From Tribonema minus (Eukaryota; Sar; Xanthophyceae; Tribonematales; Tribonemataceae): a DNA stretch of 64,000 nt. This document shows, in pieces, positions 1-64,000 of this stretch (position 1 is the stretch's first letter; each line of letters starts with the position of its first letter). Location: positions 1,426,001-1,490,000 of the forward strand of contig JAFCMP010000223.1 in the NCBI GenBank assembly GCA_017506865.1, in the 5' to 3' direction. A program made the translations under genes and the position numbers. The notes beneath the pieces are model-generated. The model saw only the letters and a program-made list of their open reading frames with translations. It had not been told where the DNA came from and did no database searches.

Positions 1-44
1 GCTGCCTTGCCTTGGCAATGACACCGATCAGCCTCAAAGGTGGA

Positions 45-284
45 CTACAACTTCAAAAGATAAGCGTAGATGCCCCAACTGTAGCCCTTCAGATCACCAT
101 CGTTTACCGCGAGAGTCATGAGCTGAATGCAAAGAAGGGACATCGCCAATAGCTTCAGGACAACGTGAGCAATCTGAACAACTGCCACCACAACTGCTGC
201 CAAATGGGCCAAGATGCGTGGGCGCCAGGGCAGCTTGCCAAGAAAACAAGGCAGCACATACGCCAGAACACAAGAAATTTGCAC
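45..284 (-). CDS. possible membrane-spanning exon (partial, uncertain)
   Basis: This is an open stretch on the minus strand rich in Leu, Val, Ala and Ile. It has two likely membrane segments, one around LAHLAAVVVAVVQIAHVVLK and one around LLAMSLLCIQLMTLAV. It could be a downstream exon of the ankyrin gene that ends near 1286, which would make that product an ankyrin protein with a membrane domain. I could not connect it by a clear splice pair, so the link is inference. It may also be a chance open frame. Confidence 0.25.
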   Translation of the reverse strand: MQISCVLAYVLPCFLGKLPWRPRILAHLAAVVVAVVQIAHVVLKLLAMSLLCIQLMTLAVNDGDLKGYSWGIYAYLLKL

Positions 285-1285
285 TTATGTTGCTACCCTC
301 GTTGCATGCTGCCTGACCGTGTGAAGCTCACTTGGAGCAGTTGCTTCTCAAGCATTGCCCTAAGATGCTGCTGACGTCAACGCAAGATCGCGCACAGGCA
401 GCAGTGCACAATCGTCAAGTATGTTAACATGCAACAGCAACTCACCTAAATGCAGCTCGATGAAGCGGAGTTGCCCCGCAGCCTCCCTGCACGCGAGAAA
501 AAATGATGGTAACAGCAGCCATTATTCGTGTCAGCAGCAGGCCACAAAATACACTGTGTTGTGCTTCAAGCAAGGTTCGGGCATGGGACGTGCATCACAC
601 ACAGTCAGTGCAGCGATGTGCGGTAGCACCACCTTCGCAGCAGGACTCGTAACATTGATCATGTACAGAAGCAGGCAGCGACGAATTGCATGGTTGCTGA
701 GACTCGGCAGGATAATGGGCGCATCTTGCTGACATGATTCATGAGCGTCAACGGTTGTTTGTCTTGACTTCGGAACAGCGCACAACCTATGAACACCACT
801 GCTCTGCCATTTGCCAGATTTTGACGACACATCTGCAAAGGCCTCGCCGTGTTCTGAACGGTGTTTGAAGCAGTTGGTAAAGTTGCTGAAGTGCAAGGCA
901 GTTTAGCATTGTCGTTGAACTCTGGCACATGCCAGAGGTGGCACCTGGAGCGTGGATGCACTACCTTGACGTTGCATATATACAGTCGCATTAGGGCCTG
1001 TATCTACTAACTATGTGGTTGAAGTGACAAGAAACGATTTTCAACAAGGAGGTAAATGCGGGTATATGCACTGGAAGTGGTACCTCTTTGCTGCATGCTG
1101 TAGGTCGCCTTCCGACGCGTGCAGTGGCGCAAGGGGTGGCACCTGATCCCCCATGGTGTCAGTGACACATACGCATGCCCTACAACCAATAATGCGGTAA
1201 CCATGCATGCAGTCAAGGCAACATGTCCTTCCTGCATGCCGTAGGTTGGTGGGTTAAGTCGTGCACAGTGTCGTGGTAACAGTAC

Positions 1286-2559
1286 CTGATCTTTGGGGAG
1301 GCCATCCACCCTTGCCCCTGCCTCCAGCAGCAGGCGCATCACATTCAGTCTGCAGTGCGGGAGGGTTTTGAAATGAAGGAAGTGTAACCCCCCTGAAACG
1401 CATCAGCCATACCCCAAAATAGGTACTGGTAGAACCAGGTACAGGATGACTGGTCAATGAGTCTAAAGTGCTTCAGTGACATATGATTCAAAGATTCAAG
1501 CGGTCATGCAACAAGCAGAAGCAGCGTCAGCATCTTAATGCAATGATCTGCGTCCTGGATGTCCTGCGTTGAGGTGTCTGAACTCTTGCATCGTACTTGT
1601 AAACTCTATTGCACATTGTCTACCATGTACCCCGACATTTTTCAGACAAAGTCAAAGAAACTGTAGAGGTCTTCAAAACTCTCAAAAATGCGCCCTGGAG
1701 CAAAGCTTGCCAATACGCTGGACATGCAAGCAACACCCAGGCAGATTTATTGTTACCTGAGTGCACTGCAATGCATTGGCAGACAAAGATCAGTGAAGCT
1801 CAAGAGTGGCAGCATACTGACGGCGGTTTTGTGAAACTTGATTCCTTCGCTGATGCACGAACGCCTGATGCCAGAATTGGCTCATGCCGGTGGTACAATT
1901 CGGTACACGAAGAGGGGCGACACTCGACAATGCCAGGCATTTTCTCACAGCTGAATAGTGCTATGGTATGGAGGAGCGTGCCAGCTTGGACTATGCACAG
2001 CAACCGGAGCACTGACCTGCCATGCTGGCTTGCGAAATGCAGCGGCGTGTAACCGTACATGTCCACACAGTCAGCCTTTGAGCAGTCAGCCTGTAAAAAT
2101 CGCCAGGTGGCACCGGCAACAAGGGGGTCAATTGAGCGGCACCCGTGTACTTTGGAACAAAATCTTTGTCGTAAAAACTCATAATGTGATGTACATATTT
2201 AAAGCTTGCTGTCTGAGCAGTTGCACTGAATCACACCAGCACTATGCAGGTTTCTGGTATGTATGCAAATCAGATTTTATGGATGAATGCATGCGTTCGA
2301 TATCAGGCAGCTCGTGGTTCACAACAAATCAAGGCATCACAGACATGAGGCGAGCTTGAAGTTGTCATTTAGAGAACACATATGCTACAGAGGACAAGCA
2401 GCGACTAGCAGAGCTTCTGACCTGCAGTAATTGCCGAAGTCGTTGCTCATCCCCGAGCTCCGCGGCTGTAAAAATGCTAGCTCTTGTAGTGAGGCGCCTG
2501 CATGGACAGCCTTTGCTGTTGCCATGCGTAGGACACAGCGAAGACAGTATGAAGGACAT
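1286..2559 (-). CDS. ankyrin-repeat protein, multi-exon, 3' end not resolved
   Basis: Three minus-strand exons are visible. Exon 1 (2559-2422) starts at an ATG and contains SIFTAAELGDEQRLRQLLQ, the first ankyrin helix pair. Exon 2 (2090-2017) contains DMYGYTPLHFASQHGR, a near-consensus ankyrin hairpin. A later exon (1392-1286) contains GLHFLHF followed by VMRLLLEAGARVDGLPKDQ, the end of another repeat. Splice sites are ACAG|GC to GGCAG|GTCAGT for exon 2 and TTTCAG|GG to ATCAG|GTACTG for the later exon. Exons 1 and 2 join in phase 0. The phase between 2017 and 1392 does not close, so at least one exon is missing from the model. Ankyrin repeats bind other proteins; nothing seen here defines the partner. 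Further exons may run to the left edge of the window. Confidence 0.6.
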
Positions 2560-3215
2560 GGTTGGCTCCGGTTGCTTCTGTTTGCTCTACTATTCTGTTG
2601 GCCGCTGATCACATTGAAGACAGCACCAAAGACATGCTCTGGTTCGTTTGACTCTGATCAAGTACGACAAACCTCACCACCAACTTCAACGTCAAGTTGA
2701 GGTTCAGTCTTTTTGCTCACCCTGACCCGGATTAAACATTCAGCAGCAGCGCAGTGCTCATTGCAGGAGGACCTCTTCTGCAGCAGCACCATGCCGCACC
2801 TGAACAGGCGCAAAGCACGCTACCACCGCCCCGCCACTGGGAAAAGCGAGATGTGAGTGTGTTTGGCGCGCGCCTCTCACCACGAGCACAAGTGCCGCAG
2901 CAGCACCAGCACCAACCAGCAGAGATGAAAAATGGAGAGATTGCACCTAGCACCATGTTCCATCATTGAAGAGCGCAACACATGACTGGGTCATCTCGCC
3001 ATGAGCGCATGCAACCTGCCCGGACAGTGCAGGCCTCAGGTTCTCTGTACGCACTGCTGCGTTCAATCGCAATTGCAAGACGCTGAGCAAGCATGCCTGC
3101 ATTCTGCTGCGCGTCCAGGCAGCCCGACAACCATCGTCACACACAAATGCCACACTCCTCAACAGGGAAGCCACATTCTCACACACTTCCCTGCCTCTGC
3201 CACTGCAGATCGAGC

Positions 3216-3926
3216 ATGGACTGGAACCATGATCTCCTACCCGCGCTGGTGCTAGAGTTCCTGGTGCCCCGCAACGGCATCCAGGTGATGCTCGTGAGCC
3301 GGCGCTGGAAGAGCGCGTACGACGTCAAATCTGGCGGCGTGACTCGCACGCACATCGCAGAGATGGTGCGGTCCGTCGAGCTGCTGCGCTGGGCTCGTGC
3401 CGCAGGATGCCCATGGGGTGCCAACACGTGCCACTGGGCGGCGGCGGGCGGACACCTCGAGGTCCTCAAGTGGGCACGCGCGGAAGGATGCTTGTGGGAT
3501 GAGGACACGTGCTACCGGGCGGCGGAGGGCGGGCACTTCGAGGTCTTCAAATGGGCGCGTGGCGAGGGGTGCCCCTGGAGCGTCTACACTTGCTGGGGAG
3601 CGGCGATGGGCGGACACCTCGAGATCCTCAAAAGGGCACACGCGGGAGGGTGCCCGTGGAATGAGGACACGTGCGCAGGGGCGGCGTCCAACGGCCACCT
3701 TCATGTTCTCAAGTGGGCGCGTGCGGAAGGGTGTCCGTGGACTGCGCTCACGTGCTCCATGGCGGCGGCCCACGGTCACCTGGAGGTCCTGAAGTGGGCG
3801 CGCTCTGAGGGGTGCCCGTGGGACATGTACACGTGCGAGGCGGCTTCGAAGAGAGGGCACCTGGGAGTCTCAGAGTGGGCGCGCGCCAACGGCTGCCCGG
3901 ACAGCTGTGACGTGTGGTGGGTATAG
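3216..3926 (+). CDS. F-box-like / ankyrin-like repeat protein
   Basis: Single-exon gene of 236 residues, starting at the ATG of MDWNHDLLPALVLEFL. The same frame is open upstream to 3093, but the first ~40 codons there are His/Ser/Pro-rich and look non-coding. Residues 1-35 resemble an F-box (DLLPALVLEFLVPRNG…VSRRWKSAYD). The rest is about six tandem repeats of roughly 26-28 residues with consensus HLEVLKWARAEGCPWDxxTC-AA-xG, a divergent ankyrin type common in algae, oomycetes and giant DNA viruses. F-box plus ankyrin-like repeats suggests a substrate adaptor of an SCF-type ubiquitin ligase, by family knowledge only. Exon GC is high and no intron is needed. The repeats drift at the C-terminus (VSEWARANGCPDSCD). 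Confidence 0.85.
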   Translation: MDWNHDLLPALVLEFLVPRNGIQVMLVSRRWKSAYDVKSGGVTRTHIAEMVRSVELLRWARAAGCPWGANTCHWAAAGGHLEVLKWARAEGCLWDEDTCYRAAEGGHFEVFKWARGEGCPWSVYTCWGAAMGGHLEILKRAHAGGCPWNEDTCAGAASNGHLHVLKWARAEGCPWTALTCSMAAAHGHLEVLKWARSEGCPWDMYTCEAASKRGHLGVSEWARANGCPDSCDVWWV

Positions 3927-5497
3927 TTGAGACTGTGCTTACTTGGGGGAGCCATTTGGTCTGTTGGGCTAGTATCAGGGCCAGCTTCCGTGCTTGTCTC
4001 TCAGTCTCCAAGGCTCCCAGTAGTAGTAGACATGCCACAAACGTGACATACATCAAACCCATCACGACGAGGACGCTGAAGGTATTTCTGCAGATCTCAA
4101 GTACGTTGTCATTTGTGTGCCATCTGCCTCGCCAACAAGCCTGGCCTTTGCAGTACTTCAATATGACGCCGCTCGCAACACAGGGACAGACGGGAATGCA
4201 AGCGTATCAATCTCAGCAAGGCCTCGGCACGCAGGGAATGAATGTTTGCAGACGAATCAACAACCCTTGTGTGTGTGCCGACGTTGTGGCGCAAAGCTGC
4301 ATGCGGGTGCTACATACGTGCTTCACACTGGATACTTACTGTATCTCTGTCCTTGCAAAAATGCAGTGCGATGGACACCAGGCAGTGAAGCCAGACTCTT
4401 GTGTGTACGTCATGGCAATGCGTGCGTTCAAGTCTACATGCCGTCTGCAAACGCTCATAGCATATGCGTAGGCCTTGCGCAGCTCTTGCAGACACACCCT
4501 GTATTATAATGTCTTCAACGAAGATGCAAACTTCCGAGGCCCTACCGAACTCGGGCATACCAGCCTACCCCACCTATTACGTTCCCCACCACCTGGTTTG
4601 CCAGAGATGGCACGCATTTCATCGCAATCAGCGAATGGTTCCAACGGATCCGGCATTCTAGGCCGTACATGCATCAAAGTCGCGCGCGTAGCACGACATC
4701 ACATAAAAACCGGCACCGAGCTTGCCCGTGCAGCTTGCCCGTGCGCTACGCAGGATCAGGGAGACATGCAGTTGCTACTTGAAGTTGACGCTCCGTAGTG
4801 CGTCATCGCAGCACGGCGCGTGTTTTGTGGTACGCCGAGAGGGGGAAGGGGGCGGCACGCACAAAGGCGTCATAGAGCGCTTATCCCATGTGGAGTCAAT
4901 GACTTAAGACTCCATGACTTGAGACTCCATGACTTGCAACTCCATGACTTGTTGTGGCGATTGCCGCGGGTCCGAACAGTCGCGGACGGAAGCCAGCGGC
5001 GGCCGCCCCCCGCCGCCGTGACTGGAGCTGCTGACGCGTTGTCGAGCGCTGCTGCTCCAGCTCTGCGCCTGCGCAGCGAGCGCCGGCATGAATGAGGCGA
5101 GGTTTGCGCATGGCGGCCGTGACTGAGCGTTGCTCCAAGTTGAACATCCAGGCAGTGCCGCCAAACAAAAGATGTCGTCACCAGTGCTACCTCAGCATTG
5201 TTCTGCGGCACAGCGGCTACCCATCAGTACACTGGCAATCTACGTAGAACCAATTTGGAGCCTCAGTCTACTGAGCGCCAATTTGGTGCCAATGCGGCGA
5301 CGGGCAGGTCGTCATGCGAGAGTGTGCTTTGTGACATTTCGCTCAGCGAGAGTGTACTGAAACTCTGAGAGTGTACTGCCAGAAGGTAGGCACAAGGCAC
5401 ATACATGCGTGAAACCGCAAGTACGCTGCCACACAGCGCACTGCACGTCGCCTCAACACCTCCTCAACTGCCCCCCCCCCCTCTGCGGGAGCGCTGA
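3927..5497. other. intergenic, no supported gene
   Basis: I see no convincing coding exon between the F-box gene and the last exon of the membrane-protein gene. Open frames here overlap in several phases without family motifs. The stretch holds the short tandem repeat at 4893-4951 and a GC-rich patch around 4970-5120. Confidence 0.5.
4893..4951. repeat. 15-bp tandem repeat, about four copies
   Basis: The unit is ACTCCATGACTTGAG with small changes, repeated about four times. A related, more degenerate run of GAGTCA/ACTTGAGAGTGAG words lies near 9790-9845. Confidence 0.7.
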
Positions 5498-8400
5498 TCA
5501 AACAGCGTCACCACACACTGCAATGCAAAATAGCAACGCCACCGCGCGCACCTCTAATGAGCTGATCGATGTGACGGACGTCTGCCGCGGGGCCGCGTAC
5601 GTCGGCAGCACGTTGCCCCCGCCCCCCGCGTCCCCCCCCGTCCCCCCGCTGTTGGCGACGCACAGCGAGAGGAGCGTCACCCCATTGTCCAGGATGCTCA
5701 GCCCCAGGGTGTACGGCTGGTAGATGACGCCCGCTTGGACGAGCACCGCCACGACCGAGCACGCGAGGGTGAAAGACACGCTGAACGCCATGGCCAGTAT
5801 GGCCCTGTAGATGAGCGTGTGGTAGACCCTGCTCCCCCTGCGCACGACAGTTGGCGCATTTGACGGAAAGAAAATTAAGTCTTCAGCAGGGACCCTGGTC
5901 TGCATACGCTCGCAGTGGTCATCAGGGTCAGGCCGTGCAAAGCAGCTACTTGCTGCTACACACACTTCAATGACGTGTACACTCTCTCCTATTTGCCATC
6001 ATCTCTGGCCCGCCCCTCTTTGATCGCTCTGCTCATTGCGGCGCCAGCCCCTCCCCTCATGGTGAACAAGTTCAAGAGGCAGCGCCTCGCGAGGCATGCC
6101 TTCCAAGCAGTATACACTTGAAGTTAATACTTGAAGTAAGAATTCCTACTACGACCTTTAAGCACCACTGGCCTCAATCAAGACCATGCCTCTAACTCGA
6201 AGCGCACCTGCAGCCCCAACCCTCACCAACCCCCATACATACGTGAAGCAAGACGACCAACTTCGAACACACCTTCAAGTCCAGGTGACGTCGTCATCTC
6301 CGACCGCCGCCCGCCATCTACGCTCCCCCTCCCCCCCCCCCCCCCCAACCCCCGCGCACGCCAATGCCCTTCATGACGCACATGTTGCAAGCAGCCTGAC
6401 TCGCAAGCGTGCATTTGTCACCTCTTGGCAATAAATACTGGCAGCAAAGAACTTCACACCTTAGACGACAGGTCGCGTTCACGACAGGGTCGCGACGGAC
6501 TGTCGTGAAACGACAGCCAAAAGTCCTGTCGCGACGGTCCGACGGACCCATCGCCACCTTCCTGTCGTCTAGACGACGCCGTCGCGACAGGTCTCGCTGA
6601 CGTCATGTCGTCTAGACGACGCCGTCGTGCAATGGAACCACTTTTACTGTCGTGTCCTGTCGTGTGTTACAGGACGCACATACAACTGCTACAGGGTCGA
6701 CAGCAAGGCTTAAGAGGCATGAGGATAGCTGACGAAGCATAGCGCAAGCTCTAACACCATTGTTGGCACAGGCGCTAGGCTGAAAGATGTGACGTTTTGC
6801 AATCGCACTTCAATTTCTGCTTGAAGTTTGATCTGTCGTTCCTGTCGTGAACGAGCTCGCAAAACCCCTGTCGTCTAGACGACGCCGTCGCGACAGGCCG
6901 GCGCAAGTTCCTGTCGTCTAGACGACACCGTCGCGACAGACTGGCGCATGTTACTGTCGTCTAGACGACGCCGTCGCGACAGGCTGGCGTAAGTTCCTGT
7001 TGTCTAGACGACGCCATCGCGACGGACTGTCGTCTAAGGTGTGAACAACTTCCCGTATGCATATGCCCGCTTTCTGGCGATGGTCAACTCCAACCACTGC
7101 TCCCCCCTCCGTGCCGTCCCTGCTCTACATGTTTATAAATGTGAATACACGGTACCTCTCTTCAAAGCTTGAACTTGAAGTTGCACAACAAGTTCAACTT
7201 CAACTGTATGTGTACTCACTTTCAAGTGGCGGTCATCTCCACCTGCCGCCCCTTCGCACTTCCCCTGCGTATATACATTAGACTGACAGTACCTCTCTTC
7301 GACGCAATATATTTGAAGTGAAACATGTGTGGACTCACTTTCTAGCGACGGTCATCTCCGCCCGCCGCCCCCCCTCACCGCCGTCCCCGCCGCCCCCCTG
7401 GCGGCGCGCGAGCCCCGTCCCCTTCAAGGCGCGCACGTGCGACAGCAGCGGCGTATACTGAAGTACAACTTCAACTACAACTTCTCGAGTATATGCGTAC
7501 TCACTTTCTAGCAACGGTCATCTCCGTCCGCCGCCCCCCCCCCTCACCGCCGTCCCCGCCGCCCCCCTGGCGGCGCGCAAGCCCCGTCCCCCTCATGGCG
7601 CGCACGTGCGACAGCAGCGGCGTATACTGAAGTACAACTTCAACTACAACTTCTCGAGTATATGCGTACTCACTTTCTAGCGACGGTCATCTCCGCCCGC
7701 CGCCCCCCCCCCTCACCGCCGTCCCCGCCGCCCCCCTGGCGGCGCGCAAGCCCCGTCCCCCTCATGGCGCGCACGTGCGACAGCAGCGGCGTATACTGAA
7801 GTACAACTTCGACTACAACTTCTCGAGTATATGCGTACTCACTTTCTAGCGATGGTCATCTCCACCCGCCGCCCCCCCCCCTCACCGCCGTCCCCGCCGC
7901 CCCCCTGGCGGCGCGCAAGCCCCGTCCCCCTCATAGCGCGCACGTGCGACAGCAGCGGCGTATACTGAAGTACAACTTCAACTACAACTTCTCGAGTATA
8001 TGCGTACTCACTTTCTAGCGACGGTCATCTCCGCCCGCCGCCCCCCCCCCTCACCGCCGTCCCCGCCGCCCCCCTGGCGGCGCGCAAGCCCCGTCCCCCT
8101 CATGGCGCGCACGTGCGACAGCAGCGGCGTATACTGAAGTACAACTTCGACTACAACTTCTCGAGTATATGCGTACTCACTTTCTAGCGATGGTCATCTC
8201 CACCCGCCGCCCCCCCCCTCACCGCCGTCCCCGCCGCCCCCCTGGCGGCGCGCAAGCCCCGTCCCCCTCATAGCGCGCACGTGCGACAGCAGCGGCGTAT
8301 ACTGAAGTACAACTTCAACTACAACTTCTCGAGTATATGCGTACTCACTTTCTAGCGATGGTCATCTCCGCCCGCCGCCCCCCCCCTCACCGCCGTCCCC

Positions 8401-11353
8401 GCCGCCCCCCTGGCGGCGCGCAAGCCCCGTCCCCCTCATGGCGCGCACGTGCGACAGCAGCGGCGTATACTGAAGGACAACTTCAACTACAACTTCTCGA
8501 GTATATGCGTACTCACTTTCTAGCGACGGTCATCTCCGCCCGCCGCCCCCCCCCCTCACCGCCGTCCCCGCCGCCCCCCTGGCGGCGCGCAAGCCCCGTC
8601 CCCCTCATGGCGCGCACGTGCGACAGCAGCGGCCACACAAACAGCCCCGCGAACACCACGTGCGACGCGAGCTGCGCGGCCCACATGAGGAGGAACGTCA
8701 CCGGCGGAAAGATGACGACGCAGCGCACGCCCGTGTCGTAGCGCTTCGGCGTCAGCAGCCACAGGCTCGGGACGAGCACGAGCAGGAGGACGTTGGCCAG
8801 GAGCAGCAGCGCTCCGAAGGCGCGCCAGCGCGGCCAGCGCGGGTTGAGCGCGTTGGCGGCGTTGGCGCGCAGGAAGAGGTGGAGGAAGGCGAGCGCGGAG
8901 CTGGTGGTGCGCATGATGCCCCAGGCCTGCGGGACGCGCGCATTCAGGCGTCAGTGCTCCGCGGCACACATCCGGCACTGAAGTTGGCACAGTGGCGTGC
9001 ACACGTGATTGGAGGTGTGTGTATGTGTTGGAGCAAACATGAATAAATGTGTACTCAAGTACACAAAACAGTGCAAGTAAGTAGCGGCGATGCACATGAT
9101 GCCCTAGGCTTGCGGCGCGGCGCGCGCACAGGCGTCAGTGCTATGCATGGCGCATCTGGTACTTCAAAGTATTTTTTACAAGATGATAGTGTGCATACGC
9201 TATATATGAGCTCTACCATCTTTTGATTCGTTTTCACAGGTGTATATGACTGGAGCCGTGTGCAGACAAAACAGAAGTGTGAGCAAAGTGATCGGAGCTG
9301 GCCGTGCGCATGATGCCCCAGACCTGTGGCACGTGTGCACACGGGCATCAGCGCTCCATATGACACACTTTGTAGGTAGGATGGTACAGTAGTGTGTGCA
9401 TACACGATCGGAGGTGGCTATGTACACAACAAAAGCTTGTGCACCCATGATCAGAACTGGCTGCGCAGGTGATGCCCAAGGCCTGCGGCCCGTGATGGCG
9501 CAAGAACCTGCGTGGCATGTCCACCACATTACTCACGACAACATCATTATGCGCATACGTGAACAGATTATGGTGTCAGCGTAGTTGTGAACAGCAGCAA
9601 CTATCTTTGCTTGCACACACCGGCACATACCATTCAAGTAGCTTTGAACTTCCGAGCGCAGCATCGGGGTGGAAGGGCAGGGCGAATATTCAACACATTG
9701 CAGATACACGTTGTATTCGCATGCTTGCACATGGGACACTGGCTAACAGCTGCTGGACACCCGGGGTGCCTACGCCCCCCTGTGCGTTGAGCATGAGTCA
9801 ACGACTTGAGAGTGAGACTATGACTTGCGAGTGAGTGAGTCCATGAATCTTACTGGACGCACCCGCAGCGGTACTGAAAGCGATCCTGAAGGGCCTGAGC
9901 ACAAGTTCTGTTGCAGCAACAGCTGGACACCGGCATCTCGTGCCAACACAGGAATACAGGGGATCAACACTTATCACTGGGTCATCAACTTTGCCAGCAC
10001 AATCACCTGGCAGTGCATCTGATGCGATGACAGGCGACCTTGGTGGCACGCGCACTTGCGCCTGTCGCTTCTGAAAGGTTTCAATAAAGTAAAAGCCGCA
10101 AGCTCAGGCTTCCGCGAGCTGTAGCTTGTGGCAGTGGCACAGTGTTGAGTCGTGACACTTGTGTGGCATGCAGTACAAAGAAAGGGCTGTTTTATGCCCT
10201 GACCACAGTACTTGCACACTTAAAGTGGTTTGTCGTTGCTCATGGAAGTATTGCAATTTGAAGACTATTATAGAAACTATCACTGGCGCTCACTACTGGC
10301 CGTGGCACTCACATAGCCTATCTTGCAGATGCTGAGGTCGGTCATCTTCCCGAGGTGAAAGTACGCCAACTGCCACACCGTGTTGAGCGATGACAGAAAC
10401 GCGGCTGCGAGCGCTGTCACGGTGATGGCATTGCGCTTTCTCATCACCAGTGTGCGCTCCGCGAAGAAGCACAGCGTCTGCCATACACAGGCAACGCGCA
10501 TAGGGGAGGACTTGAGAGAGTATGCAAGGCACTGCATACAAATGCAGTCTTGCACTGCGTATGGCAGCATGAGCGCTGTCACAATGAATGCGACTTCACT
10601 GCTGCGCCAATCATGCATGGTGCCTGCAGTTGCAGGCGGCACGCAATGTCAGTGTCAACGGATGCATACTTGAAGTGCAGTATACTTGAAGTACAGTAGG
10701 TTTCTAATGCAGTGCCCCACTACCACTATGGCCAAGGGCCACACTGGTCTGCACAAAACTATGCGACGAAAGACACGGCCGTTCACGATGGCAGTGCCGC
10801 CAGAAGATCAGCCTCGGCGAACGTCATGTCATTGTTCTGCGTATCAAACCCCCGCTGCCCACAGGTATTTGCGGAGTCAACTTCAAGCCAGGAGCGCTGC
10901 ACGACATGAAACCGTGAGGCGCATGCTTCTGAGTTTGCGACAGGCATTGAGAAACCATTCTTGACTGTGAACGCCTCGGTGGTGGCTGACTAGAGAGGTC
11001 ATGTCGCTGTGGGCTGCACTACGGGGCGAGCATGCGAGCCGTTCTGGTGCGCTCGCATGCCAAGGGCTGATGCCCTAGCGCCTTTGAATACCTGCATCGC
11101 TGGAAATTTGATTACTGTGGCGTTCATCAGGGCTGTTGTCTTCGCCCTCTGATGTAGTTTGTGTCAGCGAGGTGTGTGTCGCCGCTATGCATTCACATGG
11201 AAGTTGTGGTACGTACTACCGATAGGTCTGTTCAAAGCACAAGCTATGTACTGATGTGCTACGTGCACAGCTTGCCTGAAGGGAGAGTACGAGGGACGCG
11301 GTGACGCTGGTCACGCCAAAGAAAGCGCTCGACACCATCGGATCCAGCCCCAT
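5498..11353 (-). CDS. polytopic (about 7-TM) membrane protein, unknown family
   Basis: A six-exon model closes in phase. Exon 1 is 11353-11276 (MGLDPMVSSAFFGVTSVTAS), ending at a GC donor, CAG|GCAAGC. The others are 10854-10787, 10601-10313 (IVTALMLPY…LCFFAERTLVMRKRN…LSSLNTVWQLAYFHLGK), 8926-8517 (LLLLANVLLLVLVPSLWLL, VVIFPPVTFLLMWAAQLAS), 5837-5552 and optionally on to a stop at 5498. Exon 5 carries IYRAILAMAFSVSFTLACSV and QAGVIYQPYTLGLSILDNGV. Hydrophobic helices separated by short basic loops suggest about seven membrane spans. I do not recognise the family. The 8517 donor (AGAAA|GTGAGTA) is preferred because it gives the phase needed by exon 5. The earlier donor CAC|GTGCGC at ~8611 does not. 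The protein after SSLE is uncertain: either a stop at 5498 or another exon after the 5552 donor. Confidence 0.6.
6455..7043. mobile_element. foldback / MITE-like element with palindromic 16-mer array
   Basis: The ends are perfect 17-bp inverted repeats, CACACCTTAGACGACAG on the left and its reverse complement on the right. If the flanking TT/AA is counted they extend to 19 bp. The 8 bp outside each end are AAGAACTT and AACAACTT, seven of eight matching, which fits an imperfect 8-bp target duplication of the hAT type. Inside are at least six copies of the self-complementary GTCGTCTAGACGAC, each usually followed by GCCGTCGCGACAG. No transposase frame is present, so the element would be non-autonomous. 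It sits in intron 4 of the membrane-protein gene. Confidence 0.7.
7207..8640. repeat. 168-169 bp tandem repeat of an exon end plus its 5' splice site
   Basis: About eight units. Marker word GCGTACTCACTTTCTAGC recurs near 7494, 7663, 7832, 8001, 8170, 8338 and 8506, with diverged first units near 7210 and 7330. Read on the minus strand, each unit holds the last ~115 bp of exon 4 of the membrane-protein gene, its donor AGAAA|GTGAGTACG, and ~50 bp of intron with ACTTCAAC words. Only the unit next to the exon is part of the coding model. The others lie inside intron 4. The poly-C run differs in length between units, so the copies are not all in one reading frame. Confidence 0.9.
9060..9500 (-). 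repeat. three decayed copies of the exon 4 acceptor region
   Basis: Sequences near 9090-9150, 9300-9360 and 9460-9500 resemble the true acceptor region at 8905-8960 (GCGCATGATGCCCCAGGC and GGCGTCAGTGCTCC, + strand). They carry indels and substitutions. They lie upstream of exon 4 on the coding strand, that is, inside intron 3. Confidence 0.65.
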
Positions 11354-12139
11354 GGTCAACACTGGTCTCCAGTGCTATCGCCAACTGCGCTCAGCACAAG
11401 CGACGCGCGTGCATAGCGAGGTATACTCCCACTGTTGTCGTAATTGTGTGCATAACAGTTGCGTACAGTTAGTATCAATGATCCACACGAATTCAGTTGA
11501 ACGTCCAAGATAGCGCAACACGATCTGGAGCACGCAATGACCTGCGCGAGCGCGCGCAATACGCGCAACGCACAGGCTAAAGAACATGGTGCGAACTTCG
11601 TCACTACACTACGCTGCAGTGCGCACGCCCACGACGCAGCAACAGAGTAACAACACTAGCTCGCTTGTTCTGAATTGAAAAACTCAGAACGTAGAGGTGC
11701 CATGCCGGGCATGATCAGCGACCCGCGGCGCGGCCCTGCCAATCCCTCGCACTCACCATGCAGCGCTTAGCCTCCTCCCTGCGCGCGTTGTTCGCAGCTA
11801 CAGCACAAGGACAGTGACGGCGGGAGGCACGTCTCGAAATCAGTTGGGGAAGTTCATGTGCCTGTTCTGGAAGGTGTGTGTCATAGGGGGGCTGCTTTTT
11901 GTGGCCAATGCTGAAGCTAGAGCACACATACTATCAGAGGCTCATGCGCTCATCGCATCGCACTTTACAGTGGTACTACTAGGCTAACGCGTGCACGACA
12001 CCGACACACAATCTGCAGTTCACTAACAGTCCATCGCGTTTTTTCAAAAGTACACTCTGAATCACTTCTCTCTGAACTTTGAACTGCGTGTCAAAGCCAT
12101 CAGCAGTAGGAGCGAAGCGGAGGGCAAGGAGCTGCAAGA
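11354..12139. other. intergenic between divergent genes
   Basis: No supported exon. It separates the membrane-protein gene (minus) from the hypothetical gene starting at 12140 (plus), so it presumably holds both promoters. I see no clear promoter motif. Confidence 0.4.
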
Positions 12140-13365
12140 ATGGCAGATCGAGCCTACAACGTGGGAGCATTCAGCGAAGAGCAGCAGGTACGTGTGAAAT
12201 CTCTCCAAGAATTGTAACGAATCTCTGCATGTGCGCGCCTGATTGATACCACACTACAGTCAGGATGGGAAGACCGCGTGTCCGCCGACAGCAACATCAC
12301 ACTACGTTCCCATCAAGTCTGTCAGCAGACCGCTGGTGGACGTGTGTTGGCGCTGCATTGCGCTCACTCGCTTTTTTCCTCGCAAGGTCAACGTAGGTCT
12401 CATCGCCTGCCGCCTCTGGTGTGTAGCCGGTGCTGGTTGCGCCTGCTGTTCAGTTCAGCCCCATTTCTTATGATGAGCGACGTGACTTGCTGGCTGTCTT
12501 CAATATCATCAAGTTAAATGTGTGTCCTCGATGCGGCCAGTGGGGGGCCTTTCTGCGTTGTTGTGGGGAGAGTCGTTATTGCCAGTGCTCTGTTGTGTAC
12601 AGGAATTATTCGTTCAGCAATCGCACTGCCAATGCACACCCTTTTACGGCCATGGGCTGTCGTGTGCCTTAGCACTGAATCCCCTGCAGTCGAGCATCCC
12701 ATCAACTCACTCAAGATTTCAAAACGCTCACACCGCTCAGCTTCATGGCTGGCGCTACTGTAGCTCCCATGAAAACATCAAATCGCTGCTATTTTCACGA
12801 CCCATCATGATCGACAGTACGACTCAGGATTTGGTAGTCACTTTCTTCACGCAATATCATGTCCATCAAGTCCATTTGGCGATCAGCGTGTCGGACGTCA
12901 ATCACTGTTGAGCAATGCCACCTCGCGAGCAACAGCCACCCTCACAGGGTACCGCGCTTATCAGGCCTATGCTCTTCTCTGAAGATGACAACGCAAAGCA
13001 AGAAGAGCTGGAAGGCTGCAAAGCACCAGATCATCGAGAACCCTCGTTTAGATCTGCAAGGCAAACCTCAAGACCAGCAAGCACGACGCCTAAGCAGAAA
13101 AACCGCAACAACACACAAGCACCACCGCACCCCCACAAGCTACTACACAATGCAAACACCGACAAACCATTTCACATCTCTCTTGCGCTCTCAGAACCAG
13201 CTGGACCCCCACAAGCCTCACGACCACTGGGTCCCTCCCAGCGATGAGCAGCGGAGCACCAATCGCAGCGTTCCCACCACCCCGGAGAAGCCCAAGCTGG
13301 CGGTGAGGTCGCCGGAGCTGGCGCCGGGGCCCAGCCCGCACAAGGAGGCGGGGGCGCAGAAGCCG
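12140..13365 (+). CDS. hypothetical protein, partial multi-exon model
   Basis: Exon 1 (12140-12187) encodes MADRAYNVGAFSEEQQ and ends at CAGCAG|GTACGTG. Exon 2 starts at 12260 after CACTACAG and encodes SGWEDRVSADSNITLRSHQ. It may end at 12316 (CATCAA|GTCTGT) or further on. A GC-rich segment around 13238-13365 reads DEQRSTNRSVPTTPEKPKLA in one frame and ends at AAGCCG|GTGAGC. Exons 1 and 2 join in phase 0. The middle of the gene is not resolved. The product looks hydrophilic, with a Pro/Lys/Ser-rich C-terminal part. I do not recognise a family. Confidence 0.4.
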
Positions 13366-13599
13366 GTGAGCGGTCGCGCAGCGCGCGTTGAGCACTGAGA
13401 CAGGCTCTGTATGCAAGTTGAAGTGGTAGGAGAGGGGGCTGCGCATGCGTTCTCGGCAGCGGTTTGTGTGTGAGGAGCGCAGTGTCGCGCACAGGGACCA
13501 GCGTGGTGGTGCGCGTCTTTTTGTTCAACTGTGCAGGTGAACAGCAATTCCTGTGGCGGTGACCGCCCGCGTGCACACTGCGTAGAGCACGCCTCTCAC

Positions 13600-14030
13600 C
13601 GAGGGCAGCCGCTCAACTACGACGTCGCCGAGCCTGGCCGAGGCCGAAACCGCTCGCGCTCGCACAACCGCCCACCGGTGCAGAGCCACGACCGGTCTCG
13701 CATCTACCACCAGCGCGACGATGATCACCAAGGGCAGCGCTGCCACCACCGCTCGGCGCACAACGCCGCGGAGCCTGGCCGAGGCCAAAACCGGCCCAAG
13801 CCGAGGTCAAAACCGGCCTAAGCCGAGGCCAAAACCGGCCTAAACCGGCTGCGGCCAGGCTCCGCTGCGTCGTGTGCAGAGCGTTTGTCACAGGGCTGCC
13901 CTCGGCGATGGTAGTGCTGGTGGCAGTTGCGCGACCGGTCGGGGCTCTGCACCGGTGGGCGGTCGTGCGAGCGCGAGCGGTTTCGGCCTTGGCCAGGCTC
14001 GGCGATTTGGCAGTTGCTCTCATCGAGCGG
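13600..14030. repeat. large imperfect inverted repeat with RS-rich arms
   Basis: The left arm (about 13627-13795) and right arm (about 13845-14008) are reverse complements with scattered mismatches. The centre (13795-13845) is a short direct repeat of CCGAGGCCAAAACCGGCCTA. Read inward, both arms can encode an Arg/Ser-rich peptide around GRGRNRSRSH and NRPPVQSHDRSR or a close variant. It could be a foldback element or the scar of an inverted duplication. No target duplication was found. Confidence 0.7.
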
Positions 14031-14224
14031 CACTCCAGTACTATGACGCCGCTGCCCCAACAGGAGGCAACATTGCTCAGCGGTTGCAATGTTGTGTCAT
14101 TTGGCGCTTTGTCTCGTTGTGCGGCGGTGCGGCACCATGGCAAACAGGCGGAGATGTTCCTCTGTGATTGCTGATCCCAGTATGCGTCATGGCAATCCGC
14201 TCCGCGCGGCCTGTTCAATGCACA

Positions 14225-14770
14225 TATGGAAGACACTTCACTCCTCTCAGAGCAGCATCAAGTTTGAAACGTTCAACAATCAGCATGCGTCAATTGAACA
14301 TCTCTGCGTCTTCCCCGCAGCAAGCAGGTGTTTGAAGTGATTTCTCACGCTTGAAACGTACCTGTGCTTCATGAACACGGTCGCCGGTCTCTACTTGCGT
14401 TTCTGCAGACTCAGTATTTGAAACTGTGTTAGCCAACAACACGACTGTGCTTCTGCTGCAGCAGTCCTGTTGCGGCTCTAGTCCTGCTGCAATGCCTGTT
14501 TTGAAAGAAGCCACCTGTCACCTCACTCCTCTCAAGACAACATCAGGTTCGAAGCGGTTTACCAAGCGTGCACAAAATTGAACCTCTCTGTGTGTAACCC
14601 GCACGTAAGCAACTGTTTGAAGCGTTTTCTCGCGCATTTTGTGTTCTTGTGCATCGTGAGCATGGTCGCTGCTCCCTTCTTACTCGTCTGCAGACGAGTA
14701 CTCGACAAACGCATTCTGCTTTTGCTGCAAGCAGTCCTGTTGCGCTTCAAGTGTCATGTGCAGCAGCGCT
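14225..14770. repeat. diverged direct duplication, offset about 286 bp
   Basis: The segment from CTTCACTCCTCTCAGAGCAG (14237) is repeated from CCTCACTCCTCTCAAGACAA (14521). Shared words in the same order include CAATTGAACATCTCTG/AAATTGAACCTCTCTG, GTTTGAAG, CATGAACACGGTCGC/CGTGAGCATGGTCGC, TCTGCAGAC and GCAGTCCTGTTGCG. Neither copy shows a supported coding exon. Confidence 0.7.
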
Positions 14771-15741
14771 CATCACTTCATAATGAAAACGCCCTGTTCC
14801 GCAGTGCTTTTAGAGCTTGCTGTAAGTGGTGTCACATTGTGCTTGTGCAGAGGTGTGCTTCTCTAGTCATTATACGTCATCGTTTAACCGTGCTGCATGC
14901 ACCTGTGTTGCCCTACAGATAAGGATGCCCAAGAAGATATCAATATAGCTGCGTGCAACAGGTAGCTGCGCGCAACAGGACAGGAGGGGGGGCAGGGGGA
15001 CGGGGGACAGAAAGGCAGGGGGCTGAGTCTAAGATTGCGCAGTGAATATGTAAATGTGCATTTTGAAGCGAATCAGAGGTAGCCATGTTGGAGAGAGGAG
15101 GGGCGTGTAGGAGGCAGTGTTCAGCTCGTGCGCTCCGCAGGCCTCAATGGGGGCAGCAGTAATGATTCTGTAGTGAAGTCTATAGCGTCCTACTGTACGC
15201 GCGGCACACATACACAACACTCGTGCCCCATGCGCATTGCAGCGGTCTGCTGCAACCGCAGCACGGTGCTCCCTACATACAATTTCCCCCCTTGCACGCA
15301 CAGTGCTAGTGCTATGCTTTCAGCGTGGCGAGAGCCACACACACAGTGAATGATAGACGGTGTAAAACATGCATCGCGGCGTGGTATCTTGCATTTTCGT
15401 GTGCTGCACTTGTTGCTTCAAAGTTGGATCGTTGATAATTCGGCCGAGGTGTCAGACAAGAACGAAGACAAGAAGCACTGCAGGCGTTGTTCAGGCGTCA
15501 TGCTTTGACGTTGCTCTGTCATGATCTGCTGCTTTAGGTGACGTAATGTTGAAACAGTATCATTACGCACACGTCAGCTCCTAGTGTTTGCTCTATCTGA
15601 GTACGGTAGGTATGGACGGCAAAGTTGAAGTTCTAACTTTTGGAGTGTGCAGAGTTGTTTCCTATAGTGAAGTCGCTGCTGCCGTCCGTGCAGCGACACT
15701 GCAATCTCAGCGACTTGGCCCACCGCCGCACACCAGCAGCC
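14770..15741. other. intergenic upstream of PDK
   Basis: No supported gene. It includes a purine-rich run of GGGGG blocks near 14985-15023. The region just before 15742 would hold the PDK promoter and 5' UTR. Confidence 0.4.
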
Positions 15742-18700
15742 ATGCGCTGCGTACGCAGGCAGGTGTGCGCACGCCTACGCACTCGCACCACATTCAACAG
15801 CAACAAGGCGGCATTGAGCTCAAGCACATGGCAGCCACAGCAGCAGCAGCTGCAGCACTGGCAGCAGTGGCAGCAACAGCGGGTTTTGAAGCGGCAATCT
15901 CACAGTGACATTGTCGACTACAATGGACTGGTCAGTCCGCCAGGATCGCAGCTGCACAATGCCATCATGGACAGCGCTGCTCTCAAGCAGACAGGAGTGA
16001 GCTTGAAGACGCTCATTGACACAGGACGGGGGGAGCTGCTTAGCGGAGACATGCAGTTTAAGGTGAGAGCAGCGAAAGCAGACGTGCTTTACACTTCTCT
16101 GCAGGCCTACAAGGGCTCCTGAGCCAGCTTCAACATGGAAATTATCACTTGGATCGTCGAGATGGAGCTTGGAACCTAAACGATCTCGTGCTGTTGACAT
16201 CTCACTGGTGATCTCTGCCTTTGCAACATAGGTCATGGTGAAGTAGTCATGCACAGTGGGATTGACACCGCCCCCCTGAGAACATTTACTGTAGCTCGGG
16301 GAAGTGAGACACCGCGACTCTGCCGCGGATAAGCCCCCGACTTTGTCACTTACAACTCATGCCGTGTTCTATGATTGAGCAGCACAATCAGCAAATCTTG
16401 TTGCCACAAATGTTAAGCAAAATGTTAAGCTTTAATTCAGCAACATGCGCCAGTCACTTTAGCAGCCATCCATCAAAACTCCCGTACGTTAAATAGGTAC
16501 CCATCTTGCTGCCACCGGAGCAAAAGCGGCGCATCATATATCATTGGTTCCATTGCACCCATAACAGGCAGTGGCAGTGTCACCGTTGTCATTCAGTGCA
16601 TCTGCTGTAATCATTTGTGCTACCACCTCCCTGGTAGGGACATGTCAGAACAGCATTCGCAACACCAGGATGTAAATAGCAGTACGAAACGATAATGAGA
16701 TCATTGCCAGGAGGCCGTCATTGCTGGCATATTAATATCAGAGCCTGTGTATGTGACACACAAATAGTCATAAGGCGCTGGATGCGCATGTCTTTGGGTA
16801 TGAATTTTGAAGTTGACTGCGCTACAGAAACTGCTGCGCACAACTGCAGTCATGTCAGGGTGTCCAGCTTTTTTCAACGACTGGTTTCAACTATAAACCT
16901 GCTGCGGACTGTAATTACGCAAAGACTGATGCGTCTGTACGCAATATTAACACTTCTATCACAGTTTTGAGTTTCTGACAGCCGTAATTTTCAACAGCCA
17001 CCTTGTCAAAGCCCAACAAACCTCTACACTGCACCTACAAAGTCGACTTGGGGCACAAGTCAGCATGGACCTTTGCACAAAGACATGCAACTTGAAGTTT
17101 ATAGAGCATGCTCATTATAAAGAGCACCAAGAGAGGATGGCCGGTTTGCGCGCGCGAACCAGCAGCTGTCGGTTGCTCTGACAACGTGAGGCCTTCATGA
17201 GGCTGCGAGCAAACTTCTCACAAAGAATGCTCCATGACGTATGTACCTATCAGAGCTCCAAGGGAGACCGTCCATTTGCGGCGGGAATGCCCGCAAGCAG
17301 CAAGCACACCAGAGCCACAGTGTTATATCAGCAGTACGGGCTGTTTCTGGTGGCCGTTCAACACAAACAGAGCACCTAAAGATTGTATGTTGTTGTGATT
17401 TTTCAGATTCAGCTGTGTCTGCGCTTTTCGACGTGTTCATTCACCAGAGCGATGAAGTCTGATATGAACAGTTGAACTGCAGGGTTCACTGGTATGAACA
17501 CACAACGGTCTGCGGCGGTATGCTGGTTTGCAGCTTGCAGATGGGTTGCACACGGTTGGCGGGCATGCTAATACAAAATTGTGTGACTGCCGCTGCTTTC
17601 TTTTTCAACGATGGGAATGGTACTTCAGGTTTGAATCACTTGAAGTACGACATAGATATTGTTGAAGTTGGCCTCCTCTGAGCCTGGTGCAGCAATAATT
17701 CCTCTGTGTGTGTCACCTGAGCCTTCGTTCCAGCTTTTTCTTAGGTAGCAGCACTGTCAACCTGACTAAAATAATCAGAAGTAGTAAAATTGAAGAATGT
17801 GGCTGATACAAATCGCCACACCGCAGCAGCACGCTTCATGGAATATGACTAGTACACTCTGACATCTGTACCTGTCTAGCCCTTGGTATCACAAATACGC
17901 AATCAATGCCACAACAGACGATGCAAAATTAACCGCTTTCGGCCTCCTCTCGACACATTCACTATTCAAGCCGATCAGAGGTTGTTTGTGTGAGCCACAG
18001 TGACAGCCTTTATGGACTTCAGTGCCGCATTCATTGTGACATCTGTAGCCCTTGTGTAGTATGTGCAGTCAAGCCATGCATGCTTTACAAGATAAGGAAG
18101 GATGGAAATGTCAGCATCTTGTCTAGGTTCACACCACCTTCACAGTTTCATGCAGATCTCATACAGTTCCAATGTGCTTCTCTCTTTCTCTCTACCTCCA
18201 CTGACTGTGGGGTGCCAAAAACGACACAAAACAAAGCTCAACCCTCACACATTGCGCATGCGCATTCTCTGCACCGTGCTGAACACTGACAGGAACGGGA
18301 CCTCAATATACGCGACAAGATGCTGATACAGGTGGCGTCGTTTCTGCACAGGGAGCTGCCGATACGTCTGGCGCACAGGTGCAGCGCTGCTCAACAAAGC
18401 TTTCACGGCATTGCTCAGCACAGGCACAGCAGCAGTAAGCGACATCTTTGAAGCAGCTCTCAGAGCACAGGCAACATCATTGTGCGCAGAATAAATTGGC
18501 AAAATTACAGTTGCAGCAATCCTCAACGCTGTGCAGCATGGCTCAGTCACAGTGGTCGTGCTGGGGTTACGGTAACGGGTATGACCAGAGTCTGCAAAGG
18601 TGAGTCATTTCAGATCATTCCCCCGAGTGCCTCGCTTGTCATGTGGCATCATGTGGCTGCGCGGTGCTGATTTTGATCGTGATATTGTAAGCCACAGTGC

Positions 18701-21700
18701 TCATCCGCTGCCGTTGCCCTCAACAGACCACAGTAAACAGCCACAAAGCAGCTAACATCAGAGGGCAGGCAGAGATTGCTAGTTGCAGTGGAAAATGCAG
18801 GGCTGAGATGCACTCACTTTCGTGAGATGCCACACAGCAAGTGGTGATGTGACGAATCAGCAGCCGCATGTTTGCAGCATGTTTGCAATCGCCACCTGAT
18901 GGAAAGCAGTTGGCCGCCTAGTCCTCAATGTTTACAACTTCAACTGTTGAAGTGCACCCACCCCCCGCTTCAGCAGTTACATGAACGCATCAGCAGTCAC
19001 ATGAGAGCTTTCCGCGCTACTGCAGGGTGCGGGACTTGGAGTCGGTGCCGGAGATGCTGCAGCAGAAGAGCATACAGCAGGTGAGCGCATGATGTTCACA
19101 TGTAGCTGTGACATGCGCTCTGCCGTTTCGCCCGCGACGGGTATGGCAGTTACACTCGGGCCATAGGTCCATATACTTCTGCGGCTCACGACTAGCGTAC
19201 AGTCGAGATGAACACATTTTGTATGTGCGCATGACGGACACTTGGTGTTGATGGACTGACTGCGAGATGTACTCCATTCGAGGTGGCGAGTAAGTAAGTC
19301 CCAAGATGCCCCACAGGTTCGCAAGTGATACAGTCGTACGGCGACTTTCCACAGTGCCCGCCGCTGCGCACGCATGACGCTGAGGTGCCATGTTTATATA
19401 CTCCAAGGTAAGTTTTCAAGCTGAAGCTGCAGTTAGTCTGTGATCCGCAGGTTTGCGAGTGGTACACGCAATCGCACGATGATGTACGCCAGGCGCTTGC
19501 GCAAGATTTTGACTAGCACTTAGCCTTTTTGCAACATGGTATAATGTACTTCAACATGAAGTTGCATGCACTCTGTGATGTCCACGCAGGTCCGCGAGTG
19601 GTACATGCAGTCGTATGATGATATACGCCAGTGCCCGCCGCCGCGCACGCGCAAAGCCGAGAAGCACTTGGCCTCAGTGCTACCAGCTGCTGTTGTGTGC
19701 AATTTTGTACTTTTGTACAAATGAATCAAATCCTTGCGTAGGGCGCGAAAAGCCCAGATGATTGATTTGATTTCACAGCTCATAGTACAGAATCTTCGTG
19801 GCATTTCTGTACTTTCGGTGCTCTTTCGCTCAGGTTCGCGAATGGTACGTGCAGTCGTATGACGACATACGGCAGTGCCCGCCGCCGCGCACGCGCGAAG
19901 TGGAGAAGCACTTTGCCAAGCTGCTGCACGACATCTACTCGCGCCACGCGCCGGTGCTGCTCACGATGGCGCGCGGCGTGTGGGAGCTGCGTGAGAGCTT
20001 CCGGGCCAGCGGCGACAAGCACGCGCGCGATCACGTGAGGCTTTATGTTGTGTATTTCAACTAGTGACGCCCCTTAAGCACTGATGTTGCGTCAGGGGCA
20101 GTGGGGGCAAGCACACGCGCGGTCACGTGAGCCCCTGTGTGCCCTTGTGTGGTCAACCTTGTGACGCTCTCAGTGAAGCCCTTGAGCGCAGTGCACTTGA
20201 CGGATGGCTGTCGTGATGGTTCATGTCTCACAATTATTCTTTCAACGTGCGAGAGTTGCGCGAGAGTTTTAGGGCCAGCAGCAACAAGCACGCGCGCGAT
20301 CACGTGAGCTCCCGTAGGCTTCTCGCGCCTCAGACAATTGATGGTTCCGAGCACAGTGCTGTTGGCAGATGCTCTCATCACACTATCGACTTCAGTTGAC
20401 AGATGATTGGCAGTCCTGGTTACAAGAGACCTGCCTGCCCCTGGCTTGAGCAGTCCCATGACTTCAACACTGCCCATGCAACTTCTCAATCACCCCCGCC
20501 TCCTCCCCCCTCCCCCCCCCCCCCCTCAGTTCTACGACTTTGACCGCCTCCACAACTTCCTGGATGGCTTCTACATGAGCCGATGATCCCACAACTTCAA
20601 CACTGTTTGTGCAACTTCCCAACCCCTCCCCTCCCCCTTTTCCCCCTCAGTTCTACGACTTTGACCGCCTCCACAACTTCCTCGACGGCTTCTACATGAG
20701 CCGCATCGGCATTCGCATCCTCATCGGCCACTACCTCGCGCTGCGCGAAGGCCACCCCGGAGGCGGCGCCGCCGGCGACGACTGGATAGGCATGGTGTGC
20801 CAGACGACTAGCCCCGCGGCCATCGCGGCTGCCGCGATTGAAGACGCGAAGTTCGTGTGCACGCGCCAGTACGGCGACGCGCCAGATGTGACGCTCCACG
20901 GGCGGCTCGACCTCACCTTCTCCTACGTGCCCAGGTGATGCGCTGTTGTGAAGGGTACATCAGATGGGTTCTGCGTTTTACGTCATGGGAGAGTGCCTTA
21001 CAGTTCACGTTTTCGACGTCGTCATGGTGAACAAAGAATATGCGTTGATGTATGTTGGTGACCATGCATGGGATGTGACGCTCCACGGGCGGCTCGACCC
21101 CACCTTCTCCTACGTGCCCAGGTGATGCACTGTTGTGTGCACCATTGTGCAACGTGGTCTGTGCGTTTCACATTATGGAACTGTGCCTCGGAGTTCGCGG
21201 TTTCGTGTTGTTGTGGTATGGAAGGCATATGCCTGACGAATGTTGCCTACTTGTGTACAGTCGGGACGTGACGCTTAACGGGTGGCTTTGACCTCACATT
21301 CTTCTATGTGCCTAGATGATACACGGTTGTGGATTGCATGCTTCGACGTTCGACATGTATAGTGGGGCATGCGCATAGGTGTGCACTGGACGTAGATTGT
21401 GTACTTCACCACTACACAGGCCGGGTGTGACGCTCCACAGGCAGCTAGGTAATGTGGCGATGCGCACGGCGTGAGACGCTTGCTTTGCGTTGTACGGCAT
21501 AGAAGCTTACCTCAGCGTTCACGCAACAAGGTGTATGCTCGATGTACCTACCACCATGCACCAGATGTGACGCTCCATAGGCGGCGTTTCCGTTACGTGC
21601 CGCAGTGATGCAGACATTGCGCACGGCGTACGGCGCATACTTGATGCAATATCAACTGTTGAGGGCTCAACTTCAACAATAAAGCTTGAACTGCAGTCAG

Positions 21701-23433
21701 TTTGCACGCTGCTCCAGGACACACCTCAATGGATTGCACCTTGGGTCGCTAACCCTAGCCCTAACACCACCCCTTGCATCCCCCGCGCAGCCACCTGCAC
21801 TACATCATGATGGAGCTGATCAAGAACAGCATGCGCGCAACGGTCGAGTACCACGGCCTAGACGAGATAGACATGTACCCCATACGCATCGTCATTGCTG
21901 ACGGCGAGGAGGTGCGTCACCTTCTGTAACTGTTATGTACGGTAACTGTATTTGGTATCAGTCGATCTTCAATTGCTCTGGAACCGGTCTGTTTCCAGTC
22001 ATGAGCCGAGTTCCACGGTGTGAACAAGATAGATATACACCCCATCTTCATTGTCATCGCCGACGCGAAGGTCGTGCATCATCGATTGTGACCGTTCGTT
22101 ACTGTAGCCGGTCTCTGGCAGCACTGCAGGACACCAACAAAAGCACTCTTGGAAGAGCTCGTGATGGTTCACCAATGTGTGCACGAGATCTAAGGGTTAT
22201 TGGGGTTAAGAGGTGCGCTGCCTCTCGACTTTTTTCTAGCTGTTTTGGACACAATGCAGGACCGTTCATCGGCAGTATCGTAACGGTAACCCAGTTTCCT
22301 CGCTGGCGGAACACGATGTTCCATAACATCCTAGGGGTAGGGTTAGAGAAGGGACATGCCCTGCATTACGCCAGCCCCTCCTTAGCTGGTAATGCACTGC
22401 TAGTGTTATTACAGCCACAGCCATGACAAAAAGACCTCGTCTCATTGCTGAGTGTCCTTATTAGACCTCGTCTCGTTTCTGAACTGTCATCACTGGGGTT
22501 TCATGGCGTAAAAATATGGAGGGACAAATTCGAGACTGCTTCCTTGTTGCAGAACAGATACAGACATGAGTCTGTTTGCACAAGTCATGCTAACCTGAAT
22601 CCGAACCCCAAACCTGATTGCAGAATGAGGATGTCGTCATCAAGGTTGCCGACAAAGGCGGCGGCACCCGCCAATGTTTTCTGATGATTCAGAACAAATT
22701 CAAGCAGCGTCGCTCACCATACCTGTATTGATGTATAAGTCTCTCCTTGTTATGCGCCCTTTCCATTTTTCGTGCGCCTCCCACTAGCCTTGAACCAGCT
22801 GTCATTGCTACTGTGACTGCAGAACGAGGATGTTGTCATCAAGGTCTCGAATGAGGGCGGCGTCATCCGCCAGGTCCTCGACTCTGTATGTACACATCAT
22901 TCAGCGTCGCTCACCAATTCTAGACACGAGTCTGTTCACGCACCTGACACTGACCCGAATCCAAGAACCCTAACCCTACTTGCAGAATGAGGACGTCGTC
23001 ATCAAGGTCGCGGACGAAGGCGGCAGCGTACCGCACATTATGCATCACTCACCAGATCTAGACATACATCTGTTTGCATACCTAACGCTAACCCGAATGC
23101 AAACCCTAAACCTACTTGCAGAACGAGGACGTCGTCATCAAGGTCGCGGACGAAGGCGGCGGCATCCGCCGCTCCTACATGAACCGCATCTGGTCGTACC
23201 TCTTCACCACAGCCGACCCCGCCGTTCAGAAGGGCTTCATCGAGCTCGGCGAAGTCGAGAGCGACCACGCCAAAGAGTCGCCCCTGGCGGGTCTCGGCTA
23301 TGGCCTGCCGATATCGCGCTCGTACGCGCGCTATTTCGGCGGCGACCTCAGCGTCATGTCGATGGAGGGGTACGGGACGGACGCGTTCGTGCACTGCAGC
23401 AGGCTCGGGCACCACTCGGAGCCGCTGCCGTGA
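15742..23433 (+). CDS. PDK: pyruvate dehydrogenase kinase, mitochondrial
   Basis: Phosphorylates and switches off the E1-alpha subunit of mitochondrial pyruvate dehydrogenase. Seven exons: 15742-16062, 18293-18378, 19026-19080, 19834-20034, 20651-20934, 21791-21911, 23122-23433. All phases close, giving 459 residues. Start: MRCVRRQVCARLRTRTTF is Arg-rich with no acidic residues, like a mitochondrial presequence; an upstream in-frame ATG at 15640 is possible. Family motifs in order: KQTGVSLKTLIDTG; QVASFLHRELPIRLAHR; VREWYVQSYDDIRQCP; RHAPVLLTMARGVWEL; FYDFDRLHNFLDGFYMSRIG; N-box ELIKNSMRAT; G1 box DEGGGI; G2 box GLGYGLPISRSYARYFGGD; and SMEGYGTDAFVHCSRLG near the C-terminus. These are the GHKL ATP-binding boxes of the PDK/BCKDK family. 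The GYGLPISR…YFGGD ending favours PDK over branched-chain kinase. A Gln-rich stretch (~QQQQLQHWQQWQQQ) follows the presequence. Confidence 0.93.
19310..19700 (+). repeat. decayed copies of the start of PDK exon 4
   Basis: Three copies precede the true exon at 19834. They are near 19312 (CCACAGGTTCGCAAGTGATA…), 19447 (CCGCAGGTTTGCGAGTGGTA…) and 19587 (ACGCAGGTCCGCGAGTGGTA…). The last matches ~100 bp of the exon, through the CCGCCGCGCACGCGCAAAGC part, and then loses the reading frame. Each keeps a CAG acceptor. Confidence 0.85.
19732..19805 (+). repeat. dispersed repeat A, diverged copy
   Basis: Shares GGGCGCGAAAAGCCCAGATG and ACAGAATCT with copies at 51633-51727 (+) and 43373-43467 (-). See those entries. 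Confidence 0.55.
20085..20330 (+). repeat. copies of the PDK exon 4 end and donor
   Basis: Two copies follow the true exon end at 20034. One is near 20095-20132 (GGCAAGCACACGCGCGGTCACGTGAGC). The better one is at 20252-20310 (GAGAGTTGCGCGAGAGTTTTAGGGCCAGCA…GATCAC|GTGAGC). Both retain the GTGAG donor. Confidence 0.8.
20500..20590 (+). repeat. copy of the start of PDK exon 5 with its poly-C tract
   Basis: After a long C run and CTCAG, about 63 bp match exon 5 (TTCTACGACTTTGACCGCCT…CTACATGAGCCG), and then the copy breaks into TGA. The true exon starts 20651 after a similar C-rich tract and CTCAG. Copy and exon differ at only two or three positions. Confidence 0.9.
21070..21625 (+). repeat. four decayed copies of the PDK exon 5 end and donor
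   Basis: The true end is at 20934 (TACGTGCCCAG|GTGATGCGCTGTTGTG). Copies start near 21074, 21265, 21425 and 21565, each with GTGACGCTCCAC or GTGACGCTTAAC. The first matches over ~70 bp including the donor and following intron. Later ones are progressively more degraded, for example TATGTGCCTAGATGATACAC at 21307. Confidence 0.88.
22010..22080 (+). repeat. copy of the PDK exon 6 end
   Basis: CGAGTTCCACGGTGTGAACAAGATAGATATACACCCCATCTTCATTGTCATCGCCGACG-type sequence follows exon 6 (21791-21911). It matches its last ~65 bp with substitutions and ends AAG|GTCGTGC in place of GAG|GTGCGTC. Confidence 0.75.
22600..23045 (+). repeat. three copies of the start of PDK exon 7
   Basis: Copies start at about 22623, 22823 and 22986. 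Each begins TTGCAG or CTGCAG then AATGAGGA or AACGAGGA, and matches 55-65 bp of the true exon (23122). The third is nearly identical until its GGCAGCGTACC end. Each is preceded by CCCTAA-like or AACCCCAAACCT sequence, as is the true acceptor. Confidence 0.9.
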
Positions 23434-24550
23434 GGGCGGCAGCGCCCCGCAGCTGCCTGCTCGCTGCTGCTGCTGCTGCTGCTGTTTCGCGCACCTATCT
23501 GCTTAGGCATCTGGTGTCGTGCAGCGGGCTCGGGCACCGCTAGGAGCCGCTGCTTTGACGGTGGCGCGCTCTGCTGTTGAGCGTTGCTACTGCCGCTGCT
23601 GCGCGTACATACCCGCCTTTCAGGCATCAAGCGGCAGTGCACTTCAGCCGGCTCAGGCATCAATTGTGGCTGCTGTCGTCGGGGGCATTAGCGGGCGCCG
23701 CCGCCGCGGAGCGTTGCAGCTACGGAGCGTTGCAGCGATTACTCATACCTGTTTAGGCATCTGGTGTAGGGGTGGCAGAGCCGCTGGGTGGCGGCGGCTG
23801 TGCGTCAGCATGCGCGTGGCAGCAGCGGCAGCGCTCAGTTGCGCCAGCGGCGTAGGGTGGCAGCAGTGTACATGCGCCCCATTGCGCCATCACAAGACGG
23901 AGTTTTGTTGCATGGAAATAGACGCGGACAATAGAGCGAATCCTCCTTTGAAGATTGCGCATTGATTTCGCACGTCTGTGGGTGTTGCTGGTGTGTTGTG
24001 ACAAACCTGTTGTTGTAGAACACAATCATGGAGGGAGGGCTATATTGTACTGCTTGCCGCTTGTCCGGCTGCTGTGCCAGCATTCACCATGTAGCCGAGC
24101 AAACAGACCAAAAGTAGACGAACCAAAAGTAGAAAGGTCGTCGTTGCTCAGCACCACCTTGTAAACATAGTTTTTCTTTTAAAAACGGTTGTGGACATGT
24201 TGTCTCGAGATGCTATCTCGATGCCAACGATCTGCCGCCTCAGCTTTGCCTGTGGTTTGATGTGTGTTGTCGCATTGACCCCTAGCAAGACTGCTGTTTC
24301 GCGCTGTTTGCTCGGCCCTCGAACCTCAAGAGCCGTGCGAGAAAGTAAAGCAACCTCAGCATGCGCGTGGCTTGCCGCTAATGTGTTCAAGTGCACAGCC
24401 GCAGCGGCGACTGCAGCGCCCCTTCGCCCTCCGCTTGCACCAGTTCCGCCCCCACCTGTGCAATAACATACGGGACCGCAGCTGGAACATATATGGACAG
24501 AGGCACAGCCGGCGCAGCTGCCGCTGCTGCTGCTTGCGCTGCCTCGGCTG
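23434..24550. other. region downstream of PDK
   Basis: Between 23510 and 23660 there are at least two decayed copies of the last ~35 bp of PDK and its stop region (GCAGCGGGCTCGGGCACCGC near 23521; GTGCACTTCAGCCGGCTCAG near 23636). Beyond that lie GCT/GCG-rich low-complexity stretches. No gene is supported before 24551. Confidence 0.6.
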
Positions 24551-26257
24551 TTACCGCTCCTGCCGCTCCTGCTGCTGGTGCTGCTGCCGCTGCCGCTGCA
24601 TTGTTCGCTGCCGTCGCGAAGTAGTCGTTGCTGCGGCTGCGTTGCCGGCGGTCGCAGCGGCTGCTGCTGCTGCTGCTGCTGCTGCTGCCTCTGCAGATAC
24701 CCGTCCCGCCGCTGCTGCTGTAGCTACCCTGATACTCTGCTCGCCTGCTGCTACTCCGCTGCCGCACACGTCCGCTGGAACTGCCTTGGCACCAATTTCT
24801 GGCGCCGCGTCTGTACAACACGCCGACTTTGGTGCTGCCGCTAGCACGTGCGCTCTCGCCGCCGCTGCTTCCGTCCTATCTGTCTTAACGTGCTGGCGCT
24901 GCTCCTTCAAAGACAAAGAAATCACGCGCATGCGCGCACTGCCTGCCCTCTCTGGCGGCCTCTGCGGCAGCCTGCCTTGATGCGCTGCTGCTACTGCTGC
25001 CGCCGCCGCCGCTTGTGGCACCGCCTCCGCCGCCGCCGCGGCTGCTGCTGCTGCTTTCCTCTGTTGCGCCGCCAGGGCTGCCGCCGGGCCGTGACGCACC
25101 GCTGCCGCCACTGCTGCTCCCGGCATATCAGCCACCGCCACCGCCGCGCGCTGCGCGTGCCGCAGCACCGGTGCTGCGGGCCCCGGCAGCGGCGGCTGCG
25201 ACTTCAAGTTGAACCTCACCGAGGCTTGGCCCTCCGGCGCTACGCTGGTCGCCGCCTCCGTCGTGCATGCCGTGGCACACGACACGTACGTCAACGCAGA
25301 CGGCTCCGCCGCCACCGCCGCCGTCGAGCCCGCGTGGCAGCAGCAGCAGCAGAGCTCGGCATTGGCGGCGGCGGCGGCGGCGGCGGCCGCAGCGCGGCGC
25401 GCCAGAAAGCCCAGCGCCACCGCGCGCTTCCGCTCCGGTGCCGCCGGCGCGCGGTGAGCGACGCTGAAGATGTCCGCCGCGGCGGCTGCGCGGCCGATGG
25501 CGGCGGCGACGGCGTGCGTGCGGCGCGCGCGCATGCGCGCCGCCGTCTCCGGGCGCCGCAGCAGCGCACTGGGGGCGGCTGCTGCGGGGAGCTCTGCCGC
25601 AGCTGTTGGCGTGAAGGAAGGTGATGCGCTTGCATGATTTGGTGTGGTGGGTGCTGTGGTGGCTCTGTGGCTGCGAGTGTTGTAGAATGCCGTCCCTCTG
25701 AGGATTCCTGTTGGCAGCCAGACGACCTCGGAGCCGTCGGCGATGGCCTCGGGCGGGGAGCAGTACTGGTCCTGGCTTGCATCATCCGCAGCGATGGAGT
25801 CACCTCGATGCTGTAGCTTTGCCCCCTGAATACTGCTCGCTGGCAGTGTGCTCAGACCACCATCATCGCCACGGGCCATATACTGGGCAGATATTGACAA
25901 GCACGTTTGTTGGTCCTCCCGCCTTGCCTCCTGCTTCTCCTGCTGCTGCTGCTGCAGCTTCCGCTGCCGATGGCCACGAGCATGCTGCCTTCTGCAAGGG
26001 GGCCTCTGTGGTAGTGCTCCTGTTTTCAGTTCTTTGAGAGTGCAGCCTGGCGACGCTGCGGAGCTCGCGACGTTCAGCACTCCTGTGGCCTCACCCCACC
26101 AAGTGGGCACTCTGTTTTCCGGTCGCCAGGCCCCCAGCATCAGGTTCAGCGCCATATTACGCGCTGTGCTGCCTGGCGAGCCGTTTGCTACGCGGTGCAA
26201 CCACCACTTCCAGGATGTTGCCAGCCGAAGCCGAATCGCTCTCAAGCAGCAGCGCAT
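24551..26257 (-). CDS. Ala-rich hypothetical open reading frame
   Basis: A 568-residue frame on the minus strand. The N-terminal third is of mixed composition (NMALNLMLGAWRPENRVPTW, QYMARGDDGGLSTLPASSI). The rest is dominated by Ala runs with Arg, Gln and Pro, ending in a Gln/Arg-rich tail. GCN repeats keep several frames open here on both strands, so length alone is weak evidence. No family motif, transit peptide or intron border decides the case. It could be a genuine low-complexity protein, an exon of a longer gene, or a repeat artefact. Confidence 0.35.
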   Translation of the reverse strand: MRCCLRAIRLRLATSWKWWLHRVANGSPGSTARNMALNLMLGAWRPENRVPTWWGEATGVLNVASSAASPGCTLKELKTGALPQRPPCRRQHARGHRQRKLQQQQQEKQEARREDQQTCLSISAQYMARGDDGGLSTLPASSIQGAKLQHRGDSIAADDASQDQYCSPPEAIADGSEVVWLPTGILRGTAFYNTRSHRATTAPTTPNHASASPSFTPTAAAELPAAAAPSALLRRPETAARMRARRTHAVAAAIGRAAAAADIFSVAHRAPAAPERKRAVALGFLARRAAAAAAAAAANAELCCCCCHAGSTAAVAAEPSALTYVSCATACTTEAATSVAPEGQASVRFNLKSQPPLPGPAAPVLRHAQRAAVAVADMPGAAVAAAVRHGPAAALAAQQRKAAAAAAAAAEAVPQAAAAAAVAAAHQGRLPQRPPERAGSARMRVISLSLKEQRQHVKTDRTEAAAARAHVLAAAPKSACCTDAAPEIGAKAVPADVCGSGVAAGEQSIRVATAAAAGRVSAEAAAAAAAAAAAATAGNAAAATTTSRRQRTMQRQRQQHQQQERQER

Positions 26258-27104
26258 TTACATCGAGCCTTGCAGCAACATACCACATGCTGTTGCGCCA
26301 GTCTATGACCCATGTTGCCTGGGTACCAGCAGACCGGTTGAATGTCTACAGATGTCATGCAGGCTGCCCTCGGGCCCGCGGCGGCCAAGTTCAAGTTTTC
26401 AAGAAAATCGTTACTATGGAACCGTTTTGAGGAGCCCGTTTTTGCAGGGTCATGCAAGGTCATGCAAGGCACTTTTCTAAGCAGCGCACAATTGTGCAAA
26501 GATCTGATACACGAATGCTTATCCTATCCATGTCCTGCTACCTAAAGCTTTGGTGCAGAGATGCTTCCCTCGACGCAATGGTGGAGTTCAGAGGCTGGGG
26601 CTCCGGTTCTCCTTCTGTGTGCCTGCGTTTAATGCTCTCTCACAAGAGGATACAGCACAATATATGATCGATTCTGTGACATGTTACACATATGTACCTG
26701 TGCGCTTGCATGGTCCACTGCAGGGCCACCAACGGGCTGGTTCAAGCTGGTGAATTGGCAGCAAACCCCCAGACGAGGACCAGCCAGTTAACAACCATCG
26801 GCAAATCAACACTCAAATGAGCAGGTTCAGCGGTATGAGAAAAACGACAATTGATCAACAGTTTTGTACACATTTACACACTGCTCCAACCACACCAGGT
26901 GGGTGAACAATATCTGCGCGTGCTAACAACCATCCTCAGCCGCCACTACACCAGCACCACCTAATAAACCTACAATATACCAACCAGCCCCCCCCGCCCC
27001 CCCCCCCCGCGCACACGCGCGCAAGCTTCGGACTCAGACCCAGGGTTCTATTAAACCTCAACCCTAGTCCCAACCCTAGTTGCACGCGCGCAGACCCCCA
27101 GGTG
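26258..27104. other. intergenic between the Ala-rich frame and the CHMP1 3' end
   Basis: No supported gene. An open minus frame at 26242-26499 has no recognised motif. Near 26985-27010 is a C-rich run. Between 27055 and 27085 are AACCCTAGTCCCAACCCTAG telomere-like words. Confidence 0.4.
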
Positions 27105-30100
27105 CTATTTCCTGAGATCCGCCAGTCGCTGCGCAAGAGCGTCAACTTCCTGTGCAGGCTGTTGCTGAGCAGCGGGCACGGTCGTGCCGACTCTGCCAGC
27201 GTCGTCGAGCTTGGAACCGACCTCCAGGCCGTGTTCGTCTGCCACCATCTGTATGAGGTTGTCGACCTGAGGGGTGGGGGGGGGGGGGGGGGGGCGTGTT
27301 GCGCAGCAGCGTTCAGACGCAGGTGGGTGAGTATATGCGTGTTCAGTCTAGATATGCCAGAGCGTGGGGGGTGAAGGCCGCTGCAACACCTCACAAAGGT
27401 GACATCCATGCAGCTAATTCAAAGGTGCACCTCAATATACCTATATACGGCAGATGAAGAAATAAAAGCAGCGCTCACGTGTTTGCGCGCGCACGAAAAG
27501 GGGCTCTCAGCCAGGCACATTTGTTGGCAGTGTGGGGGGTAGGCTGGTCAGACGGCCTAGGGCTTGCAGATGTCAGTGGCAAACGGTGGTTATTGGGAGT
27601 GCTCATCTGGTGCGACCATATGCATGCTTCCCGCTGCATTAGAGCGTCAGCTACTAAGCTGCGCCACAGCAAACACAACTGAGGATCATCGCTTCAAGCC
27701 GGCTTACTACTCAGGAGTGGGACGGCAGTGCTCGCCTGGTCCGGCGGTAGGCACGTTCATTGCCGTGGTGGAGTGTGGTGGCAAAAAAAACTGAACTTCA
27801 AGATGGCAGGACCTTGAGTGACAGTGCTTGGCAACAGTATTCACGTGGTCCGGCGGCGTGCGCATGGCTGTAGTAGAGTGCCAGCCACCGCGTTGCACGG
27901 TTCAACTTCACCCGGCACAAAACCCAAGCTCTACTTCAAACAGTGAAAGTATGTCTGGCAGTGCTGACTTGTCGTGGCGCGCCGATCGCTGCAATAGAGC
28001 GCCAGTCGCCACGCTGGCTGCGACGCAACTAGGGCAATCAACTTCACCATTTCAGACCTTGGGTGCGATAGAGCGCCAGTTGCCATGTTGCTCGCTGCAA
28101 CACAGCTAGGGTCCAAAACTTCAACAGTTTAGACTTTGGATGCAGTGCTCAGTGACAGCGCTCACCTGGTCCGGCAGCATGCTCATGGCCATTCTTGTCC
28201 AGACACAACTGAGGTGAAACACTTTCAACATTTTAGACTTGGCGTGCGTAGAGCGCCATTTACCACATTGCTCGCTGCAACACAACTGAGGCGCACACTT
28301 CAACATTTTTGACGTCAAGTGACAGCGCTCACCTGGTCCGGCAGCGTGCTCACGGCCGTTGTCATCCCGACGCAACTAAGGTGAAAAACTTGAACAAATG
28401 ACAATAAACTTCAACTTCTAGGTGAAAAACTTCAACATTTTTGACAGGTGGCAGTGCTCAGCGATGGCGCTCACCTGATCCGGCGGCGTGCTCATGGCCG
28501 TTGTTGTCCCGACGCAACTGACTCACCTACAGTGACTTGCAGGTGAACACCTCAACATGATCCTCTTCAAGTGGCAGTGCTCAGTGACAGCGCTCACCTG
28601 GTCTGGCGGCGTGCTCATGGCGGTTGTTGTCCCCATGGAGTTCTCCATGTACCCCGCCACAACGTCCATGTCCTCAAACTGCTTCTCAAACTGCAAGGGT
28701 TGACGCGCAGCACGGTGGCACGGTGATTTAGGCACAATGCCACGATTACGAAAATGACGTCATCAGCGATACATGAGAACGAAAATACTGTACCACTACC
28801 AAAGCATGGCAGCGCAAGCCAGAGAACACGCACAAACCTCTTAGGCCTCCAAGTTCAAGTTCTGGGAAGGCTGGCTCCTCTCGGAACTCCCTGAACTCCA
28901 CGGAACCTCCGGAAGTACATTGCGGTCCCCATGGTTACCACATCAATGCTGTCTGCACAGCCTTTTTTCCACTTCCGTGGGGGCACTAGCGGTTCAACTA
29001 GATGCGCCTCATAGTTCAAGTGACCAGCAACACACTTCTAACATAACCCTACTTATTGTCGGCAACATAACCCTAGCCCTACCTACCCTTAAAGCTAGGG
29101 TGTTTGGTGTAACCCTAACCCTACACCTAGGGTTGCAGGCTAAAGTAGTCGCGACCCTACTTACACTTCAAGGCAACACCTGAATTTGCGCTTAAACCAG
29201 GCGTGTGAGCTGCTGCAGCAAGCTTACGGTACTGGCAGACGTGCTTTGTGACGTTTGCGCTTGTTTTTTAGTTCCGAAGGTTCCGGCTATTACAGCCCTA
29301 GCCATCGGCCCCGGAACTAGTTGCAGAACTCCAGAGTCAGAACTGGGAGGCTTGTGCGCGTACTCCGGCGCAAGCTACTAGTGCAGCCAGAGACAAAGGC
29401 TGCCAAACTGGGCATGCTTACGTCACAAGTGTTATCTGACGGAGCTGAACCCTATGTTAGGGGTAGGGTTAGGGTTAGGTTCCCTAACCCTAAGTGGGGA
29501 ACCTAACCCTAAGTGTACTCTGACGAAGCTGAATGTCACGGGCCATGGCAACACTGCCCTACCCACAGACCCAGAGAGGACACAGAATTACAGGACACTC
29601 ACAAGCCACACCTCATTCCTGCAATGGCCAGTGAACTGCAAAAACACAACTAGAGCACATGAGGTACTGATGTTGCCACTTGGCGCTTGTACAGCCCCCA
29701 TGGCGAGGCCCCGCACCACCCCCCAACACAGAGAGCGCAGGCAATAGAGTTAGGGTTAGGGTTAAACCTGCTGGGACAGCAAAACGCAAACCGCAAAACG
29801 CACGCAGCGCATCTGTGCCCTGTAGCCCACAAATCGACTTCAGCACAGTTGTACACTCAGCAGAAGATTGCCGTGCAGGGCATGCCACAGCAAAGCGCGA
29901 CATTCCCCGCTGCGCAAATGGTCGCATACGCACACGACCACAAGCCTGAGCTGCGTGGTGCGCGTACTGCAGCTCCTCCTCAGAAAAATGCCATTTGACT
30001 TTGACTACCGTCATGTCGCTATCTAAGCTGGCCGGTCACCTAATTAAAACAGGCATTTGTTTACGTCGGACAAGCAAATCGAATCAAGCCTTTGTATCCC

Positions 30101-32082
30101 CAGGCTTATGTTACGTTGACCTCTATAAGCCACCCCTTACAGGCCACACAACAGGCCCACATGGGCGCGCGATACAGAAACAGCGTTTAGTTCAAGTTGT
30201 TGTTGAGTTTTGCATGTTTTTTCGGCGCGGCTGCGCACGAAGCTGAAACAGGCTCAGAAGTGGGCTGCAGACGTTGGAGCGCAGCATTGCATCACAGATA
30301 CCTTCAAGAGGGCACCCTGAGCCACTCGTGCAGGCAGCAACAGCAACTTCAGTTCAGCGCGCAGGCAGCTAGCTACACGCACCAACTTGTGCAGCTACAC
30401 GCACACCAACTGCGGGTCGGCTTATATTGAATCCAGCGAATGTATTACCCAGCCTTAAATAGTTTTGGGGCCAAATATCACTTTGATTAGGTGTCCGGCC
30501 AGCTTAAATAGCGACACTACGGTACTGCAGGGAGCGCGATGTAGTGTGAACTTCAGCAAAAATGCCATTGACTTTGACTACTGCAGGGAGGGCGCTGTAG
30601 TGTGAAGTTCAGCAAAAATGCAATTTGACTTTGACTGCTGCAGGGAGCGCGATGTAGTGTGAAGTTGGAATTGAAGTATGGAGTTGAAGTTGACGCTCAC
30701 CTGATCCATGGTGGAGCTGATGCGCTCCACGTCCATGCTCGCCAGCGCGCTCTTCATGCCCTTCACCACCCCCTCCATGCTCTTGTTCATCTGCTTGGTG
30801 CGTATCGCGGTCTCCAACCGCGATGAGACCGCATCTATGCGACTCGATAACCGCAAGTAATTGAGCGCCTGCATGCCTCAGCAGGAGGCGCCAAGGTCCA
30901 AGTTCGATTTAGTGAATGCCTAACATGCAATAGGTAACGTGTTGTGTATCATGCAAGTGGTTGAGCGGCTGCATAAGCCTATGCAAAAGGAGCCAGATTT
31001 CAATACAATTGGTGAACGGTGACAGGCCAATACCATTATTTGTGACCCGCCGCGGCCATCAGATCCGTGAATTGCAGAAGGCAGGGGCGTCGCTGCTGAC
31101 CCGCTTTGGATCCAGTGTTACCAGATGACGCGTGTACGCATGCACGCAACTTGAGCCTCAAGCATAGATTGGCGATATGACTCTTAAAGAAATAGATTCC
31201 GCTTCACCCTCCATTGAACTCTGAAGCGCATCGCTCAGGAGCAATATCAGGTGTCTAGGGCTAAACGTCAGGTCCTACGAGCTCAAACACTGCATTACTT
31301 GAGGAAAATGACGTATCGGCGGTCGTAGCATGTCAGACTGTACGCTCCGACTTCATTGGTGTCCACATAAGTACTTCACAACCTGAGTGAATCCCACCTG
31401 ATTTTTCTCCCGAATAGCATTTTGCGCCTCAATCTTCGCCCCCTCCATATTCCCCTTCTGTATGGACAGCTTGACACGATTTTTGGCAGATGCCTCATTC
31501 TTTTCGCACTTTTTACTGGCGCGCTGCATCTGCTTGGATGTCAACCTGCGAGCATCAGCACAGTAGAGATCGCGACAATCATTTGTCGCTGTCAAATCAG
31601 CTTCATTCCTGACTTAGCGGCAGATCAAGCGGACAACAACGTTACCGCAAATTCGTGCATGAAGGCCTGCAGGGAATAAAGGTATCCTGAACCTGCGTCG
31701 AGCATCTTGATTGCGACGACACTGACTGCAACTACACACAGGTTGACAGGACTCAAGAGTACATGGGTGTCTCAGGGCTCCTTATGACGGGCGATGGCAG
31801 GCATAACGCACAGCTAGCCACCAATGTCCTTGCAGGTGTCATGCAATACAAGTGACTGTGAAATCAGACCAAGATGCACGGGTTGCTCTGGACAATGATT
31901 GGCTCGCTTGAAATGATTTGACGCGTTGCTTTATCTGCAGTATATGGGGAGGACTGTGAGAAAGGCTAAAAATTTCATGCTAGCCAGAAAGCAAGAATGA
32001 TTGCTTCATTATGGCAATTGAGAAAAATGGTCTTGTACCTCATGTTGATAAGCTCCTCCTCGAGTGAAACCTTGTTGCCCAT
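27105..32082 (-). CDS. CHMP1: ESCRT-III subunit CHMP1 / Vps46 (Did2)
   Basis: Acts late in membrane scission by ESCRT-III on endosomes and at the midbody, recruiting Vps4. Five exons: 32082-32039 (MGNKVSLEEELINMR), 31545-31398, 30868-30701, 28690-28598, 27266-27105. Phases close, giving 204 residues, normal for the family. Matching segments: LTSKQMQRASKKCEKNEASA and KLSIQKGNMEGAKIEAQNAI (basic helix 1 and helix 2), YLRLSSRIDAVSSRLETAI, MNKSMEGVVKGMKSALASMD, FEKQFEDMDVVAGYMENSMG, and C-terminal VDNLIQMVADEHGLEVGSKL…VDALAQRLADLRK. The last is the MIM1 motif that binds the Vps4 MIT domain. All donors are GT (GTACAAG, GTGGGA, GTGAGC, GTGAGC). The start codon lies 527 bp from the divergent bL36 gene. 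Introns 3 and 4 carry exon-border copies, telomere-like words and tandem repeats. Confidence 0.93.
27725..28520 (-). repeat. five decayed copies of the CHMP1 exon 4 end and donor
   Basis: The true exon end on + reads CGCTCACCTGGTCTGGCGGC (28591). Copies occur near 28461-28515 (best, ~60 bp including the GTTGTTGTCCC part), 28321-28370, 28150-28200, 27850-27880 and 27730-27770. Most retain a donor-like CTCACCTG (CAG|GTGAG on the coding strand). They lie downstream of the exon, inside intron 4. Confidence 0.85.
29040..29770. repeat. interstitial TTAGGG/CCCTAA words in CHMP1 intron 3
   Basis: Short runs of CCCTAA and TTAGGG in both orientations, for example AACCCTAACCCTACACCTAG near 29109, GGGGTAGGGTTAGGGTTAGG near 29459 and GTTAGGGTTAGGGTTAAACC near 29750. 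They are too short and mixed in orientation to be a telomere. Confidence 0.75.
30521..30665. repeat. tandem repeat of about 58-60 bp, 2.5 copies
   Basis: Unit begins CTGCAGGGAGCGCGATGTAG and continues TGTGAACTTCAGCAAAAATG then TTTGACTTTGACTA. Starts are near 30524, 30582 and 30640. A partial unit (AAAAATGCCATTTGACTTTG) lies at 29985. It sits just downstream of CHMP1 exon 3. Confidence 0.8.
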
Positions 32083-32608
32083 GGTCACGTGATGTGCTCC
32101 GCAGTGCTAGTGAGACCCTGCAGCAACGGCAGAAGTACAGCAAAGCCGGCAGAATTGAGGTCCGTGAAAGTTGTCGCAAGATTTGATCAGAGGCAAGTTC
32201 ATGTTGGTGACCTTGAGAACACTCGACCCGCAACAAGCGAAAAGTGAGATGTATGTGCTAGTGATGCCGGGCGTTGCGCAACAGCTTGTGCTGTGAGTAC
32301 GCGCGCCAGGGCAGCTGCAGGCAAGCAGAACACAAGGAGAAAATTCTGGCGTAATCAAGTCTGTCACCTTGTGTCCTGGTGAAAGGCGGGACCGCTCCGT
32401 CGACGAAAGCCCTCGATGTGCCGTCTGTCAAACGCAGCAACCCCGACTCACGTGGGCTAGCTACGCCTTGTTACGACACGGGGACTTTGGTAGTGTGCCT
32501 TCGAGAAGAGCCTTCTTAACATTTCAACTTCAATCTGTAATTGAAGTGTTGTGAAGAAAGTGTCGAGAGAGAGACCTCTAGGCGTGACAGCAGAGACGCA
32601 GCGGCGGG

Positions 32609-32941
32609 ATGAAGGTCAGGAGCGCACTGCGACGAGTATGCAAGGACTGCTACTTCGTGCGACGCAAGGGCGTCCTGTACGTCTACTGCAAGCGGATGCC
32701 TAAGCACAAGCAGAGGCAGGGCTTCCACACCACCTGCCCTTGCTGCGCACCTGCGATAGTTCCGACTGGTGTCAGCAGTGGCAGCGCCTTGTGGCAGCAG
32801 CAGCAGGCGCCAGCTTCAGTGGTCTACGCAGGTTTCAATCAGCCTCTGGGAACGGGCTCGCTGGCGGCCGCTTGGCGCTTGCCAGCACAAGCAGAGGCGC
32901 AGCGATCACTGGCGCAAGGTGCGAGGGCTGCGATATCATGA
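32609..32941 (+). CDS. ribosomal protein bL36, organellar, with C-terminal extension
   Basis: The first 38 residues are a complete bL36 ([20 protein letters not shown]…MPKHKQRQG) with the zinc-ribbon set C11, C14, C27 and H33. bL36 sits in the large subunit of bacterial-type ribosomes. A nuclear copy is most likely mitochondrial. An in-frame TGA at 32585-32587 limits the start to 32609 unless an upstream exon is spliced in. There is no visible presequence. Most bL36 proteins stop after KHKQRQG, but here the frame stays open for 72 more residues ([16 protein letters not shown]…, Gln/Ala-rich). Either the protein is extended or an unrecognised intron supplies a nearby stop. Divergent from CHMP1. 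Confidence 0.75.
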
Positions 32942-34126
32942 GTCTGTTGCATCTGCTCATTTTAAGAGGACACGGCTGTTTCTCACAGTGTGTTGTCAGG
33001 TATGTCACCCCCCCTCCTGTCGGCTGAGGCTTGCTGCCCTGATGAACGCAGTGCCTTCCTTTGCACACACTCACCTGCTTATAGCAGGAAATCTACGAAA
33101 GATGGTTGTGTATGGCTAATTTTTGCCGATAAGTAACCGGTGGTGCAGCTGCGATAGCGCTTGCCCCATCGCTGGTGCTCGCTGATACACAACCTCCCAA
33201 AGCCCTCTAGGTTGACAGTTTGAAGGTCGACATGCCGTTGCAGGCAATGCTCAGGTGCTTCGATGACCGAGGCACCATCCACTTGGAGCAGAGCTTGACT
33301 CGTATTTGCTGCCCAGACTCACATTCATTATAGTCTAGCCCCCAGTGCCTGTGAACAGCCTTGCCAGTGTTTTGCACACATGGAAGACATAGGCGCAGCA
33401 ATCTTGAACTGCTGATGCACAAAACATGGCATGGTACCCAGCACCATTTGCGACTTGCAGCAGCACCCATACATTGAACTAAAGACCAGTTAATATTCGC
33501 TTTGTGCACCAGACGGTCGTTTCTGTGCAGCTTCATGGCAAGGCTATCGCGCATTGTGGAATGTGTGCTGCGGCGCATGAGCTGTCACATCTTCGGGCTC
33601 TCTCTTTCCCAATCTTTACGTCCTACCAGCACAGCTGTGCACATCATCAATCCTGTTCAACAGTGCGCACCACGAGTGTCGCTTACTGAGCGAGAGACCC
33701 TGTCATCAGCACAGCATCTTGGACTCAAAGTCATCAACTCGACTCGTTGATTTTGACTCACTGCCTTGACCAGTCATCACTTATTGTTTGCTGTGCATCA
33801 TTGGCTTCGCATGTGTGCGAAACAGGTCTGCGCGACATCATCAATCGGCCCTTCGCAGCGTTCATGGCCTGGCGCACCTTCAGCACATAGCTACCTACCT
33901 TCATACTGCCACCAGTCACAGTGCATAATAGAAGTACGACAGAACGCGCCATTTATATGCCCTGTTGGGCGATCTTCGCGCGTTTGCTGCCCTGTTGTGC
34001 GGCGCCTGTGCGGCAATTGTCTCCTGCTCTCGCTGCATTCGTGCATCAACAGACATGCCGCTCTGGTGCTTCGTGTGATCTAAAGAGCCTGCCGCAGCTG
34101 CTGCCGCTGCTTTGACTTTGGCAACA

Positions 34127-34205
34127 TGGAAACGAATCAAACGATCGTAGAGCTCTACAGTACAAGGTGTGGTGAGCCGTCAAATTGAATGCCTTCCACA
34201 CGTTG
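34127..34205 (+). repeat. dispersed repeat B, partial copy
   Basis: GGAAACGAATCAAACGATCG…TAGAGCTCTAC…GGTGAGCCGTC…ATGCCTTCCAC matches copies at 62206-62312 (+) and 47605-47708 (-). Confidence 0.6.
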
Positions 34206-34365
34206 TGCGCTGCATTTATCGATGCTGTGTGCTGCATTTACGCACTTGGCAACATGTTCTGTGCTGCATTAACGGACGCTGTGCTCTGCATTTACAAATT
34301 TGGCAACAAGTTGTGCGCTGCATTTACGAATGGCTGTGTGCTGCATTTGCGCTGATGGCGCAGCG
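34202..34365. repeat. tandem repeat, about 55 bp with a 27-bp subunit
   Basis: Units start GTTGTGCGCTGCATTTA, GTTCTGTGCTGCATTAA and GTTGTGCGCTGCATTTACG, each containing a second GTGCTGCATTT or CTCTGCATTTA half-unit. The first two end in TTGGCAACA. Confidence 0.8.
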
Positions 34366-34604
34366 AGGCCGGGTGTGGGCAGGCTGGCAACATTCATCCG
34401 TGTTTGTCACCTGTGCGTGCACGCAAGCTCGCAACTGCATACCAATCTTGGGTTCTAAAGGACCCCCTTTGTTTACTCAATGTTGCAAGGACATCACGGA
34501 TCAACATGACCCGCACACAGCCGCTACTGTGCCGCGCTGCCCAGCCTCAGCCGCCAGCCTGCTGCGCACCGCTGTGTGGCACTTGTTCCGGTGCTGCTTG
34601 ACGG

Positions 34605-35189
34605 TCACCGCTGCAGTAAGCCATCAGCCGGCATCCACAGCACATAAGCAGCACTGCAGCTGCCGTGCTGGCAGCGCCGCTCAAACTCCTGCACTGCGGC
34701 GGCTGGGCGGCTGTCCTGCGGGCATGTGGCGGCCTTCGCGTCCACGCAGCGCGGCAGCGCCAGCAGGCCCAGCAGTACAGGGCGGACGACTGTCACCGAC
34801 GCGGGGACCATGTGCTCACGCTGGCAGCGGCACATAGCGCACCAGCCATGCGACCGCCGCGGCCCTCTTCTTCCGACTGAACGCTGCTGGACCCCCCGAC
34901 CGGCGCTGTTCCCGAGAGGTGAATGTTGAACAGTGCCAGTTGGAAACCGAATGCTCACGCGCGCGGCGCACGGCGCCGCGGCGCCGCACGCTGCCCGCCG
35001 CCATGCAGCCCGCGAGCCGCAGCCGCCAGAGGTGGAATGCAGTGGCACCCTGCAGCTGCCTGTACACAGTATTGGCGATGCCGAAAGCCGAACCCCATAT
35101 TTGGGCCAGCCTGGCCCAAGTATCTCGTGGGCCAGGTAGGCCACGTCATCCGCTGAGAACTGCGCTGCTGCCGCACCCCGAAGAGACAC
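34605..35189 (-). CDS. possible coding region, not resolved
   Basis: GC-rich like the exons of this window, with an open minus frame beginning near 35189 (AQFSADDVAYLAHEILGPGW). A second minus frame (LYRQLQGATAFHLWRLRLAG) overlaps it, suggesting a spliced gene with a frame change. Possible donors include CGCGCGC|GTGAGC near 34960. No family is recognised and the gene may be non-existent. Confidence 0.25.
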   Translation of the reverse strand: MSLRGAAAAQFSADDVAYLAHEILGPGWPKYGVRLSASPILCTGSCRVPLHSTSGGCGSRAAWRRAACGAAAPCAARVSIRFPTGTVQHSPLGNSAGRGVQQRSVGRRGPRRSHGWCAMCRCQREHMVPASVTVVRPVLLGLLALPRCVDAKAATCPQDSRPAAAVQEFERRCQHGSCSAAYVLWMPADGLLQR

Positions 35190-35537
35190 TCATTGTGCCC
35201 CAGCAAAGCGCCCCTGGTGGCGTACGACAGCTACTACACCAGCAGAGCGTTGGCGGATGGGGCGAGGCCTACAGAGCACGTTGGAGTCATCAGGTGATGC
35301 CTGGCAGTCGCTGCAGCTCTCCAGGTGCGGCGTCACGCGAAATGCACCTCTCACTGCGCCAACCGCACTACTGCTTGTCTGTGTGTTCACGTTGGACAAG
35401 TTGCTTGTGCACCATTGAGTGAAGCACACAGCACCAAGCAACGCATCAAGTTACGTACATTTATAAGATGCGCTTTGATTCTGCGTGAGCACATAACGTA
35501 TTCGCTTTTGCTGAATTCAGTTCCTGTTGTGGCGCCA

Positions 35538-36396
35538 CAGATCCTGAGATGGAACAGCTCCAGGAGCTGTCAGCGCCTTCGTTATAGACTGCTGCGGTCC
35601 ACAACGTGACAGACGCTGAGGTACGTGTCTGGGTCCTCTATTAAGGAGTGTATATACCTGTCTGTAATGCAATACTTGCCTTGATCTGTACAGCATCCCT
35701 GCCTGGTAGCTTTGCTGTTTTCTGCCTCGCCATTTTCAGGTCTGTGCTGACCTCAACAGCAGGCTGTTTGCAACCCGGCAGCATGCCATCGATGCGGTGC
35801 AGACGTACGCTGCCAGTGCTGGCTTCAAGGTATACTGCAAGAGCAAACAACGCAGCCCTCCTCCGTTCTGGATTATCTGCCATTGTTCTGGCAAACCACC
35901 TCGCAAGCGCTCAGAGACGCACCCAGAAGCGCAGCGTCGTGCAGTCGCAAGCACATGCATCAAGTGCGAGTGCAAGTGGCTTGTAAAGCTCAGACAACAG
36001 TCAGTGTCAAAGGAGCAGCACACAGCACCAGATGAGAACTCATGCCAGAATGCCAGCCACGAGCCACCATGGGTAATTTCCCAACTCACATCATTCCACG
36101 AGGGCCACACTCACGCGCTGAGTGCCATGACTGAACCGGTGGCGCCACCTGGTAATACAGGTCGCATCATCACCAGGGAAGACCTCACAGATGACATCAT
36201 CCAGAACGTCATGATGATTCACGACAGTCTGCTGAAGCACCTTGCCACTCATAGTTGGTGCGGCACTCCAGTTCCTGACGTTCTGGATGATGTCATCTGT
36301 GAGGTCTTCCCTGGTGATGATGCGACCTGTATTACCAGGTGGCGCCACCGGTTCAGTCATGGCACTCAGCGCGTGATTGTGGCCCTCGTAGAATGA
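35538..36396 (+). pseudogene. FAR1-like domain gene, left-arm copy with a nonsense change
   Basis: Exon 1 would begin ATGGAACAGCTCCAGGAGCT (near 35549) and end at GCTGAG|GTACGTG near 35620, but the codon that is CAG in the right arm is TAG here, stopping the frame after 12 codons. Exon 2 starts at 35740 after TTTTCAG and reads ADLNSRLFATRQHAIDAVQT then AASAGFKVYCKSKQRSPPPF, with a later Cys pair in KCECKW and a His pair in FHEGHTHAL. The order fits a FAR1 domain: Cys pair, Trp, HxH. The frame runs through the palindrome loop to a stop at 36396, so the last ~65 residues are antisense to the right-arm copy and probably not functional. Confidence 0.55.
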
Positions 36397-36934
36397 TGTG
36401 AGTTGGGAAATTACCCATGGTGGCTCATAGCTGGCATTCTGGCATGAGTTCTCATCTGGTGCTGTGTGCTGCTCCTTTGACACTGACTGTTGTCTGAGCT
36501 TTACAAGCCACTTGCACTCGCACTTGATGCATGTGCTTGCGACTGCACGACGCTGCGCTTCTGGGTGCGTCTCTGAGCGCTTGCGAGGTGGTTTGCCAGC
36601 ACAATGGCAGATAATCCAGAACGGAGGAGGGCTGCGTTGTTTGCTCTTGCAGTATACCTTGAAGCCAGCACTGGCAGCGTACGTCTGCACCGCATCGATG
36701 GCATGCTGCCGGGTTGCAAACAGCCTGCTGTTGAGGTCAGCACAGACCTGAAAATGGCGAGGCAGAAAACAGCAAAGCTATCAGGCAGGGATGCTGTACA
36801 GATCAAGGCAAGTATTGCATTACAGACAGGTATATACACTCCTTAATAGAGGAACCAGACACGTACCTCAGCGTCTGTCACGTTGTGGACCGCAGCAGTC
36901 TGTAACGAAGGCGCTGACAGCTCCTGGAGCTGTT
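36091..36934 (-). CDS. FAR1-like domain protein, right-arm copy
   Basis: Exon 1 encodes MEQLQELSAPSLQTAAVHNV and ends GCTGAG|GTACGTG (36934 to about 36865). Exon 2 starts near 36747 after TTTTCAG. The product continues with LNSRLFATRQHAIDAVQTYA, GFKVYCKSKQ, WIICHCAGKPPRKRSE, CIKCECKWLVKLRQ and WVISQLTSFYEGHNHALSAM. These fit the FAR1/MULE DNA-binding fold: YA…GF, then a CxC-containing zinc site ending in HNH. It retains the sense codon that is a stop in the left arm. It reads through the loop to 36091. Without a transposase core it would be at most a DNA-binding remnant. Confidence 0.55.
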
Positions 36935-37143
36935 CCATCTCAGGATCTGTGGCGCCACAACAGGAACTGAATTCAGCAAATTCGAATACGTTTTGTGCTC
37001 ACGCAGGATCAAAGCGCATCTTATAAATGTACGTAACTTGATGCGTTGCTTGGTGCTGTGTGCTTCACTCAATGCACAAGCAACTTGTCCAATGTGAACA
37101 CACAGACAAGCAGTAGTGCGGTTGGCGCAGTGAGAGGTGCATT

Positions 37144-39055
37144 ATGGGGTTCGTGCCGAAAGCATCAGCACCATGTAGACTCCAGGCTGAATTGGGTTGT
37201 GACATCATGTCCTGCAGCGTTGCCGAGCCGCGCGTCGCGATGGACACGGTATGATGAGCGTGCCGCGGAGCTCCATGCACGCACGCATCTCAAGCCACCA
37301 CAGCTCTTCAATCACGCGCCTCCCTGCGCGCCAGCTGCGCTGCCAGTCGCGCTCACTCGGGCGCTGCTTCGCGTGCGGCGTTGCGTCGCATGCACCTCAG
37401 TGCCACACCGCATCTTCCAGCTCTGGCAGCTCACGCGCATGCGGCGGCGGCGGCGCAGATCTCGGCATGACCACGCCTTCGGCGCAGCGCAGGCGCTTGA
37501 GGCAGTGCGTGGCGTCAGGCCCTGAGCACTGAGCACACGCGAAGATGCGGTCCTTGGCGTCTGCGAGCCACGTCCAACGCTCCAGCGTCTGAGTTAGCAT
37601 GCGTCGCTGTCCGTGACGGCAATGGTGATGGGGTCCCCCTCGGCAAAGGGGGCTCCGCGACGTAATAGCTTAAGTGTTTTGTAAGGGCTGTAAGAGGTGG
37701 AAAAGCAATTGGGGCATGCGGCAGACAGTGCAGTCACACAATTCAGAAGGCCCTAGGAACTAGGAGCAGCTCCTGCCTGCATTGGTCAGCGCCTTGGGCA
37801 TCACAACTTGGGAGGTGTAAGCTTCAGCCCGCCCACTACTAAATTGCGCAGCGTGAAGGTGCATGGAGCTTGCCAATTTCGAGGACAAGTATTTGAGTAC
37901 TTGTGTGGTGCCGCTGCAATGTGCTGTTTGTGAGCACTCTGACGTGATTCAAGTGTAGCACCGCACTTCTACATCGATGCACGTGGCAAAATGTTACAAG
38001 ATGCGGAGACTAAGCAAGGTAGCCTAGTTGCTTTTGAAGTGGTGTATGGTGGGGTGGCGCCAATGAGCATAAAACATGCGTGATACAGAACAAAGGGAAG
38101 GTTACCATCGCCTTGGCACCGGTGTAGGCTTTCCAGTGAGTGCCACTTAGCTCTAGTTGCAACAAAACTTGAGTTTTTGGTGGGGCTGAAGCTCTAGACG
38201 TGCAGTAAGAATAGGTGCGCTCTCCCCTTGTTGCACTCTCTACATGGCTGTATTGGCCGCATAATGAGATGTTCAATAATGATTGACATACGAAGGCGAA
38301 GGGAAGCAGGTGGCAACCGCAACTGTGCCTGCGCGTCCCAGCGCACCAGCTGCATCAAGTTAGCGTATACGCCATGGTCGTTGGCAGAAGCAGGCATGCC
38401 TCTAGATCCAACTTCAGGCAAACTTACATTGCGCTGTACAAGCCAAACCAGGTTTGCTCAAAACGCAGAACGTTTTAGAGGCACAGCACAAAGAAAAACA
38501 TGCCTGAGGCACTAAGATCTTTCAAGAAGGGAACAACACACACCAGGATGTACATTCAAAAAGAGGGAGGCTGCGTGGGCTGGGAATCCGCATATACTAC
38601 TCATGTGGCATGCCCAGCCACACACCAATCTATGAACGGGTTGAAAGCGTAAGCTGCTCTGCACCTCACTCTAGCTGCTGCTGTAAGTTGTAATGTACAG
38701 ACACAAATGGTGGCGGCCGGCGGTGGCAACCCGCATGTGTGGAAACCTTTTAGGCGGATAGCAGAAGGCACAAAAGCAGCTTCATATGGGTGCTGCGCGC
38801 TGCTGCTGCTGCAGTACCTCAGGGGGCGCTCAAAGGGGGGCAATTCTCAGCAGAAGTAGCACTCTCTCACTCTTTCGCCCCTACCAGGCCCCCGCAGTCA
38901 GCGCGGGGGCGCGGAAACCCAGCCCACACTTCACTGCAACTTCAACAGAGCACCTACGCGCGCGCCTGCTGCCCGAGCCCTCGCCGCTCATGTAACGCTG
39001 ACGCAGCAGTGCTCCTCGTTGCGCATGCTGAGCACTGATGCAGATTTTGTGTAGT
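37144..39055. other. no confident gene
   Basis: A GC-rich patch at 37250-37600 has a short minus frame (37600-37397) with ERWTWLADAKDRIFACAQCS and further Cys residues. This could be one exon of an unknown gene, but nothing joins it. A hairpin GGGGTCCCCCTCGGCAAAGG…GGGCTCC lies near 37630. The rest to 39055 shows nothing supportable. Confidence 0.35.
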
Positions 39056-42000
39056 TTACAGCCGCTTGAGGCTCTCTACGGGGTTGGAGAACGGCCGGTC
39101 GGGGGGGGCGGTGGCGGCGCCGCGGATGAGCGACCCTATCGTCCCAAAGAGCAGCTTGATGTCCTCCACCGGGTTGTTGCCCTGGACCTTCTTGTACAGG
39201 TACGAGTCAAAGGTAACCTTCTGAACGTACTCGGAGTCGCACATCTCCACGAAGGCCTCACGCGCGCCGTTGTTGGAGTAGAAGACGCGCTGCAGGAGGT
39301 CCAGCACGATGTACGTGGGCTTGTAGGCCTTGTCGTACTTGGCAATGTACGTGTCCTTGATCTGGGACTCGGTGGGGAGCGCGCCGTTGTTGGCCTGAGA
39401 GAGAGACACAATTGACAGTTTCGCATTCAGCCGTCAGAAACAGGTTAATTGTAGGCTTTGTCGTACTTGGCAATGTAGGTGTCCTTGATCTGGGACTCGG
39501 TGGGGAGCGCGCCGTTGTTCGCCTGTGCAGGTGATGCAATCGACGGTTTCGCAAACAGAAGTCAGACACAGGTTGATGTGTGTGTGTGTATGATTCTCTT
39601 CACGCAGCGCTCGCGGTGAAGCATGGATTCTCGCGTCATGGGCTCGGTATTGCAAGTGCACAATAGCACCGCTGTGAGGTGCGAGGGGGTCCAGACAGAC
39701 TTGTGTTGTTGCCTTGCTGTACCATTAAATTAGTAAGGTTGTGGCAGCAGGTCATGTGCACTCTTGCGCTTCAAGCAACAGAAAGAACCATTGAGCATTG
39801 AGAACTTGTACCAGGTGCTACAAGTCTGATGCCGGGCACAGTGTACCGACGCTTGCGCTGTTACGGCACAACAACACCAGACTCAAACTCAGTGCGCGAC
39901 TCGATCTCAGTGCGCGATTCAATCTCAGTGCGCCTCGTTGCTGGTGCATGTCGCCTGCAGTACCACATGCTTCTAGGAGCATCAAACTCTATGATCGCAA
40001 CAGTCTCTTTTGCCTGCTTCACTTCTTTGACTGTACCCGTTGTTTCCAAGTACTGTGCCTATTGTCAAGTACAGGTACGTGAGGTTCAGTCTCATGTCCA
40101 CATCATGTCAGACAGCAATTGACAGTCAGGAGCGTCACCTTCATGAGCGCTCAAATCTGATCCGCGGCCACGCGCCCCCTCTCATTCTGCAAACTGAATA
40201 CCCTCACCTAGCATCTGGAAATGCACCACACCCAAGGTCTACGCCGCACGTGTGCCTCTTTGCGCCCACGGAGGTTGGGTCACGACGCATTTGAAGTAGG
40301 AGCGTCACCTCAATCACCTCCACCACCACGCGCCCGCTGGTGACGCCCTCTTTGCACCCAAGCAGGGCCTGTGCACATGTGCTACTTTCGCACCATACAC
40401 CACAGGTCAAGCAGCAGATCTGCCATCGCGACATAGCACTTGAAGTAGGAGCGTCACCTTCATGAGCGCCACCATCTCCTCCGCCGCCATGCCCCCGCTG
40501 GTAACGCACTCAGTACACCCAAGGCCCACGCGCATGTACTTCTTTTGCACCCATAAAGCTCAAGCAGAACTGTCACAGTGACACAGTTGAAGTAGATCAC
40601 GACACAGTTGAAGTAGGAGCGTCACCTTCATGAGCGCCACGATCTCCTCCGCCGCCATGCGCCCGCTCTTGGCGGCAAAGTAGATGCCCTCGCCGGAGCA
40701 CTTGGTCACGTAGCCCGCCGCATCGCCCACCAGAACCATGCGCCCAACTACGCGGCGCGGCCGGTAGTGCTCCGGGATGGGGTGCGCCTCAATCTTGATG
40801 ATCTTGCCGCCCTCAATCTTGGCGCCGGCGCGCGCGCGCATGGCCTTCTGGTACTCCTGGATCGCCGGCCGGTTGATCACGGTGCCTGCGGAAGCGGTGG
40901 ATGCAAGCGCGTGTCTGACGAAGGCGAGGGTTGCGGGACAAAACAAGAATCCCGATGCCTGCCAAAGCGGTAGATGCGGAGGCAGCGGTTCAGCGGCTGT
41001 GTGGCGCGCGTCTGATGCAGGCGAAGGATGCAGACAGACGGAACGCGAGTCGCACCTCCGTTGCTCCGTTGCCGGCCAGCTGTCGGAGACCGCACTGCGA
41101 CATCAGGTCGCTGCAATGAGCGTCACCTTAACTTCAACTTTTCCAGCTCGGCCACGAACAGTCGTACGACTGGGGGAGCACACCCAGTCGTAGGACGTGC
41201 CTGAAGCCCATCTCGATGGACGCCGCCCTGCCATGGGCATCTCGCCATGTATGAGCACCGCCACCACTAGAACCCATCGCGCGCGCACAGTGACATGCCT
41301 GAAGCTTAGCTTAATGAAAACTCGCTATATGACACTTCAACTTCGACGTCAAGCTCACTCGCCCGTGCCCAGTATCACGTTGTCGCAGCCCCCCGGAGTA
41401 ACACTCTCCTGCAGCGCAGCCACCTTTTTGTTTATTGAAGCAATACACGGCAAGTGCGCAAAGCTGATTTTAAACACATGAAAATCACCCCAGCTGCAAC
41501 ACATTCAGTCCCCATGCCTGCCTGAATCTTGTCAGAGGGTGTGCCGTGAGCAACTTCAAGTTGAGCAACTCTTAGTTGAATGACTCACCCGTGCCCACAG
41601 CGACGTGGTCGTACTTGGGGAAGACCCAGCCGTAGAAGTCAGGTGACACGTCGTCACCGACGCCTTCTCCGCAAGCTCCTCATACACCTAACCCTAACCC
41701 TAAGCCGTAGATGAGTAACTTCAAGATGAACAACATCAAGTTGAGGTTGACTCACCCGTGCCCACAGCGACGTGGTCGTACTTGGGGAAGACCCAGCCGT
41801 AGAAGTCAGGCGACACGTCGTCACCGACGTACATCTCTGCCAGCTCCTCGTACACCTTCATCTGCTCGTCGTTCACGCGGATGCGCTCCTGGAACGCAAT
41901 CGCGTAGTTGTACTCGCCAGCATCCATGGCCTTGGCCACCCTGCAAATGAATGCGTGCATGTGTTGTTATGTTATTATGCGTACGCAAGTTGTTATAAAT

Positions 42001-45000
42001 GTCGCCTTTGAGACTTTGATGAAATATGTAGTAGTTTCAGTGCAATTGCGTAGTTGTACTCCCCCCGCGTCCGTCGCCTTGGCCACCCTGCAGATTAACG
42101 AGCGCATGTGTTGTTGGTACGCGTGCGTGTGTTCTCATGTCGCCATTGACACTTTGTTGAAATGCATAGTGGTTGTATCAGTGCAATTGCGTAGTTGTTC
42201 TCGACCGCGTAAAGTCTACCACATTACCACAACATAGTAGTTCACAAAGCCACTTTTGTAGGGTATGTTATAACGTTAAAACAGCCGTCATGTATGCGCA
42301 CGTGCTATTAGCGCCGTCCGCGCCGACAATCAGGTCCATCTCAAAGTGATGGTGACGATACACAGTAGGGTGCGATCACGTATTCTTCGCAAGGTAGACT
42401 TCGATGTAAACTTAATCACTCACTGACACAGGTGCCACTTTGAAGTACACCATCAAGCTTCACATAACCACAACACCCATCACGATCATGTATTGCGCAC
42501 CTGCTGTTGGCGCCATCCGCGCCGACAATCAGGTCCACCTCCATCTCCTCCTTCGTGCCGACCTTCTTGGCCCCGTCGTAGTTCTGGTACACAATCTTGT
42601 ACTTGCCGTTGTGCCCCTCGGGCACTTCAATGTTGGTCACGAGGCCATTGATGGGCGTCGCGCCAAACTCAATGGCGCGTTCACGCAGGTAGCCGTCGAG
42701 AATTTCACGGCGCACCATGCCAATGTACTCGTTGGGCTTGAGGGTGTCGCCGATGTCGACCTCGCGGTTCGTGGGGGAGATCATTTTCATGCGGCGCACC
42801 TGAGGAGAGGGCGTGAGAGGGGGGGTGAGGGGTGGGGGGGGGGGTTGGCTACATGTTAAGGATGCACTTGTACAATGTACACCTGGCGGTTCGTGGGTGA
42901 GATCATTTTAATGCGTCGCACATGAGAAGAGGGGGTGATTGGGGTGTGTGGGGGGGGAGGGTCAGCCGCATGTTTTTGATGTGCACGCACAAGGCATACC
43001 TGGCGATTCGGAGGCGAGATCACTTTCATCCAGCGCACCTGTGAGAGGGGGAGGGGTGCCGGCAGTATGCTCTCATGTGTTGCCGAGCCCATGGGGGAAG
43101 GTGGGGGTTATGGGCATCTGGCGAGCAATACGTACCTACATACTTGTCTAATGGAGACACCAGCTGTACTGGTTTGCTGAGCTGTGCTGTCCTGCGCTAC
43201 CAAGCATTGACAGAGGTGTCAATATCAGGTGTTCTGACCGATGTCAGATCGGTACTGTTTCCGCAGGACCATTTGCTTTCACTGCTACGGACACCGCCGA
43301 TGAGCTTGCTTTACAAACAACTACACAAGTATCCCGGAAGTGCATGCACAGCGGTTGTCGTTGAGACACTTTCAGACTGTCACACGACATGTAGATTCCG
43401 TACAGGAAGCTTCAAGTTAGATGCCACTCATCTGGGCTGTTTCGCGCCCTGAGCGCGAATTAATAAAAAGTACATGCACATGTGTTTCACTGTGCGAGAC
43501 GTCCGGATTTGTGCACAATGCTGCATGTCTTCCTGGACTCCAGTTCCCAGATCTGATTCATGCAGTATAGTGGTGTTCTTGCATTTGAAGCGGTGATCGC
43601 GGGTACGCGCGATCGGCCTGAACCCAGAAAGTTCAACTGAAAACACTGCAATACAAGACTTTGAAGATAGTCACGCTTCTCCCTTGGAGTCATTTCTGTG
43701 CGCAAGCTAGAACTGAAGGCAGCACGCAGCTCGCCCTGTATCACTTTTGCCCACCATGCACAGACACAAGGCGATTGATGTCGGTCTGTGTAGTCCACCC
43801 ACATCATGTGACTGTCAATTACTCCGCACGCCTCTGCCAGCGCAGCCGAACATTATATGACACAGAGCATTGTGAAGTCACTCCATATTCAGAAGGAATA
43901 CTTCACGTTGTATGTTCAGAATGTGAATCTTCACAAAAAGTGTGAAACTCACCTTGCGGTCAATGAGCGTCTCCGGCAGCTTGAACTCGTCCACCATGCA
44001 CAGGGGGATGGCGCCACCTGCACGCACGCGCAACAGGAACAAAAAGGAGAGCGTGGTGAGCGTTGACGCATATTGCAAGGAAGAACATGCGCAGAGGATA
44101 GCAATGCATGCTGTCGCATCAGCACAGCAATGTGTCTTGTCAATTAAACTTCACATTGCCAGTGCTCGCACCATGATTGTTTTGAGTCTCACAACTGACA
44201 AACTCGCAATTGAGTGCGGTGGTCTCAAATACCCGTGCAGCACCAGGCACCGGACGCTTGATGCTGCAGATGCACATTGGACCAGGTATGTACTGAAGTA
44301 TGCCTCTTGTAAATTCCGCGTTCCACGGCCTGTGCACATCGACAATAATCACATGCGAGGTGGCGTTCACAGCACGTGTGCAATTGGTGCAAGTATGTGA
44401 TTCCAGCGATTTGCAATGACGATGACAAGCAATGCCTTTTTGAAAAAATCTGCTGCGGTGCATCACCCGGGACACCACCATACTTATTTTTCAGGAGCCA
44501 ATCACAATGCGCATATAAAGGTTTTGTGTTGAGGCCGATTTCAGACACTCTCAGCTTGCAGCGCCCGCACCGATGGAGGCAAAATACATAATCTGCAACT
44601 TGCTCGCAAAGACAAAGCACTGCGAGCACTAACACTCGCAACACAAATTTGTGGTGCGCTGGCCAGCAACAAAAGATTCGCGTTGCATCATGCAATATTT
44701 GAAAAAATGTTTTGTTATTTGATTGGCGTTCTGCTCCTGGCCAACGCAGCACATGGGCTTCGCCATTGCAGCATTGCACATGAAGCACCAGGTGCAACCA
44801 GAGAATTCGCCGGACACTCACCGCAAGGCTTGGCGTTGTCCATCTTGCGCTCGAAGATCACGGTCTCCACGTCCCCGTACTGTGCGAAGATCTCGGCAGC
44901 GCACGCACCCGATGGTCCACCACCCACCACTGCTACACGGTACTTCATGTCCATGCAGCCTGCCACCGCAAATGGTCGAAAGCAGGGCTTGAGCATGAAA

Positions 45001-45608
45001 TTGGGCGGCAGGGTGGTGATTGCACGGGCGAGGGCAAGCCTGCAGCGCCAAAGCATGGATGAAGGCTGCTCCTTGTAGACAGCGCTATCGCTGTGAAGCG
45101 AGTCGATAGGACACCATCGAAAGCGCAGGATGCATGACAATCAGCTGTGTATATCTAACTTGGTTTGAAAACCGCAAAAAAGGAATCTCTTGCTGCGCTG
45201 CGAACACCGCCACCTACGTGGTGATTGACTGACCATCAGCAGTATTTTGTGACACCTGCAAGCGCATCAATGGTGCTTGACGTGCGGTTATGGCCCCGCG
45301 TTCATTGTATGCACGGACATTGTTTTTCAAAATCTCGTAGCCTCATGTCAAGATCGTACACACCTACACACACATCACGCGAATGCTAAAGCAGCAGCTG
45401 CAGGCTCTGTCAGGCGCTACGGCAAGCGCCTGCTGCGTATGGCCAGCGCTCGCAGTTGCTGTGTCTAACCTGCAGAGCGGCGGCTGTGCCGGGCGGACAT
45501 CTTGCTTCCCGCGAAGGCCGACGGAGCAAAGGCATGCGTGCTGGCGACGCCAGCGGTGGCGAACGCCAGCGCCACGGCCCGGGACCTGTTGCAGCTGTGC
45601 GGGGCCAT
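39056..45608 (-). CDS. CHLP: geranylgeranyl reductase, plastid
   Basis: Reduces geranylgeranyl groups to phytyl for chlorophyll and tocopherol synthesis in the plastid, using FAD and NADPH. Seven exons: 45608-45470, 44959-44822, 44017-43953, 42799-42501, 41940-41756, 40885-40626, 39394-39056. Phases close, giving 474 residues. The N-terminus [20 protein letters not shown] then [14 protein letters not shown] is a bipartite targeting signal with an ASAFAP-like cleavage motif. Dinucleotide fold: [17 protein letters not shown]. Then [78 protein letters not shown] with [17 protein letters not shown] (second FAD motif), and C-terminal [19 protein letters not shown]. All are typical of the ChlP family. 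Introns 3-6 hold copies of adjacent exon borders. Confidence 0.95.
39440..39545 (-). repeat. copy of the start of CHLP exon 7
   Basis: GTAGGCTTTGTCGTACTTGG…GCGCCGTTGTTCGCCTGTGC on + matches the exon start at 39325-39394 at almost every position, including the acceptor side. It lies upstream of exon 7 on the coding strand. Confidence 0.9.
40120..40520 (-). repeat. three copies of the CHLP exon 6 end and donor
   Basis: The true end on + is GGAGCGTCACCTTCATGAGC at 40617. Copies are at 40447 (nearly identical over ~60 bp), 40296 (diverged) and 40129 (partial). The 40296 and 40447 copies and the true exon are all preceded by TTGAAGTAGGAGCGTCACC, so intron sequence was copied with the exon end. 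Confidence 0.9.
41366..41700 (-). repeat. copies of the CHLP exon 5 end and donor
   Basis: 41580-41690 repeats the exon end at 41750-41850 (GACTCACCCGTGCCCACAGC…GTCGTACTTGGGGAAGACCC) for ~80 bp almost exactly, then degrades. A shorter copy is at 41357-41390 (CTCACTCGCCCGTGCCCAGT). CCTAACCCTAACCCTAAGCC separates the long copy from the true exon. Confidence 0.88.
42025..42350 (-). repeat. copies of CHLP exon 5 start and exon 4 end
   Basis: 42040-42105 (GCAATTGCGTAGTTGTACTC…CTTGGCCACCCTGCAG) and 42180-42210 (GCAATTGCGTAGTTGTTCTC) copy the start of exon 5. 42298-42345 (GCACGTGCTATTAGCGCCGT…GACAATCAGGTCCATCTC) copies the end of exon 4. Each lies on the intron side of its parent border. Confidence 0.85.
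42865..43050 (-). repeat. two copies of the start of CHLP exon 4
   Basis: 42882-42930 (CTGGCGGTTCGTGGGTGAGA…ATGCGTCGCACATGAG) and 43000-43045 (CTGGCGATTCGGAGGCGAGA…CAGCGCACCTGTGAG) match the exon start at 42760-42805. Both sit between runs of G. Confidence 0.88.
43373..43467 (-). repeat. dispersed repeat A, copy
   Basis: Reverse complement begins TTTATTAATTCGCGCTCAGG and continues GCGCGAAACAGCCCAGATGA, TCTAACTTGAAGCTTCCTGT, ACGGAATCTACATG. It is highly similar to 51633-51727. Lies in CHLP intron 3. Confidence 0.8.
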
Positions 45609-46043
45609 CTTGCTGCACTTGCTGAAGCTGCAGAGGGTGTGTGAGGCTGTTTGGTCCAAGCAAGAGCCAAGGTTCAACCAAAAGATGAAGCGCACATACA
45701 AGAGGCCAGACCTATGTACGCTACATGTAGGGTTCGGTGGATGCAGCAAAACACAAGTGTGGTTCACCAACGTGGTCATGGATGACTGAGTGTTCACTTC
45801 TGCGACAGTCTTTGTAGGCAATTCTCAGCGTGGTACAGTACTGAACCCCTTCCACGATCAAGTGCATTTCTGAAGAAACGCTGGTGTTGCGCCCTGAATC
45901 GTGCTGTGTCTTGCATGACACGCGGCAGTCTTCAAACAACCAAAATGTACTTTATTAATTCTTGATCAAATGTACTATCAACGCGCTCTCCCCCTCAACG
46001 AAAAAAGGTAAACTGACTTTCAGCCCCCCCCCCGCCCCCCCCC
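45609..46043. other. intergenic, CHLP 5' flank and MATE 3' flank
   Basis: About 435 bp between two same-strand genes. A run of C blocks at 46023-46110 falls at the 3' end of the MATE gene. No promoter motif is identified. Confidence 0.4.
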
Positions 46044-49000
46044 CTATGACCCCTCCACTCGCCCCTCTACCCCCCCCTCGTCCCCCTCCCCCCCCACCCC
46101 CCTCTCCGGCACCCAGTACGGCCCCCGCTTCCTGTCCAGCAGCCGCCACGCCGCCCCCAAAAACCTGCCCACGAACATACCCGTGATTCCCCACCACACT
46201 CCCACGACCCCCGCCTCCGGCCGCAGCCGCCCAACGGCGAGCACTGCCGCGGTGCCGACGCTCGTCGTCACGAGCGTCGTCGCGCCGAGCCAGCGAAACT
46301 GCTGCGCGCCGACCAGCAGGCCCTCCATGAGCAGCGTCGCCGCGACGAGCGGCTGCTGCAGCGCGAGCAGCGGCACGAGCGCGCCGATGCGCGCCGCCAG
46401 CGCGGGGTCGCGCGTGAACGCCGCCGGCAGCGCGCCGCGCGCTGCTGCCAGTGCTGCGCCCAGCAGCGCGCCGCTGGCGACGGTGAGGGCGACGACGCGC
46501 GCCGCCATGGCGCGCGCCGCGCGCAGCTCGCCGCGGCCCAGGTAGCGCGCCCCCAGCACCTGCAGGGGGGTAGAAAGTTTGATGTGGAAATGGGGGCGGG
46601 GAATGGGGGGTGTGATGGCCTACGTGATGTGAGGGCGTGGGTGGCGGGAAAAGGGTCTAGTGGAGGTCATTTGGTGTCTGGCGCACGTGCTAATGCTTAG
46701 AGTGGCGCGCCGCGCCTGACTCTCCACACCCGAGGTAGCGCGCATCGAGCACCTGTCGGAGGCGACCGTTGGGTGCCGGCGCATAGCTCAGCACATAGGT
46801 TGGGCCCTGCTGAGCACTGACGTGCCTGTTCATGCAGGTGCTCGCAACACATACACCACAATGATCAATCCAGTACATACTTCTATAGACTATACTACCT
46901 ATCAGGAGTAGCGCTCAGCCCATGACAATTCCTGCGTGCAGGCACACGCCGCTGCTGACTGCTACAAGAACGGTACTGCTGATGCACCTTACAAGACCCA
47001 TAAGCATACATTTGCAGCTCAAATCATGTCTACAATACCTACATACCTGTGCAGCGATCGACGGCGCCTCCGCGACCAGCGCCAGCAGCAGCCACACGGA
47101 CAGCGCCACCTGGTGCGCGCCCACGTGCACCGTGCCCATGCGCGTGGCAACGCTCGTTGCAGCCGCCCAGCATGCCTGCAGCCAGGGACAAATGATCAAT
47201 TGTCGATTAAAGAAGGACGCAGATTCATTGATGATGTTGGTTTGCATAGTGCACACCGCCGGTGTGTGCCGTCGATTATGTTAGCAATGCACTCTGATAC
47301 GGGACTAATACCATCAGGTGTAATTTGCCTGACTATGCGTGTGTGCAATGCTCGTCGCGGCCGCCCAGCACGCCTGCAGCACAATGACACGTGACCATTC
47401 TGGTGACGCAGTTTTGGAAAAGGTGGTTTGCATCCATGCACACCAAGAGCATGCGCTGTAGTCAACATGGTGAATGCCCCCGGTGCAGGACCAGTTTAGT
47501 GCACGATATGCATGTGGCAGCGCTCGCAGCATACATGCGGCAACTCACAGGCGACTCCTAAGTTGCGCAGCTGCCACACAAACTCACCCGACCAGCATTA
47601 TTGAAGATAAAGCCAATGACTGCAGCAGCGGCGACCACGGTTATTGGTGGAAGGCACTTGTGGCTAACCATCCTTTGTCACCTAGAGCTCTACGATTTTT
47701 TCATTCGTTTTAATAAAGCAGAGCCTGCTGCCCTGAATGTGCGCATGCCATCACCAGCAAACAGCCATTGAGGACACTGCCCTCCACTACTTTTAAGACA
47801 GTCATGAACAAAAAGTGCAACATGGACGCCATGAACGACGTGGCAAATGCGCCCGACGGTTGGAAGTGCGCTGTGCGCATCAACGTCTGAGCGCTGCCGC
47901 TCCGCGTGTGCACGTGTGCAGCATACCTAGCATACCCCACAGAGGTCTGATGAAGAGTGCGCTACGCATGCAGCATACCCCAGTAAACCCCACAGAACCG
48001 CCTGATGTAGAGTTCGTGCGCCACTACAACGATCCAAAATGAGCCCATGCGGGACCAGCGCTGGGGCGTAAATGACAGGGCATGGCAGTTGCAGAGCTCC
48101 AGTTGCACTTCCGCCTGCAGATGTGAACCGGCGCTTGACGACAGCACGGTGATACCTATTATATATGCGGCACGGCCAGTAAAAAAGTCTCCGAATTCAT
48201 CTGGGCATGCTCGTGGCAGCGCCAGAATGGAGTCCTTACGCATCAGATGTGCACTTGATGCGAAGCAGCAGTACCCTATACCCTACTAGCGACATACATA
48301 CCAACCCTAAGCATGTGCTTTGTGGCTCATGCCACCGGTACAACAGCGCATACGAATGTTCGCTCTTCGGCGCTGCGCGCCCCCTGTCTAGCGCCCCATG
48401 CTCCGCTCTGAGCCAACCTGGCGGCTTCATCCCTGGCACGACAGCGAGCTGCGCTCTCGCACATACACGCTTACTCATGGTCATACTTCGAAGTACATGA
48501 CTATTTATGGCAGCAGCGCTCACCATGAGTGAGACGGTGCGGACGAGCATCGCCGCATTTGCAAACAGCACAACACGCAGCAGCTCCAGCCCCCGCGGCG
48601 CCCCCCCCGCCCGCCCTTCCCCCCCCCCTGCCCCCCCCGGCGCCGGCTCCTCCTTCCTGCCGAGCGCTTTCGCCAGCGCCGGCAGCCGCATTCTGCCGGC
48701 GCGCACGTCGCGCGCAATGAAGCCCGCATACGTCGCCAGCGCCAAGTACTGCGCGCAGACCGTCGCCTGAGCTGCGCCCCGCACGCCGAGACCGCACTTG
48801 AACATGAGGATCGGGTCTAGGATGAGGTTGGCAACGGCGGCCAGGAGGGACGCAATCGCGGGCGTGCGCGTGTTGCCTGAGAGTGGAGGTGCGGGGGCAT
48901 GCGCAGCAGCGGCGGCGCGCAGGCATATTGGTGATAAGGAGACTTGAAGCAAGGGCCGTGTTATGGCGCCGTAGCGCGCACACGACTCTCTGACAGAGAT

Positions 49001-50435
49001 GTATTCATGTTGCCTGGGGGGGGTGCGTGGGCATGCACAACATTGGCGACAAGGCCTTGAAACAAGAGCCGCTGCGCGGCGCCGTAGCGTGCATATGGTT
49101 TTGTGACAGAAGCGCGGTCAGCGAGAGAGGCGCTTTGCGGCGTATGACAGACGCCGTCTGCACGAAGTGCGCGTTGAAGTCCACAATTGTTCAACTTCAA
49201 CAGCTAAATCTAAACAAGCACACAGTGTGCTCGCAGCAGGCCCTCGCAGACTGTCAGCAGCAGCGTCGCCGTCACCACAACCGCTCGATTTTACCTCCAA
49301 CAGTACACTGCAACTGCACAGTGCTCACCGTGCCCTCGGAGCGGCCCTCGCACACCGTCAGCAGCCGCAGCGCCGGCGCCGCCAGCGTTCTCACTGGTAT
49401 GTACAAGTGCGCATTGCTGACCACACCGTGAACTGCAGCAAGTATACTTCAACAAGTCCACGCAATGCTCATCGTGCCCTCGAAAGCGGCCCTCGCACAC
49501 CGTCAGCAGCAGCACTGCCGGCGCTCTGATTGATTTGAGCAGTCCCTTCGAGCCCTTATTGATACAAGTTCATAAGTACACTTCAACCTCACAGCGCTCA
49601 CCGTGCCCGCGGAACAGGCCCTCGCATACCGCCAGCAGCAGCACCGCCGGCGCCGCCATCGCACTGATTACTTTGAGTAGTACACTTCAAGTACATGGCG
49701 AGAATTAACGAGGTGCTCACCGTGCCCTCGAAAGAGACCCTCGCACACCGTCAGCAGCAGCACCGCCGGCGCCGCCAGCGCGCGCGTCGTCAGGTACGAG
49801 TGCGCGTCGTTGTACAGCACGGACCCGGGCCCCGCCCCCATGAGCGACAGCATGGGCCTGGCGCGTGTCAGCAGCAGCGCTCCGACGCCAAGCCCTAGCA
49901 CTAGGGCTAGCAGCATGGACTGCTGCGCGACCTCGCCCGCTGCCTCCGGGTTGCCCTGCGCCAGGTTCTTGCTGACGAGGCTGGTGGTACTGTGTGTAAG
50001 CGCCCTGAAGGTGTTGAAGCAGAAGTGAAATATACTCGTACATGGCCCTAGACTCGCGATTGAGGTGGGTCCCAGCCGACCAGTGTAAGCCGTGTCGACC
50101 AGACTCAGCACCGGATCCACCAGCAGTGACAGCAGCGCAGGTGCAGCCAGAATTGCTATATCTTTGTCGTGCGAAGAGTAGCACCATGAAGGGAGCAGCC
50201 GCGTCTGCGGTTGTGCATCTGATGACGATTCGTCTGGCGGTCCTGGCGGTCCAGATGCTGCTTGCAATCCAGCAGCCTTCAGAGGCCATCCGATGGGCCT
50301 CACAGCTGACAGTATTCTGGGTTTACTGACGCTGTGACTGCATGCTGTAGTGGGATACTGAAATGCGAGTGCACAATGGTATTGCTGCCGTAGGAGGCTG
50401 GCAATTGCCACTGAGATGACGGCATGTTGCCGCAT
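46044..50435 (-). CDS. MATE-family efflux transporter (DinF-like)
   Basis: Multidrug and toxic-compound extrusion proteins export organic cations or metabolites by H+ or Na+ antiport. Four exons: 50435-49721, 48876-48524, 47175-47047, 46559-46044. Phases close, giving 570 residues. Family features: ILAAPALLSLLVDPVLSLVD and TAYTGRLGPTSIASLGP (helix 1-2), CEGLFRGHG joined to NTRTPAIASLLAAVANLILD PILMF across intron 1, HVGAHQVALSVWLLLALVAE (helix 8), and ATLLMEGLLVGAQQFRWLGA in the last domain. The region around exon 2/3 (AMLVRTVSLM|ACWAAATSVA) fits helix 7-8. The N-terminus MRQHAVISVAIASLLRQQYH then CALAFQYP could be a signal peptide with a plastid-type A-F cleavage site, so plastid-envelope location is possible. 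The C-terminal tail is Gly/Glu-rich and coded by a C-run. The start lies 161 bp from the divergent p28 gene. Confidence 0.9.
46685..46765 (-). repeat. copy of the start of MATE exon 4
   Basis: GGCGCGCCGCGCCTGACTCT…GAGGTAGCGCGCATCGAGCA matches 46500-46560 with changes. The CACCTG acceptor remnant is kept. Confidence 0.75.
47335..47560 (-). repeat. copies of the start of MATE exon 3
   Basis: 47342-47390 (GTGTGCAATGCTCGTCGCGG…CAGCACGCCTGCAGCAC) matches the exon start at 47140-47180. A weaker copy is near 47513-47550. Confidence 0.7.
47605..47708 (-). repeat. dispersed repeat B, copy
   Basis: Reverse complement reads TTAAAACGAATGAAAAAATC, GTAGAGCTCTAGGTGACAAA, GGATGGTTAGCCACAAGTGC, CTTCCACCAATAACCGTGGT. 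It matches 62206-62312 over ~100 bp at high identity. Lies in MATE intron 2. Confidence 0.8.
48885..49115 (-). repeat. tandem copy of the sequence upstream of MATE exon 2
   Basis: 48895-48985 (GGGCATGCGCAGCAGCGG…GGCGCCGTAGCGCGCACACG) is repeated at 49028-49115 (GGGCATGCACAACATTGGCG…GGCGCCGTAGCGTGCATATG). Between them TGTTGCCTGG recalls the exon acceptor at 48871. Offset is about 135 bp. Confidence 0.75.
49235..49660 (-). repeat. four copies of the MATE exon 1 end and donor
   Basis: The true end on + is GCTCACCGTGCCCTCGAAAG at 49715. Copies are at 49598, 49467, 49322 and a weaker one near 49237. All except the weakest include CACCGTGCCC or CATCGTGCCC, then CCCTCGCA…CAGCAGC and the CCGGCGCCGCC stretch. 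An ACTTCAA word (or a variant, ACTGCAA, near 49307) lies 15-30 bp before each clear copy. Confidence 0.9.
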
Positions 50436-50596
50436 CGATGGCGCAGTAGACCAGGCACAAACGAGATCTCACGCAGCCGGCGACACAGAGTGCAAGTACA
50501 GATCAGCCGAGGGTCTGGAAAAACGCTTGAACATTGATTTGATTCTTCTGTTGCACAGGTTGAGTGTTTGTTGTGCGAGTTCGGCCAGAAGCCCTC
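50436..50596. promoter_or_regulatory. short divergent intergenic region, MATE / p28
   Basis: The two genes are head to head with about 160 bp between predicted start codons, so this segment must contain both 5' UTRs and core promoters unless a 5' non-coding exon exists. No TATA or other element is clear. TTGCACAG before 50560 could be a splice acceptor for a 5' exon of p28. Confidence 0.4.
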
Positions 50597-51511
50597 ATGA
50601 TGGCAGCGGACGAGCGGCAAATGCAAAGCCTACTACAGTTTGAAGCTCCTGTGCTGAACACTCCTCCGAAACCAGCCAGGAAAGAGGATGCTGTGCGGAT
50701 GGCAGTGTCGCCACTGACCACAGAAACAAAGCCACACAGGCCTTCAGCTCCATGGTGGTGTCGGGCGTCTGCGCTTCCACGGCATCGCACGGCCCCTTCT
50801 GAGCGCAAGCGGTACGAGCGGCCCCCTGCCACAGCTCTGCACCCTGTGCTGACAGCCATGATACCGAACCGCACCTGGACAGACAAGAGCGGGCGGCAGT
50901 GGGTACAAACGATAAGCACAGCTCAGTCAGATCGAGCTGATCTCATAAATCTGCAATGCCGCATGGATGCCCAGCTTTCCCATGCGCGCAGCCGCCCGCA
51001 GCCCATCTGCGCAGGTCGCGCAGACATCCACCGGGAGCTGTTTGACGAACTCATTCGGCAAGTCACGGTAGAGTGCCCGGAGAGGGGGCTGCTGCTGCTG
51101 CGCATGCGCGACGAGGCGTGCATGGGCCTGGACACGTGGGCCGAGCTCGCCAGAGATGGCGTCGAGTTCTCCAGAGTGCACGCGGATGCTGCAGCCGCCG
51201 GCATCGTCGAGGTGCAGCAGGAGCTCACGGAGCTGCACGACGCCATAGCAGGGCTGCAGGTGCAGCTGCAGGGGCTGAGCGTCAACCACAGGGCCATAGA
51301 GAGCGGCGTCGCGCTGACGCAGTCGCTGCAGCGCGAGGCGCGGGAGAGGGAGACGGCGGAGGCGGAGGCGGAGCACGCGGCGCTGGAGGCGTGCATACGC
51401 AGGGTGCAGCAGCAGCAGGCGCAGCTGCTGCAGGCGGAGCAGGAGAAGCAGCAGCGGCTCAGCGCCGGATACTCGCGCATAGAGTCGCTCAGCGATGGCG
51501 CCGCGCCGTGA
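50597..51511 (+). CDS. DNALI1: axonemal dynein light intermediate chain p28
   Basis: p28 (Chlamydomonas IDA4) is a light chain of single-headed inner-arm dyneins a, c and d, needed for their assembly in the flagellum. Intronless, 304 residues. Start chosen at MMAADERQMQSLLQFEAPVL because p28 proteins begin shortly before a (L)LxY/F-xxPVL motif; the frame is open a little further upstream. The core is diagnostic: REWx-like NRTWTDKSGRQWVQTISTAQ, then RADIHRELFDELIRQVTVEC and PERGLLLLRMRDEACM. The C-terminal ~110 residues are a long coiled coil (IVEVQQELTELHDAI… EAEAEHAALEACIRRVQQQQ). Length is slightly above the animal protein. The gene implies the alga builds motile flagella. Confidence 0.93.
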   Translation: MMAADERQMQSLLQFEAPVLNTPPKPARKEDAVRMAVSPLTTETKPHRPSAPWWCRASALPRHRTAPSERKRYERPPATALHPVLTAMIPNRTWTDKSGRQWVQTISTAQSDRADLINLQCRMDAQLSHARSRPQPICAGRADIHRELFDELIRQVTVECPERGLLLLRMRDEACMGLDTWAELARDGVEFSRVHADAAAAGIVEVQQELTELHDAIAGLQVQLQGLSVNHRAIESGVALTQSLQREARERETAEAEAEHAALEACIRRVQQQQAQLLQAEQEKQQRLSAGYSRIESLSDGAAP

Positions 51512-52864
51512 CAGGGTGTGCTGTCAATGAACAGATTGTGCAAGTGGGATGGTGCATTAATGGCTTGGCGCAAGCACTGCTTTTTTTATCTGTGTTCAGG
51601 TACAGAGCTACCATGTCGCCACCAGTGTAATCTTTATTAATTCTCGCTCAGGGCGCGAAAAAGCCCAGATGAATGGCATCTAACTTGAAGCTTGCTGTAC
51701 GGAATCTACATGTGGTGTGACAGTCTGTACTTCAAAGTTGCATACCAGGCTTAGGTGTTGTTCGCCTGGCACCACTCAGCACAGTTTGCAAGTGTACACG
51801 TGCCACTGGCAAACGGTGCAGAGACCACGCTTCAAGCAGCTTGGCTTCACTGGTGCATCGTTCCAATGCAGTGAGGTATCAGCATGCTCTGCATGAATGA
51901 AACACATGACAGCATCGTCAGTCGCCTTGCCTGATGCAGCACTGTGACTGGCACACGCAGCTCCTCTACAAGGAGTTTTCACACCCTGTCGCTCCCGGGT
52001 GGCAGTTCAGCTTCAAGTCCATGTGACAAGACGGTGGCCGCTGCAGGTACACAGAGTTTTGTGCAGATAATACCAGCGCAGGCGATCAACAGAGGTACAT
52101 CAACAGAGGTACAGTGATGTATGCAGGCACAGCTGCTTGTCAACGCTGAAGCCGACGCGCAGATCAACACAATCACCGCAGCAACAACGCAAAAAGGTCC
52201 GGACACCACCAGATAAGTCATGCTGCACTCTCATGGACGATATTGGTTGTGCAGCGCGGCTTGCAAATGCATGGCAGCGATTGCAGCAGCAAACGGAGCT
52301 TCGCGTGCGTGACTGCAGCCGGCACTCGCCGCGCCAGCCGGCAGCAGTGCTCAGGGCTCTTGGGCATGCATCACCAAATGGCCGCGCCTCTGGCGACATA
52401 ACAACATGGCAATACTGATAAACTTACGAGCACGCACACTTGCGGAGCGCGGCGCGGACACGTATCGTCGCCGCTGGCACCGCTGCAGCTGCTGCGTCGG
52501 CGCCGCCGCCGCTGGCGCCGCCACTGCAGCTGACTTCGCTCTCATCTCGCAGCACGTTGCAAAGGCAGCGGCGACAGGCACGTTGATTGATGCCGTAAAT
52601 ACTTCATGGCGCGCCGCATGTCGCCCCCTCTCCTGGGCCGACATGGACAACAATTCCCCCCCCCCCGCCCCCGGCTCTGACGAACAACGCCATAGAATCA
52701 CTACACCGGCGCTAGTCAGCTGCCGCCATACGTAGCTTGCCTGATGTGCTTGCCGCATGATACGCACACGCGCTTAGTGGGCGGCAGCAGATCACGCACA
52801 TGGGTGGACGGTGGCAGCGCTGCACGAGCAGCAGCGCTGCCAACGCTGCGCGCTCCGCAGCGCA
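51512..52864. other. intergenic between convergent genes
   Basis: Downstream of p28 and downstream of the minus-strand repeat protein. Contains dispersed repeat A at 51633-51727. A GC-rich patch at 52430-52640 gives open frames on both strands without motifs. No gene is called. Confidence 0.45.
51633..51727 (+). repeat. dispersed repeat A, best copy
   Basis: TTTATTAATTCTCGCTCAGG, then GCGCGAAAAAGCCCAGATGA, TCTAACTTGAAGCTTGCTGT, ACGGAATCTACATGTGGTGT, GACAGTCTG. A close copy is at 43373-43467 (-), diverged ones at 19732 and 62868. Length ~95 bp with no coding capacity. Confidence 0.8.
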
Positions 52865-54427
52865 TCACGCGACAGCGCTCGTAACGCGCTGCACCTCCTC
52901 CGCGCCCCACCGTGCATCGAGCCCTGGCCGCTGCAGCCGCGCCGCGTACGCAGGGTGCACCTGCGCCGGCGCCACCGCCGCTGCTGCCGCCGCCGGCGCC
53001 GCCGCAGCCGCCGGCGCCGCCGCGGCCGCTGCGGGCGCGCCGCCGGCGGCCTCCAGCGCCTCGCTGAGCGCTGCCATGCGCGCCGAGTCCGAGAACGTCA
53101 TCCGCGCCTCGAGCGCGCGCGCCATGTAGTCGGAGTACGCGCCGCGCACCTCAGCGAGGTCCGCCGCGAGTGCGTCGGCGCGCGCCGCCGCCGCCTCCGC
53201 GCGCGCCGTCAGCCGCGAGCGCTCCGTCCCGACGCGCGCCGCGTACTCCGCCAGGTAGGCGCGCAGCTCCTCCACCTCCGCGCGCAGCGCCGCCGCCGCC
53301 ACGCTCTCGGACGCCGCTGCGCGCGCCGTGGTTGAGGGCGAGAGCAGGTCGGGCACGGCGGCGTCCGAAGCGACGGTCTCCACGCGCACCACCTCTTCGC
53401 GGCCCCAGCGGTCAGCCCAGCCGGGGCGGCTCATGCGCGCAGCGTAGGCGGGGTGCTGATCCGCTGGCGCTGCTGCTGCTGCTGCGCCTTCGGTGCCGGC
53501 GATGCGCTCCGCTTCGGACGCGCCCCAGCGGTCCTGCCAGCCCTGCCGCTGCAGCCGCGCCGCGTAGGCGGGGTGCTGCGCCGTCTGCGCGGCGGCAGCA
53601 GCAGCGGCGGCGGGCGCAGCAGCAGCGCTCGTGCCAGACGTCCGCTGCACTTCCGAGGAGCCCCACCTGTCCTCCCATCCTGCGCGCTGGGTGCGCGCGA
53701 GGTACGCGGGATGCACTGCCGCCGCCGCTGCCGCCGGTGCCGCCAGCGCAGCCGCCGGTGCCGCTGAGGCCTGCAGTGCTGTGGCACCGTCGCCAGAGAC
53801 CCGTGCCACTTCATCGTCCCCCCAGCGATCTTCCCATCCCTTGCGTGTGAGCCTGGCGGCGTACGCAGCGTGCACCGACGGCACTGGCACGGTGGCGGTG
53901 TGGGCGGGCACCGCGGCGGCGCCGTTGACGGCCTGCGGCTTGAGTGCTGCGATCTCGTCCTTGACGCTGGCCGCTTGAGCGTTGAAGGCGCTGTCCAGCT
54001 CCTTGCGCAGTGCATCCATGCTGTTGAGCCTGGATTGCTGGGCGCTCAGCACCAGGTCCGCCATTTCGCTCCTGTAGGCCTCGATGTTCTTGCCGCCGGC
54101 GCTCGGCGCGGGAGCTGCAGCGGAGAGCCCTGCCTGGCTCGTCAGCTGCTTGATTTGCGCCTCCATGGTAGCAATGCGAGACTCATACTCTTTCGACACC
54201 TCCGCTTTGACATGCTCAAGCGCTTTCAGCTTCTCTGCCTGGGCCCTCACGAGATACTCCTGGAGCATGGCGGCGCTCTCGCTGGAGTCAGAGGCTGCTG
54301 ACATGGACATGGCAGAGCTGCTGCGTCTTGCCAGGCCAGTGCCGGCTACGGGGGAGAAGAGGGAGAAGGCATGGATGGCTCCAGGTTGCGCCAGCAGCAG
54401 CAGAAGCGCCAAAGCTGCGGTTCTCAT
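52865..54427 (-). CDS. plastid-targeted repeat protein with five W-xx-RWG motifs
   Basis: Intronless, 520 residues, very GC-rich. Start chosen at MRTAALALLLLLAQPGAIHA because it gives a signal peptide ending AIHA|FSLFSP, an ASAFAP-type plastid cleavage site. A longer frame starts 12 codons earlier. Residues ~45-175 are a helical/coiled-coil segment (LQEYLVRAQAEKLKALEHVK). Five copies follow of a ~25-residue motif, HPAYAARLQRQGWQDRWGAS-E-x-R, at HAAYAARLTRKGWEDRWG, HPAYLARTQRAGWEDRWG, HPAYAARLQRQGWQDRWG, HPAYAARMSRPGWADRWG and HPAYAARLQRPGLDARWG, separated by Ala/Pro linkers. The last copy is C-terminal and has lost its first Trp. Between copies 4 and 5 is a second coiled coil (LRAEVEELRAYLAEYAARVG). 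I do not recognise the family. Ala/Pro linkers between binding-like motifs suggest a multivalent scaffold or linker in the plastid, which is inference. It lies 392 bp from the divergent gamma-CA gene. Confidence 0.8.
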   Translation of the reverse strand: MRTAALALLLLLAQPGAIHAFSLFSPVAGTGLARRSSSAMSMSAASDSSESAAMLQEYLVRAQAEKLKALEHVKAEVSKEYESRIATMEAQIKQLTSQAGLSAAAPAPSAGGKNIEAYRSEMADLVLSAQQSRLNSMDALRKELDSAFNAQAASVKDEIAALKPQAVNGAAAVPAHTATVPVPSVHAAYAARLTRKGWEDRWGDDEVARVSGDGATALQASAAPAAALAAPAAAAAAVHPAYLARTQRAGWEDRWGSSEVQRTSGTSAAAAPAAAAAAAAQTAQHPAYAARLQRQGWQDRWGASEAERIAGTEGAAAAAAPADQHPAYAARMSRPGWADRWGREEVVRVETVASDAAVPDLLSPSTTARAAASESVAAAALRAEVEELRAYLAEYAARVGTERSRLTARAEAAAARADALAADLAEVRGAYSDYMARALEARMTFSDSARMAALSEALEAAGGAPAAAAAAPAAAAAPAAAAAAVAPAQVHPAYAARLQRPGLDARWGAEEVQRVTSAVA

Positions 54428-54819
54428 GGCGTTTGATTTTTGTAGCACGAAAGCACGACGCACCAGGCTCTGCGGCTGCTGCTGGCGGAGTTCAAATCAG
54501 CCGCCGGCAGGCAGCTTCAAGTCAGCTTGCAACAGCGGTCGCCAAAAGCGGGGCGGCGGCCTTTTATCTGGCAGTTCAATTTGCAAGGTTTTGTTGATCT
54601 CGAGGAAGTTCAGATGGCATCGAAACAAGGCAGTTTAGGAAGGAAGGAAGTTAAGTTCTAAACAAGGCACTTTCAGAAAGTGTCCTTCCCGCATGCTATA
54701 GCTAGCGCTGCGCTGCGATCGTGGGCCAGCGAGACGGTGTAGCGGCCGCGATAAAGCTTCTGGCGTGGTGCCTTCAGGCGCAGCAGTTGAGCGGCCCTTG
54801 CAGAGACCTAGTGGGCAGG
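54428..54819. promoter_or_regulatory. divergent intergenic region, repeat protein / gamma-CA
   Basis: About 390 bp between predicted start codons of two head-to-head genes. It would contain both promoters. No specific element is recognised apart from GGAAGGAAGG near 54640. Confidence 0.35.
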
Positions 54820-57800
54820 ATGGCGGCGCTCACGCGAATGATTGGGAAGATGGTGAGGGAGACAGGGCAGGCGCTGGAGGTGCTGGGCGTCATCGCTGGC
54901 GATGACAAGATCCACCAGGAGTACTGTGAGTGTCACTTCATCGCCGTATGTGCGTGTGTTGAGTAAGGTTGTTGTAGCAGCAGTGGCGGAAGGAGCCATC
55001 TGTCGCTGCGGGTTGCAAGTAAACCTTACTCCGGACCTCATACAGCGCCATATTTGCTGACTGCACGGTGTAAGCATCAACTATGCCTGCTGACTGCACG
55101 GCGTAAGCATACATCAGGCCCGCCAGTGACATGAGGCTCTTGTGCATCTTTTCTGCCACCTCACGAGGACGCTGTTGCGTCCTGCACCTCTGCTCTCGAA
55201 CAGCCACATGGTGCTAGCTGTAAGACTGAAGCAAATTTGCGACAGGCTTGTCAGGATAGATGGCTTGTCATTTAGCGTCGTCAGCTACCATCACGATGAA
55301 CCATGGGAAACACAGCTGCTGCTGCGGCAATTATAGGTGCCGCATAAGCGCCGCTAATGCTGCTACTTGTGTCACACCACCCTCGCCACGGCCTTCGTCA
55401 ACATGACGATGGCATTAACATGTCCGATTCCACCACAAGGCAAGGACTAGAAGTTACAAACGGGTGCACATGCCACGCCAGCACTGAATTCTGCCACGCC
55501 AGCATGTATGCCTGATGAATACATTAGTATGATTTGGATCCAGGCTGCCTCAGGCTGAGAGTCGTCGCTTTCAACTGCAGTCTGTCGCTTGCCAAAGCAC
55601 CATGACCACTCCAGTGTTACCGGCAGAGCGAGAATGTCATATGGCGTACGCGCTCGCTGCATGAGACCTTGCAGGAGATAGCAAGACCCCTCGCACGCGC
55701 TTCAGGTCCGATTACAAACATGCCCCTGTCATGGCGCGGCTCGCTTGACCAGAGTCCGGACCCCTCCTCTGTCTCCCCCTGCAGTCACCAGGCGTCATCA
55801 TCTGTCAATCCTGTCAATGCAGAGGTGCCAGTCGCTTCACGAGTTGTAAATATACCCCCCGCCCCCCCCCCCTCCTCTTCTGCAAACATCAGCCATCGCC
55901 CGTTATCGCAACAATGCCGCTCGCTTCACCCGCACTCCGTACAACCCTCCCTGCGCACGACAGTCACCAGGCATCGGCACACACCATGCGCACGCATACT
56001 TCTATGAACTGCACCTACTCTCGCCAGCACACCCCCACACCCCCCCCCCCCCCCCCAGTCACCGAGCATCGGCACACCATGCACTTTCCGCTACATCTGC
56101 ACAGTGCACGTACCGTCATGTGCCTATTTAGGCCGACCGGACCAACATTTGGAGCGTTCCGGGCAGCGATCCTAATTGTGCCTGGGTATTTTTTTGGGCA
56201 TTCCCAAATTAGGCCCGGTGGCACAATTCGCGTGTCGACCTTGTTGTTGCCTGGCCCGATTGAGTGCTCGCGTGGTCAACTAAATGAAGCGGAACGCCAT
56301 AGCAGGCAAGCAGATGGCGACTGCCATGCTCACGAGTGTCCTGATACTGGTGCACAGACTATTTGCAGCCGCACACTGATGGCCTTCCCCGTTCACGACA
56401 CACCGTTTCTGATTTTCGCAAACCAACTTCACCTGGAAGTTGAATTTTGTGTCGAAACTGTTTCAGATGGACATCGCGCTCATGGATGGTCATTGTGTGC
56501 TCATTTGGGGTGTTGCTGATGCTCTGTCCTAATTAGGCCTGGTGCTTTTTTCGCGTGATCCTATTTCAGTGTCCGAGTGCTTTTTTCGACGATACTTAAT
56601 GTTGGTCCGGTCGGCCTAATTAGGCACAAGACGGTACTGACGCCAGACCCCCCCCCCCCCCCCCCCGGCAGTCACCAGGCATCGGCACACCATGCCCCTC
56701 GGCGCGAACGAACCCGCGCTCGCGCCCGGCGTGTGGGTCGCACCCACCATGCACACGCATACTTCTACATACTTCACATGCTGACGTCAGAACCCCCCCC
56801 CCTCCCCCCCGCAGTCACCAGGCATCGGCACACGATGCCCCTCGGCGCGAACAAACCCGCACTCGCGCCGGGCGCGTGGGTCGCACCCACGGCCAGCGTC
56901 GTAGGCGACGTCGCCCTCGCCACCGACGCGTCCGTCTGGTACGGCGCCGTCGTGCGTGGCGACGCTCAGCGCGTAACTGTCGGCGCGCGCTCCAACGTGC
57001 AAGATGACGCAGTGCTCAGCGGCGGCGCGGCGCTGGGGGAGGACGTGACGGTCGGGCACGGCGCGATCATCGCGGGGTCGACCGTGGGCGACCGCTGCCT
57101 CATCGGCATGAAGGTATGTATGTAATGGGGGTTGTTCTCGTGTACTTATAGTCGAGCTCGTATGTACGATCATACAATGGTCACACATCATCACAATTGG
57201 GGTCGACCCTGGGCGACCGCTGCCTCATCGGCATGAAGGTGTGTACTGGTAGCCGTACTTGTGCACTCATACTCACATGCGTGTACTCACAGAGAGACAG
57301 GTTAAAAAAAAAGGTTTAGGTGTAGGGTGTGGATGATGCCCTACCGCAGCCCGTGTGTATCCTCCGTCCCGCCCCCCCCTTCTCCCCACCGCTGCACCCG
57401 ACAAACTCTGTACTTCAACTTCAAGTACTTCAAAGTATTGATTCGCCGAACCCCCCCCTCCCCCCCCCCCATCCTGTGCAGGCGGTCCTGGACGGCGCGG
57501 ACGTCGCCTCCGACGCACACCCGACGAGCTCTGTACTTCAACTTGAAGTACTTCAAAGTATTAATTCACTGAATCCTCCCCCCTCCTGCGCAGGCGGTCC
57601 TGGACGGCGCGGTTGTCACACCCGACCGACGACGACGACCACTATACCTCAACTTGAAGTACTTTGAAGAAATTGATGTAACCGATGTGGTAACCCCCGT
57701 TCCCCTGCGCAGGCGGTCCTGGACGGCGCGGACGTCGCCTCCGACGCCATCATCGCCGCCAATGCCGTCGTGCGCCCGGGCTCCAAGGTCCTGTCCGGGC

Positions 57801-57952
57801 AGATGTGGGCGGGCAACCCCGCCGTCTTTAGGCGCGCGCTCACGCCGGACGAGAAGGCGTACCTGGCCAAGTCCGCTGCGTCGTACGCGGCGCTCGCCGC
57901 GGCGCACAGGGCGGAGGACGACGCGCGGCGCGCGCAGCTCGCCGCCATGTAG
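54820..57952 (+). CDS. gamma-carbonic-anhydrase-like protein (left-handed beta-helix)
   Basis: Three exons: 54820-54925, 56815-57113, 57713-57952. Phases close, giving 214 residues. Exon 1 MAALTRMIGKMVRETGQALE matches the N-terminus of mitochondrial gamma-CAs (…RETGQAL…). Exon 2 gives FTRHRHTM, PGAWVAPTASVVGDVALATD, ASVWYGAVVRGDAQRVTVGA, SNVQDDAVL, VTVGHGAIIAGSTVGDRCLI, and exon 3 AVLDGADVASDAIIAANAVV, LSGQMWAGNPAVFRRAL and a C-terminal helix. Hexapeptide repeats fit a left-handed beta-helix trimer. In plants and algae such proteins form a matrix domain on mitochondrial complex I. Of the three zinc-binding His, only the one in VGHGA is present; the others are Ser (VLSGG) and Ala (IIAGS). This therefore resembles the inactive CAL-type subunits. 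The IGM|KAVLDG joint is one residue shorter than the usual IGMGAxxLDG. Confidence 0.9.
55770..56095 (+). repeat. decayed copies of the gamma-CA exon 2 acceptor
   Basis: GCAGTCACCAGGCGTCATCA (55783), GACAGTCACCAGGCATCGGC (55961) and CCCAGTCACCGAGCATCGGC (56055) match the start of exon 2 (GCAGTCACCAGGCATCGGCA at 56811). The last is preceded by a long C run like the true acceptor. Confidence 0.85.
56111..56636. mobile_element. 526-bp MITE with 39-bp terminal inverted repeats
   Basis: Left end 56111-56149 begins TACCGTCATGTGCCTATTTA and continues GGCCGACCGGACCAACATT. The right end 56598-56636 is its reverse complement with two mismatches. TA at each end, or GTAC if one base more is counted on both sides, could be the target duplication of a Tc1/mariner-like insertion. 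No transposase frame is present. It lies in gamma-CA intron 1 between copies of the exon 2 acceptor. Confidence 0.8.
56655..56770 (+). repeat. longest copy of the start of gamma-CA exon 2
   Basis: After a C run and CGGCAG, ~80 bp repeat exon 2 (TCACCAGGCATCGGCACACC, ATGCCCCTCGGCGCGAACGA, GCGCCCGGCGTGTGGGTCGC) with a few changes. The copy ends at GCACCCACCATGCAC. The true exon begins at 56815. Confidence 0.9.
57180..57245 (+). repeat. copy of the gamma-CA exon 2 end and donor
   Basis: GGGGTCGACCCTGGGCGACC, GCTGCCTCATCGGCATGAAG|GTGTGTACTGG matches the exon end at 57074-57113 with one or two changes. It keeps a GTGTGT donor. Confidence 0.9.
57405..57665 (+). repeat. two copies of the start of gamma-CA exon 3 plus linked intron repeat
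   Basis: GCAGGCGGTCCTGGACGGCG occurs at 57478 and 57591 before the true exon at 57713. The first copy matches ~42 bp of exon, the second ~32 bp. Linked intron sequence TGTACTTCAACTTGAAGTAC, TTCAAAGTATTAATTC is also repeated (57410-57440, 57532-57562, partly 57644). Confidence 0.9.
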
Positions 57953-58946
57953 GCGCTGTTTGTTGCTCGCCTCGGTGGTGACAATTACAGTTACGCACGT
58001 GTGTAACTGCCGTCGCTGGCTGGCGCGCGCGGCAGTGCTGGCGCCCCGTGCCGCTGCGCGCGCGAGGGTGTCGATCCCCGGTGGGCGAGCTTGCTGGGCG
58101 TGCATCAGAACGGCTTCGAAGATGCTGAACGCTGTGAAGCTGTTGAGCGCTGCTGCTGCCAGCAACTGCAGCCCAGTCACGAGCGCTGCTGCCGCCGCTG
58201 CTGCTGCTGCTAGGTTTTGAGCGTTGTTGCTGCGCTGGTGGTGACGTGCAGCTGAGCTGTAGATGCGAGGCGCGCGGTTGCATGAGAGAGGCGCGGGGTG
58301 ACAGGGGGTTTCAGGCAAGTCTAGGCGATCGTGTAAAGAGGTGGTAGAGGGCGTGTAGCTTCATGTGGCCCACGAGGTTCTGCAAATGTACTACTGGTTA
58401 TCCATCTGCATGGCATGATGAGCTCACATGCCCCTGCGTTTCTGCTGTTGGAACTCTTGGTGGTTGATGTTGATTGGCTGTGTCACCCATTTGTGCCCCC
58501 AGGAGTTGTCGGCGCAATATCATACAGGTACCTACCGCTTGCGGTGTACTGTGATCGACCAGCGTGCAGTCACAGTTTTACGGCGGTGATGGCGCTGCAT
58601 GCGGCCTGAACTGCTTGCACATAAAAGCCAACAACATGTTTTGAAGTTGTGCTTGCAACGATCAGGGGCACAATGACACAATTCGAAAAGATGAGATACT
58701 GCCTGCCTCATTTGCGTGAAATGATGCGGCTTTGCACTGGCTGCCGTTCGGCTTGCACGTAAGACAAGTGGCTTGTTGCGTCCCAGCTTCACGACTTCTG
58801 TAGCGCGCGAAATTCAAACTGGCAACGGCTGAGAGTTGTGCCGAAGAAGAAGCAGACTTAATCTTGAGCTGCTTCGACTGCAGCAGGAGCCACTTAACAT
58901 GGTTGCTGGGCAGGCTGACCAGCGATAGCAGGCGTGGCGACTCACT
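57953..58946. other. intergenic between same-strand genes
   Basis: No gene is called. An Ala-coding GCN stretch at 58125-58215 leaves a long minus frame open across the end of gamma-CA. I treat it as a shadow. The 3' part (58850-58946) would be the CFAP20-domain gene's 5' flank. Confidence 0.4.
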
Positions 58947-61900
58947 ATGACGCAGCAGCAGCTCCTCTTTGGGCTCTATCAGGGCGGTCCTGCTGTGGAG
59001 CTGCTCTCGCCATCTGGAGCTGCCCCAGCGCAGGGCTGGCTGGTGTCTGGGGGAGTGAAGAAGCTGTATGACAAGAGCGTCAAGGGCTATGTGCTGGGTG
59101 TCGATGGGTCCTCCACGTACCTGCAGCTACCCAAGGCGCCCAGTAAGCAACGTGAGTGCTTTGCAGACTAGAAAATGAACGTGTTCGGTGTGTCTGTGTC
59201 AAGTTGGAGTTGAAACTTTATAGATCTTTGTATATAGACGTAAGCAAACTGGATTTCTAGCCAACGCATGAGACCTTTGTCGTCATGTTGACTTCTGCAA
59301 CAGGTGTCTTTGCAGGGCGAATATTGAAGCTTCCCTAGTGCTCGCCGAAGGGCCATATGCTACCAAGCATGACGGCATTTCCTGCGCATGGCAGGGTCCA
59401 ACGTCCACATGAAAGCCGCTTACTTTTGCAGTCACAATGCGTCAGCAGCAGCTCCACATGCGCTGAATCACTCATCAACCCCTGACAACCGAACTGCAGT
59501 ACCGTGTAAGTGCCTAGCCTTGCCAAACACGCTTAGGCACAGTTCAGTGTCAGCATGCCTCAACAGGCATCCGTGTGCAGGCGGCTTGTCGCTGCAGCAC
59601 GCTCTGTGCGCTGCTGCACTGCGCAGCATCATTTCATATACACCATGTGCTGCTGGCAGTTTTTGAAAGGCAATGTCCACTTCGTGGGGAAGCGATTTAC
59701 AAAGTCGCTGACTCTGACTCTTGTGCATGACGCTGTGTATTCCGTGTAGTTCATTCGACAGCTGGCCTGCATGGTAATTGCAGATGCAGATGTACAGAGT
59801 GCTTTCGGCAGATGCGCTTGTACGTCAAGTATGTAGGTTCCACCTCACAATAGCCAGAGTTGACCGGGTGTTGGTCTAGACCAACGTCACTCAGCTCATG
59901 CAGGAGTTCCTGGTGCTTCAGATGAGCGAGTATTGGTTCGGACGTCAACTTGAAAGACGCTCTGCAAATGTGGCGTGCTGTCTTAGAAGTATGTAGGTTA
60001 AGTTAGGGCTGAGGATTTCAGCGGGGCACGCGTGCACCGGCGTGGTCAGCACTACATGGACGTTGGCCGTGATGCTTTGATACCTTTTGTATGGCCCATG
60101 CCACGCTGCTATAAGAAGTGCCATGCTCATTGGGGCTGTAGAGACCTCTGCACTGCGTACGCGCGGTGGACCCCATGCGACCACACAAAGCTTGTGCCGT
60201 GACACAATTTAACTCACAAACACGTACATCAACTCACAACAGTGACATAGGGTACATCAGGTGCCCGATCGCCTACAAGATGGGCTGCCGGTAAGGGACC
60301 TTTACGCTGGTGATCATTACGTCGAGGTCACTCTGCCAGTGGGGGCTCATGTCAACTGTGAACTTTGTAACTTGAAGTTTGTCTACACTTGCACTTTTCA
60401 AGTTCTGTGCTTTTGCTCCGCGCGCCTGCGCTGTGCCCCGCGCTGCTGGACCGCTGGATGCACTTGAACATGAAGTGTAAGTTCAACTCAAAAGCACGAT
60501 GACAATGTCTTGAATTGACCTGATCCGCTTTGCGTGCGCCGCAGTCAAGTATGGAGACAGTGTTTTCTGTACTTCAGCTTCAACAGTCCGCTCCTGCGTT
60601 GTACCAGACCTCATGCTGTTGAGCCCTGTAACGCAGTTAAACAGGAAGTAATTTCAGCCTAAAGTACAAGATCAACTGACTCTTCCGTGGCGGCCCGCTT
60701 TGCTTTGCGCGCCCCGCAGCCGCAGTGGGCCTCACGACTAACCCTAGCCCTAACCCTGCACCCTGTCATGCTGTGCGCCCGCATGTTGTGGACGCAATGT
60801 CTATCGACATTCAGGCTCACAACACTCCTGATCGTGAAGCTCAAGTGCAGAAATGATGGCGACGTGCAGTGACTCACCCCATGGACCGTCCGCTGTGCTC
60901 TGCGCCGCACTGCAGTGGGGCTTACGCAGCGCTTTCTGGCCCTTCAGCTGTGCCTCTCGCTTACGGCGAGCAAGCCGTTCTCACTGGAGCTGGTGGTGAC
61001 GGACGCACAGGGCACGCGGCGGAGGCTCAACGTCAGCAGCGGCTTCAGAGAAGTGCACGCGACACCTCTGGTGGGTCTTTGTATGACGTTGTTGTGTACC
61101 ATATTCGATGTCACTGAACCTCTCGCCAATATGTCTGCATGTAACTTTAGACGCAAGCCCTTGTTGTAAGTAGAGTATGCTGATGGTGAGTGGAGAGTCA
61201 ATGTTAGCAGCGGCTTCAGAGACAAGCACGCGACGCCGCTGGTGTGTGGGCCTTCGCACGGCGCAGCATTGCAGCGTATGCTTTGTCATTGAACCGCTCT
61301 CCACAATGTCTTAGGGTCAGGGTTAGGTTAGGGTTAGGATTAGGGTTGGGGTTAGGGTTAGGGTTAGGGTTAGGGTCAGTGTACTGCAGACGCGACTATG
61401 TCGTGAAAGCATCATGCCGTCTAAGGTGTGTAAGCCTTTGTTTCTGCACAACGTATGCTGGTGGTGAGCGGAGGGTCAATGTTAGCAGCGGCTTCAGAGA
61501 AGTGCACGCGACGCCGTTGGTGGGTGGCAAGCGCACATCATTGCACTCCCGCCCTCTAAGAAACGCACGCGACGGGCACGCAATGCAGAGCTTTGCGGCA
61601 CATGTTCGTTGCCAACCGCTTTTTCAGGCGCATGCACGCGGCGCGCATTCCATTGCGTTGTGTTGGAGCATTCGGCGGTTACATGCGCATTGCCGTTCGC
61701 AGGCTTGACGGTTATGGCAGTTGCACTTGCCGGTACACAGACCACAATGCAAACACTTCCACCAGACGACCGGCGCCAGTTGTGTGCTGCTGGAAGTGAA
61801 AAGAGACGTGAGCGTCCGCTTTTGCCCGGGCTGTGACCCCCGGACCCACACCCCGCAGAGCAGTGTGCTGCTTGCCTTTGCGCGAACTGTAATACCACTT

Positions 61901-63826
61901 TCACTGCAACTAGCTTCAAAGCCGAGTTGGGGCTAGGGTAAGGGCAGAATCAGCAATAACGTTGGGTTTTTTCTTGCAATGACACTTATGCAGAGGGTTA
62001 GGGTCAAAGTCAGCGGCAGAGCTGAAGTTGGGGCAACGGCCCGGTGTTGAGGTTTAGCGTCACACTGCCACGACATCTCATGTGCAGCGCTGACTGCTGT
62101 AATGTCTGATGCTGTTGTGCAATCCCTGCAGCATGCGCAGATACCGCTGCCGGGCATGGAGGAGCGGCGCGGCGCGTGGACAACGCTGTTCCTAGGTAGG
62201 TATATGAAAAACGAATCAAAAAGATCGTTGAGCTTTAGGTGACAAGGGATGGTTAGCCGCAAGTGCCTTCCACCAATAGCCGTGGTCGCCGCTGCTGCAG
62301 TCATTGGCCACGAGTCAAACAGTGCCACCGTAACCACAGTAGGCAAAAAGACTTCTGTGTGCAAGCTTTTTAGCGTTCGAGGCATGGGTGTTCAGTGTGG
62401 TATGTGCCTGACAAATAGAGATGCATACCCCTGCACCTGGGGCATTCAATCAAAGTTGCTATTTGATGCAAATTGACCGTGTTGTTTGACACCGCTGCCA
62501 ACCCTCGGCATATGCTGTTGCGGTTGTGTTAGAGGTACGAGGCACAGTGTGTTGAAGTTGTGCACTCTCGATGTGCAGAGGCACGAGGCATGGGCGAACA
62601 GTCCGCGAGAGGTGCGCCTTTTTTTTTTTCTCGTCGCATGCAGCGTGCATGAAGCCCCGAGCACGCAGATACCATTGTCCATTGCGACGCGCACATTACC
62701 CGCATGTTACAACAGTGACTTTTGTCAACATTAAATGGCTGCTGCATGCACTTGCATGTGTTGAGCGCTGCCGCACTGCGTGGGACAGCGTACCATATAC
62801 ATACCCCTCAAGCATTGATTACGCATGAGGTCTATGGCATGCTGAAGTGCTTGTATGTTTTATTTGTACCTCATTCAGGTCGCGAAGAAGCCCAGACGGC
62901 AGATGTCCAGCTTGCTACCAGAATCCACATGTGTCTTGTGAACACTTGAAAATGTCTGGATGCGCATCGACCATCACTTCTAAACGGCATCGGCAAATGG
63001 CACCTCGCCCCCTTCTGCGCGTTCTTCAATATATTTTGCAGTACATCTTGCTGACCAAACGTATGATGCGTATGCGCTGTTGCAGACTTGCACGATGCCG
63101 TCAGCTTCTGCTTCAGAGCGGCGCCATTCAAGACGCTGGAGTTCATCAAGATATGCCCTAGCGTTAGGGTCAGGAAGGTAAGAATACCTTTCGCGGCTAA
63201 ATGACCCCTGGGAGTTCGTACAGTTCTGCGCTAGATCATCGTGCGCTGCTCCGTGGTGCTCTCTTCCCTAACTTGATCAAAGCGTGTTGAGCCGTTACAA
63301 GTTCAAACCATCACAATAGAATGCATGACTTTGTTGACGTGCTACTCATTGTCACGCATCTGGCAGGATGGCCAAACTGAATCAACTTCGAACTCCGCCT
63401 GCACAAACTCAAGCCTTGTTTGATCTCGCTGTGTAGAAGTCTCACACATTGCTGTCTTACAAAAAGTTCAGAATATCATACTTAAAGCTAGTGCTGAATG
63501 CCATGATTCAGACTGCAATGTTGGTGTGTGAAACGGTGGCATCCATGGCGCATGTAACCTGGGTGGCCACTTCCAAGTGTTTCATTTGCCTTCAAAGCTT
63601 TTCCAATCCACCGGGCACACTGATAATCGGGCCGCCAATGACCTGCCCATGTCGGTGATTGTCCCGTGCTCCATTTCGTTTGCCCCCTGTATACATACAT
63701 GCCTCCATTGACCACATTCCGTGCTCCATGGCGTCTGTATACCCCATATACTTACATACTCTGAAGCCTTATCTCGTACTCCTCGTTTGCCGCCAGAATT
63801 TCACGCGTGGAGTTTCATCCAACGCG
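58947..63826 (+). CDS. CFAP20DC: CFAP20-domain protein (CFAP20DC / C3orf67-like), 3' end uncertain
   Basis: Exons: 58947-59151 (FGLYQGGPAVELLSPSG … GWLVSGGVKKLYDKSVKGYV … STYLQLPKAPSKQ), 60916-61070 (GLTQRFLALQLCLSLTASKP, FSLELVVTDAQGTRRRLNVS), 62132-62195 (HAQIPLPGMEERRGAWTTLF), 63086-63177 (DLHDAVSFCFRAAPFKTLEF, IKICPSVRVRK), and possibly 63797-63826. Phases close across the first four, giving 172 codons. The order YQGG-x-VE, KGYV-x-x-x-GSS, QLPK…KQLGLTQRFL, DxxGxRRRL, TPLHAxIPL, W-x-x-L-x-DL, LRK follows CFAP20DC closely. The domain is related to CFAP20, a doublet-microtubule inner-junction protein. A ciliary role is inference from family. The 59151 donor (CAAC|GTGAGT) was chosen over AGTAAG eight bases earlier because it restores KQLGLTQRF. 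The gene may continue past the window edge. Confidence 0.85.
60685..60770 (+). repeat. decayed copy of the CFAP20-domain exon 2 acceptor region
   Basis: GCCGCAGTGGGCCTCACGAC recalls CTGCAGTGGGGCTTACGCAG at the true exon (60911). It then passes into CTAACCCTAGCCCTAACCCT telomere-like sequence. Confidence 0.6.
61165..61560 (+). repeat. copies of the CFAP20-domain exon 2 end and donor
   Basis: 61185-61245 (GTGGAGAGTCAATGTTAGCA, GCGGCTTCAGAGACAAGCAC, GCGACGCCGCTG|GTGTGT) and 61466-61530 (GCGGAGGGTCAATGTTAGCA, GCGGCTTCAGAGAAGTGCAC, GCGACGCCGTTG|GTGGGT) match the exon end at 61020-61070. The second is very close and keeps the same donor. A third short trace is near 61560. Confidence 0.92.
61311..61380 (+). 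repeat. interstitial TTAGGG tract
   Basis: About ten TTAGGG-type units with variants (GGTTAGG, GGATTAGG, GGTTGGGG), ending in four regular GGGTTA units. It sits in CFAP20-domain intron 2 between two copies of the exon 2 end. It is too short, and flanked by gene sequence, for a chromosome end. Confidence 0.9.
62206..62312 (+). repeat. dispersed repeat B, best copy
   Basis: AAAAACGAATCAAAAAGATC, GTTGAGCTTTAGGTGACAAG, GGATGGTTAGCCGCAAGTGC, CTTCCACCAATAGCCGTGGT, CGCCGCTGCTGCAGTCATTG. Other copies at 47605-47708 (-) and 34127-34205 (+, partial). It starts ~10 bp after a donor (62196). Confidence 0.8.
62868..62945 (+). repeat. dispersed repeat A, diverged copy
   Basis: CTCATTCAGGTCGCGAAGAA, GCCCAGACGGCAGATGTCCA, GCTTGCTACCAGAATCCACA, TGTG. 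It shares order and spacing with repeat A at 51633. Confidence 0.6.
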
Positions 63827-64000
63827 GTAAATACAGTTCAATCGTTGCCCGCTCATAATCTACCCGTTGGAGATGTGCCTCGCTCCACATCGCATGTATA
63901 CATACCCCCATGTGCATACATACCTCGCAGCCATACCTTATCCTTTCATTTCTCATTTTCTCATTGCCAAGCCTTATCTGCGTCGCATTCATTCGCCGCC

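Follow-up and report, generated by a model that had tools for sequence, protein, structure and literature searches.

Introns in a 64,000-nucleotide window of the Tribonema minus genome, by which we mean the whole of that stretch, carry copies of their own flanking exon edges. These copies are direct, private to one border and mostly arranged in tandem arrays that straddle the splice site, at donors and acceptors alike; they are concentrated at borders beyond the level of uniform duplication, and they decay neutrally. A preceding sequence-only reading had described such copies in seven genes of the window. Its core observation is confirmed: six of the seven genes were rebuilt with their copies, and the pattern recurs beyond the window. 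Among 22 curated gene models, recognisable copies occur at 46 of 184 borders (21/40 in the window and 25/144 outside), so the statement that every border becomes an array was wrong; a listing of distinct copies gives 99, at 54 of the 184 borders. These data are best read as local tandem duplication with a bias towards splice junctions, and in our judgement this reading is fairly probable.

The genes rebuilt in the window are PDK, CHMP1, CHLP, MATE, gamma-CA and CFAP20-like, with 20 introns that are all GT-AG (20/20). Together with 16 models outside, they form a counting set of 92 GT-AG introns and 184 borders, in which AQPa and AQPb, parts of one gene, count as two of the 22 models. The seventh gene, encoding a membrane protein, was left out of the rebuilt set, and its region holds a 169-bp minisatellite; also excluded were a minisatellite at window positions 7325-8633, all genes of C112 and C445, and several repetitive or unclear models. 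The first two ab initio versions, which fused whole contigs into one gene, were discarded. A joint two-strand gene finder recovered all six modelled CHLP exons, one donor being 20 bp off; it also took decayed copies for exons and ran adjacent genes together, and borders were therefore curated by eye, starting from its output. Segments removed as copies before counting include, among others, 43000-43038, 41589-41666, 40458-40497, 40318-40347, 22823-22885, 22986-23027, 57482-57547 and 57594-57611 in the window, and, in sample coordinates, 2947-3000, 1652-1666, 18529-18543, 24301-24312 and 29210-29267 of C223, 10258-10356 and 5502-5566 of C511, 9382-9465 of C334 and 22016-22100 of C544. A likely first exon near 45499-45627 is missing from the CHLP model, which leaves the counted borders unaffected. 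Some of the 21 introns of the polycystin-like model are uncertain because its joined frame has nine in-frame stops.

Self-comparison of the window at offsets below 1 kb revealed 70 direct pairs against 9 inverted ones, and a more sensitive comparison gave 107 against 11, with 0 in three shuffled controls. The array step is mostly 100-200 bp. The youngest arrays include those at window positions 39321-39577 and at 5480-5720 of L026. Copies within an array are similar in exon share. This share lies at 30-60 bp in 54 of 86 scored copies and reaches 119 bp at most, which corrects the 30-115 bp first reported. The own intron flank is also matched, at a score of at least 20, in 48 of the 86 copies. 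One to about seven copies per intron had been claimed; at most four extra copies were seen at one border in the window, and five outside. Arrays with at least two extra copies number 24, and their steps are regular in some (116, 111, 101, 112) and irregular in others (156, 320, 137, 201). For the most part the copies form tandem arrays, and in many of these the step is fairly regular. Genes differ strongly in their load, with copies at 3/42 borders of the polycystin-like gene, 0/12 of TauE and 0/12 of FMO; the polycystin-like gene is among the poorest in copies. Codon bias was rejected as a driver, the Spearman correlation with GC3 being about 0. The median intron length is 1,084 bp with copies versus 659 bp without, which is consistent with the intron lengthening proposed earlier, yet longer introns also offer more room for detecting copies.

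Table 1. Duplicated splice borders in the six rebuilt genes (window positions).
Feature	Position	Strand	Offsets	Remarks
PDK acceptor array, exon 19855-20034	19305..19917	+	244, 521	up to 88.5% identity over 87 bp
PDK donor array, exon 19855-20034	19977..20315	+	269	
PDK acceptor duplication, exon 20651-20934	20454..20703	+	121	96.8% over 62 bp
PDK donor array, exon 20651-20934	20870..21585	+	187, 381	97% over 66 bp
PDK donor duplication, exon 21791-21911	21845..22123	+	162	
PDK acceptor array, exon 23122-23433	22555..23203	+	136, 299, 498	
CHMP1 donor array, exon 28598-28690	27635..28633	-	123, 265, 432	
CHLP last-exon (39394) acceptor	39321..39577	-		perfect tandem 128-bp duplication; inter-copy gap -1; exon part 96% over 77 bp
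CHLP donor array, exon 40626-40885	40111..40705	-	168, 317, 487	
CHLP donor and acceptor copies, exon 41756-41940	41547..42210	-	donor 167, acceptor 147	
CHLP donor copy, exon 42501-42799	42288..42541	-	199	
CHLP acceptor, two copies, exon 42501-42799	42753..43051	-	122, 239	
MATE acceptor copy, exon 46051-46559	46512..46762	-	193	weak, 42.5 bits
MATE acceptor copy, exon 47047-47175	47133..47444	-	198	
MATE donor array, exon 49721-50257	49156..49812	-	119, 248, 392, 497	
gamma-CA acceptor copies, exon 56815-57113	55754..56838	+	143, 756	92% over 111 bp
gamma-CA donor copy, exon 56815-57113	57074..57245	+	125	95.7% over 47 bp; missed by cluster analysis
gamma-CA acceptor copies, exon 57713-57948	57399..57747	+	119, 231	
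CFAP20-like donor copies, exon 60916-61070	61019..61527	+	175, 449	

In the six rebuilt genes, 18 of 20 intron duplication clusters span an exon border, against 8.05 expected under uniform placement, and the two interior clusters score lowest (34 and 41 bits). Counted as cluster-intron pairs, the border-spanning cases make up 19/21 in the window (8.63 expected) and 27/33 outside (13.86 expected), counts that 0 of 20,000 simulations reached for either set. A simulation that places the 52 distinct clusters uniformly, with spans taken to be solid and detection to be perfect, yields about 12 border clusters (7-18), compared with 46 observed pairs (44 distinct clusters); for pure-interior windows it yields 98 (66-133), compared with 7 observed. 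Ordinary tandem duplication at a uniform rate might still produce such a picture, if many of the units, being long relative to introns, cross a border at random, those inside exons are removed by selection, and the conservation of exons prolongs the visibility of border copies. It would fit the local direct matches seen outside introns (41/749 unannotated host windows) and the flat coverage with distance from 223 borders of ab initio exons, where border pairs show a modest excess (100 versus 64.6 +/- 8.5). It would also fit the exon-masked test, which is significant for the window and overall, but not for the outside genes alone (13/27 versus 9.3 expected, P = 0.088), whose masked coverage is 0.12 in the first 100 bp versus 0.23 at 300-500 bp. 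We nevertheless consider it rather unlikely, given the far fewer border clusters that uniform placement of the same geometry yields. Moreover, the bias persists in intron letters only, where 36/158 border-adjoining flanks match nearby intron versus 46/501 interior windows (P = 2e-5); 39 of the latter 46 overlap clusters extending to a border. The stop and start edges of coding sequences on the same contigs, which are coding as well, match in only 1/33 cases (P = 0.007; the edges are ab initio and few), and virus-like contigs, kept apart from this host control, gave 1/12 for start and 0/7 for stop edges. The earlier proposal of local duplication at splice borders is thus upheld in intron letters and falls short in the masked test on outside genes. 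Between the C144 and C223 versions of a shared 7.2-kb segment (93% identity), gap positions total 31, and none of the differences is the size of a duplication.

A match between an exon edge and its own intron occurs in 41/182 cases, versus 1/182 for reversed edges and 1/74 for exon interiors; there is none with the intron across the exon (0/136) or with non-adjacent introns (0/1,028). DNA queries with the whole CHLP introns 1 and 5, PDK intron 4 and parts of three more, in a search that skips simple and very common words, revealed no shared intron family; their sole intronic match elsewhere is a 41-bp C-rich one on C509. That the copied sequence is private to each border, as first claimed, is borne out. 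That the copies are left over from the birth of introns, through AGGT-type tandem duplication of exon DNA or through introner insertion, is very improbable. Introns do come and go, a CHLP paralogue on C535 having one intron of its own and lacking three of the window gene; the copies, however, run into their own intron flank and never into the opposite exon (0/86 at a score of at least 20), on which ground the AGGT type was rejected, and introners were rejected for want of a shared family among the introns queried or of any exon-edge match to non-adjacent introns. The exon parts of the copies show a d12/d3 of 0.50 (0.38-0.64), and 0.61 in a second set, a neutral pattern that agrees with the reported decay of copies beside an intact exon. 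Splice dinucleotides are intact in 53/63 intron-anchored copies, a little more than the 0.726 roughly estimated for neutrality (P = 0.047), and in 64/73 exon-anchored ones versus 0.83 expected (P = 0.35); apart from the slight excess in the first set, the survival of splice sites comes close to what neutral decay would leave. Retention of the arrays for function, as reserve or decoy splice sites or as a source of mini-exons or alternative exon ends, could draw on that excess and on the several copies accepted by the gene finder, but the neutral codon-position pattern of both sets and the exon-anchored count make it improbable. On that same pattern, copies as functional exons were rejected; it would likewise speak against their common use as newly spliced introns or exons, and the role in cassette or alternative exons suggested earlier is not supported. 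Mis-joined or repeated read pieces are hardly credible as a source: the assembly is imperfect in places, two rRNA contigs differing by many small indels, yet most copies diverge far beyond read error and with a codon-position pattern, and the C535 paralogue, too, shows decayed donor copies on inspection by eye.

According to the biased local duplication that we prefer, a segment straddling the splice site (typically 30-60 bp of exon with adjoining intron, mostly 100-200 bp) would be duplicated head to tail, and some duplications would expand to arrays of three to five units. Of the copies, the outermost is the sole one able to serve an exon that stays unchanged, and selection would therefore retain it, whereas every extra copy would stay in the intron and decay neutrally. 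The extra copies had been described as always lying on the intron side; they do, and selection for an intact exon makes this expected. Later unequal exchange may change the copy number, and intron growth would be a likely by-product. We infer that the duplicating process itself favours splice junctions, possibly by way of breaks or disturbed replication that accompany transcription and splicing or are connected with the phasing of chromatin at exon edges. A bolder version, which we put forward tentatively, is that splice junctions are mutational hotspots here, where transcription- or splicing-linked breakage might repeatedly duplicate the flanking 100-200 bp, so that introns would lengthen from the ends towards the middle, with exon edges being copied steadily into the intron.

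The mechanism of intron lengthening is poorly known, and duplicated splice borders could be one route of intron growth. Should duplication indeed prefer splice borders, intron growth could be watched in this genome and dated copy by copy against the unchanged exon, and it could be tested whether DNA next to splice sites suffers damage from splicing or transcription. For annotation, the decayed copies call for caution, as they resemble exons to a gene finder.

Minisatellites consist of head-to-tail units of near-constant period. The arrays described here are also head to tail, with a step that is roughly constant in many and irregular in others, but their units are longer, their copies few and strongly diverged, and they are anchored on splice borders. 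Introners, similar introns common to many genes (PMC9860276), share with our case the large-scale addition of intron DNA in algae-like lineages, whereas the sequence copied here is private to one border. The Rogers model, as outlined in PMC4974935, has introns gained by duplication of an AGGT-holding exon segment, which likewise is tandem duplication inside genes; intron ends should then resemble the opposite exon, a resemblance seen in none of the 86 copies. The earlier claim that no such system had been described was too strong, since the same paper reports one recent tandem genomic duplication across an intron-exon boundary, in the potato RdRp gene, where it made a new intron. In contrast to that single case, a quarter of the examined borders are affected here, at donors and acceptors, with arrays, neutral decay and no sign of new introns. 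Its unit is a local direct tandem duplication with the 3' side of the intron, the splice site and the exon start, and direct local copies holding exon edge, splice site and intron flank are also what the Tribonema minus introns contain.

Decayed copies of the adjoining exon borders are present in introns of the window, in agreement with the sequence-only reading. Self-comparison of the window yielded 70 direct pairs within 1 kb versus 9 inverted ones, and a sensitive comparison yielded 107 and 11, with none in three shuffles. Base-by-base reading of the CHLP gene revealed two copies upstream of the exon-3 acceptor, three downstream of the exon-5 donor and a perfect 128-bp head-to-tail duplication at the last acceptor; each of these copies comprises intron flank, splice site and exon edge. 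At 54 borders we distinguished 99 copies, 51 of them at donors and 48 at acceptors; for 38 of the 54 borders the distance to the nearest copy is 100-200 bp, and 54 of the 86 scored copies have an exon share of 30-60 bp. Twenty-four arrays have at least two extra copies, with regular steps in some (116, 111, 101 and 112; 116, 115 and 122) and irregular steps in others; exon shares are more alike within an array than expected by chance (P = 0.018). Overall, the border copies form direct, mostly tandem arrays.

From the genome of 158 Mb in 554 contigs, 220 kb were fetched besides the window, and a small gene finder was trained, followed by curation, to give 22 gene models, whose 92 introns are all GT-AG. 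The 18S gene of this genome is eukaryotic according to Rfam and appears similar to those of ochrophyte algae. A Pfam scan of ten window open reading frames gave two matches above the cut-off, to MatE and hexapeptide, and a FAD-binding match that fell short of it; the other gene names are our presumed assignments based on the peptides. For clusters of local direct duplications that touch these introns, 19 of the 21 cluster-intron pairs in the window cross a border, compared to 8.63 expected, as do 27 of the 33 pairs outside it, compared to 13.86 expected; none of 20,000 simulations reached either value. The 54 pairs represent 52 clusters, two of which were each counted for two introns. Six outside clusters counted as interior; four of them are situated ~40 bp or less from a border, and those in the CDK and EamA genes are more distant. 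A copy holding at least 20 bp of exon was found at 46 of 184 borders. The window is richer in such copies than the sampled rest (21/40 versus 25/144, P = 2e-5), and their frequency depends strongly on the gene (0/5,000 permutations).

Since a conserved exon keeps its copy recognisable for longer, we repeated the comparison with intron letters only. The 100-bp intron flanks beside borders matched the next 500 bp of their own intron in 36 of 158 cases, compared to 46 of 501 interior windows, 39 of which overlap border-reaching clusters, leaving 7 purely interior; an earlier version gave 36/158 versus 80/790. Random placement of the 52 clusters produced 12 border clusters (7-18) versus the 46 pairs observed, and 98 purely interior windows (66-133) versus 7, effect sizes that are rough because the simulation assumes solid spans and perfect detection. 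The matches are also specific: exon edges matched in 1 of 182 cases when reversed, in 0 of 136 against the intron across the exon and in 0 of 1,028 against non-adjacent introns of the same gene, and exon interiors matched in 1 of 74. Splice edges matched their own intron in 41 of 182 cases, compared to 1 of 33 for stop or start edges of predicted genes on the host contigs (P = 0.007); this single match is where the PDK model ends and may represent a donor that went unrecognised.

Other results run against a border preference. Across 223 ab initio borders the profile did not change with distance, and in the shift test with ab initio exons 100 border pairs stood against 64.6 ± 8.5, the top of 300 shifts being 90; in our judgement, both are blurred by false exons, some of which are the copies themselves. 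Masking of the curated exons left an excess at borders overall, with 25 of 43 intervals within 15 bp of a border (15.1 expected assuming a 150-bp unit, P = 0.0007), a result driven by the window (12/16, P = 0.001); the outside genes alone gave 13/27 versus 9.3 expected (P = 0.088). In the window, masked coverage decreases from 0.30 next to the border to 0.12 at a distance of 600 bp. Outside the window, the first 100 bp have less coverage (0.12) than the stretch at 300-500 bp (0.23), and coverage is near zero beyond 800 bp.

The copies had been described as always on the intron side and attributed to a border-specific duplication process. The sidedness is forced, because an exon that stays unchanged can be joined by no copy other than the outermost. 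The preference for borders is not forced in this way, because duplications inside introns should be at least equally harmless; therefore, a mutational bias towards splice junctions is the best reading, favoured by the intron-only test and the simulations and opposed by the ab initio profile and the masked test outside the window. Candidate causes would be breakage linked to transcription or splicing, or chromatin phased on exon edges. The median length of introns with copies is 1,084 bp versus 659 bp for those without, which is consistent with growth by duplication, although there is also more room for a copy in a longer intron.

As far as is visible, the copies evolve neutrally. For the 73 exon-anchored copies, divergence from the exon is 0.118, 0.065 and 0.184 at codon positions 1, 2 and 3, and that of the intron flank is 0.265, with a d12/d3 of 0.50 (0.38-0.64); the corresponding values for the 63 intron-anchored copies are 0.159, 0.137, 0.243 and 0.240, with a ratio of 0.61 (0.49-0.73). 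A ratio of ~0.5 is expected for an unconstrained copy whose neighbouring exon changes at silent sites only. Intact splice dinucleotides are retained by 64 of the 73 exon-anchored copies (neutral guess 0.83, P = 0.35) and by 53 of the 63 intron-anchored ones (neutral guess 0.726, P = 0.047), and use of the copies' splice sites at a few borders is possible.

A second CHLP gene, on the minus strand of contig C535, lacks three introns of the window gene, has two in common with it, and possesses one inside a region that is a single exon in the window gene, an intron gain or loss recent enough for study. Under the counting rule that gave 46 of 184 borders, 0 of its 8 borders bear a copy. By eye, two decayed copies follow its intron-5 donor; the distance of one of them is close to that of its counterpart in the window, which is 96.7% identical over 60 bp. 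This may hint at recurring turnover at one border.

Several other repeats were observed.

Coordinates of other repeats in the window and at a sampled locus
Sequence	Position	Strand	Feature
Window	7325-8633		Minisatellite, 169-bp unit x 7.7 copies, 97% matches, membrane-protein gene region
Window	35710-36396	+	Long open frame, one arm of inverted repeat (35710-36777)
Window	36091-36777	-	Long open frame, other arm, nearly identical peptide
Window	61311-61376		TTAGGG x 11, telomere-like unit, in intron of CFAP20-like gene
Locus L027	2499-3065		283-bp head-to-tail duplication, 100% identical, 3' of RPN3-like stop codon

The gene finder called parts of the minisatellite unit as exon sequence. The inverted repeat perhaps derives from a mobile element; the single frame scanned there had no Pfam match. 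The L027 duplication is either a recent non-intronic duplication or an assembly repeat. A 7.2-kb segment is present on both C144 and C223 (L040 and L041), the two versions being 93% identical and each having two-exon kinase matches. Loci L018-L021 on C112 and L033-L034 on C445 have long open frames and scarce introns and splice borders, and may represent virus-derived DNA within the alga's genome. The 18S gene was found twice (L035 and L036), the two versions being 92.8% identical over 1,027 aligned bases with many small indels, which points to uncorrected reads in rRNA contigs.

Among the titles and abstracts listed by full-text searches of open-access literature, no description of genome-wide border arrays was found, which is weak evidence of novelty. 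Introners are families of introns common to different genes (PMC9860276); the window introns, used as four queries, showed no sharing of this type except a 41-bp C-rich intronic match on contig C509. In a potato gene, one tandem duplication across an intron-exon boundary has been described (PMC4974935).
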